Origin: Paraprevotella clara YIT 11840
GTDB lineage: Bacteria; Bacteroidota; Bacteroidia; Bacteroidales; Bacteroidaceae
Length of the DNA: 64,000 nt
Assembly (NCBI RefSeq): GCF_000233955.1
Contig: NZ_JH376598.1
Span: 1 to 64,000, forward strand
Direction of reading: 5' to 3'
The position numbers and the translations under genes were made by a program. The notes below the pieces were generated by a model. The model had not been told where the DNA came from. It saw only the letters and a program-made list of their open reading frames with translations, and made no database searches. This document shows positions 1 through 64,000 of the stretch, in pieces (position 1 is the first letter of the stretch; the number at the start of each line of letters is the position of its first letter).

Positions 1-9
1 CCCCCCCCC
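1..9. repeat. homopolymeric C tract
   Basis: At least nine consecutive C at the very edge of the window, inside or just before the 5' part of the acyltransferase frame. The true length is unknown because the window begins here. Such tracts can slip during replication and switch a gene on or off; whether this one does is inference. Confidence 0.5.
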
Positions 10-1031
10 ATGTAAACAAATTTAAATATAATAATATCAATGGATTGCGTGCGCTTTCGGCTGTCGGGATTGCGATAATGCATTATCAAGCAAACATTTC
101 TGTTAAACCAGAATTGGGGTGGTTCTCGGATACATTGATACCATGGTTCACGTGGTTTGTAGTTTTGTTTTTTATGATTAGTGGTTTTGCTTTATGTTGC
201 GGCTATTATGATCGGATGAAAAACGGCCAAATATCATTAAATGATTTCTATTCTAAAAGATATAAGCGAATATTGCCTTTCTTCGGTCTGCTTTGTGTAT
301 TGGATTTAATTGTTGATTTTTCTAAGGAAAATTTGGCGCAGGCTTTCATGAATTGTACCTTGGTGTTTAATCTGTTGCCGAATCCCGATATAAAAGTGAT
401 TGGAGTAGGATGGTTCTTAGGTTTAATCTTTTTGTTTTATATGCTGTTCCCGTTCTTCGTTTTCTTATTGGATAATAAGCGTAGAGCTTGGGGTATATTC
501 TGTATATCTTTAATCATTAATTTCTTATGTCAGGAATACTTTTTTACGGAGATTTTCGTGGATTTTAATCCAAGTAGGCACAACATCCTGTATTCGGCTC
601 CTTTCCTGTTATCGGGTGGGTTATGTTTCCTTTATCGCGAGAGGCTGCATGAGTGGTCTGCGAAGTGGGGAAATGCTTTGTTGGTAGTTTGTTTGATAGC
701 AAATGGTCTGTATTTTGTTTGTCCTCAATCCGAATGGACGCTTCATCAGGTTATACCCTTGATGGTCGTATTTACGTTATGGCTGATTTATGCCATGGGG
801 GCAGAACATAAATGGTTGCATAATAGGATAATGGATTTTATAAGTGGCATTTCCATGGAGTTTTACTTATGTCATATGGTCATGTTCCGTGTGGTAGAGA
901 AGGTTCATTTGGAAAAAATGGTTCATAATGAGAATCTATTATTCCTTTTGACTTGTATGGCCGGAATAGGACTTGCAGTCGCGTTTTCTTATTTGGGCAA
1001 GAAAGTGATTGTCCGCTACAGTCGTTTTTAA
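3..1031 (+). CDS. acyltransferase family 3 membrane protein, 5' end cut
   Basis: Probable O-acyltransferase that modifies a surface polysaccharide in the inner membrane. The frame is open to the left edge. The residues before position 45 (ending Asn-Gly-Leu-Arg-Ala-Leu-Ser) match the usual start of the acyltransferase_3 fold, so the TTG at 45 is not the true start. A His-Tyr pair follows in the first membrane segment, which is where the catalytic His of this family lies. About eight to ten hydrophobic segments fill the remaining 330 residues. The ATG at position 10 gives an immediate stop in another frame. The glycosyltransferase downstream starts 56 bp later, which suggests one capsule or O-antigen operon. 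Substrate is unknown. Confidence 0.75.
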   Translation, partial: PPHVNKFKYNNINGLRALSAVGIAIMHYQANISVKPELGWFSDTLIPWFTWFVVLFFMISGFALCCGYYDRMKNGQISLNDFYSKRYKRILPFFGLLCVLDLIVDFSKENLAQAFMNCTLVFNLLPNPDIKVIGVGWFLGLIFLFYMLFPFFVFLLDNKRRAWGIFCISLIINFLCQEYFFTEIFVDFNPSRHNILYSAPFLLSGGLCFLYRERLHEWSAKWGNALLVVCLIANGLYFVCPQSEWTLHQVIPLMVVFTLWLIYAMGAEHKWLHNRIMDFISGISMEFYLCHMVMFRVVEKVHLEKMVHNENLLFLLTCMAGIGLAVAFSYLGKKVIVRYSRF

Positions 1032-1087
1032 TGTTTGATCGTTGGTTTGGGCACATATTCATTGATTCTTAATCCATAACATATTAT

Positions 1088-2224
1088 ATGAAAATAGCAT
1101 TTATCAGCACCCGTGGCATACCGAACAACTACGGGGGCTTCGAGCAGTTTGCAGAATATATCTCCGTGGGATTGGTCCGACGGGGGCATGAAGTCGTGGT
1201 GTACTCTCCGCATTTCCATCCTTACCGTGAGTCTGCCTACAAGGGGGTACGCATAAAGCATATTTATAGTCCGGAGAAATGGATGGGGAGTTCCGTGGGG
1301 AGTTTCTTTTACGATTTCCTGTCTTTGCGTGATGCTTTGAAGAAAGAGAAGTTCGACATTATTTACGAAGCGGGCTATACGAGCATTGTTCCGGCTTATA
1401 TCTGGTTTAATGTGAAGCGTATCAAGTATCCGCTTTTTACGACAAACATGGATGGGTTGGAATATAAACGTACGAAGTTTAACAAATGGGTACAAAAGTT
1501 CGTATTCTGGGAAGAACGTATGGCGGTGAAACACAGTCATTATTTGATTGCAGACAATATGGGTATCCGTGATTATTATAAGGAGAAATACGGGAAGGAA
1601 AGCAAGTTTTTGGCATACGGGGCTGACGTTCATGAGGATTACGATGTGGACGTATTGAAGGAGTACGGTTTGGAAGCGGGTGGTTATTTCATCGTGGTGG
1701 CCCGTCTGGAGCCGGAAAACAACCTTTTCATGGCCATAGAGGGATATTTGGCTTCGAACCAGTATGGTAAGCGTCCGTTAGTGGTTGTGGGAAAGACGAA
1801 TACGCCTTATGGAAAATATTTGGTGGAACGATATGGTCGCGATTGTAATATCCGCTTTGTGGGTGGTATATATGACTTCCGTAAACTGAACTCCATTCGT
1901 CATTATTCCTATGCTTATTTTCATGGTCATAGTGTGGGCGGAACGAATCCGTCTTTGTTGGAAGCCATGGCTTCCGGATGTTTTATTTTGGCACATGACA
2001 ATATCTTCAACCGTGCGGTCTTGGGCGAAAATGCCTTATATTATGGATCTACGGATGCAGCTACGGAGATGTTGGACGGAATAGACCAAGCGGTGTCTGC
2101 CCATAAAAAGGAATATACGGAACGTAATTTGGAAGTGATACGACGTGATTATTCATGGGAGAAACTGGTGGATGAACATGAAGAATACTTCAAATGGATG
2201 TTGTCACAACGAAAAGGTGGCTGA
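1088..2224 (+). CDS. GT4-type glycosyltransferase with DUF1972 N-terminus
   Basis: Retaining GT-B glycosyltransferase of about 378 residues, probably adding one sugar to a capsular or O-antigen repeat unit at the cytoplasmic face of the membrane. The N-terminus has the DUF1972 pattern (Gly-Ile-Pro then Tyr-Gly-Gly-Phe-Glu, residues 10-19) typical of rhamnosyl/glucosyl transferases of the WchF/Cps2T kind. Near residue 282 a Gly-Gly-Thr-Asn-Pro-Ser-Leu-Leu-Glu-Ala-Met stretch forms the nucleotide-sugar binding region. It is the last gene of the locus, as a strong terminator follows 35 bp after the stop. Donor and acceptor cannot be told from sequence. Confidence 0.82.
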   Translation: MKIAFISTRGIPNNYGGFEQFAEYISVGLVRRGHEVVVYSPHFHPYRESAYKGVRIKHIYSPEKWMGSSVGSFFYDFLSLRDALKKEKFDIIYEAGYTSIVPAYIWFNVKRIKYPLFTTNMDGLEYKRTKFNKWVQKFVFWEERMAVKHSHYLIADNMGIRDYYKEKYGKESKFLAYGADVHEDYDVDVLKEYGLEAGGYFIVVARLEPENNLFMAIEGYLASNQYGKRPLVVVGKTNTPYGKYLVERYGRDCNIRFVGGIYDFRKLNSIRHYSYAYFHGHSVGGTNPSLLEAMASGCFILAHDNIFNRAVLGENALYYGSTDAATEMLDGIDQAVSAHKKEYTERNLEVIRRDYSWEKLVDEHEEYFKWMLSQRKGG

Positions 2225-2259
2225 CGTTTGTCCGTAGTTGTGAGAATTGGCATGAAAAA

Positions 2260-2302
2260 CAAATCCCCGTGAAAACTTCAACATCGTTTTCACGGGGATT
2301 TG
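2260..2302. terminator. bidirectional rho-independent terminator
   Basis: Perfect 17-bp stem (2260-2276 with 2286-2302), 9-nt loop, T-rich on the right and A-rich on the left, lying between the convergent glycosyltransferase and GH43 genes. Confidence 0.88.
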
Positions 2303-2320
2303 TTTTGAGGCAAGGGCGGT

Positions 2321-4225
2321 TTACAATGTTTTCACCCCTTCAGCAGTGGGAGGAATCGGCTTGATGCTGCCATCTGCGTTATATTCCATCGGTTCGGCTA
2401 CGATAGAGCGGCTGTAACTGGTGCCGGTAGGCAGACCGCCATTATGGCTGATGAATATCCATTGGCCTTTAAAGTTTACTATGGCCGGATGGGTCGTGTT
2501 ACTGTTTCCGGCTATTTCTGAAATTATCCCTTTCGTTTCGTACGGGCCTTCAATGTGGTCGGCTACGGCGTAGGCTATTTTTTCCGGCCATTCGCTGGCG
2601 TATGTGAGGTAATATTTGCCATTGTGTTTGTGAATCCACGGAGCCTCAGTGAAAGGATGGCTCTCGTCAATATGGATGCGTTTCACCTCTCCCTCTGTTT
2701 CTATCATGTTGTCTTTCAGTTTCACGATATAACATTCGCGGTTACCCCACGTGAGGTAAGCTTGTCCGTCGTCATCGACGAATACGGCAGGATCGATACA
2801 AGCCCAACTGTGGTGGGAATCGAAACAGTCTTTGTTGGTGAGCAGCGGCTTGCCTAAAGCATCTTTGTAAGGGCCGGTGATTTTGTCGGATACGGCCACG
2901 CCGATACCGCACCAGTTGGTGCTGACATACCAATAGTACTTGCCGTTGCGTTCAGCCACATGTCCGGCGTACGCCTGTTTACTGGCAGCCCATTTGAAAT
3001 CTTCTACTTTCAAGGGGACCGGGTATTGTGTCCAATGCTTCATGTCGGTAGTGGAGAACACGAGCCAGTCTTTCATCACGTAACCGCTTTGGTTACCGTT
3101 TTGGTCACGTCCGGCAAAAAGCCATAGTGTGTCGCCCTTGACGAGTGCGGCGGGGTCGGCTGTATGGATGTGGCGGACAATGGGGTTGCCTTGGCTTTCA
3201 AACTCGTATTTGACTACGTAGCCCCACTTTTCTTGCAAACGTTGCAATTCGTCGCGGGTCAGTGAAATGACGGAACCGTGGCGCGGGAAAAAATCCTTGG
3301 TGAACGCTTTGGGTTCGGAGAAATGGTAAAGGTCCGTACTGGTCTGGTATTCATATCGTCCGCTGGTGTACATGTCGTACATCAATACGTATTCGTCTTT
3401 TCCGTTCAGTTTGAAGATGCTCGACCCCTCCACGGGCGTCTTTCCGGCGTAAGCGTCCAGATACTTGAAGTCCTCTTTCCACTTTCCTTTCAGGCTTTTC
3501 GAGGTGGCTTGTTGGATACCGTTTTTGATTTCCTTGCCGTTCTCGTCTTTGGTATTGCCTTTATAGAAAAGGTGGTAGGTACCGTCTTTTTCGATGATGT
3601 CGTTGTCTATGCTGCCGTATTTGGCAGAGAAAAGCTGTTTCGGCTCGCTTTCAAAGCCCGTGAAGTCCTTGTTGGCGTATGCGTAATAAGTGATGAGGCT
3701 TTTGCGGTCGTTGCGTTGCAAGGTAAAATAAATCATATATTTTTTGGCCTTGTGGTCGTAAATGGTCTGAGGAGCCCATACCCAATAAGCATCACCGAAA
3801 TGTTTCGGATAATCTTTGGACAGATTGATCTTGGCGTGTTTCCAATGAAGTAGGTCGTCCGAACTCAGGAGTACGATGCCCGGGTTTTCGTTCCAACCGT
3901 TTTTAGCGGTATTCATGTCCGTGGCTACGATGTAAAAGCGTCCGTCTTCACCGCGCAGGATGTGCGGGTCGCGGATACCGCCACTTTCGCTGATGGTGTC
4001 GGAAGCAATGACGGGGCGGTTTTCGTTAAGCGCGCGCCAGTTCACTCCGTCGTCGCTGAGGGCGAAACGCAGGTGTTCCTGTTGCTTGGCATCTCCTCTT
4101 CCTTCGAAATAGGCAAAAAGATATCCCTCAAAATTAGCCGGTGTTTCGGTTCGATTCGGTGTTGTCTTTCCGTGGCTCATGGTTGTAGCTAATAACAGAG
4201 CGGCAATGATGGTTTGTTTTTTCAT
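2321..4225 (-). CDS. secreted tandem GH43 glycoside hydrolase
   Basis: 634-residue protein with a signal peptide (residues 1 to about 19, Lys-Lys then a hydrophobic run) and two complete GH43 five-bladed propeller domains, about 32-335 and 350-634. Each carries the family's acidic triad: Asp86, Asp207 and Glu266 in the first; Asp357, Asp478 and Glu527 in the second. GH43 enzymes remove arabinofuranose or xylose units from plant polysaccharides, so a bifunctional periplasmic or secreted arabinosidase/xylosidase is likely. No lipobox Cys follows the signal peptide. There is no SusC/SusD pair next to it, so it stands alone. A promoter of the Bacteroides type lies about 50 bp upstream. The exact linkage specificity cannot be assigned. 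Confidence 0.85.
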   Translation of the reverse strand: MKKQTIIAALLLATTMSHGKTTPNRTETPANFEGYLFAYFEGRGDAKQQEHLRFALSDDGVNWRALNENRPVIASDTISESGGIRDPHILRGEDGRFYIVATDMNTAKNGWNENPGIVLLSSDDLLHWKHAKINLSKDYPKHFGDAYWVWAPQTIYDHKAKKYMIYFTLQRNDRKSLITYYAYANKDFTGFESEPKQLFSAKYGSIDNDIIEKDGTYHLFYKGNTKDENGKEIKNGIQQATSKSLKGKWKEDFKYLDAYAGKTPVEGSSIFKLNGKDEYVLMYDMYTSGRYEYQTSTDLYHFSEPKAFTKDFFPRHGSVISLTRDELQRLQEKWGYVVKYEFESQGNPIVRHIHTADPAALVKGDTLWLFAGRDQNGNQSGYVMKDWLVFSTTDMKHWTQYPVPLKVEDFKWAASKQAYAGHVAERNGKYYWYVSTNWCGIGVAVSDKITGPYKDALGKPLLTNKDCFDSHHSWACIDPAVFVDDDGQAYLTWGNRECYIVKLKDNMIETEGEVKRIHIDESHPFTEAPWIHKHNGKYYLTYASEWPEKIAYAVADHIEGPYETKGIISEIAGNSNTTHPAIVNFKGQWIFISHNGGLPTGTSYSRSIVAEPMEYNADGSIKPIPPTAEGVKTL

Positions 4226-4273
4226 GTGACTGTTGTTCTTTTAAGTGTAATGTTTTTCTGTCATTTTCAGCGG

Positions 4274-4304
4274 CAAAACTATGAATAAAATATTGTACAA
4301 GCAA
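4274..4304 (-). promoter_or_regulatory. promoter of the GH43 gene
   Basis: On the minus strand, TTG at 4304-4302, a 20-bp spacer and TAGTTTTG at 4281-4274 match the Bacteroidetes -33/-7 consensus. The start codon of the GH43 gene lies about 50 bp downstream. Confidence 0.6.
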
Positions 4305-4395
4305 GAAAACGGGCGAAAAAGGTGTTAAATATACACGTGTTATTCCTTTTAGACGTCGTTTGGTAGAACGATGTCTTTATGAGGACTTTCCGGTT

Positions 4396-5346
4396 TTATC
4401 CGTAAGCGAAATGGTCCACGATGAAGTTCGGCATCCAGACGCAAAGTCCCAGTCCGATGAGCAAGGCTGCAAAGACCACTAACGTGGTCTTGTCTTTCCA
4501 TGACGGGAGGAGTGTGGCACGGCGCATGCGGAGGTAGGTCAGTAGGTAGCCAAACAAGATGAGGAAGATGGGAATACCGAATACCCAACCGATAACCCAT
4601 CGCATTCGGGCATCGTGGTAGGCATAATTTCGTTCGATGAAATAAAATACGGTGCAGAAGTAGGTGAAATAGTATATCAAGGACGTGAGCAACACGAGGC
4701 TCAGCGTTTTTTGGAAAGGTTTCTTCTGCCAATAGGTACCGCCTAAAATGAACAAGGCTTGCAGGCAGTAGGCTTGGAGGATGGCTAAGGGCAGGTACAC
4801 GTCACATTCGCTACTTAACCATGGGACGGGGAACGACAGTGAGACTTCAGGATAGAGGAAATGGATGAAACCGATACGGGTGAAGTCGGCCAATACGGTG
4901 GCTAAACAAAAGATAGGGAAGGATATGATGGAGATTCTGAACCATCTCACAATAAACTTCTCGGCATTTGAAACCGGGAATGTCAGGTCGGTGATGTAAT
5001 CCTTCCGGTATTTTGATGTCTTGAAAAAAGTGCTGCCCGCAAAGGCCATGAAGAAATCGAAACACAGCACGGCCGTGAAGACAATGGAAAACCAACAGTC
5101 ATCTTTCCCGGACAAGGCGTTCTCCATAATCAGTTGGTAGCTGTTGTTGTCGGTTTCCATGCCTTGCCGCACTTGTTCCAATGCCACGACCACAGAGTGC
5201 GTTTTGGTGAAATCCATCCAGATGAAGAGCAGGGTCATGATACCGTAGGGGATGATGAAATAATAATAGAGTTGTGCGGCGTTTTCGCTCCAATCTTTGC
5301 GGAAATATTGGAGGAGGCGTTGGGCGTTCAATGTATTCTTGTTCAT
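4396..5346 (-). CDS. ABC-2-type membrane protein (third permease of the ytr-like operon)
   Basis: 316-residue polytopic membrane protein, last gene of the exporter operon, 11 bp after the GntR gene. About six to seven hydrophobic segments are visible. Its first 15 residues (Asn-Ala-Gln-Arg-Leu-Leu...Arg-Lys-Asp-Trp) follow the same pattern as the start of the two permease genes upstream, so the three are paralogs. It presumably pairs with the ATPase encoded at 7449-8294. Substrate is unknown; relatives of this operon type answer to cell-envelope stress. Confidence 0.7.
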   Translation of the reverse strand: MNKNTLNAQRLLQYFRKDWSENAAQLYYYFIIPYGIMTLLFIWMDFTKTHSVVVALEQVRQGMETDNNSYQLIMENALSGKDDCWFSIVFTAVLCFDFFMAFAGSTFFKTSKYRKDYITDLTFPVSNAEKFIVRWFRISIISFPIFCLATVLADFTRIGFIHFLYPEVSLSFPVPWLSSECDVYLPLAILQAYCLQALFILGGTYWQKKPFQKTLSLVLLTSLIYYFTYFCTVFYFIERNYAYHDARMRWVIGWVFGIPIFLILFGYLLTYLRMRRATLLPSWKDKTTLVVFAALLIGLGLCVWMPNFIVDHFAYG

Positions 5347-5357
5347 GATAAGGGTTT

Positions 5358-5744
5358 TTAAAGGTTGGACATAGTGTCTGAGGTGTCTGACAAATACTGC
5401 CGGTAAAGGGTTTCGAGTTCTTCCGCCGTGATGCCGATGGAACGGGCTTGCCGGAAAAAGTCGTAGAGTTCTTCATTCATGAAACTTACCCTTCGAAACG
5501 AACGGATGCGTTCCGATGCGCCCGGTTCCACGAAATAACCTATGCCACGTTGCATGCGGATGACAGAGCGGGATTGCAGGAAGTCGTAAGAGCGCATGGC
5601 CGTATTGGCGTTCACCTCCACCGTGGCGGCGTAATCGCGCACGGAAGGGATACGGTCGTTTTCAGCGTACCGTCCTTGTAGTATCTCATCGCAGATACGG
5701 TCGGCGATTTGCAAATAAATGGGTTTGTTTTCCTTGAAATTCAT
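5358..5744 (-). CDS. GntR-family regulator, YtrA type
   Basis: 128-residue repressor with an N-terminal winged helix (residues about 5-75; the Ile-Pro-Ser-Val-Arg motif of GntR proteins at about 32-36) and only a short C-terminal helical tail, as in the YtrA subfamily. I start it at 5744 because this ATG overlaps the preceding stop (ATGA) and gives the conserved N-terminus; a longer frame upstream overlaps the permease. The gene lies inside the operon it probably represses. The inverted repeat at 8319-8342, over the operon promoter, has the arms expected of a YtrA operator. Confidence 0.87.
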   Translation of the reverse strand: MNFKENKPIYLQIADRICDEILQGRYAENDRIPSVRDYAATVEVNANTAMRSYDFLQSRSVIRMQRGIGYFVEPGASERIRSFRRVSFMNEELYDFFRQARSIGITAEELETLYRQYLSDTSDTMSNL

Positions 5745-6598
5745 ACGCTTTTCGGATTGAGGGCATATTGGTATTTGAGGTCGTTCTTTTTCATTCTGCG
5801 GTAGGCCGATAGCCAAAAGAGGGAGGTCACGGCAAGCCAAAAGGCATGCCATACCACTTCGGCAGTCGCTGCTCCGGGCTGTTGGGGGTAAGTGTAAGGG
5901 TCACCTTCGGCAATGAGCGAGACTCCGATCGTCAAAAGGAGGGGCAACAACAGGATTGGGCATTTGCCGAGTGCGCGGTGCAGGGGTGTCCGTCCCGTTT
6001 CGCTTCTGGTGGAAATGGCTTGGCCCAACAGACTGGTCGTGAGGAGCATCCTGAGCACAAAGCCGGAGGAGGCCGTATGAAGTCCGGAAGTAAAGAGGAG
6101 GGGACGGGCGAAGCTGTAATCCAGGAAGGCCATGTTGCAAATGATGACACGGGTGATGTCTGCCGCCAAAATAATAAGAACGCCTGCCAAAATCGAAAGA
6201 GGAACGGTATAGAGCCACCATCGGGCGAACTTCTCGAACGTGGAGGCTGGGAGCAGCAAGTACCTGATGTGCTGTCCCTTGTTGTATATGGGCGCGTTCC
6301 ATAGCCACGGAGTGAATATAAGGAATAGGAAAAAGAATGCCGTAACGGTGACGAACGCAGCATTTTGGTTGGTGGCCGTGTCTGTGAGGTGGGCGAACTT
6401 GTCTTCCAGTATATCCGTTGGGACGGTCTGTAGCAAGGTGGCGTTTTCCGAATATGCTTTGAGGCAAGACACCGTGAGAATGGCAGAGAGTAACAAGTAG
6501 CCTGCGGCGAGAGTGACGAGGCAACGTGTACGCCGGGCTGCCCAGTCTTCGTGGAGCAAGACCGCGAAGCGTTTGCGGTCGAAACAAGAACGGTTCAT
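5741..6598 (-). CDS. ABC-2-type membrane protein (second permease)
   Basis: 285-residue membrane protein with about six hydrophobic segments. The start is set at 6598, 4 nt after the stop of the preceding gene, since the N-terminus Phe-Asp-Arg-Lys-Arg-Phe-Ala then aligns with Phe-Asn-Arg-Lys-Arg-Phe-Ile of the first permease; an upstream ATG in the same frame would overlap that gene by 100 bp. Its stop overlaps the GntR start. Role inferred: half of the transport channel of the neighbouring ABC exporter. Confidence 0.7.
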   Translation of the reverse strand: MNRSCFDRKRFAVLLHEDWAARRTRCLVTLAAGYLLLSAILTVSCLKAYSENATLLQTVPTDILEDKFAHLTDTATNQNAAFVTVTAFFFLFLIFTPWLWNAPIYNKGQHIRYLLLPASTFEKFARWWLYTVPLSILAGVLIILAADITRVIICNMAFLDYSFARPLLFTSGLHTASSGFVLRMLLTTSLLGQAISTRSETGRTPLHRALGKCPILLLPLLLTIGVSLIAEGDPYTYPQQPGAATAEVVWHAFWLAVTSLFWLSAYRRMKKNDLKYQYALNPKSV

Positions 6599-6602
6599 AA
6601 GC

Positions 6603-7442
6603 TTAATGTTTGGCGGATTTGACATAAGTGAGGTCGGTTTTGAGGATATGGCGGTAGGCCATGTACCAGTTGAGGACGGTGCACAGCAGGAAGAAGGCAT
6701 TCACAATAACGGGGCGGATGAGCCAAAGGTTGAAGGCTTCTCCCAGGGCGTAGCGCGAATGTGCGAGGGCGAAAGGCACGAGGATGACGAGCAGGAGGAC
6801 GACTGTGCGCACGCTTGCCCGTTTCGTTTCGGAGGTGCAGATGAAAACGGACTGCGCCCAAAGCATCAGGTTGAGCAGGGTAAGTAACCAGTATGGGTGC
6901 ACTCTGCCGTTCCAATAGTCAGCGTATGGCAGTAGGTGGGCATAGTCCACTTGCGGGACGATGAGGCTGCAAAGCCCCACACGTGTGAAGTCGGCGGCAA
7001 CGAATACCGCGCAGTAGGTCAACAAGGCGAGTGGGACGGCATAGAGCCAACGGAGCAGAAATTGCTCGAAGGCCGACACGGGGAAGGTAAGTGTACGGGC
7101 AGCTTGGGACGTGGCCTGCAATGCCCTTTGTGTCCGGCGTGCAGTGCCGACAAGGTAGAAGGCAAGAATCGGGAAAAACAGGGCACTCACGGAAGTCCAG
7201 CTTCCGTCCACGCCTTGGGCGAGGTCGGCCGATATGACTTTCCATTCTTCCGCACGTTGGGGACTGACGTAATGGCTGAGGGCATTGGCGCGGAGCGCGC
7301 CGCGTATCGTGTAGAAGCCGGAAAACACGGTGAGGACGGCGTAAATCACTACGGCCTGCAATCCCAATGCTTTCTGTCTTTCCGTCCAGTCCCAGCGGCA
7401 CAAGGCGATAAAACGTTTCCGGTTGAAAAACTGTGAATCCAT
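6603..7442 (-). CDS. ABC-2-type membrane protein (first permease)
   Basis: 279-residue membrane protein with about six hydrophobic segments, starting 6 bp after the ATPase gene. It shares its N-terminal motif and overall pattern with the permease encoded immediately downstream, so the pair looks like a tandem duplication. Likely one of the membrane subunits of the exporter. Substrate unknown. Confidence 0.7.
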   Translation of the reverse strand: MDSQFFNRKRFIALCRWDWTERQKALGLQAVVIYAVLTVFSGFYTIRGALRANALSHYVSPQRAEEWKVISADLAQGVDGSWTSVSALFFPILAFYLVGTARRTQRALQATSQAARTLTFPVSAFEQFLLRWLYAVPLALLTYCAVFVAADFTRVGLCSLIVPQVDYAHLLPYADYWNGRVHPYWLLTLLNLMLWAQSVFICTSETKRASVRTVVLLLVILVPFALAHSRYALGEAFNLWLIRPVIVNAFFLLCTVLNWYMAYRHILKTDLTYVKSAKH

Positions 7443-7448
7443 ATCCTT

Positions 7449-8294
7449 TTATTTTTCAGCATTAAACAAGGGGCAGATGGTTTCCGGGTGTGCCAGAGTG
7501 CCGTTGAAAAGTAACTCCAAGTTGATTTCCGAATCCTTGTCTTCCAGATTCGGGAGCATGACGCTGTGCCCGTTGTAGGAGGGGAGGGCATAATAAGCCT
7601 CTGAGGTTTCCGATTCATTGTCGGTTTGCGTGAAATATAATTTATGGCAGATTTCAGTTACCGACGCATCGAGCAGTACGTGGGCGTTATCCAAGATGAC
7701 CACGTGGTCGAGAAGTTGTTCCACATCTTGCACCTGATGGGTGGAAATCACGATACCGCGCGATTCATTCATTTCGCGGATGAGGAGTTTGCGGAATTGG
7801 CTTTTGCCGGGGATGTCCAGTCCGTTGGTCGGTTCGTCCATGATGAGCCACGAGGTACGGGTGGCCAAGGCAAAGCAGATGAGTGCCTTTTTCTTTTGTC
7901 CCATCGAAAGTTCGCCGAGTTTGATGTCCTCCGGCAGTTCGAACATTTCCAGATTACGGAGCAAGTTTTCGTGGTCGAAATGCGGATAGAAAGGAGCGTT
8001 GAGGCGGACGTACTTTTTCAGGTTGTAGTCCGGAAGGTCGAATTCTTCGGGGATGAGGAAGAAGTCACTCAATGTGTCCGGACGGCGCAAACGCACATCC
8101 GTGCCGTTCAGGCAGGCATGTCCTTCTGTCGGTGTGAGGAGGCCGGTCATCAGGTAGAGTAAGGTGGACTTTCCGACTCCGTTTTTCCCTAAAAGCCCAT
8201 AAATCTTGCCCTCGTCGAGACGGAGGGAGCAATCGTTTAATACGCGGTTTTTCCGTTTGGAATATCCAAATGAGAGGTGTTCAATGGTCATCAT
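7449..8294 (-). CDS. ABC transporter ATP-binding protein
   Basis: 281-residue cytoplasmic ATPase that should power the three membrane proteins downstream. Walker A (Gly-Lys-Asn-Gly-Val-Gly-Lys-Ser-Thr) lies at residues 36-44, the signature Leu-Ser-Met-Gly-Gln at 129-133 and Walker B ending Asp-Glu-Pro at 153-155. The last 70 residues are a C-terminal extension common in YtrB/CcmA-like exporters. It is the first gene of the operon. Two adjacent ATG codons (8294 and 8291) are possible starts. Confidence 0.88.
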   Translation of the reverse strand: MMTIEHLSFGYSKRKNRVLNDCSLRLDEGKIYGLLGKNGVGKSTLLYLMTGLLTPTEGHACLNGTDVRLRRPDTLSDFFLIPEEFDLPDYNLKKYVRLNAPFYPHFDHENLLRNLEMFELPEDIKLGELSMGQKKKALICFALATRTSWLIMDEPTNGLDIPGKSQFRKLLIREMNESRGIVISTHQVQDVEQLLDHVVILDNAHVLLDASVTEICHKLYFTQTDNESETSEAYYALPSYNGHSVMLPNLEDKDSEINLELLFNGTLAHPETICPLFNAEK

Positions 8295-8318
8295 AAGGCA
8301 ATGTTTTATAATTTAATT

Positions 8319-8351
8319 AGTGTATTAGTATAATAGTACACTGCAAATATA
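8319..8351 (-). promoter_or_regulatory. promoter and YtrA-type operator of the ABC operon
   Basis: On the minus strand a TATATTTG box occupies 8351-8344. The predicted start of transcription falls within an inverted repeat, AGTGTA (8319-8324), 12 bp, TACACT (8337-8342). These arms resemble the operator reported for YtrA-type GntR repressors, and such a regulator is encoded in the operon, so autorepression is inferred. Confidence 0.6.
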
Positions 8352-8522
8352 GGACAACATTGCGGAACGTACAAATAAAAGGCGGAGTATTTTTTAGGAT
8401 TTTCTCTTTTTATGCTGTTTTTAACTGAAGATAGGGTGGCATGTTCCCACCTTGGATTGTCTTTGCTATCGCGAAAATAGGATGCGGCTCGGCAGTTTTT
8501 CGCTCAAAAGCAAGCTTTTGGC

Positions 8523-8553
8523 TTGCAACTGCTCTCACCTTTCACTATCTTTG
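8523..8553 (+). promoter_or_regulatory. promoter of the DMP19-smpB-metH run
   Basis: TTG at 8523-8525, 20-bp spacer, TATCTTTG at 8546-8553. This leaves a short leader of about 14 nt before the ATG at 8574. Confidence 0.55.
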
Positions 8554-8573
8554 CAAATTCAAGACGCAAAGGA

Positions 8574-9089
8574 ATGGAACAGAAAATAATAACAATCAGC
8601 GATGCGCGGTTGCGCGAGGCGGCTGCACAAGGAATGGATGAGTTTTTGCAGGTCTTCATCGACCGTTACCGGGAGGTTATCGGCGGAGAGTTGAATGCCG
8701 GGAACATGGGGATGCTCAATGGGGAACAAATTTCATTGCTTGCCTATGCCCTGTTTCGTGAGGAAGTGATGGACGGAGGATTTATCCAATTGATACACAA
8801 CGGCTACGGGCCGTTTATTTTCGACAATCCTTTTGCGAAAGCCATGCGGTTGATGGGGGCACATGATTTCTCCAAACTGGTATATAAAGGAAAGAGACTG
8901 TATGACAAATACAAGGAGGAACTGACGAAGGACTGTTCGGACGAAGAGTTTATGGCTTTGTTCGAGGCTTATCCGCAGTTTGACGACTTGGACGACGAGT
9001 TTGTGGAAATGGAAGAAGAAGTCACGGCTGCATTGGCTTGTTATGTGGATGAACACCTCGAGCTGTTTGCCGAGGTGGTGAAAGAGTAA
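8574..9089 (+). CDS. DMP19-like (DUF4375) protein
   Basis: 171-residue acidic cytoplasmic protein; the C-terminal third is very rich in Asp and Glu (a run around residues 125-155). Size, acidity and the pattern Leu-Asn-Gly-Glu-Gln-Ile...Gly-Gly-Phe-Ile-Gln-Leu suggest the DMP19/DUF4375 family, some members of which mimic DNA. The start at 8574 is chosen over an upstream in-frame ATG at 8523 because the promoter -7 box lies between them. It is 13 bp upstream of smpB and probably co-transcribed. Its role here is not known. Confidence 0.6.
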
Positions 9090-9102
9090 AGAGGAAAAAA
9101 AG

Positions 9103-9573
9103 ATGGCAGAAAAGAAAAATAAGACCAAATCAGTGAACATCAAGAACAAACGGGCTTCGTTTGATTTCTTGCTGTTGGACAAATATACGGCCGGCATCGT
9201 GCTGACCGGTACGGAAATCAAATCCATCCGGGCGGGTAAGGCCAGTCTGGTGGATACTTTTTGTTTCATCCATAACGGAGAGGTGTGGGTGAAAAACATG
9301 TACGTGGCCGAGTATTCGTACGGTTCTTACAATAACCATGCGGCACGGCGCGACCGGAAGCTTTTGCTCAACCGCAAGGAAATCCGGAAGTTGCAGCAGG
9401 ACATGAAAAGTCCCGGCTTCACATTGGTGCCGACCTTGTTGTTTATCGACGAGAACGGACGTGCCAAAGTGGATGTGTATTTGTGCCGGGGTAAGAAAGA
9501 ATACGACAAGCGGCAGACGTTGAAGGAAAAGGAAGACCGGCGCGAGATAGACCGGCAGGTAAAAAGGTATTAG
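9103..9573 (+). CDS. smpB: SsrA-binding protein SmpB
   Basis: 156-residue partner of tmRNA in trans-translation; it binds the tRNA-like part of SsrA and brings it to stalled ribosomes. The OB-fold core is clear (Leu-Thr-Gly-Thr-Glu-Ile-Lys-Ser at about 36-43; Lys-Leu-Leu-Leu-Asn-Arg at about 86-91) and the protein ends in the basic tail usual for the family. Length is normal. It sits 11 bp before metH, with a GA-rich stretch ahead of its ATG. Confidence 0.97.
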
Positions 9574-9584
9574 AGTTTGAAATC

Positions 9585-12347
9585 ATGAGGTTGGAAGAGA
9601 TTGTTAAGGAGAGGATATTGATATTGGATGGTGCCATGGGTACCATGATTCAGCGGTATGGCCTGACGGAGGCTGATTTCCGAGGGGAACGTTTCAGGGA
9701 TGTGCCGGGATTGATGGCCGGTAACAACGATCTGTTGTCGCTGACGCGTCCCGATGTGATTCGGGATATCCACCGCAAGTATCTCGCGGCCGGGGCGGAC
9801 ATTATTGAGACGAATACGTTCAGTTCGCAACGGGTGTCGATGGCGGATTATCACGTGGAGGACTATTGTCGTGAAATCAATCTGGCGGCTTGCCGGATAG
9901 CCCGTGAGCTTGCGGATGAGTTTACGGCCCGCAATCCCGAAAAACCGCGTTTCGTGGCCGGTTCGGTGGGACCGACCAACAAAACCTGTTCGATGAGTCC
10001 CGATGTGAACAATCCGGCATACCGCGCCCTGACTTTTGACGAACTGGTGGCTGCCTATCGGGAACAGATGGAAGCCTTGCTCGAAGGCGGTGTGGATGCC
10101 TTGCTCATCGAAACTATTTTCGACACGCTGAATGCCAAGGCCGCTATTTATGCGGCAGAAGCATCCATGCAAACCGTCGGACGCAGGGTACCGCTCATGT
10201 TGTCGGTTACGGTGTCGGATAAGAGCGGACGTACGCTTTCCGGCCAGACGATGGAGGCCTTCCTGACTTCTGTGGCTCATGCCGATATTTTTTCCTTAGG
10301 GCTGAACTGTTCTTTCGGGGCACACGACCTGATTCCCTTCCTACAAATTTTGGCTCACCGTTCACCTTATTATATATCAGTCTATCCGAACGCAGGACTG
10401 CCCAACAGCATGGGAGAGTACGACCAGACTCCCGACCAGATGGCAGAAGAAATGAAATTCTTTGTGGACGAAGGTTGGGTGAATATCATCGGAGGCTGTT
10501 GCGGTACGACGGACGAGTATATCGCCCGTTTTCCGGCCTTGGTGAAGCAAGGACGTCCGCATGTGCCGGCCGGAAAGGCAGAGGCCTTGTGTCTGAGCGG
10601 TTTGGAACAGTTTGAACTGACGCCTGAAGTGCGGTTCGTCAATGTGGGCGAACGTTGCAATGTGGCCGGTTCGCGCAAATTCCTGAGGTTGGTCAAAGAG
10701 AAAAACTACGAAGAGGCTTTGGAAATCGCCCGCAAGCAAGTGGAGGATGGTGCCTTGGTCATCGACATCAACATGGACGACGGGCTTCTCGATGCCCGGC
10801 AGGAGATGGTGACGTTCCTGAACCTGTTGGCCTCCGAGCCGGAGATTTCCCGTGTGCCCGTCATGATAGATTCTTCCAAATGGGACGTGATTACAGCCGG
10901 ACTGAAATGCGTGCAGGGCAAGAGCATCGTCAATTCCATCTCGTTGAAAGAAGGAGAGGAAGTCTTCTTGACCCATGCCCGGGAGGTGAAACGCCTTGGG
11001 GCGGCCGTCATCGTGATGGCTTTTGATGAAAAGGGGCAGGCCGATACTTATGAACGCAAGATAGAAGTCTGCGCACGGGCTTACCGTTTGTTGGTGGACG
11101 AGGTCGGTTTCAATCCCCATGACATCATATTCGACCCGAACGTGCTGGCCATAGCCACGGGAATGGAGGAACATGACAACTATGCCGTGGACTTTATCCG
11201 TGCTGCGGGATGGATTCGCCGTAACCTCCCCGGGGCACATGTAAGTGGTGGGGTGAGCAATCTTTCTTTCTCTTTCCGGGGCAACAACTATATCCGCGAG
11301 GCCATGCACGCCGTGTTCCTCTACCATGCCTGCCGTGAGGGGATGGACATGGGCATCGTCAATCCCGCCACGTCGGTGATGTATGGCGATATTCCGTCCG
11401 ACATCCTGACGGTCATAGAAGACGTGGTGCTCAACCGTCGGCCTGATGCTGCGGAACGGTTGATTGAGTTGGCCGATAAGCTGAAAGCAGAGGCCGAAGC
11501 GGCCAAGGCCGGACAGCCCGGGGCGGATGGCGGCGGGATGTCCGCGAAAGATGCTTGGCGCAGCAGCAGTGTGGAGGAACGTTTGCAGCATGCTTTGGTG
11601 AAAGGTATAGATTCCTATTTGCAGGAAGATTTGGAGGAGGCGGCACAGTCTTATCCGCATGCCGTGGACATCATCGAGGGACCGCTCATGGCGGGGATGA
11701 ATACCGTGGGCGAGTTGTTTGGGGCCGGCAAGATGTTCTTGCCGCAAGTCGTGAAGACCGCTCGTACGATGAAGAAAGCCGTGGGCATCCTGCAACCCCG
11801 TATCGAGGCCGAGAAAAAAGAGGGGGCAGCACGTGCGGGATTGGTCTTGGTGGCTACGGTGAAGGGAGATGTGCATGACATCGGGAAAAATATCGTATCG
11901 GTGGTCATGGCCTGCAACAACTATGAGATAGTGGATTTGGGGGTCATGACACCGGCAGAAGAGATTGTGGCAAAAGCCAAGGAACTGCATCCCGACATCA
12001 TCGGTCTGAGCGGCCTGATTACGCCGAGCCTGGAAGAAATGGTGCATGTGGTGGGCGAATTGAAGCGGGCCGGGCTGTCCATTCCGGTCATGATCGGCGG
12101 GGCCACAACCAGCCGTTTGCATACGGCATTGAAGATAGCTCCTGTGTACGACGGGCCGGTCATTTGGATGAAGGATGCGTCGCAGAACGCGCTGACGGCT
12201 GCCCGTTTCCTGAATCCCGACACGGAGGGAGAGGCTTTTCGCGAGTTGCGCGAAGAGCAGGAACGTTTGCGTGAAAGTGCCGGAACGCGGCGTGTAGAGA
12301 CCGTCTCGATAGAGGAAGCCCGGCAGAAAAAACTGAATCTGTTTTAA
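9585..12347 (+). CDS. metH: cobalamin-dependent methionine synthase, three-module form
   Basis: Moves a methyl group from methyl-tetrahydrofolate through cobalamin to homocysteine. Modules in order: homocysteine-binding barrel (residues 1 to about 320) with the zinc cysteines Cys242, Cys305 and Cys306; pterin-binding barrel (about 340-620); then the cobalamin cap and Rossmann domain, with the Asp-Val-His-Asp-Ile-Gly motif whose His764 ligates cobalt. At 920 residues it ends after the B12 domain and lacks the C-terminal AdoMet-binding reactivation domain of the roughly 1230-residue E. coli enzyme. In such organisms reactivation must come from a separate protein; none is encoded here. Confidence 0.95.
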   Translation: MRLEEIVKERILILDGAMGTMIQRYGLTEADFRGERFRDVPGLMAGNNDLLSLTRPDVIRDIHRKYLAAGADIIETNTFSSQRVSMADYHVEDYCREINLAACRIARELADEFTARNPEKPRFVAGSVGPTNKTCSMSPDVNNPAYRALTFDELVAAYREQMEALLEGGVDALLIETIFDTLNAKAAIYAAEASMQTVGRRVPLMLSVTVSDKSGRTLSGQTMEAFLTSVAHADIFSLGLNCSFGAHDLIPFLQILAHRSPYYISVYPNAGLPNSMGEYDQTPDQMAEEMKFFVDEGWVNIIGGCCGTTDEYIARFPALVKQGRPHVPAGKAEALCLSGLEQFELTPEVRFVNVGERCNVAGSRKFLRLVKEKNYEEALEIARKQVEDGALVIDINMDDGLLDARQEMVTFLNLLASEPEISRVPVMIDSSKWDVITAGLKCVQGKSIVNSISLKEGEEVFLTHAREVKRLGAAVIVMAFDEKGQADTYERKIEVCARAYRLLVDEVGFNPHDIIFDPNVLAIATGMEEHDNYAVDFIRAAGWIRRNLPGAHVSGGVSNLSFSFRGNNYIREAMHAVFLYHACREGMDMGIVNPATSVMYGDIPSDILTVIEDVVLNRRPDAAERLIELADKLKAEAEAAKAGQPGADGGGMSAKDAWRSSSVEERLQHALVKGIDSYLQEDLEEAAQSYPHAVDIIEGPLMAGMNTVGELFGAGKMFLPQVVKTARTMKKAVGILQPRIEAEKKEGAARAGLVLVATVKGDVHDIGKNIVSVVMACNNYEIVDLGVMTPAEEIVAKAKELHPDIIGLSGLITPSLEEMVHVVGELKRAGLSIPVMIGGATTSRLHTALKIAPVYDGPVIWMKDASQNALTAARFLNPDTEGEAFRELREEQERLRESAGTRRVETVSIEEARQKKLNLF

Positions 12348-12365
12348 TACTGTTTTTCGTAAGAT

Positions 12366-13019
12366 ATGAAACGCTATACCACTTATATTTTTGATTTCGA
12401 CTATACCTTGGTCGATTCTTCACGGGGCATTGTGACTTGTTTCCGTCATGTGCTCGGCAACCACGGGCACACCGGGGTGACGGATACGGAAATCAAGCGC
12501 ACCATCGGGAAGACGTTGGAAGAATCTTTTTCCATCCTGACGGGAATTACCGAGGCCGGGACGTTGGCGGATTACAAACGTGAATATGTGAAGGCCGCCG
12601 ATGTCCACATGACTGCCAATACCTTCTTTTTCCCGGAGACGATAGAGGTTTTGGAAGCTTTGAAAAGCGAAGGAGCCGTGTTAGGTATCGTGTCCACCAA
12701 ATTCCGTTACCGCATCCTCGACTTGTTTGAAAAAACAGGGCATGACGGCCTTGTGGATTTCATCGTGGGTGGAGAGGATGTGAAAGCGGCCAAACCGGAT
12801 CCCGAAGGATTGCTGTTGGCCATCGGACGTGCTTCCGGTGGCGGGAAATCCGAGGTGCTGTATGTTGGGGACAGTGTGGTAGATGCCGCAACGGCACAGG
12901 CCGCCGGTACGGATTTTTCCGGTGTATTGCATGGCATGACCACACGTGAGGAATTGGAAGCTTATCCCCACGTGGCTATCGTGGACGACCTTCGGGGTAT
13001 CCTGCCCATCCCGGTCTGA
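12366..13019 (+). CDS. HAD-family phosphatase (phosphoglycolate phosphatase-like)
   Basis: 217-residue cytoplasmic hydrolase. HAD motif I, Asp-Phe-Asp-Tyr-Thr-Leu-Val-Asp, holds the nucleophile Asp10 and Asp12; motif II is Ser-Thr-Lys near residue 107; motif III/IV are Lys-Pro-Asp-Pro-Glu (about 141-145) and Gly-Asp-Ser-Val-Val-Asp (about 165-170). A helical cap follows motif I, as in Gph/PgmB. Lies 18 bp after metH and is the last chromosomal gene before the ICE. Substrate is not assignable. Confidence 0.85.
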   Translation: MKRYTTYIFDFDYTLVDSSRGIVTCFRHVLGNHGHTGVTDTEIKRTIGKTLEESFSILTGITEAGTLADYKREYVKAADVHMTANTFFFPETIEVLEALKSEGAVLGIVSTKFRYRILDLFEKTGHDGLVDFIVGGEDVKAAKPDPEGLLLAIGRASGGGKSEVLYVGDSVVDAATAQAAGTDFSGVLHGMTTREELEAYPHVAIVDDLRGILPIPV

Positions 13020-13608
13020 TGTTTTTTGCACAGTATAAAGTTCCTTCACCTTAACTGTTTGTGTTTCAGAATTTATGAATATGCACACATCGCGTGCCGT
13101 GAACCTCCGGTGAAGGCTCTTGTCGAAGAGGTTTCACCTCAACAGATTGGTTTACAGCATGTATGAAGGATGCGAACCCTTTTCCCGTTTAAATACTTGT
13201 ACGTAGGGGAGGGAAGTTTGTATGTTGTCGTTGTCCGCTTAAAAGGCTTCCGTCAACGGGAAAATCGTTTGCCACAGAATGGAAAATCATTCTCAGGAGA
13301 ACGAAAAATCGCTTGCAGGAGATTGAAAAATCGTTTGGCGCAGAACTGAAACGAACGAAAAAACAGGGTAACTGTTTCCTGTTCTTGTATTTTACTTATA
13401 TTTGATGTAGTCTGAAGGTATTTAATTGACTACAAATAGATTAAAAGAAACTCGCATGAGAATGGGCAACGGATAAGAAATTGGTAAAGTGCTTTGATAC
13501 ACTATATTTCTCATGCTGTCAAACAACTCTTATTTGTTTGCAAATATAATATTATTGCAGGTAATAATCAAAAATAACGAGGTTTATTTTCATTTTTACC
13601 TGCTGATA
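13020..13608. other. gene-free junction between chromosome and ICE
   Basis: About 590 bp with no convincing gene. It holds four degenerate 22-bp repeats (13258-13347), a short inverted repeat (13407-13412 with 13428-13433) and an 8-bp inverted repeat (GCATGAGA near 13454 with TCTCATGC near 13508). The ICE left end should lie in this stretch because chromosomal housekeeping genes stop at 13019 and ICE regulators begin at 13738. Without the right end, the attachment repeat cannot be identified. Confidence 0.45.
13258..13347. repeat. four degenerate 22-bp tandem repeats
   Basis: Units begin at about 13258, 13281, 13303 and 13325, each with GAAAATCgttTGC-like left halves and CAG/GAG-A right halves. 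No reading frame or strong hairpin explains them. Confidence 0.6.
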
Positions 13609-13640
13609 TTTGTTCCGGATTATCAGATGCGATATATTTG
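13609..13640 (+). promoter_or_regulatory. promoter of the AraC-type regulator
   Basis: TTTG at 13609-13612, exactly 20 bp, then TATATTTG at 13633-13640: a near-perfect Bacteroidetes promoter, about 100 bp upstream of the ATG at 13738. Confidence 0.7.
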
Positions 13641-13737
13641 TAATTAGGATTCGTACCGTGTTCCAAGCGGTTCATAAGTAACGACTTGCGGAGTTTTGGC
13701 AACAAGGGGATGCGGCTCCGTTTTATAGAAATGACTT

Positions 13738-14595
13738 ATGCAAACCGACTTATCCATTTACAACAGTCTTCGCCCTTCCTTTATAGAAGGCGTTCACGCC
13801 GTGAAGTTCAATGCTTTGTCGGCGGTCATATCGCGTTACCGGGATTATGCCCGCAGTTCCGAACAAATAAAAGCGTACTCGGGAGATTCTCTGCTGATGC
13901 GGGACATCGCCTCCTTGCTTGACGAAGCACCCCGTCCCATAACGAGGGAATACCAGGATTTCACCCCGTTCCTGCTTCTTCTGATGCTTTCGGAGGAATT
14001 TCATGCCGTCCATTACGTCGAGCGTCTTGTAACGTGGTATTTCGGCTACTGTTGTGTCGATGAACTGCGGACGGTTTGCACCATTCTGTCCGAGTGTTCC
14101 TACCCGCATCACGACACGCTGCGGCTGCGGTTCAAGAATTACCTGCGTGAAGCCCGTAAGACATTGGGTATGCCCGTTGAATGTAACGCTGCTGTCATGC
14201 TGAAAATGCTCGACGCCTCTTATGAACATCTCACTCCCGCCGATGTCGGGGAGTTCGAGGAGCTGTTGCACCTGGGGGACGATTACGAGTTCATCTCCCG
14301 TGTCAAATCGAATTATCTTGCCTCGGATAACGTCACGGAACTCGCCGGGGTTTGCGGGTATTCCAGCACGATTACCTTCCGCCGGCGTTTCCAGCGGGTT
14401 TTCGGCTGCTCGGCCTCCTCGTGGTTGCGTCAGCGCCGTATCGAACGTATCGGGGAGTTGCTGCGGACGACACACTACACGTTGCAGGAAATAGCCTACA
14501 TGTGCGGTTTCTCCGCCCAATCCCACTTTACGGACTTTTGCAAGCGGAATATGGGGAGCAATCCCACTTCCATCCGTCAGGAAAGCCGGATTTGA
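13738..14595 (+). CDS. AraC-family transcriptional regulator
   Basis: 285-residue DNA-binding protein. The last 100 residues form the double helix-turn-helix of the AraC family; the signature near the end, Ile-Ala-Tyr-Met-Cys-Gly-Phe-Ser-Ala-Gln-Ser-His-Phe, is clear. The N-terminal 180 residues are helical and match no ligand-binding cupin that I recognise. Regulators of this kind often precede rteC in Bacteroides ICEs, so control of excision or transfer is inferred. A strong promoter lies upstream at 13609-13640. An in-frame ATG slightly earlier is not seen, so the start is secure. Confidence 0.85.
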   Translation: MQTDLSIYNSLRPSFIEGVHAVKFNALSAVISRYRDYARSSEQIKAYSGDSLLMRDIASLLDEAPRPITREYQDFTPFLLLLMLSEEFHAVHYVERLVTWYFGYCCVDELRTVCTILSECSYPHHDTLRLRFKNYLREARKTLGMPVECNAAVMLKMLDASYEHLTPADVGEFEELLHLGDDYEFISRVKSNYLASDNVTELAGVCGYSSTITFRRRFQRVFGCSASSWLRQRRIERIGELLRTTHYTLQEIAYMCGFSAQSHFTDFCKRNMGSNPTSIRQESRI

Positions 14596-14700
14596 CATTA
14601 AAATCGGCTCCGTGATAAAAAAACGAAGAGAAAGATAAAAATCGTAATCCGCCGGTTTTTCGATTCGCTAACTTTATACGCGAAAGTAACAAGACGGATT

Positions 14701-15561
14701 ATGATTGCATTTATAGAAAAATTAAACAGCGAAGTCCTGCGGAGTATCGAACGTATCGAATCGCGGGATACCGACGTGTTGAAAAAGTCGCTTGAAGCGT
14801 CACGTGTCCTGGGAGAAGCGTTCGACCGTTTGAAACAATATATCATCGGCTACCGTTTTCAAAACGATGACGAGGAAATAAAGTTCTTCAAAGAAATCAA
14901 ACCTCGTCTTTTTTGCCGTCTGATCTATTACCGCAAGCTCTACAATATCGAGATGAACCGTCCGGTAGGAAGTATCGAGGCACAACGGGAGTACCTGGAC
15001 GCCCATGTTCGGGCCATCAACGCGTACACGCAGAAACGCCTCGACTTTATCCGCTATTTCCGCAGCGGCGCTACACACCTGGACAGCCTCTATTTCCTGC
15101 GCGGGCAGACCGACACGGAGCAATACCTGGAAACCTTCTACTATGAACTCGACCCGCAGTTTTCGACAAACGCGGATTTCAAGGTGGCGAAAATCCTGGC
15201 CAACGATATGTTGTCGGTTTATCTTATGGGCGAATTGGAATCACTGGAGAGCACGAACCTCCGGAACATGGTTCTGCCATTGCCTGACGTGCGTCCGACA
15301 TGGCAGGACTCGAAGACGGATCTGACGGAACTTATTTACCTGCTCGACAGTAAAGGCTGTTTCGGCAATGTGCCACTCACGCAACTTGCCAGCTACATTT
15401 CCAACGCTTTCAACGTACACCTCGACATGAACCTTTCGAGGACATTCTGCGATATGAAAATCCGAAACAACCCGACACCGTGGCTTGACAAGGCGAAAGA
15501 GGCCCTGCTTAAACGTATGCAGACGTGGAAGCGAAACAAGAAAAACGGCAATTCCGAGTAG
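14701..15561 (+). CDS. rteC: RteC-family excision regulator
   Basis: 286-residue protein of the RteC family. In CTnDOT, RteC binds upstream of the excision genes and turns them on after antibiotic induction. The helical N-terminus and the aromatic-rich middle (Lys-Pro-Arg-Leu-Phe-Cys-Arg-Leu-Ile-Tyr-Tyr) and the C-terminal winged-helix part (Leu-Ile-Tyr-Leu-Leu-Asp-Ser-Lys-Gly, about residue 214) fit the family, including length. No rteA/rteB two-component genes or tetQ are next to it. The two helix-turn-helix genes 400 bp downstream are its likely targets by analogy with xis genes. Confidence 0.85.
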   Translation: MIAFIEKLNSEVLRSIERIESRDTDVLKKSLEASRVLGEAFDRLKQYIIGYRFQNDDEEIKFFKEIKPRLFCRLIYYRKLYNIEMNRPVGSIEAQREYLDAHVRAINAYTQKRLDFIRYFRSGATHLDSLYFLRGQTDTEQYLETFYYELDPQFSTNADFKVAKILANDMLSVYLMGELESLESTNLRNMVLPLPDVRPTWQDSKTDLTELIYLLDSKGCFGNVPLTQLASYISNAFNVHLDMNLSRTFCDMKIRNNPTPWLDKAKEALLKRMQTWKRNKKNGNSE

Positions 15562-15959
15562 AACATGAACCGGTAAAGCACTCTATTTCTTATAGAAGCA
15601 CTGATAATCAGCGTTGTATATAACAAAAGAACCGAGGTCGGTTTTCCCCCGTAACTCTCGAAAGGAACTTTCCCGAACGCCCGTATTTGCACCCGTATAA
15701 GGAGCCGATACGGGTGTTCCGTTGTAGCCCCGTCCGGATTAGAACACCGTTAAGCGTTGAATCACAGTATGCTATCGCATTTCTGCCAATAAAAATACCG
15801 AGTACGGGCCGCGGATTTCGGTAAAAAACACTGCCTTCTTCACCGCATGAACCGTTGAGAATCAGTTCACTGCAAATTATCAAAAAAAAGTCGTACCGAC
15901 CTCGTTTTAAGCTGTCCATATAAGCCCGACCTTTGTAACAGACTAAAAAACAAAGAAGT
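15562..15959. promoter_or_regulatory. regulatory gap between rteC and the helix-turn-helix pair
   Basis: 398 bp without a gene. Two inverted copies of a 12-bp sequence, ACCGAGGTCGGT near 15630 and its near reverse complement near 15893, flank it. They are possible binding sites for RteC or the helix-turn-helix proteins (inference only). Confidence 0.4.
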
Positions 15960-16271
15960 ATGAAAATCATAGTGATCGGTTCGCGAGCCTATAACGAGCT
16001 TGTCGGGCGTATAGAGAAAATAGAGGCTGCAATCGCCTCTCTCCCTGAAAAGGGGCGTGCATGGAATAAGGAGTATATAAACGACGAATGGATGGACGGC
16101 GAGCAGGTCTGCCGTTACCTGGGCATCAGCGGGCGTACCCTTCAACGCCTCCGCTCGGATCACGTGATCACCTATTCGGCCATCAACCGGAAGCTGTATT
16201 ATTCCCTCACGGAAATCCGCCGTGTGCTGAAGGAGCGTTCCGTGCGGCGCAAAAACCGACCAAAGGAGTAG
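15960..16271 (+). CDS. small helix-turn-helix protein (excisionase-like)
   Basis: 103-residue DNA-binding protein. A short helical N-terminus is followed by a MerR/excisionase-type winged helix (residues about 45-90; Met-Asp-Gly-Glu-Gln-Val-Cys-Arg-Tyr-Leu-Gly-Ile-Ser, then Leu-Gln-Arg-Leu-Arg). In CTnDOT two such small proteins (Xis2c, Xis2d) sit just after the RteC target and drive excision. This gene and the next, 3 bp apart, match that arrangement, so a recombination directionality role is likely but unproven. Confidence 0.72.
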   Translation: MKIIVIGSRAYNELVGRIEKIEAAIASLPEKGRAWNKEYINDEWMDGEQVCRYLGISGRTLQRLRSDHVITYSAINRKLYYSLTEIRRVLKERSVRRKNRPKE

Positions 16272-16274
16272 GCC

Positions 16275-16601
16275 ATGTTTCTGGATAAGGAATATTTCGA
16301 CGGATGGATGCAGCGGCTCTCGGAACGGCTGGAACGTATCGAGAAGCTGTGCGCGGGGGACGTGGAGCAACCGCTTTCCATCCTGCCTGACGGGGAGCGT
16401 CTTCTGGACAATTACGACCTGTGCCGTATGCTCAATATCAGCAAGCGCACACTCCAGCGTTACCGCACCTCGGGAGAGCTGCCTTACGAGATGATCTATC
16501 ACAAGACCTTCTACCGGGAATCGGACGTCCTGCGGTTCATCGAGCGTAACTTCAGTAATTTCCGCAAGCTGAAAAAGGATCGTCCTGCCGGTTCCGGTTA
16601 G
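16275..16601 (+). CDS. second small helix-turn-helix protein (excisionase-like)
   Basis: 108-residue paralog of the preceding protein, with the same order: coiled N-terminus, then a helix-turn-helix (about residues 45-85; Leu-Cys-Arg-Met-Leu-Asn-Ile-Ser, then Leu-Gln-Arg-Tyr-Arg) and a basic end. Translationally coupled to it (3-bp gap). Probable partner in ICE excision, by analogy with Xis2d. Confidence 0.72.
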   Translation: MFLDKEYFDGWMQRLSERLERIEKLCAGDVEQPLSILPDGERLLDNYDLCRMLNISKRTLQRYRTSGELPYEMIYHKTFYRESDVLRFIERNFSNFRKLKKDRPAGSG

Positions 16602-16736
16602 GCCCTGTCCCGAGAGTCCGGCGTCATGGAAAAACGCGGAGATACATGGAATAAGGCACGACATGACGGTGCAACCGCTCGATATTTGCCGTAAAATCAG
16701 TATGTTTGCACTTGGAAGCCTATATAATAATGAACA

Positions 16737-17750
16737 ATGAAAGAAACAGATAAAATACATCCTGCCGACAAAGGGGAGGAAGAGCTGCTGCATAACGTGC
16801 GCCATATCTTGCAGGAAGCGCGCGCAAAGGTGATACATCATGTCAATTCGACCCTCGTGAGGGCTTACTGGCAGGTAGGGAAATACATAGTGGAGTACGA
16901 GCAGCAGGGAACCGGCCGTGCCGGATATGGCAAGGCTGTCATCAACACCCTTTCCAGGCGGCTCGTGGCGGAGTTCGGAAACGGGTTCACGGCCACCAAC
17001 CTGCGGTACATGAGGCAGTTTTACCAGTGCTACCCGAAATATCACACGCTGTGTGATAAATTGAGCTGGTCGCATTGCCGCACGCTTCTCAAGGTGTCGG
17101 GCGATGCCGCCCGTGATTTTTACCTGCACGAGTGCGTCAAGGAAAACTGGAGTGTCCGGCAGCTCGACCGCCAAATCAACACGCTTTTCTATGACCGCCT
17201 GCTGGCCAGCCGAGACAAGAAAGCCGTGAAAGAGGAAATTTCCCGTACCGAACCCGGGCGTGTCGAACCCAAAGAGATCATCCGCGACCCGTATATCCTG
17301 GAGTTTCTCGGGATCCCGCAGGGAGAGCATTTTCTGGAAACCGATCTGGAGCAACTGCTCATCAGCCGCTTGCAGCGCTTCATGCTCGAACTCGGGAAAG
17401 GCTTCGCCTTCGTCGCGCGACAGAAGCGTATCTCCTTCGACGACAAGCATTTCTACATCGACCTGGTCTTTTACAATTACCTGGCCCGTTGTTTCGTTTT
17501 AATAGACCTTAAATCCGGGGAGCTGACCCATCAGGATTTGGGGCAGATGCAGATGTATGTCAATTACTACACCCGTGAGTTGATGAATCCCGGGGATAAC
17601 CCTCCGGTGGGTATCGTCCTCTGCGCGGAGAAAAACGACGCGGTCGTCCGTTACACGCTGCCCGAAGATGAAAAGCAGGTCTTCGCCGCCCAGTACATGA
17701 CCTATCTTCCCACGCAGGAGGAGCTGCAAGCACTCTTGCAGGAAGTGTGA
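16737..17750 (+). CDS. DUF1016/YhcG-family PD-(D/E)XK nuclease
   Basis: 337-residue protein with the DUF1016 N-terminal domain (about 15-165; Tyr-Trp-Gln-Val-Gly-Lys at about 43-48) and a C-terminal PD-(D/E)XK nuclease domain. The active site is visible as Asp near residue 242 (Tyr-Ile-Asp-Leu-Val-Phe-Tyr) and Asp-Leu-Lys near 255-257. Length is usual for the family. Biological role is uncertain; members are common on mobile elements. Its own upstream region has a TATGTTTG box at 16701-16708 without a clear -33 element. A bidirectional terminator follows. Confidence 0.82.
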   Translation: MKETDKIHPADKGEEELLHNVRHILQEARAKVIHHVNSTLVRAYWQVGKYIVEYEQQGTGRAGYGKAVINTLSRRLVAEFGNGFTATNLRYMRQFYQCYPKYHTLCDKLSWSHCRTLLKVSGDAARDFYLHECVKENWSVRQLDRQINTLFYDRLLASRDKKAVKEEISRTEPGRVEPKEIIRDPYILEFLGIPQGEHFLETDLEQLLISRLQRFMLELGKGFAFVARQKRISFDDKHFYIDLVFYNYLARCFVLIDLKSGELTHQDLGQMQMYVNYYTRELMNPGDNPPVGIVLCAEKNDAVVRYTLPEDEKQVFAAQYMTYLPTQEELQALLQEV

Positions 17751-17774
17751 CAATAACGCTCACGGGCATATGAA

Positions 17775-17810
17775 AAAAGCCGACGGAAATCTGTACTTCC
17801 GTCGGCTTTT
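17775..17810. terminator. bidirectional rho-independent terminator
   Basis: Perfect 14-bp stem (17775-17788 with 17797-17810), 8-nt loop, A-run on the left and T-run on the right, between the convergent nuclease and methylase-helicase genes. Confidence 0.9.
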
Positions 17811-17813
17811 CGC

Positions 17814-20800
17814 TTACATCTTGATCCCTTTCTTCGCGGGGCCGTTCTCCGGCGGGCTGCCCACGCCCGCGATCACGATGCGCCCCCCGGAGGCGTCGGC
17901 AATCTGCCGCAGCCGGGAAGGAATACGGGCCGCCGTGTTGTCTTCCTTCGGGAGCTCTTCCGCCGTGTCATGCCGTTCCCGGCACACGTCGTTATCCTCC
18001 TCCGCCTCCTTTCCCTCGCTCTCTTCTATCGGTTTGAGGCTTTGCTGTATCCTGCGGTCTATTTCCGTCAGGTCAGCTTTCAGGGCCGTCAGTTCGGGCT
18101 CCTTGCGCCAGGAACTTTCCACCACTTCCCGCAGGACGGGAATATCTTTCTCCAGTTCCTCGTTCTTTTTCCGGAATTTTTCCAGTGTCGGCTCGATGGT
18201 CGCGAGCGCGTGGATGAAGTTCATCGCCGCCAGTCGCGGGTCGGAGGCGATATTTCCGTAGTTGTACTGGTATAGATAATCCCCTTCACCCCGGACATAA
18301 AAACGGTTCTGCACCAGGTCGAGCCCGTCTTTCCCGGTCGTTTCGCTCTGGACGAGCAGCTCGAACCCGTAGAGGCTCCCGATGGGTTCGAGCCTGTCGA
18401 GCGTGCGTGCCGTTTCGGCGATACGGTTGAGCTGTTTCCCGATGAGCTTGGGGTCGGAGGTTTCCAGCCCGTTCAGTTTCACGGGATTGCGGTACGAGCC
18501 GTCCTCGTTGAACTCGACGCGGGCCTTGAAGTGTTCCAGATCCTTGCCGATACGCCGTATCAGGTCGTTGTTCTTCTCTATCTTCTCCGTGATCTGCTCC
18601 AGCTTGTAGCGGCTCGATGATTTGCCGCGCACGAATGCCTGGCGTTCGCTTTCGAGCGTGGCGATCTTCTTCTCCAGGCGGGCCTTGTCCAGCAGGTCTG
18701 TATTTCCCGAGAGGACGGCGACATACTCGGAAAAATTCATGCCGCTCTTCTCGTCGATGGCCCCCTCGTCGATGGTACGGCTTCCCATGTTGTTGGTCTT
18801 GAGCTGGCGGATGAACAGTTGCTTGTTGTGCAACAGCCCGAACTTGTAGGCGTCGAGCGACTTCTCGACGGCGTATAATATCACGTCCACCTTGTTGTCG
18901 GCATGGAGTTTGGCGATCTCGTTCCCGGTGCGTATTCCCCGCCCGTCGCGCTGCTCCAGGTCGCTGGGACGCCAGGGGCAGTCCAGGTGGTGTATCGCCA
19001 CGCAGCGTTTCTGCGCGTTCACTCCCGTCCCGAGCATCTCGGTCGATCCGAAGAGTACGCGGATTTTCCCGGCGTTCATACCGGCGATCATCTCCTTGCG
19101 CGCTTTTTCCGAGGTCGCCTCCTGGATGAACCGCACCTCGCTTTGGGGTATGCCGTAATCCTCCGCGAGTTTACGCCGTATCTCGGAATAGACGTTCCAC
19201 CCCGCTCCGGGTTTGTAGGTTCCCAGGTCGGAGAATACGAACTGCGTACCTTTGTACGCCTCGAAACGGCGGTAGTAACCGGCAATCATACGGGCGCAGT
19301 GGCTCGCCTTGTTGTCCACGTGGTCGCTGTATAGTTCGGGGTCTATCATACGCATATCGAGCGACATCTTGCGGGCGTAGTCTGTGGCAATGAGCATTTT
19401 CGCCTTTTCCTCCCGCTCCGAGAGCGGCAGGCGGCCCAGGAGCGTGGCATCGCCCGATTTGGCGAATTGCACCAGCCGTTCTATGAACTCCGTCTGCTGG
19501 GGTGTCGGCGGGATATTGTGCAATATCTCGTTCTTTTGCGGTCGGTCGATCCCTATATCCTCCGCCGAGCGGTAATCTGTAATCTCGGAGTAGAACATGG
19601 CCAGTTCGGGAACCTTGATGAAATATCGGAACCGTTCTTTCTGCACGACCTCGTTGGTCACGGAAAACTCGTAGTCGATGGTTTTCTTGGCAAATATGGC
19701 CGCCCAGGCATCGAAGGTGCGGATATTCTGACGCTCCAGTTCCTTCGGGCGCAGGTACTTGAAAAGCAGGTACAGTTCCGTGAGCGAGTTGGAGATGGTC
19801 GTTCCCGAGAGGAACGTCGCCCCCAGGTCGCGGCCCGTGCGCTGCTGTATGGTACGCAGCGCGAAAAGCATGTTGAGCGCCCGCTGCGACCCCTCGGGAT
19901 TTCCGAGGCCCGCCACCCGGTCATGCCGGGTCGTGAAAGTCAGGTTCTTGAATTTGTGGCTCTCGTCCACGTAGAGGTGGTCGATACCCATGAGGCGGAA
20001 GTCCACGGCGTCGTCCTTGCGTGTTTCCAGCGCGTGCGCCACCTTCTGCAACTTGGCTTCCAGGTTGGCCTTGCGTTTCTGACACCCTTTCATCATGGCG
20101 CGGGAAACGTCCCTGCCTTGTGCTTTGAGCACTTCGAGGTTCTCCTCCACACAGTCCAGCTCGGCCTGCAATATCTCCTGCTGTATCTCCGGGGACTGGG
20201 GTATCATGCCGAACTGTTCGTGCGAGAGGATCACGGCGTCCCAGTCGTTGTTGCGTATCTCCCGGAAGATGCGCTCACGCTTCCGGGGCGTGAAATCCTC
20301 CTTGCCCGGGTAGAGGACTTTGGCCATCGGGTAAGCGGTGCAGAACGTCCGGGCTATTTCATGGATGTTGGCTTTCAGCCCGATAATCATGGGTTTATTG
20401 GCCAGCCCGAGGCGTTTCTTCTCGTAGGCCCCGCAGCACATGATAAGGGTCTTTCCGCCGCCCACCTCGTGGTCGATTATCCCGCCGCCGAGCAGTTTGT
20501 CCATCCATATCGCGTCCTTCTGGCTGTCATACAGTTTGTCGATTCCCAGCCCCTTGAGGTCGAGGTCGGGGAATTCCTGGTGCGTCCCGTCGTACTTCGG
20601 GCGCACGTAACAGTTGAAAGTACGGTTATAGAGGTCTGTCAGGCGGTCTTTGAAGTCGGACGACTGCTCGCGCAGCCATTCGGGGAAAGCACCCCGGATC
20701 TCATCTATCTTGCTGTTGGCGAGCTGTATGGCCTCCCCGTCACGCACTTTGACCTCCCGCCGTTCTCCGTCCACCCATTTGAGGACGGTCTTGGTGATGT

Positions 20801-23800
20801 CGGGCGAAGTGTTTTGCAGGGCGTGTTTCAAAAGGTGCAGGCCGTTGTACTTACGGGTCTGCGCGCTGACGGCATACTGCTCCGTGATCTTCACGTTCGT
20901 CGCTTCCGCCTTCACGCCGTACTCGTCCAGGTTGGAGGCGAAGGTGATCTTCACCTCCGTATCGAAGAGCGAGGAGGCGAAACGCTCGTAAACACCTTTT
21001 GGAATCCACCGTTCGCCCAGGTTGAAATCCAGGTCGTCGAAAGCGATGGGTTTGGGCGTCGCCTCGCGCAGAGCCTCCAGCGATTCCCGGGCCGGGGCGT
21101 GGTCGGGATTCTCCCGCAGGAACGCCTCGATCCGTTCGGCTTTCCCGATGACATTGCCGGCGATGAACTTGTCGGCAACCTCGTAGCCGTCCGTTTCCGG
21201 GTTGTAATAGATGCGTCCTTTCAGTTCCCCGAGTATTCCCTCCACGGTAGTTCCCGTGAGCGATGCCATGTAGCGAGGTTCCACCCGGCCGTACTTGTTC
21301 AGGCTGGCCACAAGGGCCTCCGAAGCGTCGTCGGCGTGCGTGATCTCATCGGGATTGAAGGCCACGGGACGCTCGAAGATGTCGGCTTTGCGTGCCTTGC
21401 CTTCGATGTAACGCTCCAGCGATAGAATCTCCGTTCCCCGCGCGTCCATCTTGATCAGGTCGAGGTTGCGTTTGTCATTGAGCCGTCCGAAGCGTTCGGT
21501 GAAATTGTCGTAAAGCCGGTTGAGCATCTCCCGCAGGGCGGGGTTCGCCGTCAGTGTTTCCGCCTCGTTGTTATAAAGGTGGTAATAGGCATCGCGTATC
21601 TCGATATACATGGAGGCTTTCGTCCGTTGTGCAGGCGTGAGTTCCAGCGGGTGGAACATGGGTTGCAGGGATTCAATCCCCCGCAGGTAGCCGACCCGGT
21701 TTTGTCCGTCCGTGACGAGTGTCCCTTCGCGGAAATAGGGGGCGACCTCCCCCTCGAACGGGCGGGGTTTCATATCCGCCTCCCGTATCTGCGGCGTTTC
21801 TTTACCGGGTTCTTCCTCCTCCGGATTGTCCGGCGTGTCGAACAAGCTGCCCGTTCTCGGCGTACCGGCGGCTTGTTCCCGTCTGTCTTTCGGGGCTTCC
21901 GTCGGGGGGCGTACCGCCTGCCGTTCCCGCTGTTCCGGGGGTTCCTGCTGCCGGGTGCTTTGTCGGCGCAGTTCCGCCCTCCGTTCCGGGGTAAGCGACA
22001 TCATCATCTCGTAAAAGCCGTTGATCGGCGGGTTGTCCTCCCAGTTCAGGGAGGCATACAAGTCTTCGGGATCACGCTCCGGTGGCGTCGTTTTCGGCAT
22101 TTCGCTCTTCTGTTCCTCCGGAGAGGAGGCTGGGGCGAATAATGAGGGTTGCCGGGGCGTCTTCCGCTTTGCTCCCCGGCGGCTGTTCCTTTTCTTGGAT
22201 ATACCGAGTTCTGCCTGCCGCCGCTCCTCGGCGCTGAAGCCGAACAGGTCGTAGAGCGTCAGCAACGGTTCCTGCTGCACGTTTACCGGTTCGGCAGCTT
22301 GGGTGGCAGGTGCGGGAGCCGCCGTTTCCACCGTGTCGAAAAGCGACCCGGCGAAGCCCTCCCGCGGTTTCGGTTCCGTTGTTCCGCCCACGTGCTGCAC
22401 GGGAGTATCCGCCATGCCGAAATCTTCGGGTTTCGGCGGGTGTTGCTCCCACAAGCGATTCTCCCGCTCCTTCGACCAGGCCCCGAAGTCGGCCAGATCC
22501 TCCCCGGTCGGTTCTCCGGCGGATGTGGCGGCAGAATCCGGTAACGCTTGTCCGGGTTTGTTTTCGATTCGGGTAATCTCCCCGGTTTCGGTATCGACAT
22601 GGTAGCCCTGCGCCGCCATTTCGGCGACGACGCGGCGTTTTTCCTCCTCTTCCCGTTGCTGCTGAAGGTTACGGGCGTCGGCGATAATCTCCTTGACGAT
22701 TTCTCCGGCAAGGCGGGACTCGTGTCTTTCGGCACGCTGGCGTTCCGCCTGACGGGGACGGGACAATTCCCGCTCCGGTGTACCGGGTGTCTGTTCCGGA
22801 GCATGTTCCAGGCAATAACTCTCGTTGAAATGCCGGTTGAAATCCTCCGAGAGCATACGCCGCATCTCCCGGTCGATGCCGTCCACGCCCTCCGCGTGGG
22901 TGAACTCCATCGCCGGTTTGCCGTAGGGGTCTTTGCCTACTTTGGCCTCGGTATGGATCACCCTGTCGAACGACTGGAAAAGGTTGTTTATCCGGATGCC
23001 GTTCGACAGCTTGCGGGATTCGATGAAATCCCGCTGCCGTTCGGACAGTTCCCCCGTGGCGGCTTTCTTTTGCAGGATAACCAGGTCGCTGCCGACCTCC
23101 GTCCCCGCGTGTTCTGTAAAGAGGTTGTTCGGCAGCCGGATGGCCGATACGGGCTCGCAGCGGTTCATCAGCCACTCGCGCACGGGGCGTCCCTGCTCGG
23201 CGTTCAATACTCCCTGCGAGGTGATGAATGCCACCAGGCCGCCCTCGCGTACCATATCGACGGACTTCATGAAAAAATAGTTGTGCAGCGCCCGTGTGCC
23301 TTGCCGCCGCACGGGGTCGGTATGGGTGGAGAAGAACGGGTCGAAGAGCGCCACGTCCCCGAAAGGGATGTTGCTCACGGCCACGTCGTAGTAACCGGCG
23401 TATTTGGGTTCGATGCGCTCGAATCCCTGTATCCGCACCCGTTTTTCGGGGTGCAGGTGCTTCAGGATCAACCCCGTGGCGGGGTCTTTCTCGAAGCAGG
23501 TGATCTCCGCGTAGGGGTCGTGGAAATCCACGGCATTGACGAAAACCCCCGTTCCCGCACTGGGGTCAAGAATACGTTGGGGGGCAATCCGCGTGTCCCA
23601 TATCGCCTCCACGATGGCGTCTGCCACTTTCGGGGGCGTGTAAAAAGCCGTCAGGACGGAGTTCTTGATCCCGTCCATGTAGCGCTTGTATTCCCGTTCG
23701 TCGGGAGTATTCGCCCTGATGACCTCGTGCAACTCGGCCACGAGCGTTGCCATGCCGTCCTTGTCCGGTTTCCCGGTGGGGTTTTCCAGCACTTCCTTGA

Positions 23801-23936
23801 TGGCGCCGAAGCCGCTGTATGCGCCGAGTGTCCTTTCTTCTTCGGGAGTCGGCGCCCGCCGTTCCCTGTCGAGCGTGAAGGCCGTCTTCAGCGCGTCGAT
23901 ATTCTGGCGGAGGTGGGTTTTCTTATTGAATGCCAT
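17814..23936 (-). CDS. giant DNA methylase-helicase fusion protein
   Basis: 2040-residue protein found in Bacteroides conjugative elements. The N-terminus is an N6-adenine methylase: AdoMet motif Asp-Pro-Ser-Ala-Gly-Thr-Gly (residues 124-130) and catalytic Asn-Ile-Pro-Phe (189-192). A Pro/Glu-rich low-complexity linker spans about 400-750. The C-terminal half is an SF2/SNF2-like helicase: Gly-Gly-Gly-Lys-Thr near 1155, Asp-Glu-Ser-His near 1323 and Gln-Arg-Asp-Gly-Arg-Gly-Ile-Arg near 1667, ending in a coiled coil. It is the last gene of the minus-strand run and overlaps the DUF1896 gene by 14 bp. Protection of the element from restriction, or DNA processing, is inferred. Confidence 0.85.
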
Positions 23937-24372
23937 CTTCGAGAAGTATTTGGACGGTTCCCGTCAGTTCGGTATAGAACAGTTCGTAGTCGGGCGTGTC
24001 AGCGAAGTCGTCCGTGAGGTCGTACTTCTCCAGCACCCCGCGGCAGAGGGGCAGCAGGCGTAGAGCCGCCTGCCGGGCGGTATCCTCGGGAATCTCCGCC
24101 TCGAATTCCCTCCAGAGGATGTTTACCAGCGTGTTGTAGGGTGAAAAGTGCAGTCCGCGGCAGAGTTCCTCGCGGGCAATTTCTTCGGCCTCGATGTGGT
24201 TGCAGCCCGAACGGATCGCCTCGCTGTACGCTTGGGCGGCGCTGTCGGCCCGCTCGGCGATGAACTCACCTTCGGCGATGAGTTCCGGGTGGCTGTCCTT
24301 GAGGTAGGATAGTAACGAAAGTCCGTAATAGGACAATTCCCCCGTGGGGGTATGGTGTTGCTTGTCTGGCAT
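23923..24372 (-). CDS. DUF1896 protein
   Basis: 149-residue cytoplasmic protein of the DUF1896 family, a standard companion of the methylase-helicase in Bacteroides ICEs. Visible pattern: [10 protein letters not shown] (about 15-24), Gly-Leu-His-Phe-Ser, Thr-Leu-Val-Asn-Ile-Leu-Trp and Tyr-Thr-Glu-Leu-Thr-Gly-Thr. The start at 24372 is taken because a conserved ACCACT-A5 leader element ends right before it; a longer frame upstream would run through the hairpin. Its 3' end overlaps the methylase-helicase start. Function unknown. Confidence 0.8.
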
Positions 24373-24464
24373 GATAAGAATTTTTAGTGGTCGTTGATAA
24401 TCGGGGAAGAGAAAGGCGCCCCGGGTTCCCACCCGAAGCGCCGACCACTGAAAAAATCCTTATC
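24373..24464 (-). promoter_or_regulatory. long-stem leader upstream of the DUF1896 gene
   Basis: Near-perfect inverted repeat (24373-24393 with 24442-24464, 21-23 nt arms) enclosing a second GC-rich stem. The arm next to the start codon is a copy of the ACCACT-A5-ATC element also found before topB and traE. It could mask or present the start codon. Confidence 0.55.
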
Positions 24465-24515
24465 AAACAAGCGTATCTCGTTATGACAGGTCTTTTCCAG
24501 TGGCAAAGGTAACGA

Positions 24516-26615
24516 TTATTTCCGTTTGTTCCTCTTTCCCTGCCTGGGAGTATCGCGCGGCTCGAAAACGAACGAGGTCTTGAACTGGTCATCGAGCGTG
24601 AGGGCCGCGTCGAACGTCCCGCCGCCGTTTTTGACGAATCCCCGGATCGTGCCGGTTTTGCCTTTGGTCAGCAGTTCCGCGAGCTGCTTGTCGGTCAGCT
24701 CCTTGCGGGCCACGGTTCTCCATACGGTCAGGCCGCAATCGGGATTCTGGCACTTGGCGAGTTTGGGATAGAACACCACGGGCCTGCCGCAACGCGGGCA
24801 GGCTGTGTCACTCTCCGCGCCGTCGATTCTTGCTTCCAGCAGTTCTTTGGCGATTTGCGAGGCGAAGACCTCGATACCGCGATGGAACGTCGGGGCGTCC
24901 ATCTCCCCGGTAGCGATCTTCGAGAGGGCCAGTTCCCAGCCGCCCGTCATGGCGACATCGGCGATCTTCTTGTCCCTGACCACGGCATACACGGCCAGTC
25001 CCTTGTCCGTGGGTACAAGCGACTTTTTCTCTCGCCTGACATACTCGCGGGCAAAGAGCGTTTCGATGATGGCGGCACGGGTGGCGGGCGTGCCGATGCC
25101 GGCATCCTTCATCGCCTCGCGTTCGGCCTCGTCGGACAGTTCGCGTCCGGCGGTTTCCATCGCCGCCAGCAGGCTCGATTCCGTGTGAAGGGGGCGCGGC
25201 CGGGTCTGTTTCTGTTCCGTGACGCATCCTTTGACGGGCAGCTCGTCGCCTTGCACGATGTCGGGAAGGAGGGTCATGTCCTCCTCTTTCTCCTCGACAG
25301 GTTCATTCAGGACGGCCCGCCAGCCCGTCTCGACCATGATACTGCCGCGGGCCGTGAAATCATGTCCCGCGCTTTGCAGGGTAAGGGAAGTGTTTTCTTT
25401 CACGCAGGCCCCGGAAAAGGTTTCGAGCATCCGCCCCGCGACCATCTCATAGACGATGCGGTGGTCGGCATCCAGTTCGGAAGGGAGGTTCTCGGTGGGA
25501 AGCAGCGCGTGGTGGTCGGCGATCTTTTCGTTGTCCACGCTTCGGCGGGAGAGAGATGCGGTATCCATCCTGCCCGCGTATTCCGCGAAACGGGGATAGC
25601 GTGTCATGTTCCCGATGAGTGCCGGAATCTCCTCGGCCACATCTTCCGATATATAGCGTGAGCCGGTACGGGGATAAGTGATGAACTTCTTCTCGTAAAG
25701 CGACTGGGCGATGTCGAGCGTTTTTTCTGCCGAAAAACCATACCGGCTGTTGGCCTCTTTCTGGAGTGTCGTCAGGTCGTACAAGAGAGGCGGCTGTTCC
25801 CTGGCCTCCTTGCGCTCCACGTTCACGACGCGTACCGTTCGGGCGCCGATAACCTCGGCGCAGGCTGCTTCCGCCTTCTCCCTGCCGTCGAATTTCTCCG
25901 TGGAGAGGACGGTGAACTCCGTGCCCTCCTTTGCCGTGGAGAGCTTCAGCCGGAAATAGGTGGCGGGCTTGAATGCCTTGTTCTCCAGGTAACGGGAGCA
26001 GATGATCGCCAGCGTGGGGGTCTGCACCCGTCCGAGCGACCAGACGCCCCGCCCGGCAGCCACGGCAAGCGCTTGCGAGGCGTTGATACCGACGATCCAG
26101 TCGGCTTCGCTGCGGGCTTTGGCCGAGAGATAAAGGTTGTCGTATTCGTTGCCGGGGCGGAGGTGTTGTAACCCCTCGCGGATGGCCCGGTCGGTCAGGC
26201 TGCTGATCCATAACCGCACGAAAGGGGTGCGGCATTCCAGGTAAGAGTAGATGTAGCGGAAGATCAGCTCACCTTCACGCCCCGCGTCGGTCGCGACGAT
26301 GATGCGCTCGGCCATGCCGAACAATTCCCGGAGAATACCGAGCTGCTTCACGACACCCGGGTCGGCCTTATACTCTTTACCCTCCCGAACCTGCCGGGGC
26401 AGGAGGATGAACGATGATGGCAGGATAGGCAGGTTTTCCCGGCGGAAACCCGCGATGCCGTACTGTTGGGGCATTGCCAGCCCGACCAGGTGGCCGAAGG
26501 CCCAGGTTACGGCGTAGCCGTTTCCCTCGATAAAACCGTCTTTACGGTTCGTGGCTCCCACGATGGCGGCGATCTCACGCGCCACCGAGGGCTTTTCTGC
26601 GATAATTACTTGCAT
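24516..26615 (-). CDS. topB: DNA topoisomerase III, Exc-like
   Basis: 699-residue type IA topoisomerase of the size of CTnDOT Exc, which is needed for full excision. The Toprim domain begins at residue 1 (Ile-Ile-Ala-Glu-Lys-Pro-Ser), the catalytic Tyr lies near residue 316 (Ile-Thr-Tyr-Pro-Arg-Thr-Gly-Ser), and a four-cysteine zinc ribbon (Cys-Pro-Arg-Cys...Cys-Gln-Asn-Pro-Asp-Cys) near 610-635 precedes a basic tail. Second gene of the minus-strand processing operon. It acts on single-stranded or supercoiled DNA during excision or transfer (family knowledge). Confidence 0.93.
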   Translation of the reverse strand: MQVIIAEKPSVAREIAAIVGATNRKDGFIEGNGYAVTWAFGHLVGLAMPQQYGIAGFRRENLPILPSSFILLPRQVREGKEYKADPGVVKQLGILRELFGMAERIIVATDAGREGELIFRYIYSYLECRTPFVRLWISSLTDRAIREGLQHLRPGNEYDNLYLSAKARSEADWIVGINASQALAVAAGRGVWSLGRVQTPTLAIICSRYLENKAFKPATYFRLKLSTAKEGTEFTVLSTEKFDGREKAEAACAEVIGARTVRVVNVERKEAREQPPLLYDLTTLQKEANSRYGFSAEKTLDIAQSLYEKKFITYPRTGSRYISEDVAEEIPALIGNMTRYPRFAEYAGRMDTASLSRRSVDNEKIADHHALLPTENLPSELDADHRIVYEMVAGRMLETFSGACVKENTSLTLQSAGHDFTARGSIMVETGWRAVLNEPVEEKEEDMTLLPDIVQGDELPVKGCVTEQKQTRPRPLHTESSLLAAMETAGRELSDEAEREAMKDAGIGTPATRAAIIETLFAREYVRREKKSLVPTDKGLAVYAVVRDKKIADVAMTGGWELALSKIATGEMDAPTFHRGIEVFASQIAKELLEARIDGAESDTACPRCGRPVVFYPKLAKCQNPDCGLTVWRTVARKELTDKQLAELLTKGKTGTIRGFVKNGGGTFDAALTLDDQFKTSFVFEPRDTPRQGKRNKRK

Positions 26616-26630
26616 GATGATTCGGATTTT

Positions 26631-26846
26631 TCAGTGGTTGTTTTCTTGTTGTTCTTCTTCTTTCTCTTTTTCCGGACGGGAGATCAGCCGGCGGTCGTAA
26701 TAGACATGGTTGCCGTTCCCGTCGTAATACTGCCGTCCGTCGTCCGCCTCCTCCGGGGGGCTGCGTTTACCCGGCCGGAGGTACAAGGCAGCCAGCGCCG
26801 CGATCAGGAGCGGCATGGTTCCAGCCTGCATGTAGAACCATTTCAT
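26631..26846 (-). CDS. small single-span membrane protein
   Basis: 71 residues: a transmembrane segment at about 8-23, then a charged cytoplasmic tail rich in Glu, Gln and Arg. Lies 3 bp after the DUF4099/DUF3945 gene and 15 bp before topB, so it belongs to the same operon. No family recognised. Confidence 0.55.
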   Translation of the reverse strand: MKWFYMQAGTMPLLIAALAALYLRPGKRSPPEEADDGRQYYDGNGNHVYYDRRLISRPEKEKEEEQQENNH

Positions 26847-26849
26847 ACG

Positions 26850-28307
26850 TTATACCTTGACACCTTTGGAGTTGCTCTTTTTGCTGCTGCGGTAATTTTT
26901 CTTCTGCGCCGGGGTGGCCTCCTGCTGTCCCTGCTTGAGCGGCTCTTTCACACCTTTGACCGCTTCGACGGTCTTGCCCTCGGAATTGACGGCGACCTGG
27001 GTACGGCTTTCAACGGCGGGTTTGACCTCCGCCCCCTGCCGTTTCGCACGGTCGGGATTCCAGCGGAAGAAGTCCATCTTGTTACGCTCGAAGTTGGGCT
27101 TGACCCAGGCGTTGAACGGCTCACCCTGCCCGTCCTTGACCATGCCCTTGATGTAGAAAGCCTTGACATCCGCCCGCTTGGAGGGATCATTCACCGCTTC
27201 CGTCCACTGGTCATAAGCCTCTTTGGGCACGGAGGCTTTGAGGATTGTCCGGTGAATCGTGAGCGTGGGCTGTCGTTCGGAGGCCGTCGTTTCCTGCCGT
27301 CCGTTTTTCTCGGCGGCCTTCTGGCGGTAAATCTCCTTGTTCTCCTGGGCGTAGCGGTTGCGATCCAAACCGTCGTAGGTAAAGGAATAGTTACGTTCGG
27401 CCGCGTCGATTTGGATATAGGCATCCCGCTTATAACCCGCGCGGGTGGTATATCCTTCGAGCAACACCTTGCCGCCGCCGTAGAAATCCATCTGCTTGCC
27501 TTCCGAGAGGTCGGCCTCCTTGATGCGGGCACGTTTTTCGAGTAACGAAACGGGCATGGGTTCCAGCGTGTTCGTCCATTTGTCTATCGACACGTAGCAG
27601 GGCGTGAGCTTGCCCGGCTCCAGCTCCAGGTCGATCACTTTCCCGGCGTGGCGGGTGTTCATCAGGTTCGTTTTCGCCTCCTCGTCGAGCAGCACCCCGT
27701 GGAAGGGGGCGTCGAGGTCGGGCCGTTCCTGCCAGTAATGCGGCACGACGCGCAGCGAGCCGTCCGCCTGCTCTTCGAGCGACACGCGCCCTTTGGTGGA
27801 AACACGCATCCCGTTCTCCAGTTCGGGGTTCATCTCCACCAGCCCGTTGGATTTATGTCCGTAAGACATGGCTTTCAGGTGCGGCTCGATGTCCTCCATG
27901 CGGATACCTTTCTTCTCCATATCCGCCAGGTCTATCTTCGTGACGTCCAGCGGCTCGAACTGCCGCTGCTCCTGCGTCTGAAGCCGTTCGGAGGGGTCGA
28001 TACGGTAATTTTCCAGAATCTCCGGGTCGAAGTCGATGCGGATAAGTTTGTTCAGGGCATTCTCCGTCATGACGAAGATACCCGTGTGGACGGGGTTCTG
28101 GGCCTGTTCCATGAACTTTTTGAAGAAGGCTTCGAGGGCTGAATCCTGCGTGTTCACGTTCAGCAGGCTCGCCACATTCTGATCCGTGGGGTCGGCGGTC
28201 TGGATATTGCCGTCCCGATCCACGCCGGTAACGGCTTGCAGTCGTCCGTCGTCGGCATTCTGAACGAGCATGACTTGTTTAGCGTCGTTCTTTACGTTTT
28301 CGTCCAT
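26850..28307 (-). CDS. DUF4099/DUF3945 protein of the excision operon
   Basis: 485-residue soluble protein. An N-terminal DUF4099 region (about 55-160) is followed by one or two DUF3945 repeats (about 165-300; Leu-Leu-Asp-Glu-Glu-Ala-Lys-Thr-Asn-Leu pattern) and a basic, low-complexity tail. Proteins of this build are encoded beside topB/exc in CTnDOT-type elements (the orf3 position), so a part in DNA processing is likely. First gene of the minus-strand run reading to 17814. Confidence 0.78.
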   Translation of the reverse strand: MDENVKNDAKQVMLVQNADDGRLQAVTGVDRDGNIQTADPTDQNVASLLNVNTQDSALEAFFKKFMEQAQNPVHTGIFVMTENALNKLIRIDFDPEILENYRIDPSERLQTQEQRQFEPLDVTKIDLADMEKKGIRMEDIEPHLKAMSYGHKSNGLVEMNPELENGMRVSTKGRVSLEEQADGSLRVVPHYWQERPDLDAPFHGVLLDEEAKTNLMNTRHAGKVIDLELEPGKLTPCYVSIDKWTNTLEPMPVSLLEKRARIKEADLSEGKQMDFYGGGKVLLEGYTTRAGYKRDAYIQIDAAERNYSFTYDGLDRNRYAQENKEIYRQKAAEKNGRQETTASERQPTLTIHRTILKASVPKEAYDQWTEAVNDPSKRADVKAFYIKGMVKDGQGEPFNAWVKPNFERNKMDFFRWNPDRAKRQGAEVKPAVESRTQVAVNSEGKTVEAVKGVKEPLKQGQQEATPAQKKNYRSSKKSNSKGVKV

Positions 28308-28619
28308 AATTACGAGTGTTTTTAGTTAGCACCAATAGCGATGCGGGAACGAAAGTAAGGGGAACCGGCTGAACGTAAAAGAGTTGGAAAGGCTATGGAA
28401 GCATCGGGCACAGAAGTGGCCGCTTGTGGCGCAGGGCAGAGGAAATCGGAGAAACGGAGTGCCGGGAAGGACGGATTTGGCAGAGGGTATTTTCGTGGCT
28501 CCTCACCTTATTGTCAGGTAGTCGGGATCTATTGTTAAATGTCAATAAAGCGCATGGATAACCCGTGTTTTTTTATAAATTTGCGAAAACGGGTTTCAAT
28601 ATCCGACAAAACGTGAGGC
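28308..28619. promoter_or_regulatory. divergent intergenic region with the recombinase promoter
   Basis: Separates the minus-strand DUF4099/DUF3945 gene from the plus-strand recombinase gene. A TAAATTTG box (28576-28583) is centred in an inverted repeat (AACCCGT at 28559-28565, ACGGGTT near 28590-28596), a plausible promoter plus operator. The left boundary of the IS91/recombinase insertion probably lies here but could not be placed. Confidence 0.5.
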
Positions 28620-29738
28620 ATGGAAATATATACCCCAAAAACCAAGATCAAACTTTCTCCGGTGATAAGAAACGGGAGAGAATTTGTCGAAGTGACTTTC
28701 GGTAATGACAATGACATCCGCTTGTCGCTGTCGAAGGAAGAAAACGTACTGCTTGTCGGCGGCAGGGCTTATCTGCCGGCAGAAGATTTCGTGCTTGCCG
28801 AGTTCTTCGACCGCTATGTGAAAATGGCGTTTATAGACTATTCTGCCATCAAGGAAACCGCCCCCCGTAAAGAGGAAGACAAACGGCCGCCACTGCCGGA
28901 AGGCTATCTGGAAAAACTTCAGCAAGTGCGTTACAGTGACCATACCGTAAGGGTATATACCTCCTATTTCCGCGATTTCCAACAGCATTTCGAGGGGCGT
29001 AAGATTGAAACGGTTACCCCCGGCGAGATAAACGACTACCTGCTGTATCTCATCCACGAGAAAAACATATCCTCCTGCCAGCAAAACCAGCGTATCAACG
29101 CCATCAAGTTCTATTACGAGAAAGTTCTCGGTCAGGAACGGCGGTGTTACAAGGTGAACCGTGCCAAACGGGAGAAGACGCTGCCCGACGTGTTGAGCAA
29201 GGAGGAAATAAAGAAGATACTCGACGCGACGGTGACAGACCTGCGCTTCTTCTGCATGTTCTCCATACTCTATTCCGCAGGATTGCGCATCAGCGAACTG
29301 CTGGAACTGAAACCCGGCGACATCAACGAATCCCGCTCCCTGATACGGGTGCGGCAGGGTAAAGGAAAAAAAGACCGCTACACCCTGCTATCAAAACCGT
29401 TGATGAAAAAGCTGACGGAATATAACAGACTATACAAACCGAAAGTGTGGCTTTTTGAACACAGACCGGGCGAACCTTTCACCGAGAGCATCGTGTCGAA
29501 ACGGCTGAAGGCAGCGGCCCGGGAAGCGGGAATCACGAAACGGATTTATCCGCACCTGCTGCGCCATTCGTTCGCCACCCACTTGCTGGAGCAAGGAACC
29601 GACATCAAGATTGTGAAAGAGCTTATGGGACATAACAACATCAAGACAACGGAAAGGTATGTCCACATAGCCGACACTTTCAAAAGCAATATCAAAAGCC
29701 CGTTGGACGATCTGTTGATGGAGGAAGACGAGGTCTGA
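28620..29738 (+). CDS. tyrosine recombinase next to the cassette array
   Basis: 372-residue XerC/XerD-like site-specific recombinase. A unique 90-residue N-terminus precedes a SAM-like core-binding domain (about 92-175) and a catalytic domain with the full set Arg223, Lys248, His312, Arg315, His338 and nucleophile Tyr347. The segment between Lys248 and His312 is short and lacks the extra helix that defines IntI integron integrases. It reads toward the array and is followed by an IS91 transposase. It is either the enzyme that moves the cassettes, as in rAID clusters, or an accessory gene of the IS91-type element; position favours the first but cannot decide. Confidence 0.9.
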   Translation: MEIYTPKTKIKLSPVIRNGREFVEVTFGNDNDIRLSLSKEENVLLVGGRAYLPAEDFVLAEFFDRYVKMAFIDYSAIKETAPRKEEDKRPPLPEGYLEKLQQVRYSDHTVRVYTSYFRDFQQHFEGRKIETVTPGEINDYLLYLIHEKNISSCQQNQRINAIKFYYEKVLGQERRCYKVNRAKREKTLPDVLSKEEIKKILDATVTDLRFFCMFSILYSAGLRISELLELKPGDINESRSLIRVRQGKGKKDRYTLLSKPLMKKLTEYNRLYKPKVWLFEHRPGEPFTESIVSKRLKAAAREAGITKRIYPHLLRHSFATHLLEQGTDIKIVKELMGHNNIKTTERYVHIADTFKSNIKSPLDDLLMEEDEV

Positions 29739-29854
29739 TACTTAAAGAAAATAACAGCCAAATCGGCTGATAGTATAACGTTCAAGACAATAAACAACTA
29801 ATAATCAAATGATTAGATATTAAAATGGAGTAAAAAAGGATTTGTGTGCGAGCT

Positions 29855-31075
29855 ATGAAAGAAGTGCTAAACGACATATATACAGACGGTTGCAAAGAAA
29901 AGAAGTACCGCTTGTCCGATTTCTTCAATCGGTGGTGGGACGAATACGCACAGCACCCGGCGGAGTACATCACCCCCGAACAGTACAAGGCGGTGAACGC
30001 TATCCGTGTATGTCGCACAACCACTTTGGGGATAGATACATACGTTTGTCCCGATTGTGGGGAAGTACGGGAAATCAGCCATAGTTGCAAACACCGTTTT
30101 TGCCCGTCATGCGGCTGGCGTGACACGCTGAAATGGGCGGCACGCATGAAAGAAAAGATGCTGCGGGTGCCACACCGCCATGTGGTGATGACCTTGCCGC
30201 ATATCCTGCTGGACTTGGTGAAGCGCAACAGGAAAGAAATGCTGAATATACTGATGCGTACTTCGGCTGAAACGCTGAAAGACTGGATGATGCACAAGTT
30301 CGGCTTGAAAACCGGGGTAATTGCCGTACTACATACCTACGGGGAAACGAAACAGCTCCATGTACATACGCACATGATTATGTCATGGGGCGGCATAGAT
30401 AACGACGGTAAGATAGTCATCCCCGAACATGACTACGTGCATATCCCCTCTATCTGTAAGGTATTCCGCTACAAGTTTGAACACGCCCTGATAGAGTTGT
30501 TCGATGCGGGCAGGCTGGAGCATGACTTCCGTGACCGCATGGAGTTTATGGGCTTCATCAAAAAAGTGGCAAACAAAAAGGACTGGATAGTGCATTTGGA
30601 ACCACCCATACAGATGCCGGAACAGGTGATACAATATGTGGGCAGATATTCCAAACGGGCGTGCCTGAGTGAATACAAGATTACGGCAATGGACGGCGAA
30701 AACATTTCATTCCGTTACCGTGATTACAAAAACTCACCCGACAGGAGGAACCCGGTTGAAAAGGAACTGACGCTGCATTACCGGGAGTTCTTCCCCCGGC
30801 TGCTGCAACACGTTCCACTGCGCTATTTCCGCATCGTGAGGTACTACGGCTTCTATTCCAATAAAGGCAGCCTGCCGGAAGAATACTTCGGGCAGGATGA
30901 AAGCGAGATAGAGGAAGCCGAGTTGCAACAGGCAGAAAGCGGATATGAAAACCCGTATTTCTGCGAGCGTTGCGGACGGACGAGAGTTTACAGCCACACT
31001 ACGGTAACGGGTGGCGGCATGACATACACGGTAATACTGGAGCATTGCGACATACACCGGAAAAAAGCGGCATGA
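29855..31075 (+). CDS. IS91-family HUH transposase
   Basis: 406-residue rolling-circle transposase. An N-terminal zinc-binding region (Cys-Pro-Asp-Cys, Cys-Lys-His-Arg-Phe-Cys-Pro-Ser-Cys, about 65-90) is followed by the HUH metal site (His-Val-His-Thr-His, near 170) and the catalytic Tyr in Gln-Tyr-Val-Gly-Arg-Tyr near 265. The C-terminus carries two further Cys (Cys-Glu-Arg-Cys). A GTG nine bases upstream is an alternative start. It appears complete. Confidence 0.92.
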   Translation: MKEVLNDIYTDGCKEKKYRLSDFFNRWWDEYAQHPAEYITPEQYKAVNAIRVCRTTTLGIDTYVCPDCGEVREISHSCKHRFCPSCGWRDTLKWAARMKEKMLRVPHRHVVMTLPHILLDLVKRNRKEMLNILMRTSAETLKDWMMHKFGLKTGVIAVLHTYGETKQLHVHTHMIMSWGGIDNDGKIVIPEHDYVHIPSICKVFRYKFEHALIELFDAGRLEHDFRDRMEFMGFIKKVANKKDWIVHLEPPIQMPEQVIQYVGRYSKRACLSEYKITAMDGENISFRYRDYKNSPDRRNPVEKELTLHYREFFPRLLQHVPLRYFRIVRYYGFYSNKGSLPEEYFGQDESEIEEAELQQAESGYENPYFCERCGRTRVYSHTTVTGGGMTYTVILEHCDIHRKKAA

Positions 31076-31336
31076 CAGCAACATGGGATAGCTATGTCCT
31101 GCCGTGAACAAGAACAGTGAAATCCCATGAAAAGAAAGAAAGGAGAACTGAAAAATGAATGAAATACGGATAAGAGCAGTAATGAAACGAACGGGGTGCG
31201 GGCATGAACTTCACACCTCTTTCTGCCGGAAACAGCAGTCAAAAATTGAAGTTCTATATAGTATGTAATAAAGGAAATAAAAATTGTCTCGAACATGAGG
31301 ATGAACCGCCCTAAACGGTCGGCTATCCTCTAAACA
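31076..31336. other. IS91 downstream flank and first repeat
   Basis: About 260 bp without a gene between the transposase stop and cassette 1. It contains the probable IS91 end and the first attC-like repeat. No TAnnTTTG promoter was noticed. Confidence 0.5.
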
Positions 31337-31345
31337 TTAGCAACC
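31291..31345 (+). repeat. attC-like repeat 1 (array head, left arm truncated)
   Basis: Stem GAGGAT (31297-31302) with ATCCTC (31325-31330). The left core reads GAAC in place of TAAC, with no partner arm before it; the IS91 end abuts it. Confidence 0.65.
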
Positions 31346-31361
31346 ATAATGAGAAAAGAAT

Positions 31362-31979
31362 ATGACAACAAAAAAATATGCAGATTATATTGAGAAACAA
31401 ACACGAGCAATATACAACATAATGCTTGAACCTATCTTTGGCGAATTTATTATTCATCTAAATGCGAAGAAAATAGGTGTTTTGTATCAGAATGAATGTT
31501 ATCTTTTGCTTACTGATAAGGGGAAAGAATTATTACCCCATGCAAAAGTATGCCGTCCTTATAAAAATCCACCCGGAGAAAAGGATTTCATTTTGGTAGA
31601 AGATACAGACAACAAAGAATTGCTTTGTTCTTTGTTTAAAGCTACTTATAAGGAATTATATGCTTGGCAGGATTTATTCTATGATATTTCCTATATATTT
31701 TCCTTTAATAGAGGGTTTATGGATGATATCGAAAGGTTATATGATAGTTATGTTGTCTTATTGTCTTATTCTTGGGAGAATGGCTTTTTAAAAGAACGAC
31801 CAATAGACACTAAAGGAAGGATTATAAAGTTTGAATTTCTTCGGAGAGACTTAACTTCTGAAGGGGAAAAATGTTTCTTTCCGTTTAGTCAAAAATTCAT
31901 TTCATACACAGACCGGACGCAAAAGATTCCTTCTGATAAGTTAATCAACAAATGGTTAAATGAGGTAAGTAACAAATAA
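31362..31979 (+). CDS. cassette 1: unrecognised protein
   Basis: 205-residue soluble protein with no signal peptide or membrane segment. The first 60 residues (Glu-Pro-Ile-Phe-Gly...Ile-Gly-Val-Leu-Tyr...Tyr-Leu-Leu-Leu) faintly recall a TfoX N-terminal fold, but I would not assign it. Rich in Phe, Tyr and Lys. First gene of the array; a role as an immunity protein is inferred only from position. Confidence 0.7.
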   Translation: MTTKKYADYIEKQTRAIYNIMLEPIFGEFIIHLNAKKIGVLYQNECYLLLTDKGKELLPHAKVCRPYKNPPGEKDFILVEDTDNKELLCSLFKATYKELYAWQDLFYDISYIFSFNRGFMDDIERLYDSYVVLLSYSWENGFLKERPIDTKGRIIKFEFLRRDLTSEGEKCFFPFSQKFISYTDRTQKIPSDKLINKWLNEVSNK

Positions 31980-31983
31980 AAGA

Positions 31984-32040
31984 GGTTGCTAACAAGCACC
32001 TATGCCACCTAACGGCGGCAAGCTGCAACCCATTAGTGTC
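31984..32040 (+). repeat. attC-like repeat 2
   Basis: Left arm GGTTGCTAAC pairs with the start of cassette 1 (TTAGCAACC, 9 nt). Inner stem TGCCACC / GGCGGCA. Confidence 0.85.
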
Positions 32041-32053
32041 ATATAAAATTATA

Positions 32054-32455
32054 ATGAAACAGATAATAGAAAAAATCAATAAAAGTTGGCACTCCAATCC
32101 TCCATGTGATCAACAAATAATGTTGAGTGTGGGAAAGTTGTTTCCATTACCCGATGATTATAAGGTATTTATGTTATGGAGTAATGGTGGAGAAGGTAAT
32201 ATTGGTAGTCAATATTTATCATTATGGAAGATTGAAGATTTGATGCAACTGAACAAAGAATACCAAATACAAAAGTATTTGTCGAAAAAATCTTTGGTTA
32301 TTGGCACTGATGGAGGCGATAATTGTATCGGTTTTTATTTTGGAGAACCTACTTTTATTTTTTTACAACCATTAGGAGATTTAGACTTATCTGAGAATAG
32401 ATTTTTATCCCAATCATTTACAGATATGTTCATTAATTGGTTGAGAATAAGATAA
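32054..32455 (+). CDS. cassette 2: SMI1/KNR4 (SUKH) family protein
   Basis: 133-residue soluble protein with the SUKH-1 pattern: Leu-Pro-Asp-Asp-Tyr-Lys-Val-Phe (about 32-39), Ser-Asn-Gly-Gly-Glu-Gly, then Ile-Gly-Thr-Asp-Gly-Gly and a C-terminal Phe-X-Asp-Met-Phe helix. SUKH proteins are common immunity proteins of bacterial polymorphic toxins. Start set at the ATG at 32054, because the in-frame GTG at 32036 lies in the recombination core. Confidence 0.82.
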   Translation: MKQIIEKINKSWHSNPPCDQQIMLSVGKLFPLPDDYKVFMLWSNGGEGNIGSQYLSLWKIEDLMQLNKEYQIQKYLSKKSLVIGTDGGDNCIGFYFGEPTFIFLQPLGDLDLSENRFLSQSFTDMFINWLRIR

Positions 32456-32460
32456 TAAAA

Positions 32461-32522
32461 TGACACTAACAAGCGGCTCAACCACCCCTGAAAGGTCGGT
32501 TAGCCACCCAACATTATCGGCT
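32461..32522 (+). repeat. attC-like repeat 3
   Basis: Left arm pairs 9-10 nt with the start of cassette 2. GGCT/AGCC-type stem with one extrahelical base. Confidence 0.88.
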
Positions 32523-32554
32523 CAATAAAATGTTCAATTTTTAATTAGAAGAAA

Positions 32555-32926
32555 ATGAATACTAAAACAAATGATTTAAAAGAAGTTATCAAAAGTTGGA
32601 TCATCAATATTGATAAAACAGAAGAATTGCCTTCTGATATTGTGGCTTTGAGCTTTAATCTTTATGAACCTTATGGTTTAGAAATGGTTGGTTCTACTTG
32701 GTTTGATGAAAAGGATGAAGATTGGGCATGTGATGAAAGTTTTGAACCAGCTCAAAGAAGTTGTCCTAATTTTGAAATTTCAGACAAACTAAAATGGGAA
32801 GAAGTGTTAGAAATAGTTGTAGCTATTCTTAAAGACTTACTCAATGAACTTGCTGACTTAAATATTTTTAGAATAGAACATATCGCAGTTGGATTTGTAG
32901 ATGGTGATTTGATTATCATTAAATAA
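32555..32926 (+). CDS. cassette 3: small acidic protein, unrecognised
   Basis: 123-residue strongly acidic soluble protein (many Asp and Glu; Trp-Phe-Asp-Glu-Lys-Asp-Glu-Asp-Trp near residue 48). A mixed alpha/beta pattern ends in a hydrophobic strand, Val-Gly-Phe-Val-Asp-Gly-Asp. High acidity and small size suit a toxin-neutralising protein, but no family is recognised. Confidence 0.7.
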   Translation: MNTKTNDLKEVIKSWIINIDKTEELPSDIVALSFNLYEPYGLEMVGSTWFDEKDEDWACDESFEPAQRSCPNFEISDKLKWEEVLEIVVAILKDLLNELADLNIFRIEHIAVGFVDGDLIIIK

Positions 32927-32933
32927 TCAATAT

Positions 32934-32991
32934 GCCGATAACACGCACCGCAATCGCCTAAACGGTGATTAGCTGCCGAACATTATCGACC
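32934..32991 (+). repeat. attC-like repeat 4
   Basis: Left arm GCCGATAAC pairs 8 nt with the start of cassette 3. Inner stem AATCGCC / GGTGATT. Confidence 0.88.
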
Positions 32992-33006
32992 TGAAAAGAA
33001 CAAGAA

Positions 33007-33681
33007 ATGAAACCAAGAGATATATTTATTAAAGCCTGCAATGAGATAGCTATTCCTTTTATCGCAATGGGATTTAAGCCGTCTAAAAATGGACAATGTT
33101 TGAAAAAGATTTCAAAAGACAAAAATTTGACTTTTGAAATATGGTTTCGTTCAAGTGTATATAATTCATCTTGTAGTGTGGCTATATATCCACTGATTAC
33201 GATTACCTGTAAAAACTTGAAAAAGTGGGTGCAAGAAGAGAATCTCAATGTCAATGATGATGGCTTAGTATATCATAATCATATTGGATACCTATCGCCA
33301 ATAAATCAATATCAATCTTGGGATCTTGCCGGACTAAGCTATGCTCCATCAATAAAAACAATAATTGATTTACTTGAAAAATATGCTTGTCCGATATTTG
33401 ATTTATTTGAGAATAGACAAATGGCTATTGACTTCATTACGCAACATGGCTGTTGTTTCAATCAATACACGAAAGACTCTCTCCTTGCCCTGCCATATAT
33501 GTTGAGATATGGTGAAAAGGAACAAGCCGAGAACTACTTCAATCATTACATACATTCAAGTAAATGTCGAAATAGATTTGTAAAAGCCTATTCTCAATTA
33601 GAAAAGAATGATGTAATTGATTGTGGATTAGATAATCGTTTTGTAATACTTGCATATAGTCAAAAACTAAAAATAAAATAG
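33007..33681 (+). CDS. cassette 4: DUF4304-like protein
   Basis: 224-residue soluble protein. The N-terminal 120 residues have the order of DUF4304: a helix, Met-Gly-Phe-Lys-Pro, then Cys-Leu-Lys-Lys-Ile and strands of Phe-Glu-Ile-Trp-Phe-Arg. The C-terminal 100 residues are helical. Similar in build to the cassette 7 product. Assignment is tentative; immunity role by context. Confidence 0.6.
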   Translation: MKPRDIFIKACNEIAIPFIAMGFKPSKNGQCLKKISKDKNLTFEIWFRSSVYNSSCSVAIYPLITITCKNLKKWVQEENLNVNDDGLVYHNHIGYLSPINQYQSWDLAGLSYAPSIKTIIDLLEKYACPIFDLFENRQMAIDFITQHGCCFNQYTKDSLLALPYMLRYGEKEQAENYFNHYIHSSKCRNRFVKAYSQLEKNDVIDCGLDNRFVILAYSQKLKIK

Positions 33682-33740
33682 GTCGATAACAAACAGATGA
33701 AACTTTTAAGGTGGTTTATCCGCCGAACATTATCAAATTC
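33680..33740 (+). repeat. attC-like repeat 5
   Basis: Left arm AGGTCGATAAC pairs 10 nt with the start of cassette 4. The arm overlaps the last two bases of the cassette 4 gene. Confidence 0.88.
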
Positions 33741-33755
33741 TAAAATAAAGCAGTT

Positions 33756-34271
33756 ATGAGTACAAAATATAACGAAGAAGCAGAAGATCTGATGTTTGAA
33801 TTATTCGACGAAGATGATTTTACAAAAGTCATATCATTTGTGGATAAGTATGGATGTGATTTTGTGGATAGAGATGGAAGAAATCTATTAATGAATTTCA
33901 TTGTCGAAGGAAAGAGTACGTTTGCCATTGAACTAATAAAGCAATACAAAATGAATGGTTTGAATTTGGATTTGCAAGATGACTCTGGGTGGACGGCGTT
34001 GCATTTCGCTGCTCAAGAGAATAGCCCGGAAATTATAGAACTTCTTGCAGGGTCAAAGGCAAACTTAAATATCCAAGAAGAAAATGGTCGTACCCCGCTA
34101 TTCATTGCCATTTTTGATAGAAATGACAAATCTGCGATTACATTATTGGAAAATGGTGCAGATATAACAGTGAATAATAATTCAGGTGTTTCTCCAATGT
34201 CATTTGTAACGAAAAAAGTAAAGAAATGGATAAATGAGAATTTGATAACAAACAGCAAACCGACTGAATAA
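33756..34271 (+). CDS. cassette 5: ankyrin-repeat protein
   Basis: 171 residues with three to four ankyrin repeats between about 45 and 155 (Asp-Gly-Arg-Asn-Leu-Leu; Ser-Gly-Trp-Thr-Ala-Leu-His-Phe-Ala-Ala; Asn-Gly-Arg-Thr-Pro-Leu-Phe). The acidic N-terminus precedes them. The last residues (Asn-Ser-Lys-Pro-Thr-Glu) are read from the attC-like repeat. Ankyrin proteins occur as immunity partners in toxin loci; the partner is unknown. Confidence 0.8.
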   Translation: MSTKYNEEAEDLMFELFDEDDFTKVISFVDKYGCDFVDRDGRNLLMNFIVEGKSTFAIELIKQYKMNGLNLDLQDDSGWTALHFAAQENSPEIIELLAGSKANLNIQEENGRTPLFIAIFDRNDKSAITLLENGADITVNNNSGVSPMSFVTKKVKKWINENLITNSKPTE

Positions 34272-34297
34272 GTGGAACGCTGCCAAACATTACCAAT
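34238..34297 (+). repeat. attC-like repeat 6
   Basis: CAGC...GCTG class. Left arm GAATTTGATAAC pairs 11 nt with the start of cassette 5. Holds the stop codon of the ankyrin gene. Confidence 0.9.
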
Positions 34298-34312
34298 AAT
34301 ATAAAATTAAAA

Positions 34313-34606
34313 ATGAGAAATAAATTAATTGATGAATTGGAGAAAATGATAGAATTACTACATCAAACAGGTTGGCATAAACAAGCGGTTTGGTATGAGA
34401 ATAAGTTGAAACTAATAAAAGAAGGCGAAGAAGATTGTGAATCATTTTATCAAAATCTCCATGAAATTGATGCCTCACTTTCAGGCATTGGTTCGTTCTC
34501 TGATCTACCAATGAAACAAAAATTTGTCTCACTACAATGGAATTTGTCAGAAAGGATTCATCAATTAATTTTAGAAAACATTGGTAACAATCACCTAAAC
34601 TGCTAA
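34313..34606 (+). CDS. cassette 6: small helical protein, unrecognised
   Basis: 97 residues, almost wholly helical by composition, acidic in the middle (Glu-Gly-Glu-Glu-Asp). Resembles the small DUF6966-type proteins of toxin-immunity arrays, but I cannot confirm this. The last eight or so residues are encoded inside the attC-like repeat. Confidence 0.62.
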   Translation: MRNKLIDELEKMIELLHQTGWHKQAVWYENKLKLIKEGEEDCESFYQNLHEIDASLSGIGSFSDLPMKQKFVSLQWNLSERIHQLILENIGNNHLNC

Positions 34607-34635
34607 ACGCAGTTAGCTGCATCCCATTATCTGCC
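34580..34635 (+). repeat. attC-like repeat 7
   Basis: Left arm ATTGGTAAC pairs 8 nt with the start of cassette 6. Inner stem AACTGC / GCAGTT. Confidence 0.88.
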
Positions 34636-34661
34636 CAATAATATGAACTAAAAAAAGTGAT

Positions 34662-35351
34662 ATGGAAACTAAAGCGGAAGTCCTAAAATACATGTTTACA
34701 AGAATACAAGAGATGCTTCCTGTAAATGTGGTCAAAGCAAAAAAGAATAAAGACTACTTTACTTACATAGTGGAAAACGATTGTAGTATTGAGTTTTACT
34801 TTCAAACAACCCAAGGTGGATATGCCGGTAAAAACACTTTTTGTATGGGTGTATCAGCTAAAATAAAGAATCCATATTTATGTAGTCTTGTATTAGAACC
34901 ATTAAATAAAAAAGACGCTGGTGGTAACATCATAGTTTGCTTTGATAATAATATTGATTGGTTTAAGCAGCATCTAATGGATATGGATTATTTTTTCGGG
35001 AATAAGAGTGACAAGACTCCTAACGTTGAGAGATTCTTAAACGATTTGAAAAAGGATTTTTTTCCGTATATCATACCTTTTGTCAAACAATATACAAAAA
35101 TTATAGATTTTTACTCAAATTCGGGTCATATTCAACATATATATGCAGATAAACAGTTTAGCTTAGGAGTAATCTGTTCTCTCTTGTGCAACCATGAAGA
35201 GTTCATTGAAGAAACTTTGGTTCCATTAGCCAAAGCAAGTGAAGGAGGTTGGATATTTAGAGAATTTTTTAAGTGCACAAACTACGTTACCGATATAGTT
35301 GAGCCGATTAAGAAATATGTCGCAGAGAATAATATCCATTTTGAACAATGA
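34662..35351 (+). CDS. cassette 7: unrecognised soluble protein
   Basis: 229 residues; an alpha/beta N-terminal half (a Phe-Tyr-Phe-Gln strand, Gly-Gly-Tyr) and a helical C-terminal half with Trp-Ile-Phe-Arg-Glu-Phe-Phe-Lys-Cys near 200. Length and order recall cassette 4 (DUF4304-like), without clear identity. No signal peptide. Immunity role is inferred from the array. Confidence 0.65.
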   Translation: METKAEVLKYMFTRIQEMLPVNVVKAKKNKDYFTYIVENDCSIEFYFQTTQGGYAGKNTFCMGVSAKIKNPYLCSLVLEPLNKKDAGGNIIVCFDNNIDWFKQHLMDMDYFFGNKSDKTPNVERFLNDLKKDFFPYIIPFVKQYTKIIDFYSNSGHIQHIYADKQFSLGVICSLLCNHEEFIEETLVPLAKASEGGWIFREFFKCTNYVTDIVEPIKKYVAENNIHFEQ

Positions 35352-35363
35352 GAAGAATAGAAT

Positions 35364-35426
35364 GGGCAGATAAAAGCGGATTAATTGCTCTCGAAATGGT
35401 CGGTTATCCACCAAACATTATCCGTC
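35364..35426 (+). repeat. attC-like repeat 8
   Basis: Left arm GGGCAGATAA pairs 10 nt with the start of cassette 7. The core has AAAAG where the others have AACAAG, a single-base change. Confidence 0.85.
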
Positions 35427-35441
35427 AAAATAAAAAATAAA

Positions 35442-35855
35442 ATGGAACTTGAATTTAACAATAAATCAGAATCAATTACAGCTAAGGATATAGCTGATGT
35501 TGAGCGGAAAAACAAATTTATTTTCCCGCAGGAAATCAAATCGTTCCTTCTTGCCAATAACGGAGGTCAACCAAATAAAACGATATACACTCAAAATAGT
35601 CAGGATTATGTGGTGGATTTCTTTCTGCCCATAAAGTCCACAGAATTTGAAGACTTGACGTATTCGGCGACAATAACTGATTTGAGTGATATAATCCCGA
35701 ATACTGTAATACCATTTGCTATAGATCCATTCGGCAATTATTTCGTTTTTGACAAAGCTGAAGGTAAAATCTATTTCTTGGAAATGGAAGAAGTAGCTCT
35801 TTCCTTATTGGCGAGTGATTTTGAATCGTTTATTTCATCATTAAAAAAGGAATGA
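35442..35855 (+). CDS. cassette 8: SMI1/KNR4 (SUKH) family protein
   Basis: 137-residue soluble protein. Clear SUKH pattern: Asp-Ile-Ala-Asp-Val-Glu (about 16-21), Phe-Pro-Gln-Glu-Ile-Lys-Ser-Phe-Leu-Leu-Ala-Asn-Asn-Gly-Gly (about 29-43), Val-Ile-Pro-Phe-Ala-Ile-Asp-Pro-Phe-Gly-Asn-Tyr and a closing Phe-Glu-Ser-Phe-Ile helix. Each half of the cassette 21 protein has the same fold. Start chosen at 35442, as an earlier in-frame ATG lies before the cassette boundary. Confidence 0.87.
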   Translation: MELEFNNKSESITAKDIADVERKNKFIFPQEIKSFLLANNGGQPNKTIYTQNSQDYVVDFFLPIKSTEFEDLTYSATITDLSDIIPNTVIPFAIDPFGNYFVFDKAEGKIYFLEMEEVALSLLASDFESFISSLKKE

Positions 35856-35913
35856 GACGGATAACAAGCGGATCAATCTCATTTAATGATGATTATCCAC
35901 CAGACATTAATCG
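35856..35913 (+). repeat. attC-like repeat 9
   Basis: Left arm GACGGATAAC pairs 9 nt with the start of cassette 8. GGAT / ATCC stem. Confidence 0.88.
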
Positions 35914-35922
35914 CTAAAAACA

Positions 35923-36252
35923 ATGGCAAGTATAGAAGAATATAAAAAACGAATACAAGAATTTATATATTGTTTAGTCCGTAAAGACTATCAAGCCGTA
36001 AATAATCTAATGTTGGCTAATAGTGTGCCTATTCAAGATATACGGCGAGTTATAGAGGAATACGGTTGTACAATTATACCTCTACCTGTAAAAGCGTTTG
36101 ATTTGGCATTGTCCTATCAAATTTCCGATAAACAGGTAGATATATACATTCCTCTATGGAGTGAAGAAGAAGGTCAAAGCGACCTCACTCTTTCGCTTTC
36201 TTGTTTCAAAAATGAGAATAAGATAAAAATAAATGACTTAGAGGTTTTGTAA
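35923..36252 (+). CDS. cassette 9: small alpha/beta protein, unrecognised
   Basis: 109 residues. Helical first half, then strands with Ile-Pro-Leu-Pro-Val-Lys-Ala-Phe-Asp (about 53-61) and Asp-Ile-Tyr-Ile-Pro-Leu-Trp-Ser-Glu-Glu-Glu-Gly (about 74-85), ending in a Lys-Ile-Asn-Asp-Leu-Glu strand. Looks like a compact single-domain family that I have no firm name for. Confidence 0.65.
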   Translation: MASIEEYKKRIQEFIYCLVRKDYQAVNNLMLANSVPIQDIRRVIEEYGCTIIPLPVKAFDLALSYQISDKQVDIYIPLWSEEEGQSDLTLSLSCFKNENKIKINDLEVL

Positions 36253-36254
36253 AA

Positions 36255-36312
36255 CGATTAACAAATGGCTTAACCGCCCCAAAAAGTCGGTTAGCCACTG
36301 ACATTAGCAATC
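36255..36312 (+). repeat. attC-like repeat 10
   Basis: Left arm CGATTAAC pairs 7 nt with the start of cassette 9. GGCT...AGCC class. Confidence 0.88.
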
Positions 36313-36332
36313 AACGAAATAAATATAAAACA

Positions 36333-36767
36333 ATGAGTGAAATTAAAGAATACCGTCCAATTAACGAGGACGAACGAATTGAAATAGATCAGCTTGCAGC
36401 TAAAGGCTTAGTCCTTATTGGCTTGCAGGAAAGTGCTGAATCCTCTGTCATCCTTGATGGCATAAAGAACTATCTCAATAATTTTGAAAGTTCAGATGAC
36501 GAGGAAATTACTGATAGAGCTTATGAGTTAGGTTCCCTGTTAGGAAACACTATCCAAAAGCACTATGGATGGAACTGGTTTTGTGTAGAGGAAAATACAG
36601 ATGATTCTTTTCATTGTGTTGCCTCTAATAAAGAACGAGCCTGCTGCGCCTGTCATGAATATATATACTCCATATTGACAAAACAGCATTCCAATAATGT
36701 AAAGTTGCTGTTCAATATGATAAATAAAGATTATCCAAAAGAATGGCATTTCATGTTGCTTTCTTAA
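36333..36767 (+). CDS. cassette 10: DUF3806-like protein
   Basis: 144 residues. The middle reads Ala-Tyr-Glu-Leu-Gly-Ser-Leu-Leu-Gly-Asn then Tyr-Gly-Trp-Asn-Trp (about 63-82), which fits DUF3806, followed by three Cys (Cys-Cys-Ala-Cys) and a helical end. Soluble and acidic. Family match is moderate; immunity role by context. Confidence 0.65.
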   Translation: MSEIKEYRPINEDERIEIDQLAAKGLVLIGLQESAESSVILDGIKNYLNNFESSDDEEITDRAYELGSLLGNTIQKHYGWNWFCVEENTDDSFHCVASNKERACCACHEYIYSILTKQHSNNVKLLFNMINKDYPKEWHFMLLS

Positions 36768-36769
36768 AC

Positions 36770-36829
36770 GATTGCTAACAAACAGCAAGCCGACTGAATA
36801 AGCGGAACGCTGCCAAACATTAGTCGCTT
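36770..36829 (+). repeat. attC-like repeat 11
   Basis: CAGC...GCTG class. Left arm GATTGCTAAC pairs 9 nt with the start of cassette 10. Confidence 0.9.
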
Positions 36830-36847
36830 GAAAAATAAAAAAAGAAA

Positions 36848-37753
36848 ATGAGTAAGATAATGATATGGGTCGGTCAATTCGATTCCGAAGCTGACTTTGA
36901 GAAATATATGGATCAATCGGCTTTCCGTCAATGGTGGAAAGATTATGATGAAGACAATAAGGAACTTCGTTGCCAGTTCTGTAAAGAGCTTGGTGTAATG
37001 GACTATGACGAAGATTCTCTTATTATGAAATATTCTTCTGAAGGACTTGAGAATCTGTTGAATGTTATTCCGGCAGACACAGATAAAATCAAGGAAATAC
37101 TAAGAGCGAAAAAAATAACTGTCGCAAATGCGGCAATCATGTATAATAGCCATGAGGGTATATCATTGCAGAAAGCGACGAATACCGTATCGGTATCCTT
37201 CTTGGGCTCTTTTATTTTTGAACTTAATCCGACTGGTACAACAGCCTCGACTGCCGGTTTGAAATATATGACATGGATTGGGCATACCGATAAAAATGAA
37301 ACCGAATTTATGGAGTATTTTAATCAAGAGCAATACCTCAAGGAGTTGGAAGCGTATGAATCCGGTCAGAGCAAAAAGCGTCCCAATCCCGAACATCGTT
37401 GTCAGTTCTGTAAAGACTTAGGTATAAAATTCTATTATCCAGAGTTTTTAAGAATTAAAATTGACAAAACATGTACAATGAATTCTGTTCAATTAATTCA
37501 ATCAGTTATAATAGACAATAATGTACTTGATTGTTGGGTTGAAAAATCATTAAATAGAAATGGCCTTAATAATGCCTCAAATAATTGTACTTTCTGCTAT
37601 ATCCCGAATGGTTTTAGAGATAAAAAGAAAAACCAAAAAGTTTTTATTCTTAAAGAAAACATGAAAGGTCATCTTGGCATACCTAAAAAATATGTTGAAG
37701 AGATTGCGGACTATAATGGTCTTCGTTACTTATCAACATTTGAATGGGAATAA
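36848..37753 (+). CDS. cassette 11: double-domain Imm22-like immunity protein
   Basis: 301 residues made of two Imm22-like domains. The first (1 to about 135) starts Ile-Trp-Val-Gly-Gln-Phe-Asp-Ser and has Cys-Gln-Phe-Cys-Lys-Glu-Leu-Gly followed by Tyr-Asp-Glu-Asp; the second (about 140-301) repeats this as Thr-Trp-Ile-Gly and Cys-Gln-Phe-Cys-Lys-Asp-Leu-Gly. The CQFC pair in each may bind metal. Paralog of cassette 14; the first 167 nt of the two cassettes, leader included, are identical. Imm22 proteins protect against polymorphic toxins (family knowledge). Confidence 0.75.
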   Translation: MSKIMIWVGQFDSEADFEKYMDQSAFRQWWKDYDEDNKELRCQFCKELGVMDYDEDSLIMKYSSEGLENLLNVIPADTDKIKEILRAKKITVANAAIMYNSHEGISLQKATNTVSVSFLGSFIFELNPTGTTASTAGLKYMTWIGHTDKNETEFMEYFNQEQYLKELEAYESGQSKKRPNPEHRCQFCKDLGIKFYYPEFLRIKIDKTCTMNSVQLIQSVIIDNNVLDCWVEKSLNRNGLNNASNNCTFCYIPNGFRDKKKNQKVFILKENMKGHLGIPKKYVEEIADYNGLRYLSTFEWE

Positions 37754-37812
37754 GCGACTAACAAACAGCAAACCGACTAAAAAGCGGAACGCTGCCAAAC
37801 ATTATAAACTCT
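37752..37812 (+). repeat. attC-like repeat 12
   Basis: CAGC...GCTG class. Left arm AAGCGACTAAC pairs 10 nt with the start of cassette 11. Confidence 0.9.
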
Positions 37813-37830
37813 GGATATAAGGATGAATGT

Positions 37831-38322
37831 ATGAATAATCAATATGCAGTTTTAATAAGTAGTGAAATCCCTGAACTTGGAGAATTGGACTTACTGCGCT
37901 CAATTTACCGAGAGTTGAATGGTTATATGGAAGATTACAATAACCAAATCAACTTAGATGATTTGGGAGATTGGAAACTTCTCATACAGATAAATCTTCG
38001 AAATACTAATGGGGGGATTGGGATTTTCAAACGGGCAAAACGTTTCCCATCTAATAAAGAGTTTGAAATATCTATTTCCATACCAGTACCAAATTTGGAG
38101 GAAGCACGCTATGGAATATCCGATATGACGGGGATTTATATTCCTTTAAATATTAAAAACTTCTACATTCTTTCTCCATGCTTTAGTAAATATGATAATT
38201 TGTATCATTATATTCTTGAGAGTGCAAAACAAACCATAGATGCAGCTTTTACTTATGGCTTTACATGTAACGGCAAAAGAATAAAGAAAAAAGAGTTTAT
38301 AACAAACAGCACTACCGACTGA
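37831..38322 (+). CDS. cassette 12: Imm9-like immunity protein
   Basis: 163 residues, soluble. The stretch Phe-Pro-Ser-Asn-Lys-Glu-Phe-Glu-Ile-Ser-Ile-Ser-Ile-Pro-Val-Pro (about 72-87), then Tyr-Gly-Ile and a late Phe-Thr-Cys-Asn-Gly-Lys, is what I remember of Imm9; I am only moderately sure. The C-terminal Thr-Asn-Ser-Thr-Thr-Asp is read from the repeat. Confidence 0.62.
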   Translation: MNNQYAVLISSEIPELGELDLLRSIYRELNGYMEDYNNQINLDDLGDWKLLIQINLRNTNGGIGIFKRAKRFPSNKEFEISISIPVPNLEEARYGISDMTGIYIPLNIKNFYILSPCFSKYDNLYHYILESAKQTIDAAFTYGFTCNGKRIKKKEFITNSTTD

Positions 38323-38353
38323 ATAAGGCGGAACGCTGCAAACCATTATCCGC
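38292..38353 (+). repeat. attC-like repeat 13
   Basis: CAGC...GCTG class. Left arm AGAGTTTATAAC pairs 11 nt with the start of cassette 12. Contains that gene's stop codon. Confidence 0.9.
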
Positions 38354-38383
38354 AATAGTAAAACAATTAAAAATTAAAAGATT

Positions 38384-38776
38384 ATGGCAACAACAGAAGA
38401 AAGAGACATCTTTAATAATGAGTATGTTCAAATTTACACAAATGGTTCTGGTAACATTGTTCTGCTCTTCCAAAATGAGGTTGAAAAAACATTGGCAATA
38501 GGAGAGCAAATGAATGAGATAAACGAAGAGGCGTACATGAATGGTTACAACTGGGATGCCTTCTTCAACTACTATCTGGAAGAAAATGCACCAGACATTT
38601 TGGAAAGTATGGAAAGCGACCCTGAAGCTGGTTCTTACGCAGCTTATTTTGAGGACACCGCAGAAAACGAGCAAAAAGCAAAACGCTTTGCCGACATTAT
38701 CATCTCTTTAATAGAAAACGAAGAAGAAATATATAAAATTCTTCGAGAGAAAGGAGATGAAATCGAATGGGATTAA
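38384..38776 (+). CDS. cassette 13: Imm51 immunity protein
   Basis: 130-residue acidic protein that fits Imm51 over its whole length: Glu-Ala-Tyr-Met-Asn-Gly-Tyr-Asn-Trp (about 48-56), Asn-Tyr-Tyr-Leu-Glu-Glu-Asn-Ala-Pro, Asp-Pro-Glu-Ala-Gly and a closing Gly-Asp-Glu-Ile-Glu-Trp. Probably binds and blocks a toxin domain in the cytoplasm; the toxin is not encoded here. Confidence 0.82.
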   Translation: MATTEERDIFNNEYVQIYTNGSGNIVLLFQNEVEKTLAIGEQMNEINEEAYMNGYNWDAFFNYYLEENAPDILESMESDPEAGSYAAYFEDTAENEQKAKRFADIIISLIENEEEIYKILREKGDEIEWD

Positions 38777-38802
38777 CCATTTGTATAAATAGAAATAATT
38801 AT

Positions 38803-38862
38803 GCGGATAACACGCAGATAAGCAACCGTAACAGGTTGCTATCTGCATCCCATTAGTCGCTT
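38803..38862 (+). repeat. attC-like repeat 14
   Basis: Longest inner stem of the set: GCAGATA / TATCTGC and GCAACC / GGTTGC. Left arm pairs 9 nt with the start of cassette 13. Confidence 0.9.
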
Positions 38863-38880
38863 GAAAAATAAAAAAAGAAA

Positions 38881-39774
38881 ATGAGTAAGATAATGATATG
38901 GGTCGGTCAATTCGATTCCGAAGCTGACTTTGAGAAATATATGGATCAATCGGCTTTCCGTCAATGGTGGAAAGATTATGATGAAGACAATAAGGAACTT
39001 CGTTGCCAGTTCTGTAAGGAGCTTGGTGTAATGAACTATGATGAGGATTTTCTTATTATGAAATTCACATCTGACGGCTTGGCAGGATTACTCAACCTTA
39101 TTCCTGCTGATACCCAAAAGATAAGTCTGTCGATGGCTGATAAAAATATTACAATGGCAAATGCTGTTATCTGCTATAATTGTCGTGAGGGTATATCTCC
39201 TAAGAAGGCAGAGAATGCCACAACCATGACTTATCTTGGTACGTTTGAGTTTGAACTGTCGCCTGAAGGTGTACAAGGGTCTAATGCTGGATTAGAATAT
39301 ATGATTTGGATTGGCACAACCGATAAAAGTCGGGAAGAATTTATGGAGTATTTCAATCAAGATGAATACATGAAAGAAATACGAGATTACAAAGAAAGTC
39401 GTACAAAGAAACGCCCAAATCCGGAACATCGCTGTCAGTTCTGTAAAGACATTAATATAAAGTATTACTATCCAGAATTTCTAACTGTGGAAATTAAGGA
39501 TGAACCCGAAAATCCTTTTAATCTTGTTAGAATGATGATTGATAACAAACTTGTCCTTGACTGGTATATTGAGTCCGATATTGATGAATACCACATAAAG
39601 CCATCAAATTGTATTGTGTGCTATATACCCAATGGTTTCAAGGACAACAAAAGGAATCAGAAAATCTTTATTAAGAAGAAAAATTATGATTCATATGAAA
39701 CACCTAAAAAATTTGTGGATGAATTAGACAGTTACAACGGTATTCAATATTTGGAAACTTATATTGCAGAATAA
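38881..39774 (+). CDS. cassette 14: double-domain Imm22-like immunity protein
   Basis: 297-residue paralog of the cassette 11 product with the same two-domain order and both CQFC pairs. The first 45 or so residues are identical, after which the two proteins diverge strongly, while the domain boundaries stay aligned. This points to recombination between the cassettes or selection on the toxin-facing surface. Same putative function as cassette 11, probably against a different toxin variant. Confidence 0.75.
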   Translation: MSKIMIWVGQFDSEADFEKYMDQSAFRQWWKDYDEDNKELRCQFCKELGVMNYDEDFLIMKFTSDGLAGLLNLIPADTQKISLSMADKNITMANAVICYNCREGISPKKAENATTMTYLGTFEFELSPEGVQGSNAGLEYMIWIGTTDKSREEFMEYFNQDEYMKEIRDYKESRTKKRPNPEHRCQFCKDINIKYYYPEFLTVEIKDEPENPFNLVRMMIDNKLVLDWYIESDIDEYHIKPSNCIVCYIPNGFKDNKRNQKIFIKKKNYDSYETPKKFVDELDSYNGIQYLETYIAE

Positions 39775-39834
39775 AGCGACTAACAAACGGATAATTTCCC
39801 TTAAAGGTCGATTATCCACTGGACATTATAATAA
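39774..39834 (+). repeat. attC-like repeat 15
   Basis: Left arm pairs 10 nt with the start of cassette 14. GGATAAT / ATTATCC stem. The arm overlaps the last base of the cassette 14 stop codon. Confidence 0.88.
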
Positions 39835-39851
39835 ATAAAAATCAAAGCATT

Positions 39852-40415
39852 ATGGCAAAATATGAGTTGGGGGCAATTTATAAAATTAATGGTCGAAGTG
39901 GTGAATTGTATTATGTAAGACTTTTGACAAACGACTGTTATGGCGTTTTTTCATCATTAGAAGGCGAACTGAATGAAGAGACATTTGCTCAAACCCATTA
40001 TCGTCTCTATTTTAGCTGTAACTCTTTTCCTATAAAACGAGGTATATGGGAAAAAGTCGTATCATCTCCAAACTGTACAGATATTGCACGGTGGCAACGC
40101 CCTCAATATTTAGCTAATTTTGCTAATTTCAACATGAAATTATTTCTTGATCAATGTAGAGTTTTTCATGAAGATGGGAACCTTTATCAATGTGAAAGTA
40201 AAGAGGAGTTTATTAGATTAGTAAAATCCGGTAAGATTTTATTTTGTTTTAATACTTATGAAATTATACCAGACTTTCTAATGAGGTATTACAAGGATTT
40301 CCCCAATAGCTATATTGTAAATAAAGATTTTATCCATAGTGGAACTTTGGAATACCAAAAAGAACAAACAAATGTATTAAAAGAATTAGGCTTTGATATT
40401 GGAAACTTATTATAA
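39852..40415 (+). CDS. cassette 15: Imm26-like protein
   Basis: 187-residue soluble protein. The N-terminus (Leu-Gly-Ala-Ile-Tyr-Lys-Ile, Tyr-Tyr-Val-Arg-Leu-Leu, Tyr-Gly-Val-Phe) follows the beta-barrel pattern of Imm26, with Trp-Glu-Lys-Val (about 67-70) and Trp-Gln-Arg-Pro after it. The C-terminal 90 residues are less typical. Moderate confidence in the family name. Confidence 0.6.
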   Translation: MAKYELGAIYKINGRSGELYYVRLLTNDCYGVFSSLEGELNEETFAQTHYRLYFSCNSFPIKRGIWEKVVSSPNCTDIARWQRPQYLANFANFNMKLFLDQCRVFHEDGNLYQCESKEEFIRLVKSGKILFCFNTYEIIPDFLMRYYKDFPNSYIVNKDFIHSGTLEYQKEQTNVLKELGFDIGNLL

Positions 40416-40467
40416 CAAGCGGCTGAACATTCCTATAAAGGTTAGTTAGCCACCAAACATTACCGAT
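40407..40467 (+). repeat. attC-like repeat 16
   Basis: Left arm TTATTATAAC pairs 9 nt with the start of cassette 15. GGCT...AGCC class. The arm overlaps the end of the gene. Confidence 0.87.
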
Positions 40468-40480
40468 TAACAATGACAAT

Positions 40481-41092
40481 ATGAAATGGTATAAAATATA
40501 CTTGAATGGAGAAAATCGAATATGGAAGAAATGTATTACATATTCGTGGGAGTTTATATATGAAGATAAAGAAATTAATTTTCAAAGAATTATAGATTCA
40601 TCTTCATCGGAAAGGTATCAGATAAAAGCTCTTATCAAAGGTAAGGGGCTAATCGCTAAAAGTATATCTGAATTTGGGCAAATAAGAATGCCAGAATTTG
40701 CTGAAGTCAGCCATTTGTTTCTTGTCAGAGAAGATATATTGAATATAAACGAATTGTCCTCCATAAAAGGAATTTCTTTAAAAAGGGTTTCAGTACATGG
40801 AGATTTCCCACTTGATTATATGGCAATTATTTTTAATGAAGTAATTGATTGTGTTGACAATATTCATTCCAAACGAGAAGAATTTGAATGCATGAGTACA
40901 CTTGTGTTAGATATGTCTAAAATACCTTCATCTGTAGATGGGTTCTTTTTAAAAGGGTGGAATAAATACGGTTTTTATAAAAACATTGTCAATGAAAATA
41001 TGAAAATGCAATTACTTCATTTGTATAAGGCAAATGAGTTTTTAAAATTTAAAGAAATAGAAATAAATGGCACATCGGTAACAAATGGATAA
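40481..41092 (+). CDS. cassette 16: unrecognised protein
   Basis: 203 residues, soluble, alternating strands and helices. The N-terminus is Tyr-Lys-Ile-Tyr-Leu-Asn-Gly-Glu-Asn and the middle contains Leu-Val-Arg-Glu-Asp-Ile. The layout recalls Imm11/DUF1629 proteins but no decisive motif is visible. The gene ends inside the repeat (Ser-Val-Thr-Asn-Gly). Confidence 0.65.
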   Translation: MKWYKIYLNGENRIWKKCITYSWEFIYEDKEINFQRIIDSSSSERYQIKALIKGKGLIAKSISEFGQIRMPEFAEVSHLFLVREDILNINELSSIKGISLKRVSVHGDFPLDYMAIIFNEVIDCVDNIHSKREEFECMSTLVLDMSKIPSSVDGFFLKGWNKYGFYKNIVNENMKMQLLHLYKANEFLKFKEIEINGTSVTNG

Positions 41093-41130
41093 ATCTCCGT
41101 AAGAGAGATTATCCGCCGAACATTAGTTGC
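41074..41130 (+). repeat. attC-like repeat 17
   Basis: Left arm ATCGGTAAC pairs 8 nt with the start of cassette 16. GGATAAATCTC / GAGATTATCC stem, almost continuous. Confidence 0.9.
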
Positions 41131-41149
41131 GGTCAAAAACGAAATAAAA

Positions 41150-41845
41150 ATGAATGTAATATCAGAAAAAGAATATTCGTTTTCAAATGTGCTTTTTTGG
41201 AACGTAATGTTACATCATCATATTCGAGCCTTTGATGAAGAAAGGGATGCGAATTTTGATGAAGTATGGGATGAAGAACTTGTACCAACATTGTTGGATG
41301 AAAAGAAGTACAAGAAATATTGGTGTTGGCTATCTCAAATTGATTTGAAAACATCCGAAAATCAAGGTGAAATAGAAAACCCAAGAACTCTAACACTTCC
41401 TATCGGCAGCGATATTATATTGACAATAGAATTTCATCCTTGCTGTACATATTATTTTTTGAATGACACTTTAATCGGGGAAGTTAGTGGCAACTTTCAC
41501 TTGAAGTATCTCACATATTCGGAATTAATGAGGATTACAAAAGAGAAATATGGAGATGTACTGTTCCATTTACTCTTACCTTTGTCTGCAATCAGGGAAC
41601 AAGAAAAAGACATAGCACTTAATGAAATAATCCAACGATTGCAACAAATTCCCTTATTCAAGGAACATTCCGCATATATAGGTAAATGTATCTTGAATGG
41701 ATTATTAATATCCAACTCTGACATACAAGAAATTCCCAAGATAGGAACGATATGTACAAGCAATCATTCATATAGAAATGCTTTGGTATATGATGATGAA
41801 AGGCAGGAAATAAAGGAGCTAAATATCCTTTTATCGAGATTATAA
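41150..41845 (+). CDS. cassette 17: unrecognised protein
   Basis: 231-residue soluble protein. Begins with an aromatic helix (Phe-Trp-Asn-Val-Met-Leu-His-His-His), has a Cys-Cys pair in a strand near residue 103 (Phe-His-Pro-Cys-Cys-Thr-Tyr-Tyr), then a long helical part. No family is recognised. Candidate new immunity protein by context. Confidence 0.65.
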   Translation: MNVISEKEYSFSNVLFWNVMLHHHIRAFDEERDANFDEVWDEELVPTLLDEKKYKKYWCWLSQIDLKTSENQGEIENPRTLTLPIGSDIILTIEFHPCCTYYFLNDTLIGEVSGNFHLKYLTYSELMRITKEKYGDVLFHLLLPLSAIREQEKDIALNEIIQRLQQIPLFKEHSAYIGKCILNGLLISNSDIQEIPKIGTICTSNHSYRNALVYDDERQEIKELNILLSRL

Positions 41846-41849
41846 ATAT

Positions 41850-41912
41850 GCAACTAACAAGCGGATTAATCTCCTATAAAGGTCGATTATCCACAGAACA
41901 TTATCAACTTAT
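41850..41912 (+). repeat. attC-like repeat 18
   Basis: Left arm GCAACTAAC pairs 8 nt with the start of cassette 17. GGATTAAT / ATTATCC-type stem. Confidence 0.88.
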
Positions 41913-41914
41913 TA

Positions 41915-42376
41915 ATGAATAAAATGAAAAAAGACAAACATATAAAAGTGCTATTCCACTTGGAACAAGATGAAGATGGCTATCCACCATTTTCTATTGA
42001 AGGTTTGTGGTGCAAAAAGGCAAGTAATGATACCTATATTGTCGATAATGTGCCATTCTATACCTATGGAATCAGTTTGGGGGATGAGATATGTGTTACA
42101 GAAGAAGATGGCGAATATCATTTTCAATCCATAGTGAATCCCTCTGGAAATAGCACATTGAGGGTACATTTTAACGATAAACGTATGCAGATGGTCAGAG
42201 ACAAACTACTTGATATGGGATGCAAGGTAGAGATTTCTAATCTCTCTTCATTCGTATCCATAAATGTACCACAAGAAGTTTCCTTAAAAGTGGTCGAAGA
42301 TGTTCTGACCAATATGCAAAAAGAATGTGATAGTTTGGCTTATGAACATGGTGTTGTCAGACAAAATATAAGTTGA
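41915..42376 (+). CDS. cassette 18: DUF4265 protein
   Basis: 153 residues that fit DUF4265: Gln-Asp-Glu-Asp-Gly-Tyr-Pro-Pro (about 18-25), Glu-Gly-Leu-Trp, Tyr-Ile-Val-Asp-Asn-Val-Pro-Phe, Gly-Asp-Glu-Ile and Gly-Asn-Ser-Thr-Leu-Arg-Val. Cytoplasmic. DUF4265 genes are frequent in toxin-immunity arrays; activity unknown. An ATG at 41924 is an alternative start. Confidence 0.8.
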   Translation: MNKMKKDKHIKVLFHLEQDEDGYPPFSIEGLWCKKASNDTYIVDNVPFYTYGISLGDEICVTEEDGEYHFQSIVNPSGNSTLRVHFNDKRMQMVRDKLLDMGCKVEISNLSSFVSINVPQEVSLKVVEDVLTNMQKECDSLAYEHGVVRQNIS

Positions 42377-42430
42377 TAACAAACAGCAGATCGACTGAAT
42401 AAGCGGAACGCTGCCGAACATTATCGTTGT
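42368..42430 (+). repeat. attC-like repeat 19
   Basis: CAGC...GCTG class. Left arm pairs 12 nt with the start of cassette 18, the longest match of the array; the gene's stop lies in it. Confidence 0.9.
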
Positions 42431-42449
42431 CAACATTAGAATAAAAAAA

Positions 42450-42962
42450 ATGAAAACAATAGAAGATATGAAACTTGAATTATTGAGTGATAACTCAAAT
42501 AAGTTCATGCAGACTCTAATAGATTATGACATAAAAAGTAAAGACAAATATGGCAGTAATCTACTTCATTATTATATAATGAACTATGATAGTATTGTAC
42601 ATCCAGCAGGTGTGATTATATCCGAATTTATAAAAAAAGGATTGGATATAAATGATAAAAGAAAAGACGGACGGACTGCATTATATCTTTCTGTTCAGTG
42701 TCAGCTACAAGATATTTTTGAAATACTCCTGAATAGCAATGCAGATTTGGATATACAAAATGTAAATGGGAATACTCCTTTATAGGAAGCCGTTATGCGA
42801 TACCGTGGAGATGGCTTCTTTATCGAACAACTTTTGAAAAATGGGGCTAATCCCGATATAAAAAATAACTATGGAGTATCTCCTAAATCATTGGCAAGAA
42901 CTATCGCAAATTATGATGTAAGAAGATTCTTTAACAACGATAACAAACAGCAAACCGACTGA
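42450..42962 (+). pseudogene. cassette 19: ankyrin-repeat protein with internal amber stop
   Basis: One continuous frame of 170 codons with a TAG at codon 112 (42783-42785), right after Gly-Asn-Thr-Pro-Leu. The frame then goes on through a further ankyrin repeat (Phe-Ile-Glu-Gln-Leu-Leu-Lys-Asn-Gly-Ala-Asn-Pro-Asp) to a stop inside the repeat at 42960. Ankyrin repeats usually have Trp or another large residue here, and a TGG to TAG change explains it. The intact part (111 residues, 42450-42785) may still be made. Same family as cassette 5. Confidence 0.8.
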
Positions 42963-42991
42963 ACAAGCGGCACGCTGCCAAACATTAATCG
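42934..42991 (+). repeat. attC-like repeat 20
   Basis: CAGC...GCTG class. Left arm ACAACGATAAC pairs 10 nt with the start of cassette 19. Confidence 0.9.
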
Positions 42992-43002
42992 CTGAGAAAA
43001 AT

Positions 43003-43467
43003 ATGAATAATTGGATTGAAACATCAGGAAGCCCATTTGTCATTGTTGAGCAACAATATGCCCATCAATGGAAGGGTCAAGAAAACTACAATGCTATATG
43101 TAGCGTAACAGATTACTTGGGGAAAATCTATATAGACAATCATGTCTTATTGGTAATGGGAGATGAACCGATGGCTACACGCATAGTAAATAAAGATGGA
43201 GCAATTTTAATAATTCGTTGGAAGTATGCTCCCGATTATCTAACGGTGGAAAAACTTCTGGAGAATGATATAGTAACTGGGGCAGAACCGATAGAAGAAG
43301 TTGAAGTAAAATGGGATTCTACTGAATTAGTCCTATTTGATTCTTTGTCTCCCTATTGTGAAGCGTCGGTTAAAGTTTTTTTATCATTACAAAAAACATC
43401 TTGTATAATAAAAACTTATCTTTATCAAAAAGACGAAGTATCTTTAATAATACATTCAATCCAATAA
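43003..43467 (+). CDS. cassette 20: Imm21 immunity protein
   Basis: 154 residues. Typical Imm21 order: Trp-Ile-Glu-Thr-Ser-Gly-Ser-Pro-Phe (about 4-12), Trp-Lys-Gly, Asp-Tyr-Leu, then Leu-Val-Met-Gly-Asp-Glu-Pro-Met-Ala-Thr-Arg (about 49-59) and Ile-Ile-Arg-Trp. Single-domain cytoplasmic protein; neutralises a toxin domain not present in the window. Confidence 0.82.
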   Translation: MNNWIETSGSPFVIVEQQYAHQWKGQENYNAICSVTDYLGKIYIDNHVLLVMGDEPMATRIVNKDGAILIIRWKYAPDYLTVEKLLENDIVTGAEPIEEVEVKWDSTELVLFDSLSPYCEASVKVFLSLQKTSCIIKTYLYQKDEVSLIIHSIQ

Positions 43468-43470
43468 AGA

Positions 43471-43531
43471 CGATTAACAAGCGGCTCAACCTCCCCTTAA
43501 AGGTCGGTTAGCCACCAAACATTATCTGCCC
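43471..43531 (+). repeat. attC-like repeat 21
   Basis: GGCT...AGCC class. Left arm CGATTAAC pairs 7 nt with the start of cassette 20. Confidence 0.9.
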
Positions 43532-43540
43532 ATAAAAAGA

Positions 43541-44536
43541 ATGAATATGAAAATAGAATTAGAAAATTGCCAAAAAAGTCTTACTCTCAAAGATTTTGAA
43601 GAAATAGAGAGTAAATTGGGTTATGCCTTGCCGGAAAGACTGAAAGAGTTCTATTTACAATATAATGGAGGTTCTACGAAACAGATCGCAAGCATAAATA
43701 AATATCAAGAGGTGGAAATTGAAGATTTCTTCCCATTCAAATATAACAAGGATTTTAAGAATGACCCCAGATATACGGCAGAAGGCGAAACATTAGAGTT
43801 AAGAAAAGCAGGAGCTATATCTGATAGCATTCTTATTTTTGCTATGGAATCTACCGATGAAGGTCGGATTACCATAGACTTGGTTAATGGAAAGATCTAT
43901 CTTTACCCTATTGTGGGGATGCAAGATGTAATCTTCAATTTTGGAGAGCCACGACTTGTTGCAAATTCAATAGATGATTTCTTTGACAATCTCGTTGTTT
44001 TGGACGGGCACAAAGCAATTCCAGCAATAGAAGAAATCGAAGAGGGACAAACGGAGACAGCAGGTGTAATGCCTGAACTTTCGGACTGTTCGGCTTCGCT
44101 AACAAAAGAAGATATAAAGAATTTTGAGGTTGAGTTGAATGTAAAGATTCCGGCAGGCATGAAGAACTTTTACCTCAAGTTCAACGGTGGTATGCCATCA
44201 CCATATTGTTATCAACCGCAGGACGAGGATTTGGATCGGGTGGAGATAAATGCGTTCTTTCCGATAAAGGAACGCACCAATGCTTTTGAAACAATTGAAG
44301 TCATAGCCAAAGATATATGGAGTAGGAATTTAATGCCATGCAATCTGTTGCCTTTTGCTATGGATTCGGGTGGAAACTATTATGCGTTGAACTTGAAGAA
44401 TAAAAAGATTTACTATTACTTGACTGACGAGTGGGACGAAAACGCTTCAAGAGAATACAACTTTGAAACAAATACTCGTTACATCGCCCAGTCATTCAAT
44501 TACTTTATAAATCATTTCATCGAAGAAGAGGAATAA
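43541..44536 (+). CDS. cassette 21: tandem SMI1/KNR4 (SUKH) protein
   Basis: 331 residues with two SUKH domains, about 8-150 and 185-330. Each has the Leu-Lys-Glu/Met-Lys-Asn-Phe-Tyr-Leu...Asn-Gly-Gly motif (about 36-48 and 206-218), a Phe-Phe-Pro strand and a Phe-Ala-Met-(Glu/Asp)-Ser loop. A Glu-rich linker joins them. The duplication parallels that in cassettes 11 and 14. Probable immunity protein. Confidence 0.85.
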   Translation: MNMKIELENCQKSLTLKDFEEIESKLGYALPERLKEFYLQYNGGSTKQIASINKYQEVEIEDFFPFKYNKDFKNDPRYTAEGETLELRKAGAISDSILIFAMESTDEGRITIDLVNGKIYLYPIVGMQDVIFNFGEPRLVANSIDDFFDNLVVLDGHKAIPAIEEIEEGQTETAGVMPELSDCSASLTKEDIKNFEVELNVKIPAGMKNFYLKFNGGMPSPYCYQPQDEDLDRVEINAFFPIKERTNAFETIEVIAKDIWSRNLMPCNLLPFAMDSGGNYYALNLKNKKIYYYLTDEWDENASREYNFETNTRYIAQSFNYFINHFIEEEE

Positions 44537-44539
44537 AGC

Positions 44540-44600
44540 GGGCAGATAACAAGCGGATCAATCTCCTTTAATGATGATTATCCGCCGAACATTACTAACG
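44540..44600 (+). repeat. attC-like repeat 22
   Basis: GGAT...ATCC class. Left arm GGGCAGATAAC pairs 10 nt with the start of cassette 21. Confidence 0.9.
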
Positions 44601-44613
44601 ATAACAAATTTGT

Positions 44614-44982
44614 ATGAAAGTTTTTATTGGAGGTGAATTGGAACATAGTATTTCTGATAAGTTTCGTAAAGCAAGAAACTCTGTAATAGAATATATGGAT
44701 TGTCTATGTGATATTTCATATATTAATGAACTAAGTTTCTATGTATTCTGCTTAAAAGGATTTACTACAAATCCATTAAGTCGATATTCGAAAAAACGTA
44801 ATCGGATAGAATTGGAAATTCTACTCCCATTTGATAAATTTGAAACAGCAAATGATTCTCAATGTGTTGAGATATTGAAACAAAGTATTCTTGATGCTAT
44901 TGAGAACTATAAAAATAAAAACATTCCACAACAATATATTGATGTAATTGTAGAAAAAATGAAAGCATCAATTAATGAATGA
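44614..44982 (+). CDS. cassette 22: Imm44-like immunity protein
   Basis: 122 residues. Gly-Gly-Glu-Leu-Glu...Phe-Arg-Lys-Ala-Arg-Asn (about 6-22), then Tyr-Ser-Lys-Lys-Arg-Asn-Arg-Ile-Glu-Leu-Glu-Ile and Asp-Lys-Phe-Glu-Thr-Ala, follow the layout I associate with Imm44. Soluble alpha/beta protein with a helical end. Family name is moderately sure. Confidence 0.65.
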   Translation: MKVFIGGELEHSISDKFRKARNSVIEYMDCLCDISYINELSFYVFCLKGFTTNPLSRYSKKRNRIELEILLPFDKFETANDSQCVEILKQSILDAIENYKNKNIPQQYIDVIVEKMKASINE

Positions 44983-44985
44983 ATT

Positions 44986-45040
44986 CGTTAGTAACAAACA
45001 GCACTACTGCTTAAAGCGGAACGCTATTGAACATTACAGC
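44986..45040 (+). repeat. attC-like repeat 23
   Basis: CAGC...GCTA class, shorter than its relatives. Left arm CGTTAGTAAC pairs 9 nt with the start of cassette 22. Confidence 0.85.
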
Positions 45041-45041
45041 T

Positions 45042-45992
45042 ATGGATATAACGAATAGAATTATTGTCGCCTTACTGGAACGAATGAAAAGTAGAAACAA
45101 GAACTTTTCATTATCAAGACCTAAGTTTCATCGGTTGTTTCAAATAAATCCCGATGGCTACTTATGGTATGGCGAGAAACTGGAGCGGCATTTACTTAAC
45201 AAATATGGAGAATCGGCTGATACATTGAAATATCTTGATATATATTATTTCATTTCCAATATTGTGCGGTTGTATTACATGCCTAAAAATTCAAATTCGG
45301 AGGAAAACGAGTTTGGAAAGCTATACGCTTATGGCTCCATAATAGGGTTACACCGTTGTCATATTCCAGATAAGCGAATATATCTGAACCGATTGTTAAA
45401 TACTTTACTGTTCTGTTGTCCGACTTCTGAAGAATATATCCGTAGATTCCGCTGGCAAAAAAACGGTATATATTACAAATCGCAGGATGTGGAAGTTCTT
45501 ATTGCCGATACATTTACAGAAATACGGGAATCGGACAAACAATCAGAATCCATTGAAATAGTTGAGTCAATAGTCAATGAGACATACCGTTATCTGGTAG
45601 GCTCAAATACGGGGCTTCCATTTGTCCGTTCGGAAACTTTATTGCACTACAACCTGAACCCATCTGATTATATGTGGCTATATCAGCACGATAAGGAATT
45701 GTTTTATACTTGTCTTGATGCAGCAGCATTACAGTCGGAGATTTTCAGTTACAAGTCATTTGTGTACAATTTCAACCTGTATATTCTAAAAGACGCAAAT
45801 ATATTGGATGAATTGTCCAGATATTCCAAATGTTATGAAGCCGTTTTAGAACTGCTTTTCAAATCCGATTCAATTATGCAGAACTCTGTTATTCGGCAAA
45901 TCAAATTATGTAGAAATGAAGATACCATTAAACAGAATAACAGATTGGATGCTATTAACAAATGGCTCAACTCCCTAAACAAGATTGGTTAG
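45042..45992 (+). CDS. cassette 23: large helical protein, unrecognised
   Basis: 316 residues, nearly all helical, rich in Tyr, Leu and Arg, without signal peptide or membrane segment. Start set at the ATG at 45042, as the in-frame TTG at 45027 lies in the previous repeat. The last 14 residues (from Ala-Ile-Asn-Lys-Trp) and the stop are encoded inside the terminal repeat. Its cassette ends do not pair, unlike all others. Function unknown. Confidence 0.68.
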   Translation: MDITNRIIVALLERMKSRNKNFSLSRPKFHRLFQINPDGYLWYGEKLERHLLNKYGESADTLKYLDIYYFISNIVRLYYMPKNSNSEENEFGKLYAYGSIIGLHRCHIPDKRIYLNRLLNTLLFCCPTSEEYIRRFRWQKNGIYYKSQDVEVLIADTFTEIRESDKQSESIEIVESIVNETYRYLVGSNTGLPFVRSETLLHYNLNPSDYMWLYQHDKELFYTCLDAAALQSEIFSYKSFVYNFNLYILKDANILDELSRYSKCYEAVLELLFKSDSIMQNSVIRQIKLCRNEDTIKQNNRLDAINKWLNSLNKIG

Positions 45993-46010
45993 CCACAGAA
46001 CATTAAACAT
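45951..46010 (+). repeat. attC-like repeat 24 (array end)
   Basis: GGCT...AGCC class. The left arm GCTATTAAC does not pair with the cassette 23 start (TTACAGCT) beyond TTA. It is followed by a short echo, CATTAAACATTAG, then ICE backbone. Confidence 0.8.
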
Positions 46011-46016
46011 TAGAAA

Positions 46017-46607
46017 ATGAGAACACCAGTCATAATCCTGTTATTTGTAATCCTGCTTGCCGTAAGCTGCGGAGAGCCTCCCATGCCGCCGTCGGACGAG
46101 GAAATGATACGCCATTTCACCACGCACGAGGTGGCGTTCCGTAAGGTGTACGAAATCATGGCAGAGAGTTCAGAAGGTAGTTTTCACTACCCGCCGCTTT
46201 CTCCGGAAGAGGTTATTATACTTGATTCAATGGAGCAAAGCGATACATCCCATGAAACGAATGATGAACAAGACATCCCGGTATATGGACTGTTGAAGCC
46301 GGAGCGAATCCTACTCGACTCCCTGTTATCAGAGATTGGATGCGGTTTTATCCTTGTTGATCGCAGGGAATGGGGAACGGCAGATTCGGTATATGTGAGC
46401 CTCGTTATGCCGTACTACTCCCACGGCATCGTGGATGCCGGAACGTCCAAGAGTTTCGTTTACGATCCCGGATTGAGAAGCCGTCGGAATATCCGTATCA
46501 CCGAACATGGCGACCTGAACGAGATCTACCGCAGGACGTACAACGACACCACGCTTTACAAGCCCATCAAGGGAAACTGGTACATCGAGTTAGACCATTC
46601 GATATAA
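46017..46607 (+). CDS. lipoprotein of the ICE backbone
   Basis: 196 residues. Signal peptide with lipobox Leu-Ala-Val-Ser-Cys (lipidated Cys at residue 18), then an acidic periplasmic or surface domain with no family I recognise. GC-richer than the array, so it marks the return to ICE backbone. Lies just after repeat 24, whose echo overlaps its leader. A role in surface exclusion or mating-pair contact is possible but not shown. Confidence 0.72.
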   Translation: MRTPVIILLFVILLAVSCGEPPMPPSDEEMIRHFTTHEVAFRKVYEIMAESSEGSFHYPPLSPEEVIILDSMEQSDTSHETNDEQDIPVYGLLKPERILLDSLLSEIGCGFILVDRREWGTADSVYVSLVMPYYSHGIVDAGTSKSFVYDPGLRSRRNIRITEHGDLNEIYRRTYNDTTLYKPIKGNWYIELDHSI

Positions 46608-46635
46608 CGGCCCGGAGTCCGTATCAAAGTATGTA

Positions 46636-47020
46636 TCACTTTTTGTCAAGAAGATACATCATAAAGCAGATAATGGCCATCGCAAGGAAAAATAACAGAA
46701 CCGCAAGGAGTTCGTTAAACCTGCACTTGGCATAGTGAGACATCACTGCTTTGCCTCGCCATTTGTAAATCCTGCTGACGAGCGACATAACGGCAAATGT
46801 GACAATGCTAAAAGACACATGGCAACAATGCCGACACACCTGGAAAAAGCCGGATAGTAACAGTCATCATAGGGAATATCAAAAGAGCGAAGATATAAAT
46901 CGAGAGCATCATTTCGCCATCGACCCTGCCTGTTCGTCTTGCCTGCTTCCATTTCTCCCCCATCCACCAGAGGTAGTCCCAGAGATAAAACCGTTGCTTA
47001 TTCTCCTGCCGTTTCATCAT
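46636..47020 (-). pseudogene. frameshifted paralog of the 47017-47412 membrane protein
   Basis: The first part (47020 to 46808) gives an Arg-Phe-Tyr-Leu-Trp-Asp-Tyr-Leu-Trp-Trp N-terminus and a membrane segment like those of the adjacent gene, then stops. The expected second half, with the second basic loop and membrane segment, continues in the frame 46839-46636, offset by one base. The overlap is about 30 bp, so a single indel near 46810-46840 would explain it. Two separate tiny genes are the alternative. Confidence 0.5.
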
Positions 47021-47412
47021 GCCCAATGTATAAATCCGAGGTGGAACATCAGCGCTACATTTGCCACGATCAGGGCGATAGCGATAAGAACTATTTTGGC
47101 GAGCTTCCTGCCGGGATGTTTCATCTTCCCGTAATGTTCACGGAGTGCTTCACGCCGTCCGGCTGTATAGCGTAGCTTGCAGAATAAATCGGGAAGAAAG
47201 CAGAGAGGAATCACTATGGCCAAACCAATCATCCAGCCGAAAAGGCGCAATATCGGCGGAAACCCAAGCGGTATGAGTAGGACGAAGAGCCAGCACCAAA
47301 ACAGTAGCATACGTCCGTTGAGATTGGTACGCTCCCTTTCGTGCCATATCTCGGCTACATACCACATATAGTCGATGAAGCAGATCCGGTATTTGCGATT
47401 GTCCTTTTCCAT
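47017..47412 (-). CDS. small membrane protein
   Basis: 131 residues with an N-terminal soluble stretch (Phe-Ile-Asp-Tyr-Met-Trp-Tyr-Val), two membrane segments (about 38-70), a basic loop and one or two more segments at the end. Start at 47412 is preferred over 47439 because it follows the stop of the preceding gene by 4 nt and aligns with the paralog start. Its stop overlaps the next start (ATGA). No family recognised. Confidence 0.62.
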   Translation of the reverse strand: MEKDNRKYRICFIDYMWYVAEIWHERERTNLNGRMLLFWCWLFVLLIPLGFPPILRLFGWMIGLAIVIPLCFLPDLFCKLRYTAGRREALREHYGKMKHPGRKLAKIVLIAIALIVANVALMFHLGFIHWA

Positions 47413-47416
47413 ACCG

Positions 47417-47698
47417 TTATCTCCATACAAAGAAACCAACCAATATAAGTATAATCAGAACGCTGACCAACACAATCTGAACCCTGCGGCGTGTTTCAGG
47501 CTTGCAATCATCAAATAACCACAGTTTGCTGTTAAACTGCCAATGACACGCCCATTTCCAACGGAACAGCAACCCTGCAAGCCATAGGGCAAGCAACCCG
47601 ACACCAAACAGCAACCCGTATTTCGGGTGAGCCTGCAACCACTCGAAAAACGCTTCCGCCTTGCTGTTCATTGCTTCGTATATATCGGTAACTGTCAT
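47417..47698 (-). CDS. small two-span membrane protein, possibly Imm17-like
   Basis: 93 residues: an N-terminal amphipathic helix, membrane segment at about 27-44, a Trp-rich loop (Arg-Trp-Lys-Trp-Ala-Cys-His-Trp) and a second segment at the C-terminus. Small proteins of this shape in Bacteroides ICEs have been called Imm17; I cannot confirm that. First of a minus-strand trio of membrane proteins. Start at the ATG after a TAATTATAAG leader. Confidence 0.6.
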   Translation of the reverse strand: MTVTDIYEAMNSKAEAFFEWLQAHPKYGLLFGVGLLALWLAGLLFRWKWACHWQFNSKLWLFDDCKPETRRRVQIVLVSVLIILILVGFFVWR

Positions 47699-47852
47699 AC
47701 TTATAATTAAAAGGATTCCGAACACAAAAATAATGTTTTCCGTTCACATAATCACTACTTTATGCTCCAAAACACCGGCTGTACGGTTATAAAACCAGGA
47801 AACAGCCCCGGTTAAGGTCACGGAGGTTGTTTGCGGGGGTGTTTGTGTTCAT

Positions 47853-49862
47853 TTAGTTCTGTTCCGGCAGGAGCTTGCAAAGCACCGGGTCGTTCTTGAT
47901 ACGTTCCAGTTCCTCGGCGACGATGCGGCCGGCCTCTGCCTTGATACGTTCGTAGTTTTCCTGCACGACCTGTTTCATGTGATCCGTCCCGTTCTCGTCC
48001 GTGAAATCGGTAATTTGTGGTATCTTCTTGTACCGGGCCGTTTCCGCTTTCACTTTTTCGTTGTCCACGACAATCTCGCAGTGGAAAATCTTCTGCTCGA
48101 TACGTTCGTCGAAATTGTCCGCCACGGCCCCGACGAACATTCCCTGCGTGAGCGTCGAGATCTTCGAGGCCGGGATCAGGCTGTCCAGCTGCGTGGATAT
48201 GGATGTCGATTTGTCGCTGCGGCTCAACGTCATGCTCTGCCGCTTCTGCAATACCTTACCGAACCGTTCCGAGAGTGTCTTGGCCGTTTCACCTACGACC
48301 TGCCCGGAGAAGATGTTGCCCACCGTGTTCATCACGACGGCGGCCTCCTTGTCCCCGTAGTCCCTCTTCAACTGTGAAAAATCCTGGAAGCACAGCAGCA
48401 CGGCGACCTTGTTGCTTCTGGCCGTGGCGATCAGGTTGTCGAGTCCCTTGAAGTAGATTGTCGGCAACTCGTCGATGATGATGCCCGATTTGAGCTGGCC
48501 TTTCTTATTTATGAGCTTGACAATCCGGGAATTATACAATCCCAAAGCCGCTCCGTAAATGTTTTGCCTGTCGGGATTGTTCCCCACGCAGAGTATCTTG
48601 GGATCGTCCGGGTTGTTGATGTCGAGCGTGAAATCGTCGCCCGACATGACCCAATATAGCTGGGGCGAAATCATGCGGGAAAGCGGAATTTTGGCCGATG
48701 CTATCTGGCCCTGGAGCTGGTCTTGAGCGCCTCCGAGCCAGGCATCCATAAAGGGGCTGAGGTAGTTTTCGAGTTCCGGGTAGGATGTCAGAATCGGGAA
48801 AATATCCTCGTACCGCTTGTTCAGGAACTCGATGGCGTGCGGGAAGGTACAATACCGCCCGTTGTCGTAGATGCGCAGGAACCAGATCACGGCCGCAAAA
48901 AGGATAATGGGGCTTTCCACAAAAAAATCGCCCTGCTTCTGCACCCAGCTTCGGTTCAGGTTGAGCATGATGGTATAGGCGCTCTCGTAGGCGTCCGAAA
49001 TATCGGTCATGAAGTCCGGGTGAATGGGGTTACAGCGGTGCGAGCGGCGCGGGTCGTCGAAATTTATGACGTAGAAAGTCGGGATTTTCTTGTAACTTTT
49101 CTGGTGATTCAGCAGGTGGTTGTAAGCGATTTCCGAAAGATCGGGAAACTTGTAGTCATAGATGTATTGGGTATAGCCCTTTTCGATTTGCTGTTTAATG
49201 AACTGGTTTACAACACAATAACTCTTCCCGCTGCCCGGGCTTCCCATGCAGATGCAAGCCCTTTGCGGGTTTACGACATTGGCGAACCCGTTGTTCCACT
49301 GTTTGTTATAGTAAAATTTCGTCGGCAGATTTATGGAGTACTCGTTCTCGATCAGGCGTGTTTCCTGCTGGAATGATTCGTTCTCGTTGTTGAAAGGGTC
49401 ATCCATGAGATTGTTCTTCAGCAGGCGGGACATCCACACGCCGCCCATCAAGAGGCAGATATACCCGGCCGATAGGGTCAGTATGTAGAAAGCCGCGTTC
49501 GCCATCGCCGTCAGCGGCAAGTCCAGCAGCCACCAGTTGAAGAAGAACAGCACGCCTCCCGTGGCCAGCGATGCCGTGATTTTCCGCCAGGTAATTTTCT
49601 CCTCTTTTACTCCTTTTGTCCCGAGGCATGAAAGGGCGAGGAACACGACGGCGAAAAGTTTCGTCCATAGTATATTCCGGAACAGCCCCGCGGTGCGGTC
49701 GAAGTTCAGCAGAATCCTATCGACCACGCCGATATTGATTCCCCATTCCCGTATCTGCCCGTAACAGAACCAGTAGATGTTGATAACCACGAACAAGATA
49801 CTCAATGCCCGCATGAAATCCATTGTTTTTGCAAGACCCCGAAGGTCGTCTTCCTGTTGCAT
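47853..49862 (-). CDS. mobC: MobC, VirD4-like coupling ATPase
   Basis: 669-residue type IV coupling protein that hands the relaxase-DNA complex to the mating channel. Three to four membrane segments fill the first 150 residues. Walker A (Gly-Ser-Pro-Gly-Ser-Gly-Lys-Ser) lies near 207-214, and Walker B (Ile-Ile-Ile-Asp-Glu-Leu-Pro) near 460. Last gene of the mobA-mobB-mobC run, 37 bp after mobB. Size and order match CTnDOT. Confidence 0.93.
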   Translation of the reverse strand: MQQEDDLRGLAKTMDFMRALSILFVVINIYWFCYGQIREWGINIGVVDRILLNFDRTAGLFRNILWTKLFAVVFLALSCLGTKGVKEEKITWRKITASLATGGVLFFFNWWLLDLPLTAMANAAFYILTLSAGYICLLMGGVWMSRLLKNNLMDDPFNNENESFQQETRLIENEYSINLPTKFYYNKQWNNGFANVVNPQRACICMGSPGSGKSYCVVNQFIKQQIEKGYTQYIYDYKFPDLSEIAYNHLLNHQKSYKKIPTFYVINFDDPRRSHRCNPIHPDFMTDISDAYESAYTIMLNLNRSWVQKQGDFFVESPIILFAAVIWFLRIYDNGRYCTFPHAIEFLNKRYEDIFPILTSYPELENYLSPFMDAWLGGAQDQLQGQIASAKIPLSRMISPQLYWVMSGDDFTLDINNPDDPKILCVGNNPDRQNIYGAALGLYNSRIVKLINKKGQLKSGIIIDELPTIYFKGLDNLIATARSNKVAVLLCFQDFSQLKRDYGDKEAAVVMNTVGNIFSGQVVGETAKTLSERFGKVLQKRQSMTLSRSDKSTSISTQLDSLIPASKISTLTQGMFVGAVADNFDERIEQKIFHCEIVVDNEKVKAETARYKKIPQITDFTDENGTDHMKQVVQENYERIKAEAGRIVAEELERIKNDPVLCKLLPEQN

Positions 49863-49899
49863 AACCGTAAAATTTAATAAATGAATGATAATTGAGATG

Positions 49900-51045
49900 T
49901 TATACTTTCCTCCGTCGTGAGGTATTCCGCTTCCGTTGCCCGTCCCGTCCGGCAGGCGCTTGTTTCGGGGACAAGTCCCTCGTGTTTTCCCCGGGATTCC
50001 GTTTCCCGCCGAAGCGCAGCTCGAAGGCGTTGGCCGAGTATGCCTTTCCCAGCCGTGATCCGTTCACGACCGTCCGTGTTTCGTGGTCAATGAACGTCAC
50101 TCCCACGATGCGGCCGTTTTCGTTGCGTCGTATGTAGAGATCCACCCGGGCTCCCCGCAGGCGTTCGCGCAGTTCTTCCTCCGTGGGTTCTCCCCGAAGC
50201 GCTTTATCGACCCGGCCACGGATTTGCCTCCTCGTGTCGTCCTTCCCGAACCGTTCGGCGTTGCGCTCCATGTGCCGTTCCAGCCCGTCATACCCGACCT
50301 CTTTACCGAACAGTGAGGATTTGAGCGGCGCGGCCACTGCCTTGTCCCCGTTCTCGTCCAGCAGCGTGTAGAGCAATCCCCGGTAGGGGGTTCCGTTCCG
50401 CTCTCCCCGGACTTCCTCTATACCTATATTATATAAGGACAACAATGCCCGGAACTCGCCGAGGGTCTGGAAGCGGTATGTCGCCACGGCCGGTTTTATT
50501 ACCGCTGCCACCTGGCGTTTCAGGTCGCCCCGCGTGTAATCGGCGGGGACGATCCCTTGCCCTTTCTCCCGCCTTCTCCCTTTGGCGGGATGCAGTCCGT
50601 ACTCCCGTTCCAGTTCCTCGGTAACGGCCACGCTGCGTTCGTTGCGCCTGCTGTCGTTTATCTTGCGCCCGTCCTGGGCCACCTGCACCGACACGATATG
50701 GATATGCTCCCGTCCGATGTCGGTATGCTTGAATACGATATAAGGTTGTCCTCCCCAGCCCATGCGCTCCATGTAGGCCCCGGCTATCTCCGCGAGTTGC
50801 CCGTCGTCGAGGCGGTCTTCGGGAGCCGGGTTGAGCGACACGTGCACGACGGGTTTTTCCGTCCGGTAGTGCGAGGGCATCCAGCGCAGGAGGTCTTCTG
50901 CCGTCGCGGCCACGTTGAAGCGCCCATCCGCCGGCTCCCTCACGATGTGGGTCAGCAGCACCTTCCCGTCGCCCCGATCGACTTTCTCCTGGTTGTACGC
51001 CAGCGCGCCGTACACGTCTTTTCCGGTGGTGATATTGGCTACCAT
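49900..51045 (-). CDS. mobB: MobB relaxase
   Basis: 381-residue relaxase/mobilisation nuclease. The metal-binding three-His set is visible as His107 with His114 and His116 (Arg-Glu-His-Ile-His-Ile-Val). A candidate catalytic Tyr lies in the first 20 residues (Tyr12 or Tyr17). The C-terminus is basic. It nicks oriT and stays bound to the transferred strand. Overlaps mobA by 7 bp. Confidence 0.92.
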   Translation of the reverse strand: MVANITTGKDVYGALAYNQEKVDRGDGKVLLTHIVREPADGRFNVAATAEDLLRWMPSHYRTEKPVVHVSLNPAPEDRLDDGQLAEIAGAYMERMGWGGQPYIVFKHTDIGREHIHIVSVQVAQDGRKINDSRRNERSVAVTEELEREYGLHPAKGRRREKGQGIVPADYTRGDLKRQVAAVIKPAVATYRFQTLGEFRALLSLYNIGIEEVRGERNGTPYRGLLYTLLDENGDKAVAAPLKSSLFGKEVGYDGLERHMERNAERFGKDDTRRQIRGRVDKALRGEPTEEELRERLRGARVDLYIRRNENGRIVGVTFIDHETRTVVNGSRLGKAYSANAFELRFGGKRNPGENTRDLSPKQAPAGRDGQRKRNTSRRRKV

Positions 51046-51461
51046 CGCTGTTTGAACTCTTCGGAGAGCGACACGACCTGCTGCCCGACGGCCGCCAGTT
51101 CACGTGTCGCTCTCTCCAGTTTATAGAGCAGCGCGAGTGTTTTCTTCTCGGAAAAATGCGCGTGCAGCTCCTTCACCACCTGGTTGTAATTCGTTCCCAC
51201 GGCACGGAATTGGGCGTGGAAAGCGGTCAGCTTCGCCACGTATTCGAGCGTTCCCCGGTCGGTCTTTACCACCCGGAACGCCTCGTTGAACACTCTCGCT
51301 TTGATAAAAGCGGCTTTGGACAATAGCCCGGACTGCTCGTAAAGGTCGAGGAAACGGGCATGTTCCACGGCTGAAAAGTTTACCGAAAAGCGGTAAACGG
51401 CCGGGTCGTTTTTCGCGGGTCGTCCCCCTTTGCCCCCTCGGGGCTTTCTGTTCTTTTCCAT
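51039..51461 (-). CDS. mobA: MobA, relaxosome accessory protein
   Basis: 140 residues: basic Gly-rich N-terminus, a ribbon-helix-helix-like part (Tyr-Arg-Phe-Ser-Val-Asn-Phe...Leu-Tyr-Glu-Gln-Ser-Gly, about 23-45), then helices with Gly-Thr-Asn-Tyr-Asn-Gln (about 95-100), a motif shared with MobC/BmgA-type accessory proteins. Should bind oriT just upstream. Confidence 0.9.
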   Translation of the reverse strand: MEKNRKPRGGKGGRPAKNDPAVYRFSVNFSAVEHARFLDLYEQSGLLSKAAFIKARVFNEAFRVVKTDRGTLEYVAKLTAFHAQFRAVGTNYNQVVKELHAHFSEKKTLALLYKLERATRELAAVGQQVVSLSEEFKQRW

Positions 51462-52164
51462 CGCATCGAAATTTTAAGGAGAGGCCAGGGCCCCACCGGT
51501 TCCTGAAAATTCCGATCCCTTCGCGGCTTGCCGCCCTTCTGAAAAGCACCGACTCCGGAGGTGCTTTCTCCCCCTTGCGGGCAAGCTGTTTTCTGCTGCA
51601 AAACGAGAATCGTGCAGCAGAAAACACAGCTTGCTATTTGCCCTTTGCAAATACCTTCTGCCCGCTCGCGGACAGAACATTGAAAGAGCCGCCGTAAAAC
51701 GGGGCAAGGACGGCTTCATTAGCGTCGGGATCGTTCACGAGGCAAAGATACCGACCTATTCAATCGCTTGTACTACAAGTGATTACGCCACTTGCGTCCA
51801 CTTTGATGCCACACGCGGCCATAGCGGAAAAAGAGCATACAACCCGTGTTTTTAAGGGTTTACTTTGCACGTGAGAACGGATACGGGCAATGACACATCC
51901 TCCTGTCCGCACACGTGCGGACGGATGCAGAAAACACCGTGTGCAGAGGAAAAAGCGGGTCTTTGTCCGGATAAGCAAATGCGGTTGCGCATGAGTATAA
52001 AATCGGACACGCGCCCATGCACCGGCATACCGGCGTAACAGCCTGCCAGCGCACCAGCATATATGCGTGCCGGCATACCTGCATAAAATCTCATGCCGTC
52101 ACTTGCCCGGATACGTGAAGAGATGAACGATTACCCGATTGTATAACTAAAAACGCATGGAACA
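51462..52164. other. divergent mob-tra intergenic region, candidate oriT
   Basis: 703 bp without a gene. It holds a 20-bp imperfect hairpin (51581-51600 with 51613-51634, 2-nt bulge), an 8-bp hairpin (51543-51550 with 51560-51567), a 7-bp one (51905-51911 with 51916-51922) and short repeats of CCGGCATAC near 52020-52080. The position next to mobA and the density of inverted repeats make it the best oriT and mob/tra control region; the nick site is not identified. Confidence 0.6.
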
Positions 52165-52917
52165 ATGAAAGAGAAAACGAAATTCGTGGCCTTCTCCACC
52201 CAGAAAGGCGGAGCGGGTAAAACCACCCTCACGGTGCTGGCAGCTTCTTACCTGCACTATGTAAAGGGTTTCAATGTCGCGGTCATCGACTGCGATTATC
52301 CCCAACACTCCATCGTGGAGATGCGGGAACGTGACCTGAAGCTTGCCCTCGAAGACGAACATTACAAGAGGTTAGCTTACGAACAATTCACCCGGCTTCA
52401 AAAGAAAGCCTATCCCGTCGTGGAAAGCAACACGAAAGAGGCGTTGGCCGATGCCGACTACCTCCTGCCGCAAGGTGATTTCGATTATGTGTTCTTCGAC
52501 CTTCCCGGTACGATCAATAACGAGGATCTGATTCATTCCCTGGCCGGAATGGATTATCTCGTCGCCCCGATCAGTGCCGACCGGGTTGTCATGGAAAGCA
52601 CCCTGAATTACGCGGTTGTGGTAAAAGAGCATATCATGGGCCGCGAGAAGTCCCGGATGAAAGGGCTGTATATGCTATGGAACATGGTGGACGGACGTGA
52701 AAAAACAGAGTTATATCAGGTTTACGAGGCGGTAATGAAAGAGCTGGATCTTCCTGTTCTGAAGACCTTCCTGCCTGACACCAAGCGTTTTCGTCGTGAG
52801 CAGAACGCCAGCCGTCGCTCTGTCTTCCGCTCCACGCTCTTCCCGGCAGACCGTTCTTTGATCCGGGGCAGCAACCTGGATAAACTCGTGGATGAATTGA
52901 TCGAACTGTTAAAGTAG
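52165..52917 (+). CDS. traA: TraA, ParA-family ATPase
   Basis: 250-residue cytoplasmic ATPase. Deviant Walker A, Lys-Gly-Gly-Ala-Gly-Lys-Thr, at residues 14-20; Asp-Cys-Asp at about 42-44; Phe-Phe-Asp-Leu-Pro-Gly-Thr near 111-117. First gene of the plus-strand tra operon. May position the element or the relaxosome at the channel; the exact role in these ICEs is unsettled. Confidence 0.9.
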   Translation: MKEKTKFVAFSTQKGGAGKTTLTVLAASYLHYVKGFNVAVIDCDYPQHSIVEMRERDLKLALEDEHYKRLAYEQFTRLQKKAYPVVESNTKEALADADYLLPQGDFDYVFFDLPGTINNEDLIHSLAGMDYLVAPISADRVVMESTLNYAVVVKEHIMGREKSRMKGLYMLWNMVDGREKTELYQVYEAVMKELDLPVLKTFLPDTKRFRREQNASRRSVFRSTLFPADRSLIRGSNLDKLVDELIELLK

Positions 52918-52923
52918 GATCTT

Positions 52924-53346
52924 ATGAGCGGAAAAGAACATGACGACGGTTTGGACGCTTCCTTCATCATCAGCCAGGCCAAAAGCCGAAACCGGCCATT
53001 ACATCCTTACACGCCGGAAAAAGAGGAGGAGGCATCGGCTCTATCGGAACCGTCCGGCGAGGCCGCCTCCTCGTCGGCTACGAAAGAGGAGGGACGCCGC
53101 CGAAGAGGGAAAGGCCAGGATTACGAGCGTCTTTTTATCCGGAACGCCCCCTCCAATACCCGAAGCGGCAAAACGGTGTATATCCGCAAGGAGTTTCACG
53201 AGCGTATAACCCGGATAGTGCAGGTTATCGGTAAGAACGAACTCTCGCTGTATAGCTACCTGGACAATGTGCTGGAGCAGCATTTCGCTACCTATCAGGA
53301 GGAAATTTCGGAACTCTACAAGAAACGGAACTCCGATATTTTTTAG
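52924..53346 (+). CDS. DUF3408 protein (TraB position)
   Basis: 140 residues: a variable polar N-terminus rich in Glu and Ser, then a conserved C-terminal part (about 80-140; Val-Tyr-Ile-Arg-Lys-Glu-Phe-His-Glu-Arg-Ile, Tyr-Leu-Asp-Asn-Val-Leu) typical of DUF3408, probably ribbon-helix-helix. Lies 6 bp after traA, so a ParB-like partner is plausible. The next gene encodes a second copy. Confidence 0.82.
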   Translation: MSGKEHDDGLDASFIISQAKSRNRPLHPYTPEKEEEASALSEPSGEAASSSATKEEGRRRRGKGQDYERLFIRNAPSNTRSGKTVYIRKEFHERITRIVQVIGKNELSLYSYLDNVLEQHFATYQEEISELYKKRNSDIF

Positions 53347-53387
53347 TTATGAACCCAATATTTACAACCTATTAAAAACAATCCATC

Positions 53388-53807
53388 ATGTCAGACAAAG
53401 CAATTATTTTATCTGTTATCCTGGCGGCCGTCCTTTGCGTCGCCGTGCCCTTCATCTTCCGCGTGTGCCGCTACCGGCGCAGGATGAAAACCCTTATCGT
53501 CCCCGACGGCCCTTCGGGGGAGGTCGCCGTGGGGACTGTCCCCACCCCCGAGGCCGAGTACCTGGCCCGTTACATCTGCCTGCTGCGGCTGCCTTTCGCC
53601 GGTAACAAGCACGTGAAGATACGTCCGTCGTATCACGAGCGTATCCGCGAGATCACCCGTGTCATCGGTCGTGGCGACGTGACGATCACGGCCTACGTGG
53701 ACAAGGTTCTCAAGGCGCACCTGGACGATAACCGGGAAACCATCGAGCGGCTTTTCGAGGAGCGTGAGGCCGTGGCCTCCCTGCAACCCAAAGCGGAGGA
53801 GCGATGA
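53388..53807 (+). CDS. membrane-anchored DUF3408 protein (TraC position)
   Basis: 139 residues. An N-terminal membrane segment (about 5-24) and a basic loop precede the same DUF3408 core as the previous protein (Val-Lys-Ile-Arg-Pro-Ser-Tyr-His-Glu-Arg-Ile; Tyr-Val-Asp-Lys-Val-Leu). It overlaps the next gene by 4 nt. A membrane form paired with a soluble form suggests tethering of the DNA or TraA to the inner membrane (inference). Confidence 0.82.
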   Translation: MSDKAIILSVILAAVLCVAVPFIFRVCRYRRRMKTLIVPDGPSGEVAVGTVPTPEAEYLARYICLLRLPFAGNKHVKIRPSYHERIREITRVIGRGDVTITAYVDKVLKAHLDDNRETIERLFEEREAVASLQPKAEER

Positions 53808-54544
53808 ACGGGGCGTTGTGGCTGCTGCCCCTCTTTGCCGTGGGGTATGCCTTGTGGGCGTTTTTCCGCCTGCGGCGGATGGAACGCAACGAACCGGCAG
53901 ACGGGATCGTTGCCGAAGACACTCCCTGCCGACAGGAGATCATCGGCAGGAGCCGCTTTGTCCTCGACCCGCGCCACTCCCGGCCACAAGCTGCCGTAGA
54001 ATCTGAAACTGAAAAAGTTACGGAAAAAGCCGATATATTTGTGCCCACGAATGTACCCGAACACCCCCGGCAGATTCCGCCGGAAGACCTGGATGAAGTG
54101 TTCGGTGTCGCTCCCGAGGGGGAGCCTAACGAACCTCTGGAAATCGACTTTCCGCTGTACGATGAATCTTTCCCGGATGCGGACGCGGAGGAGCCGGATT
54201 ATGACGAGGATGAAGACGACACCGAAGAGCTGCCCCTTTTGGGCCGCTCGCTTGCCCAGGGGGTTAGTTTTGAACAGATGGGCGAAGCCTACCGCCACGT
54301 GGTACATGATCCACCTTCAACAGACGAGCAAAGGGAGGAAACGGGACGTGTCCTCCTGGGCCTGAAACAGACCGACATGTTCGAGGTCATCGTTTCGGGC
54401 CGCCCCGACGGGAACGACAGGGTAAAATCCCTGATCGACACCTACCTCTCGGCCTTTCACCGGCGTATGTCCGAGAGGTCTGCGGAAAGCCCATCTCCGC
54501 AGGGTTCGGTTCCCACGGGTTTCGACGTCCGTGAGTTTGTTTAA
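53804..54544 (+). CDS. traD: TraD-like single-span acidic protein
   Basis: 246 residues: one membrane segment at the N-terminus (about 3-20), then a long, strongly acidic cytoplasmic part (Asp/Glu run at about 120-150). The C-terminal third (Gly-Arg-Val-Leu-Leu-Gly-Leu-Lys-Gln-Thr-Asp-Met-Phe) is the conserved portion in CTnDOT-type TraD proteins. Starts within the stop of the previous gene. Function in transfer unknown. Confidence 0.75.
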   Translation: MNGALWLLPLFAVGYALWAFFRLRRMERNEPADGIVAEDTPCRQEIIGRSRFVLDPRHSRPQAAVESETEKVTEKADIFVPTNVPEHPRQIPPEDLDEVFGVAPEGEPNEPLEIDFPLYDESFPDADAEEPDYDEDEDDTEELPLLGRSLAQGVSFEQMGEAYRHVVHDPPSTDEQREETGRVLLGLKQTDMFEVIVSGRPDGNDRVKSLIDTYLSAFHRRMSERSAESPSPQGSVPTGFDVREFV

Positions 54545-54562
54545 CCCCATAATGACATCACG

Positions 54563-54627
54563 ATGAAAGAAAAAGACTACGGGTAGCGCATGAGGTTACC
54601 CGCGAACCACTGAAAAAATCCGAATCA
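54563..54627 (+). promoter_or_regulatory. traE leader: 7-codon peptide, hairpin and ACCACT-A6 element
   Basis: A tiny frame, Met-Lys-Glu-Lys-Asp-Tyr-Gly (54563-54586), runs into a stem CGGGTAGC / GTTACCCG, followed at 54605-54627 by the ACCACTGAAAAAATCCGAAT element shared with the topB and DUF1896 leaders. It could act as an attenuator before traE; no experiment is implied. Confidence 0.4.
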
Positions 54628-54689
54628 AGAAGTTTAACCCGGTGCGGGGCCTATCCATCCCCGCGCCACAATTCAAACATTATCGAGTT

Positions 54690-54992
54690 ATGAGAAAGAA
54701 CAAGATTCTTCTTCCGGCGGCATTTCTCTTTGCCGCCATCTCCTCCGCTTTCGCGCAGGGCAACGGCATCGCCGGCATTACGGAGGCTACCAACATGGTA
54801 ACCAGCTACTTCGATCCCGGAACGAAGCTCATCTACGCGATTGGGGCTGTGGTCGGCCTTATCGGGGGCATCAAGGTCTATAACAAGTTTTCGAGCGGCG
54901 ACCCCGACACGTCGAAGACCGCCGCGAGCTGGTTCGGCGCGTGTATTTTCCTGATTGTCGCCGCGACGATCCTACGCTCTTTCTTCTTGTAG
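54690..54992 (+). CDS. traE: TraE (DUF4134), pilin-like subunit
   Basis: 100 residues: signal peptide to about residue 22 (cleavage after Ala-Phe-Ala), then two hydrophobic helices with a short loop, the build of VirB2-like pilins. Fits DUF4134 in length and in the Lys-Leu-Ile-Tyr-Ala-Ile-Gly...Val-Gly-Leu-Ile-Gly-Gly motif. The start at 54690 leaves out an unlikely N-terminal extension. Confidence 0.9.
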   Translation: MRKNKILLPAAFLFAAISSAFAQGNGIAGITEATNMVTSYFDPGTKLIYAIGAVVGLIGGIKVYNKFSSGDPDTSKTAASWFGACIFLIVAATILRSFFL

Positions 54993-55015
54993 TCCAACCT
55001 GTCATGCAAATAATT

Positions 55016-55339
55016 ATGGAATATGGAATCAACAAGGGAATCGGCAAGAGCGTGGAGTTCCGGGGCCTGAAGGCGCAGTACCTCTTCATCTTCGCGGGCG
55101 GCCTGCTGGCCGTCTTCGTGGTGTTCGTCATCCTCTACATGGCAGGGGTCGATCAGTGGGTATGTATCGCTTTCGGCGTTGCGGCGGCTTCGGTGCTGGT
55201 CTGGCTTACCTTCCGCCTGAACGCCCGTTACGGGGAACACGGGCTGATGAAGCTGCTCGCCGCGCGCCGGCATCCCCGCTACCTGCTCAACCGCAAGTCC
55301 CTGCGCCGGTTGCTGAAAAGAAAGGGGGGCCGCGTATGA
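55016..55339 (+). CDS. traF: TraF (DUF4133), VirB3-like membrane protein
   Basis: 107 residues, two membrane segments (about 22-45 and 50-68) and a basic tail. The N-terminus Tyr-Gly-Ile-Asn-Lys-Gly-Ile-Gly is the family start, hence the ATG at 55016 rather than 55004. The last codon overlaps the traG start (ATGA), which couples the two. Confidence 0.88.
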   Translation: MEYGINKGIGKSVEFRGLKAQYLFIFAGGLLAVFVVFVILYMAGVDQWVCIAFGVAAASVLVWLTFRLNARYGEHGLMKLLAARRHPRYLLNRKSLRRLLKRKGGRV

Positions 55340-56253
55340 GAAACATCTTGAAAGCCACCACGCTGGAAAGCAAGTTCCCGCTCCTGGCCGTGGAAGGCGG
55401 TTGTATCATCAGCAAGGATGCGGACATAACGGTCGCCTATCGGGTCGAACTCCCGGAGCTGTTCACCGTCACGTCCGCCGAGTACGAGGCGATCCACGCC
55501 GCCTGGTGCAAGGCCCTGAAGGTCTTGCCCGAATACAGCGTGGTACACAAGCAGGACTGGTTCATCCGCGAGCGTTACCGCCCGGCCACGGGCGAGGGGG
55601 ACATGAGTTTCCTCTCCCGCAGTTACGAGCGGCATTTCAACGAGCGTCCGTTCCTGACCCACGCCTGCTTCCTCTACCTGACGAAAACGACGAGGGAGCG
55701 TATGCACATGCGTTCAGACTTCTCGACCCTCTGCCGGGGCAACATCATTCCCAAAGAGGTAAACCGGGAATCGGCGACAAAATTCCTGGAGGCGGCGGAA
55801 CAGTTCGAGCGTATTCTGAACGATTCGGGTTTCCTGACCCTTGTCCGCCTCACGGGGGACGAGATCACGGGTACGGCGGATTGTCCGGGCCTGCTGGAGC
55901 GGTACTTTTCCCTCTCGCTCTCGGAGACGACTTCTCTTCAGGACATCGAGCTGGGGGCCGAGGTTCTGCGCGTGGGTAACAAACGGGTGTGCCTGCACAC
56001 GCTCTCGGACACGGAAGACCTGCCGGGGCGCGTGGGTACGGACACCCGTTACGAGCGTCTTTCCACCGACCGTTCGGACTGCCTGCTCTCGTTCGCGGCC
56101 CCCGTGGGGCTTCTGCTTTCCTGCGACCACCTTTACAACCAGTACGTGTTCCTGGAAGACAGCGACGAAAACCTGCGTATGTTCGAGAAACGTGCGCGTA
56201 ACATGCAGTCCCTTTCCCGCTACTCCCGCGGGAACCAGATAAACAAGGAGTGG
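55336..56253 (+). CDS. traG: TraG exon 1 (VirB4-like conjugation ATPase, N-terminal part)
   Basis: First 306 codons of traG. The frame runs without a break to Asn-Lys-Glu-Trp, where the group II intron begins (GTGCG at 56254). Joined to the second exon (58633-60210), it gives an 831-residue protein, the usual size for TraG of CTnDOT-type elements. This part is the VirB4 N-terminal domain, with the usual Leu-Ser-Arg-Tyr-Ser-Arg-Gly-Asn-Gln just before the junction. Without splicing, translation would end at 56274 and yield an inactive fragment lacking the ATPase site. Confidence 0.93.
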
Positions 56254-58632
56254 GTGCGATACGTCGCTGTGTAAGTAATTGTTAAACTTAGATTTAACCC
56301 GTTGTTTCGTCAACGGTAGCCTATGGACAGATGCACCAATAGTAATATACTGTATCAAAGCTGTCCAGACAAGGTAGCCCTTCCGAAAGGAGCAGTCAGA
56401 ACCGTGAGGGAAAGACAATGGCTGTTAGTATCATACAGTCAGGGAGCTTGGCTTGGGTGGTATGGTTAGCGTAAGCGAACTGTCGTCTAAACGTCGTAAG
56501 GTTGAAGAAGCCAAAGATACTGATAGGCTTCAGCCCAAAAGGGAAGCAGTCGGTTATTCCTCTCCATTCTGGGAATACACGAACAGAGTACTGCCGGTGT
56601 AATAGACAGAACCTAACCCACTTATAAGTTACTTGCACGGAACGTAGTAAGCCCGTATTTCTCCTGCCAATGACAGGTAAGCAGACCGTAAGGAATGCCG
56701 AATGGAGTGCGGGTATAGGATTGCAGAAAAAGCGAATGCCACCCTGTAATGGGGTGAATAGGGATTGAAACATCATCCCGCTGCGAAAGCAGGCTGACTT
56801 CTGCGGTAGGTGATTCTTTACAAGAAACTTTTAGAACTTTTAAAAGGAGAAAAGCAAATGAACGAAATTAAAAAATCGTGTGCATCGACTGACCAAACGC
56901 AGAGCAAATGGGACAGTATAAATTGGCTCAAATGCGAAGCTGCGGTTCAAAAGCTACAAGCGCGTATTGTAAAGGCTCAAAAAGAGGGTCGCCACAACAA
57001 GGTCAAAGCCTTGCAGTGGACACTGACCCACTCGTTTTACGCTAAAGCATTAGCGGTAAGACGTGTAACTTCCAATAATGGGAGTAAAACGGCTGGCGTC
57101 GATATGGTAACATGGAAAACGCCAGATGCTAAAGTGTGTGCAATAACCGAACTGAAAAGGAGAGGTTATACACCCCAACCTCTGAGACGAGTACATATCA
57201 GAAAGAGTAACGGGAAATTAAGACCATTGGGTATACCAACTATGAAAGACCGGGCTATGCAGGCATTGTATCTGATGGCACTGGCTCCCGTAGCTGAAAC
57301 AACGGCTGATGCCAATTCTTATGGTTTCAGAAAAGAAAGGAGCACGGCAGATGCCGTTCAACAATGCTTCAATGACCTGGCAAGGACGACATCCCCACAA
57401 TGGATCTTAGAAGGTGATATCAAAGGTTGTTTCGACCATATCAGTCATGAATGGTTGCTTGACAATATCCCTATGGATAAAGTTTTGCTCCGTAAATGGT
57501 TGAAAAGTGGATTTATTTTCAACAAGCAACTTTTTCCGACAGAGGAGGGAACTCCTCAAGGCGGCATCATCTCCCCAACTCTTGCAAATATGACTTTGGA
57601 CGGACTGGAAAAACTGCTTGCCGATAGCTTTCCGATAAACCGCTCGAAGAAAAATTACTATACTCCTATGATAAATCTTGTTCGCTACGCGGATGATTTT
57701 ATTATCACAGGAGAGAGTAAGGAGTTGTTGGAGAACCATGTTAAACCATTAGTCATTGAGTTTCTTCAAGCAAGAGGGCTTACCTTATCAGAAGAAAAGA
57801 CTAAGATAACTCATATAGAAGAAGGGTTTGATTTTCTTGGGTTCAATATCAGAAAATATAAAGGCAAGTTTATCACAAAACCATCCAAGAAGAGTCGAAA
57901 GAGATTTTTAGATAAGGTTCGTGAAATAGTGGACAAGAACAAGTCTTCTAAGCAACAATCTTTGATACGATTGCTAAACCCAGTCATTAGAGGATGGGCG
58001 AACTACTACAAGGGGTGTTCTGCATCGGAAACTTTCCGTAAAACAGATGCACAAATTTTCAACAAACTATGGCGATGGTCTCGCAGAAGACATCCCAAAA
58101 AAGGTAAACGATGGATTGCCAACAAGTATTATCACACTGTAAGAGGTAGAAGCTGGACTTTTGCCGTACCGCTTGAAAACAGGAAAGTGGATAAATACCA
58201 CACTCTTGTGAGATTGTCGGATACGAAAATAAAGCGACATATCAAAATCCGCAGTGAGGCCAACCCATATGATGCCGATTGGAAAGATTTCTTCGATCAA
58301 TACAAGACCCGAAGAATGCTTGCACACTTAGACGGCAAGCAATATATCTATCGCCTGTGGAATCAGCAAATGCAATGTTGCCCTGTGTGTGGCAAGCACA
58401 TCACACGGGAAACTCCCTGGAAAATTACTGAAATGACAGGGAGCAGTAGAAAGGCGAAAGTCCTAATACATGATCATTGCAGCCGAATTACTAACAGAAA
58501 TAAATGGAAGTTACTATGAGCCGGCTTTTAGTTACAAATAAAAGTTTTGAATTGCTTGAGCCGTATGAGGGGAAACTCTCACGTACGGTTCTTAGAGGGG
58601 AAAGCTCCCGTAAGGGGGCTGACCTACTCGAC
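56254..58632 (+). mobile_element. group II intron inserted in traG
   Basis: 2379 bp, same strand as traG. The 5' end is GTGCG, as in bacterial group II introns. The 3' end has a typical domain V hairpin (58558-58591, starting GAGCCGTATG with a GAAA loop) and a domain VI stem ending at GAC (58632). Removing 56254-58632 restores the frame across Lys-Glu-Trp / Ile-Asp-Gln-Tyr-Leu-Asn-Glu. It encodes its own maturase-reverse transcriptase and looks complete and active. Confidence 0.93.
56858..58519 (+). CDS. ltrA: group II intron reverse transcriptase/maturase with HNH domain
   Basis: 553-residue intron-encoded protein. The RT domain spans about 75-345 with Tyr-Ala-Asp-Asp at 277-280; the maturase (X/GIIM) domain is at about 360-450 (Ile-Arg-Gly-Trp-Ala-Asn-Tyr-Tyr); the C-terminal HNH endonuclease has Cys-Pro-Val-Cys and His-Asp-His-Cys. 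It promotes splicing of its own intron and retrohoming into intact traG copies. The start at 56858 follows an AAAGGAG ribosome site; an in-frame ATG at 56810 is less likely. Confidence 0.95.
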   Translation: MNEIKKSCASTDQTQSKWDSINWLKCEAAVQKLQARIVKAQKEGRHNKVKALQWTLTHSFYAKALAVRRVTSNNGSKTAGVDMVTWKTPDAKVCAITELKRRGYTPQPLRRVHIRKSNGKLRPLGIPTMKDRAMQALYLMALAPVAETTADANSYGFRKERSTADAVQQCFNDLARTTSPQWILEGDIKGCFDHISHEWLLDNIPMDKVLLRKWLKSGFIFNKQLFPTEEGTPQGGIISPTLANMTLDGLEKLLADSFPINRSKKNYYTPMINLVRYADDFIITGESKELLENHVKPLVIEFLQARGLTLSEEKTKITHIEEGFDFLGFNIRKYKGKFITKPSKKSRKRFLDKVREIVDKNKSSKQQSLIRLLNPVIRGWANYYKGCSASETFRKTDAQIFNKLWRWSRRRHPKKGKRWIANKYYHTVRGRSWTFAVPLENRKVDKYHTLVRLSDTKIKRHIKIRSEANPYDADWKDFFDQYKTRRMLAHLDGKQYIYRLWNQQMQCCPVCGKHITRETPWKITEMTGSSRKAKVLIHDHCSRITNRNKWKLL

Positions 58633-60210
58633 ATCGACCAGTATCTCAACGAGGCGCACTCGTTCGGTCTTCAATCCGTCCGGGCCCATTTCAACGTGCT
58701 GGCCTGGTCGGACGACGTGCAGGAGCTCCGGCATATCCGCAACGATGTGGGCAGCCAGCTCGCTCTGATGGAGTGCCGCCCGCGCCACAACACCGTGGAC
58801 GCCGCCACGCTCTACTGGGCGGGTATGCCGGGCAACGCGGGAGATTTCCCCGCCGAGGAATCGTTCTACACGTTCATCGAGCCCGCGGTCTGTTTCTTCA
58901 CGGAGGAAACCAACTATAAATCCTCGTCCAGCCCTTTCGGCATCAAGCTGTGCGACCGCGTAAGCGGCAGGCCCCTGCACCTGGACATCTCGGACGAACC
59001 GATGAAAAAAGGGATCATTACGAATAGGAATAAATTCGTGTTAGGCGGCTCGGGGTCAGGCAAGTCATTCTTTATGAATCATTTAGTCCGCCAATACTGG
59101 GAGCAGGGCACGCATGTCGTGCTGGTGGATACCGGTAACAGCTACCAGGGTCTTTGCGAGCTGATCCGGCGTAAGACCAAAGGTGAGGACGGCGTGTATT
59201 TTACCTATACCGAGGAACATCCCATCAGTTTCAATCCGTTCTACACCGACGACTACTATTTCGACGTGGAGAAGAAGGACAGCATCAAGACGCTGCTGCT
59301 GACACTCTGGAAAACCGAGGACGACAAGATCACGAAGACCGAGAGCGGCGAGCTGGGCAGTGCCGTGAACGCCTATATCGAGCGTATCCGCGCCGACCGG
59401 AATATCGTGCCGTGTTTTGACAGTTTCTACGAGTACCTGCGGGACGACTACCGCCGCGAGCTGGAGGAGCGGGAGATCCGGGTCAGCCGCGAGGATTTCA
59501 ACATCGACAACATGCTCATCACCCTGCGGCAGTATTACAAGGGCGGACGCTACGACTTCCTTCTGAACTCCCGGGCCAACATCGACCTGCTCTCGAAGCG
59601 CTTCGTGGTCTTCGAGGTGGATTCCATCAAGGAAAACAAGGAGCTTTTTCCCGTGGTCACCATCATCATCATGGAGGCTTTCATAAACAAGATGAGACGG
59701 CTCAAGGGGGTACGCAAACAGCTCATCGTCGAGGAGGCCTGGAAGGCGCTCTCTACGGCCAATATGGCTGAATATCTGCGTTATATGTATAAAACCGTCC
59801 GCAAATACTACGGTGAGGCCATCGTTGTGACGCAGGAGGTCGAGGACATCATTTCCAGCCCGGTGGTCAAGGAGGCGATCATCAACAACTCGGACTGCAA
59901 GATCCTGCTCGACCAGCGCAAGTTCATGAACCGTTTCGACGCGATTCAGTCCTTGTTGGGGCTGACCGACAAGGAGAAGGCGCAGATTCTCTCGATCAAC
60001 CAGTCCAACGACCCTTCCCGTAAATACAAGGAGGTCTGGATCGGTCTGGGCGGCGTTCAGTCGGCGGTCTATGCCACGGAGGTCAGCGTCCCGGAGTACC
60101 TGGCCTACACGACCGAGGAAACGGAGAAAGTGGAGGTACAGCGGCTTGCCGGCGAGCTGGGCGGTGATATGGAACTGGCGATCAGGCAGCTCGCCGAGGG
60201 CAAACGTTAA
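58633..60210 (+). CDS. traG: TraG exon 2 (VirB4-like ATPase, catalytic part)
   Basis: Last 525 codons of traG after the intron. Contains Walker A, Gly-Gly-Ser-Gly-Ser-Gly-Lys-Ser (about residue 444-451 of the joined protein), Walker B with Val-Glu-Glu-Ala-Trp-Lys-Ala and the conserved Thr-Gln-Glu-Val-Glu-Asp-Ile motif. The ATG at 58504 in the same frame lies inside the intron and would add some 40 intron-coded residues, so it is not taken as a start. TraG powers assembly of the type IV secretion channel. Confidence 0.93.
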   Translation: MDQYLNEAHSFGLQSVRAHFNVLAWSDDVQELRHIRNDVGSQLALMECRPRHNTVDAATLYWAGMPGNAGDFPAEESFYTFIEPAVCFFTEETNYKSSSSPFGIKLCDRVSGRPLHLDISDEPMKKGIITNRNKFVLGGSGSGKSFFMNHLVRQYWEQGTHVVLVDTGNSYQGLCELIRRKTKGEDGVYFTYTEEHPISFNPFYTDDYYFDVEKKDSIKTLLLTLWKTEDDKITKTESGELGSAVNAYIERIRADRNIVPCFDSFYEYLRDDYRRELEEREIRVSREDFNIDNMLITLRQYYKGGRYDFLLNSRANIDLLSKRFVVFEVDSIKENKELFPVVTIIIMEAFINKMRRLKGVRKQLIVEEAWKALSTANMAEYLRYMYKTVRKYYGEAIVVTQEVEDIISSPVVKEAIINNSDCKILLDQRKFMNRFDAIQSLLGLTDKEKAQILSINQSNDPSRKYKEVWIGLGGVQSAVYATEVSVPEYLAYTTEETEKVEVQRLAGELGGDMELAIRQLAEGKR

Positions 60211-60224
60211 AGGGAGGGCAGGCC

Positions 60225-60539
60225 ATGTATCGCAAGTGTATCGGATCAGACCCCACGGCGGCGCGTTTGGACTTCGCGCTGTACGAGGTGGCGGGCGAGT
60301 GGGAAAGCCGCTCGGGTTCTCCCCGGGTTCGCATCTACCGCAACCCGGGACGCCGGGGCGGCGGTTTTTACGTGGAGGTGTCCTACAAGGACGGGACACG
60401 CTTCTCCCGTCCCGTAAGGAAGTATTGGGGAGGTATCCGTTACTTCGACCTCTACGGGTATGTCGCCCTGGCCTACGATGCGGGGCGCGAGGTGCTCCAG
60501 CTCTCCGCCTACGGGGATTATTACCGGGCGTCGGAATGA
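60225..60539 (+). CDS. DUF3876 protein (TraH position)
   Basis: 104-residue small basic protein, mostly beta strands with many Tyr and Arg (Gly-Glu-Trp-Glu-Ser, Arg-Ile-Tyr-Arg-Asn-Pro-Gly, Tyr-Tyr-Arg-Ala at the end). Fits DUF3876, which sits between traG and traI in Bacteroides ICEs. No signal peptide. Role unknown. Confidence 0.78.
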   Translation: MYRKCIGSDPTAARLDFALYEVAGEWESRSGSPRVRIYRNPGRRGGGFYVEVSYKDGTRFSRPVRKYWGGIRYFDLYGYVALAYDAGREVLQLSAYGDYYRASE

Positions 60540-60565
60540 CCGCCCAAGTATTCACGAATTAAATA

Positions 60566-61195
60566 ATGAAAAGGATGAAACGATTGATTTTAACGCTGTT
60601 CGTGGGGCTTCTTTGCTTCACGTACCAGGCAAAAGCGCAGTGGACGGTCATCGACCCGTCGAACCTCGTTCAGAACATCAAGAGCGCGGTTCAAAGCTCG
60701 ACCACGGCGACCAACATGGTCAAGTCGCTGCAAGAGAGTATCAAGATTTATAACCAGAGCAAGGCTTACTACGACGCCCTCAAATCGGTGCATAACATCA
60801 TCAAGGATGCCCGGAAGGTGAAGCTGACGCTCGAAATGGTCAGCGAGATCACGGAAATCTACACCTCGGGATTCAACCGTATGGTTTCAGACCCGAACTT
60901 CACGGTGGACGAGCTGGCGGCGATCTCGGCGGGTTACGCCCGGCTGCTGGAGGAGGGTGGCGCGCTGGTGGCGGAACTCAAGACGGTCATAACCGGCGGC
61001 AACGGCCTCTCGCTCTCGGACAAGGAGCGGATGGACGTGGTGGATCAGGTTTACACGAAGATGCTGGAGTACCGCAACCTCACGCGCTATTACACGCGCA
61101 AGACCATCTCCGTGTCCTTCATCCGCAGCCGCGAAAAGGGCGACGCGCACCGGGTGCTGGCACTTTACGGGAACCCGAACGACAGATATTGGTAA
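60566..61195 (+). CDS. traI: TraI (DUF4141), periplasmic VirB5-like protein
   Basis: 209 residues. Signal peptide to about residue 24 (Ala-Lys-Ala then Gln-Trp-Thr-Val), followed by a helical, coiled-coil-like body as in VirB5-type minor pilus proteins. DUF4141 matches in length and in the N-terminal Trp-Thr-Val-Ile-Asp-Pro motif. Lies between the DUF3876 gene and traJ. A second ATG three codons in is possible. Confidence 0.9.
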   Translation: MKRMKRLILTLFVGLLCFTYQAKAQWTVIDPSNLVQNIKSAVQSSTTATNMVKSLQESIKIYNQSKAYYDALKSVHNIIKDARKVKLTLEMVSEITEIYTSGFNRMVSDPNFTVDELAAISAGYARLLEEGGALVAELKTVITGGNGLSLSDKERMDVVDQVYTKMLEYRNLTRYYTRKTISVSFIRSREKGDAHRVLALYGNPNDRYW

Positions 61196-61214
61196 CCTGA
61201 AAACGGAGGCAGTC

Positions 61215-62294
61215 ATGGATTTCGACAATTTACACCAGGTTCTCCGGAACCTGTATCAGGAGATGATGCCGCTATGCGGCGACATGATCGGGGTGGCGAA
61301 AGGTATCGCCGGCCTGGGTGCGCTCTTTTACGTGGCTTACCGGGTATGGAAGGCACTGGCCAATGCGGAGCCTATCGACGTGTTCCCGCTCCTGCGGCCT
61401 TTCGCCATCGGCTTGTGCGTGATGTTCTTTCCCACCGTGGTTCTGGGGACGATCAACGCCGTGATGTCGCCCGTGGTGCAGGGCACGCACGCCATACTGG
61501 AGGGGCAGACATTGGATTTGCAGGCATACCAGCAACAGAAGGACGATTTGGAAGCCGAGGCCCGCAGGCGCGAGGGCAAGGCTTGGTTAGTGGACGACGA
61601 GGTGTATGAACAACGGCTTGCGGATATGGGTATCACGGATTTGGGCGAGATTATCAGCATGTGGGCCGAACGCACGTGGTACGACATCAAGGCCGGTTTC
61701 CGGCAGCTTGTCCGGGACTTTTTCGAGTTGTTGTTCAACGCCGCGGGGCTTACCATCGACACGCTGCGGACATTCTTTTTAGTCGTGCTGTCGATTCTGG
61801 GGCCCTTGTCGTTCGCCCTCTCCATTTACGACGGCTTTCACTCGACGCTCGCGAGCTGGATTTCCCGCTATATCAGCGTGTACCTTTGGCTTCCCATCGC
61901 CGACCTGTTCTCCGCGGTGCTGGCCAAGATCCAGACGTTGATGCTCCAGGCGGACGTCCTGGCCCTGCAAGACCCCAACTACATTCCCGACAGCGGCAGC
62001 GGTGTCTATATTATCTTTTTGATTATAGGTATCATAGGCTATTTCACGATCCCCACCGTTGCCGAGTGGGTGATCCAGTCGGGCGGAGCCGGCGGGGCTA
62101 TGGGCGGTATCAACAAGGCCGGGGCATTCGCCACGGGTGTCGTGGGCGGTATCGCCGGCAACATGATCGGCCGCACGTTCGGGCGTCGCGGCGGTGGCGG
62201 TTCCTCCTCCGGTAACGGCGGCGGTGGCCCGGCTTCGGGCAGTGCCCCCAACGGGCGCAACCTGGCAACACAAGGTAATAGTAATCATTCATAA
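61215..62294 (+). CDS. traJ: TraJ, VirB6-like polytopic membrane protein
   Basis: 359 residues with about six to seven membrane segments (first near 28-50, last near 250-275) and a Gly/Ser/Asn-rich tail of about 50 residues. Fits TraJ of CTnDOT, the inner-membrane core of the mating channel. Lies 19 bp after traI and 11 bp before traK. Confidence 0.9.
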   Translation: MDFDNLHQVLRNLYQEMMPLCGDMIGVAKGIAGLGALFYVAYRVWKALANAEPIDVFPLLRPFAIGLCVMFFPTVVLGTINAVMSPVVQGTHAILEGQTLDLQAYQQQKDDLEAEARRREGKAWLVDDEVYEQRLADMGITDLGEIISMWAERTWYDIKAGFRQLVRDFFELLFNAAGLTIDTLRTFFLVVLSILGPLSFALSIYDGFHSTLASWISRYISVYLWLPIADLFSAVLAKIQTLMLQADVLALQDPNYIPDSGSGVYIIFLIIGIIGYFTIPTVAEWVIQSGGAGGAMGGINKAGAFATGVVGGIAGNMIGRTFGRRGGGGSSSGNGGGGPASGSAPNGRNLATQGNSNHS

Positions 62295-62305
62295 CAATTT
62301 GGACA

Positions 62306-62929
62306 ATGGAATTCAAGTCATTAAAAAACATCGAAACAAGTTTCAGGCAGATTCGGCTTTTCGGTATCGTGTTCCTCTGCCTGTGCGCGCTGGTATCCGT
62401 GTTCAGCGTGGTCGCGAGCTTCCGTTTCGCCGAAAAGCAGCGCGAGAAGATCTACGTCCTGGACGGGGGCAAGTCGCTGATGCTGGCGCTCTCGCAGGAT
62501 TTGAGCCAGAACCGCCCCGTGGAGGCGCGCGAACATATCCGGCGTTTTCACGAGTTGTTCTTTACCCTCTCGCCCGACCGTGCGGCCATCGAAAGCAACA
62601 TCAACCGCGCGCTGTTCCTGGTCGATAAGAGTGCCTTCGCCTATTACCAGGACATGCAGGAGAAAGGTTACTACAACCGTGTGGTGTCGGGGAACATCAG
62701 CCAGCGTATCGAGGTGGACTCCGTGGTGTGCGACTTCAACGCCTATCCCTACCGGGCCATGACCTATGCCCGGCAAATGATTGTCCGCGAGAGCAACATC
62801 ACCGAGCGTTCGCTGGTCACGCGCTGCGAGCTGATCAACTCGGGGCGTTCGGACAATAACCCGCAGGGTTTCATCATGGAGAAATTCGAGATTCTGGAGA
62901 ACCGCGATTTACGTACATTAAAAAGATAA
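62306..62929 (+). CDS. traK: TraK, VirB8-like protein
   Basis: 207 residues: short cytoplasmic N-terminus (Lys-Asn-Ile-Glu-Thr-Ser-Phe-Arg-Gln-Ile-Arg), one membrane segment at about 18-38, then a periplasmic domain with the NTF2-like pattern of VirB8. Good match to TraK of Bacteroides ICEs in length and N-terminus. Confidence 0.92.
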   Translation: MEFKSLKNIETSFRQIRLFGIVFLCLCALVSVFSVVASFRFAEKQREKIYVLDGGKSLMLALSQDLSQNRPVEAREHIRRFHELFFTLSPDRAAIESNINRALFLVDKSAFAYYQDMQEKGYYNRVVSGNISQRIEVDSVVCDFNAYPYRAMTYARQMIVRESNITERSLVTRCELINSGRSDNNPQGFIMEKFEILENRDLRTLKR

Positions 62930-62933
62930 GGCT

Positions 62934-63233
62934 ATGGCAAAGAAGAGAATAAAGGCTTTCGGGGAGTGGGTCGAAGACCACCTGCGCCGCGCTTGCGGGG
63001 CGCTCTCGCCCGATAAGCGGATTATCGTGATCCTCACGCTGCTCTTGTTCTTTTCCGTCTTGTCGCTCTACTTTACCGTGTCTTCCATCTACCGCTTCGG
63101 CAAGGGAGCCGGGGAACGGATGCAGATACGGCATATCGAGCGGCTGGAGCTGGAATTAAGACAACGGCAGGAGGCCGACAGTGTAAAACATCTAAAAGAT
63201 TTCAATTATGACGACGAACGAAAAACAGAATAA
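62934..63233 (+). CDS. traL: TraL (DUF3989), small membrane protein
   Basis: 99 residues: basic N-terminus, one membrane segment (about 28-50), polar C-terminal tail ending in charged residues. Follows traK by 4 bp and overlaps the traM start by 26 bp. Function unknown, conserved in the operon. Confidence 0.87.
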   Translation: MAKKRIKAFGEWVEDHLRRACGALSPDKRIIVILTLLLFFSVLSLYFTVSSIYRFGKGAGERMQIRHIERLELELRQRQEADSVKHLKDFNYDDERKTE

Positions 63234-64000
63234 ACAGCCGGAGGCGGGGAAAAAGGAACTCACGCCCCGGCAGATACAGATGCGGAAGAAGCTGGTGGTC
63301 TTCCCGCTCTTTTTCCTGGCCTTTGCCGGGTGCATGTGGCTGATCTTCTCCCCCGGCGAAAAAGAACGGGAGGAGCCTTCGGCGGGTTTCAACACGGAGC
63401 TGCCGACCCCGGAATCGGAGGGTATCCTCTCGGACAAGCGTGATGCCTACGTGCAGGAGGAGATGCGGCGCAGGGAGCGGGAAAAGATGCGCTCCTTGCA
63501 GGATTTCGCGTTCGGGATGGAGGACGAGGAGGAAGAGCCCGTCATGCCCGCTGCCGTGCCGGATAAGTCTTCCGGCCCTGCCGGCGGTTCGTCGGGAGCT
63601 TTCCGGACTTCCCGTGCCGCCTATGCCGACATCAACCGCCAGTTAGGCAGTTTCTACGAGGAGACCGCCGGTGAAACGGGGGAAGAGCGCGAGATGCAGG
63701 CCCGCATCGAGGAACTGGAACGCCGCCTGGAAGAACAGCAGGCGCAGAAAACGGCCCAGGAGGAGCAGGTGGCGCTGCTGGAGAAGTCCTACGAGATCGC
63801 CGCCCGCTACATGAATGGCGGTCAAGCCCCTGAAGCCCCGCGTCAGAAAGCCTCCGTTTCCGGCAAGGCTTCCGTGCAGCCCGTGCGCCAGGTGCGCCGT
63901 AACATCGTGTCGCTGCTCGCCGCCCCGCTGCCCGATTCGGTCTTCGCCCGTGAGTTCGTCAAGCCCCGGAACTGGGGTTTCAACACGGTGGGGAGCGACC
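63208..64000 (+). CDS. traM: TraM, VirB10-like channel protein, 3' end cut
   Basis: 264 codons present; runs off the right edge. N-terminal cytoplasmic tail, one membrane segment (about 30-46), then a Glu/Arg-rich coiled coil (about 75-205), as in TraM. The C-terminal beta domain begins near the edge (Ala-Arg-Glu-Phe-Val...Gly-Phe-Asn-Thr-Val). Start at 63208 within the end of traL. Confidence 0.9.
   Translation, partial: MTTNEKQNKQPEAGKKELTPRQIQMRKKLVVFPLFFLAFAGCMWLIFSPGEKEREEPSAGFNTELPTPESEGILSDKRDAYVQEEMRRREREKMRSLQDFAFGMEDEEEEPVMPAAVPDKSSGPAGGSSGAFRTSRAAYADINRQLGSFYEETAGETGEEREMQARIEELERRLEEQQAQKTAQEEQVALLEKSYEIAARYMNGGQAPEAPRQKASVSGKASVQPVRQVRRNIVSLLAAPLPDSVFAREFVKPRNWGFNTVGSD

Follow-up and report, generated by a model that had tools for sequence, protein, structure and literature searches.

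The DNA analysed here, a stretch of 64,000 nucleotides from Paraprevotella clara YIT 11840 (the window), very probably carries an integron-like cassette platform on an ICE, in which a Xer-like recombinase, hairpin attC-like sites and an attI would serve a store of orphan immunity genes that the ICE could move. The anatomy, the complementary cassette ends, the compensating base changes, the position of attI and the fact that whole units are gained, lost and reordered at a single point are read from the sequences themselves. The carrier is recognised by a DNA topoisomerase (24516..26615, minus strand; PF01131), a coupling protein (47853..49862, minus; TraG-D_C, T4SS-DNA_transf, YWFCY), a relaxase (49900..51045, minus; PF03432), a TraG P-loop conjugation ATPase (58504..60210, plus; PF19044) and a CTnDOT-type TraJ (61215..62294, plus; PF07863).

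According to the ORF list of the window, 23 one-gene, AT-rich cassettes lie on the plus strand at 31337-46002, inside the ICE, and every one of the 23 ORFs (97-331 codons) is followed by a repeat, a hairpin site of 45-50 nt that begins with TAA and ends with CATTA. At 31337-46002 the GC fraction is 0.337, and every 1-kb step of 31001-46000 stays within 0.30-0.36; outside the array, 15000-28600 has 0.576 and 46003-64000 has 0.539. The site model R1, built from the 23 window sites and therefore matching them by construction, finds one weaker site in the window besides these and nothing else, all on the plus strand. A sequence-only profile made from the same 23 sites gave 168 plus and 0 minus matches when run on the window and 54 loci (E<0.01). 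The chain search was given no more than three criteria, namely TTA../..TAA ends that are complementary, a C[A/G] preceding TTA, and sites 36-52 long. It recovered 22 consecutive cassettes (31337-44994); the reverse strand gave 2, and 20 shuffles of the letters gave 1-2. Thus ORFs, R1 and GC agree with the initial annotation, which had described 23 one-gene, AT-rich plus-strand units, each with a terminal hairpin repeat, surrounded by a GC-richer ICE. Of the span given there, 31337..46002, the 3′ limit is exact, but the 5′ limit belongs upstream, since an HUH cassette (29781-31336) precedes cassette 1. An Rfam search of 28000-47000 was empty up to E 0.1, and a promoter scan of 29600-33000, which does not cover Bacteroides promoters, gave 6 sites against 10.5 in shuffles.

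What do these cassettes encode? Pfam matches were obtained for 14 of the 23 products (all cassettes are on the plus strand). Ten fall into immunity or SUKH families: SMI1_KNR4 (SUKH-1) in cassette 2 (32033..32513, site from 32467), SUKH in cassette 8 (35418..35906, site from 35862), two stretches of Imm22 in cassette 11 (36820..37801, site from 37759), Imm9 in cassette 12 (37802..38345, site from 38300), Imm51 in cassette 13 (38346..38852, site from 38808), Imm22 in cassette 14, a paralogue of cassette 11 (38853..39825, site from 39781), Imm19 in cassette 17 (41123..41900, site from 41855), Imm21 in cassette 20 (42985..43521, site from 43475), two SUKH-1 stretches in cassette 21 (43522..44591, site from 44547) and Imm44 in cassette 22 (44592..45033, site from 44992). 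Ankyrin repeats are found in cassettes 5 (33730..34289, site from 34246) and 19 (42421..42984, site from 42941), DUF7668 in cassette 9 (35907..36303, site from 36259) and DUF4265 in cassette 18 (41901..42420, site from 42377). The nine products with no Pfam match are those of cassettes 1 (31337..32032, site from 31990), 3 (32514..32982, site from 32939), 4 (32983..33729, site from 33687), 6 (34290..34626, site from 34585), 7 (34627..35417, site from 35371, with TAAAAG in place of TAACAA), 10 (36304..36819, site from 36776), 15 (39826..40459, site from 40413), 16 (40460..41122, site from 41079) and 23 (45034..46002, site from 45956).

None of the 14 Pfam-matched products belongs to a metabolic family, an outcome that the initial annotation had named as evidence against itself, and 10 are of the immunity or SUKH type. 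Pfam also found the SMI1/KNR4, Imm21, Imm22 and Imm51 families listed there, while DUF4265, listed with them, is not called an immunity family by Pfam. The Pfam-less cassettes other than cassette 6, 8 in all, had no match in NCBIfam either. Anti-phage defence as a theme was rejected, PADLOC being empty for 10 cassettes (the nine Pfam-less ones and that with DUF7668). A search of the host genome for VipB (PF05943) was negative, which says little about the presence of a T6SS. Annotation suggests that the array products are orphan immunity-type proteins, whose role would be protective; many are of families that neutralise toxins of rival bacteria.

The two ends of a cassette are complementary to each other. 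Beyond TTA, this own-end complementarity extends for at least 4 nt in 22 of the 23 window cassettes, and its sum was reached by 0 of 100,000 permutations; of 89 cassettes outside the window, 70 have complementary ends, a property that only 3% of mismatched ends show. They are missing in cassette 23 and in 19 of the 89; the second irregular unit of the window is cassette 19, whose ankyrin ORF has an in-frame stop after codon 111. Inverted unit ends of 7-12 nt, TTA included, and the presence of an IS91-family gene might also suit small terminal-inverted-repeat (MITE-like) transposons, for which the array would be a landing hot spot. However, the ends vary between cassettes (off-diagonal complementary runs of at least 5 nt in only 4 of 506), so that one transposase would not recognise them, and the units lie strictly head to tail, as in the 168 plus and 0 minus matches; such transposons are a most improbable explanation. 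For the cassette platform, complementary ends mean that closing a cassette into a circle would restore a single long hairpin of the attC-like kind. In 22 of 23 the circle form folds at lower energy than the array form, a consequence of the complementary arms.

The hairpin is also reflected in base changes. In the window sites 81.6% of cells are paired, with 36 both-side changes against 12.6 in shuffles, and in 62 other sites, whose source list had been compiled by means of a structure model, 86.3% are paired, with 80 against 29.7. RNAalifold alone gave no consensus structure in the 62-site alignment, and two of five covariation measures were not clearly above shuffles in either set; as many pairs changed on both sides occurred in 110 (window) and 42 (62 sites) of 500 shuffles, and as many further pair types in 134 and 177 of 500, respectively.

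Twelve of the 23 cassettes recur at 93% nucleotide identity or more in other Bacteroidales, mostly with different neighbours. The loci L011-L014 have 11.1 kb of upstream ICE in common with the window (99.2-99.3%), and none of them has the window's array. Cassettes shared with the window have another right-hand neighbour in 14 cases and the same one in 2; when the pairs of all 37 loci are taken, a common cassette has another one in 57 cases and the same one in 18. Order is partly kept: the first six cassettes are common, in the same order, to L012 and L014, and cassettes 7-8 and 22-23 of the window are also in L013. Cassette 13 stands in three contexts (window, L013 and L015), begins at attI in L015 and is exactly missing in L014. 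A fixed order in related ICEs had been proposed as the observation that would overturn the initial annotation, and its opposite was found, as the arrays of L011-L014 and most neighbours (14 against 2) differ. The whole-unit gain, loss and reordering that it expected at the mapped boundaries is likewise seen in the clean presence or absence of cassette 13 and in the breaks at CA|TTA. Judged by these comparisons across species, single cassettes have been gained, lost and reordered as units at one exact point.

Homology breaks lie no more than 6 nt from CA|TTA at 57 of 89 left ends and 74 of 105 right ends, against 2.0% at random. Set beside the integron attC core, RYYYAAC ... GTTRRRY, the sites have TAAC and the stem, and the base before TTA is A instead of G in 154 of 156 sites, which were anchored on C[A/G]TTA or AATTA; at attI it is G in 10 of 12 loci. 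By comparison, the crossover would fall at [A/G]|TT|[A/C]. Could homologous recombination between similar intergenic repeats shuffle the genes, the recombinase being a bystander or the mover of something else? The sites, 45-50 nt long, are often 60-80% alike, and some left breaks are inside the site, not at its end (77 of 89 within -55..+6, 57 of those at 6 nt or less). Such shuffling is nevertheless unlikely, because the breaks concentrate at CA|TTA, the 3′ site moves with its gene, each cassette retains its own complementary ends despite differing neighbours, and cassettes also begin at attI, a site that R1 misses.

The tyrosine recombinase proposed as integrase (372 aa; 28620..29738, plus strand; PF00589, E 6e-41) has R223, K248, H312, R315, H338 and Y347 invariant among 21 aligned sequences, its own included. 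The 42 nt after its stop codon (29739..29780, plus) are the attI-like site, which ends in ..TATAACG|, is identical in relatives, and at whose end the TTA of their first cassette directly starts; R1 gives no match there. The additional domain of IntI is called necessary for integron recombination in the passage of PMC9668308 that treats it. The IntI-specific insert is absent in 31 of 31 aligned recombinases, that of the window included; of the 15 IntI rows fetched, 14 have it and the other is a wrong ORF; TIGR02249 gives the window recombinase 203 bits, below the cut-off of 265. In the tree the 14 IntI rows form one clade apart from the 31 recombinase rows, from which no sister-group conclusion is drawn because both Xer rows have very long branches and one IntI row covers 15% of the columns. 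It is to be noted that a recombinase without this domain, and internal sites with A, not G, before TT, count against the integron-like explanation. The same recombinase family stands beside classic ~125-nt attC arrays in environmental relatives: a classic attC profile, built from 4 sites of one of the six loci concerned, gave 19 plus and 0 minus matches in 6 of 31 environmental loci. The chain search there, in which the reverse strand yields the same chain by construction, beat all own shuffles in only 3 of 18 loci (L068, L069, L083), and we therefore rely on the profile matches.

How would such an array be built? We infer this recombinase as the catalyst, a single-stranded circular substrate, protection by the proteins and transfer by the ICE; another host recombinase could act in trans. 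The recombinase would act on the short attC-like hairpins and on the attI behind its own gene, the sites probably being single-stranded with one unpaired base between two stems. Each gene would move together with the site at its own 3′ end, excision as a circle would join the two complementary ends into one long hairpin, and insertion at attI would give the incoming cassette the first place in the row. The array would then be a store of orphan immunity-type proteins, as in rAID, and the ICE could carry the whole store between species.

The HUH (IS91-family) cassette at 29781..31336 (plus strand; gene 29846-31075) has the ends TTCAAGACAAT and ATTGTCTCGAA, 10/11 complementary, and a site at 31291-31336, where R1 gives a match weaker than those of the array sites (31292-31338). 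Its protein reaches 312 bits with the IS91-family model NF033538 (cut-off 125), and the ends contain CAAG and GAAC, words known as IS91 targets. Six close copies occur in five gut loci including the window, five directly at attI and one directly behind another copy. Of four distant copies, those of L165 and L166 are beside an integrase, that of L167 is behind a classic attC, and that of L168 has no integrase within 1.5 kb. The HUH gene itself is a cassette, which appears to move as one with its own attC-like site. Its place between attI and array, in the window and four other gut loci, might instead suggest that it, not the tyrosine recombinase, moves the cassettes. This is scarcely credible, as the fetched loci of most arrays have no HUH match, for example L011-L014, whose recombinase is 99.7-100% identical, and close copies are found in just 4 of 251 family genomes. 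The idea that the machine always includes the HUH gene was also rejected, the gene being rare among arrays and family genomes. A doubtful but conceivable extension of the cassette platform is a second Bacteroidales integron lineage without the IntI domain (short sites in the gut, classic attC in the environment), in which the first cassette of some arrays is an HUH gene supplying single-stranded DNA by rolling circle. The HUH cut site would overlap the site core, rolling-circle unwinding would make the cassettes single-stranded, and the tyrosine recombinase would insert them; if true, two enzyme classes would be coupled in one capture machine.

Recombinase-associated acquired interbacterial defence (rAID; Ross et al. 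2019) is taken here from what PMC12247911 and PMC12694586 relate of it. By the definition quoted in PMC12247911, a tyrosine recombinase stands upstream of at least two co-directional genes with <41% GC; here, the recombinase at 28620-29738 is followed by 23 plus-strand genes with GC 0.337. rAID recombinases are further defined as homologues of BF9343_RS08045. The orphan immunity-family genes of ~100-300 codons described there have their counterpart in genes of 97-331 codons with 10 of 23 immunity or SUKH products, and 23 sites correspond to its conserved intergenic motifs. Protection by the products against type VI toxins also belongs to the picture of rAID, and in PMC12247911 rAID genes were co-expressed in E. 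coli with cognate type VI effector domains. The initial reading of the locus as a rAID cluster on an ICE is therefore upheld for those features related in PMC12247911 that could be tested. Both systems combine a tyrosine recombinase, co-oriented short low-GC genes, intergenic motifs and SUKH orphan immunity in gut Bacteroidales; unlike rAID as its citing papers portray it, the window has motifs interpreted as attC-like sites that fold and have a bounded crossover, and in addition an attI and an HUH cassette. The relevant passages of the 2025 preprint (PMC12247911) call the origin of two gene copies in one array unclear and rAID biogenesis a subject of active research; the window sequences would supply a mechanism with exact junctions. 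A literature search, with the 2019 rAID paper outside its scope, returned no account of attC-type sites with a crossover bounded to [A/G]|TT|, of a recombinase family without the IntI domain beside ~125-nt attC arrays, or of an IS91-like HUH gene forming a cassette of its own.

With integrons the window shares an attI beside the integrase where cassettes begin, one-gene cassettes with apparently folded 3′ sites and complementary ends, head-to-tail arrays and, by comparison only, the movement of whole units. On the same comparison, the crossover falls on the right-core TT, where integrons are cut at G|TT. It differs in an integrase that lacks the IntI-specific insert and is co-oriented with the array, and in sites of only 45-50 nt with A rather than G before TT. 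The need for the IntI domain in attC recombination is thereby put in question. For Bacteroidetes, the IntegronFinder 2 paper (PMC9024848) reports a complete integron in Salinibacter. Integron-type gene capture in Bacteroidales may have been overlooked so far because surveys seek IntI and the usual sites, and true IntI, found in 84 of the 296 genomes that sample the phylum, is above cut-off in 0 of the 16 array-bearing ones. The HUH protein, above the NF033538 cut-off, resembles those of IS91/ISCR transposons, but its gene forms a cassette that has an attC-like site of its own and is inserted at attI or in an array. IS1111-attC elements and group IIC-attC introns are mobile elements tied to attC, which they target from outside; the HUH unit, in contrast, brings a site of its own and seems to be mobile as a cassette.

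The array proposed by the initial annotation, 23 AT-rich one-gene units on the plus strand, each with a 3′ repeat, was borne out by ORFs, GC content and repeats. Cassette ORFs span 31362 to 45992 on the plus strand, GC content is 0.337 in the array versus 0.576 upstream and 0.539 downstream, and a repeat of 45-50 nt, in most cases of the form TAACAA...CATTA, lies 3′ of each of the 23 genes. A structure model recovers the 23 array sites, on which it was itself trained, and adds a weaker match at 31292-31338; every one of these sites is on the plus strand. Some cassette ORFs extend into the site of the same cassette, or into a degenerate version of that site (31934-31979, 34226-34271, 41047-41092 and 45947-45992), so that C-terminal tails such as INKWLN (cassettes 1 and 23) are site-encoded. 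Elsewhere on the ICE, a 2040-aa ORF (17814-23936, minus strand) has a helicase match and a weak methylase match, and a Group II intron reverse transcriptase with a maturase domain (56810-58519, plus strand) lies inside the transfer region.

What do the cassettes carry? Pfam assigns cassettes 2, 8 and 21 to SUKH, 11 and 14 to Imm22, 12 to Imm9, 13 to Imm51, 17 to Imm19, 20 to Imm21, 22 to Imm44, 5 and 19 to ankyrin, 9 to DUF7668 and 18 to DUF4265, and gives no match for nine of the 23 products. At other loci, 100 cassette ORFs, taken from 150 selected cluster representatives, yielded 47 Pfam families, a count of families and not of matching ORFs. Among the matches listed, which cover 25 of the 47 families, SUKH leads with eight members, and Imm43, PoNi, Imm-NTF2, Imm11, Imm9, Imm5, Imm68 and TriTu occur together with leucine-rich repeats, ankyrin repeats and several DUFs.

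Whole units had been expected to be gained, lost and reordered at the mapped boundaries, and this was seen when other loci were compared, in cassette 13, in swapped neighbours and in the ends of HSPs. Other species hold window cassettes in orders differing from that of the window; locus L014 holds eight of them with 89-100% nucleotide identity in the order 4, 21, 10, 19, 7, 22, 12, 14. With a threshold of at least 93% identity over at least 85% of the longer cassette, 12 of the 23 recur elsewhere, and 46 of 190 clusters are found in at least two loci. For cassettes common to the window and another locus, the right neighbour is different in 14 cases and the same in 2; when all 37 loci are paired, these numbers become 57 and 18, and 13 of the 18 agreements are from L012 paired with L014, L054 or L055 or from the pair L054 and L055. 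In the window, cassette 13 follows cassette 12 and precedes cassette 14; L014 lacks it and shows an exact CA|TTA junction in its place, L013 has it directly before cassette 22, and in L015 it occupies the position at attI, where the contig stops after the first 34 nt of the cassette. Four loci labelled as four species (L011-L014) have 11,119 nt of upstream ICE in common with the window at 99.2-99.3% identity, and none of them has the window's array; the first six cassettes of L012 are also the first six of L014. Among 161 HSPs (at least 93% identity, at least 200 nt), 57 of 89 left ends and 74 of 105 right ends fall within 6 nt of the crossover, versus 2.0% of random positions.

The ends of each cassette are related to each other. 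The bases 3′ of CATTA at a cassette start are the reverse complement of those before TAA at its own end. In 22 of the 23 cassettes, this match continues past the common TTA for 4-9 nt without a mismatch, reaching 5 nt or more in 20 of them. The flanks of a single site do not match each other (mean run 0.6). Runs of at least 5 nt occur in only 4 of 506 off-diagonal end pairs, all of them cassettes 7 versus 21 or the paralogues 11 versus 14, and the summed run of 141 compares with 60 for the best of 100,000 permutations. Thus, a circularised cassette would rebuild one extended hairpin; in 22 of 23 cassettes, the circle has a lower folding energy than the array form, and in the remaining one the two are equal, as complementary arms imply. 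A chain search that required complementary ends, TTA preceded by C[A/G], and sites 36-52 long found 22 consecutive cassettes on the array strand, compared with 2 on the opposite strand and 1-2 in 20 letter shuffles. At other loci, among 89 cassettes bounded by two sites from a sequence-only profile, 70 have arms 4 nt or longer, versus 3% of mismatched ends, and the arm sum is 476, versus 117 for the best of 20,000 permutations; from our reading of the list, several of the 19 weak-armed ones appear to span an undetected site or to be one base off. Cassette 23 (45034-46002), the last, is the only one of the 23 without complementary ends, and L013 holds it with 99.9% identity and the identical anomaly.

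The sites themselves were modelled as a fold of nine pairs in two stems, with one unpaired base between. In the window sites, 81.6% of cells are paired, versus at most 43.0% in slid controls, and cells changed on both sides number 36 versus 12.6 in shuffles. For 62 further sites from other loci, whose origin as structure-model matches counts against them as evidence for the fold, the values are 86.3%, at most 42.3%, and 80 versus 29.7. Two of five covariation measures gave no clear excess over shuffles in either set, and RNAalifold unaided predicted no pairs on the 62 sites.

An IS91-family HUH gene separates attI from cassette 1; its unit (29781-31336) has a hairpin site of its own and is bounded by the cassette ends TTCAAGACAAT and ATTGTCTCGAA. 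Close relatives (89-91% aa identity) are found in L027, L041, L047 (two tandem units) and L121, so that with the window there are six copies in five loci, five directly at attI and one behind another copy; the recombinases of L041 and L047 are only 49% identical to that of the window. A close copy occurs in 4 of 251 genomes of the family sample. Distant copies (51-58%) number four in 393 genomes of the order: two adjoin an integrase, one follows a classic attC, and one lacks an integrase within 1.5 kb. Complementary ends were found in three of the four, and the contig of the other ends too soon. The preferred reading of the unit is that of a conserved cassette, and a helper role for its gene is speculation. 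A further small ORF precedes the HUH gene in three of the distant loci (L165, L166 and L168); it contains CxxC pairs and resembles a zinc ribbon on visual inspection. The copy with complementary ends and no integrase within the 1.5 kb examined (L168, about 1106-2913) has possibly been inserted off-array.

Relatives of the recombinase (E <= 1e-60) occur in 64 of 393 genomes of the order, and the sites, under strict filters, in 12 of 251 genomes of the family. A contig filed as viral (L169) encodes a 99% identical recombinase, and is more likely an ICE of the window's type than a phage. Ross et al. (2019) may already remark on the integron likeness of rAID; the portions consulted of PMC12247911, PMC12694586, PMC10470768, PMC12632263, PMC12469244, PMC9668308 and PMC9024848 neither describe rAID sites as attC-like nor place the crossover.

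How close, then, is the recombinase (28620-29738, plus strand) to integron integrases? Six residues that form the catalytic set are invariant across 21 aligned recombinase sequences. In the alignment with IntI4 (2a3v), 15 query residues stand opposite 58, and the IntI-specific insert is absent from all 31 aligned recombinases and present in 14 of the 15 IntI sequences fetched, the remaining one being a wrong ORF. TIGR02249 scores 203 bits on the recombinase, in two pieces and below the cut-off of 265; above it, IntI is found neither in the same genome nor in 16 array-bearing genomes, and is found in 84 of 296 genomes of a phylum sample. Environmental relatives with 40-52% identity adjoin classic attC sites of about 125 nt, mostly YAAC...CGTT. 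A profile built from four L069 sites, which match by construction, gave 19 plus-strand and no minus-strand matches in 6 of 31 loci scanned. In five of these six (L068, L069, L070, L083 and L090) the recombinases were aligned and lack the insert, L081 being outside the alignment; thus, the recombinase family accompanies both types of site. Broken-looking recombinase genes adjoin persisting arrays or a persisting HUH cassette in L027 (10001-11115, a frame change near its end), L026 (2379-3389, a stop at 283 aa) and L121 (1140-1301, a match confined to the last 54 residues).

In relatives, the first cassette starts at a fixed point 42 nt 3′ of the recombinase stop codon, preceded in most by ..TATAACG|. 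The base before TTA is G at attI in 10 of 12 loci and A in 154 of 156 array sites, window included, which puts the cut to the right of that base, while HUH cassettes bring TTC in place of TTA, which puts it to the left of the third base. As judged from these sequences, the crossover is bounded to [A/G]|T|T|[A/C]. The integron cut falls at G|TT, and the place bounded here is the same.
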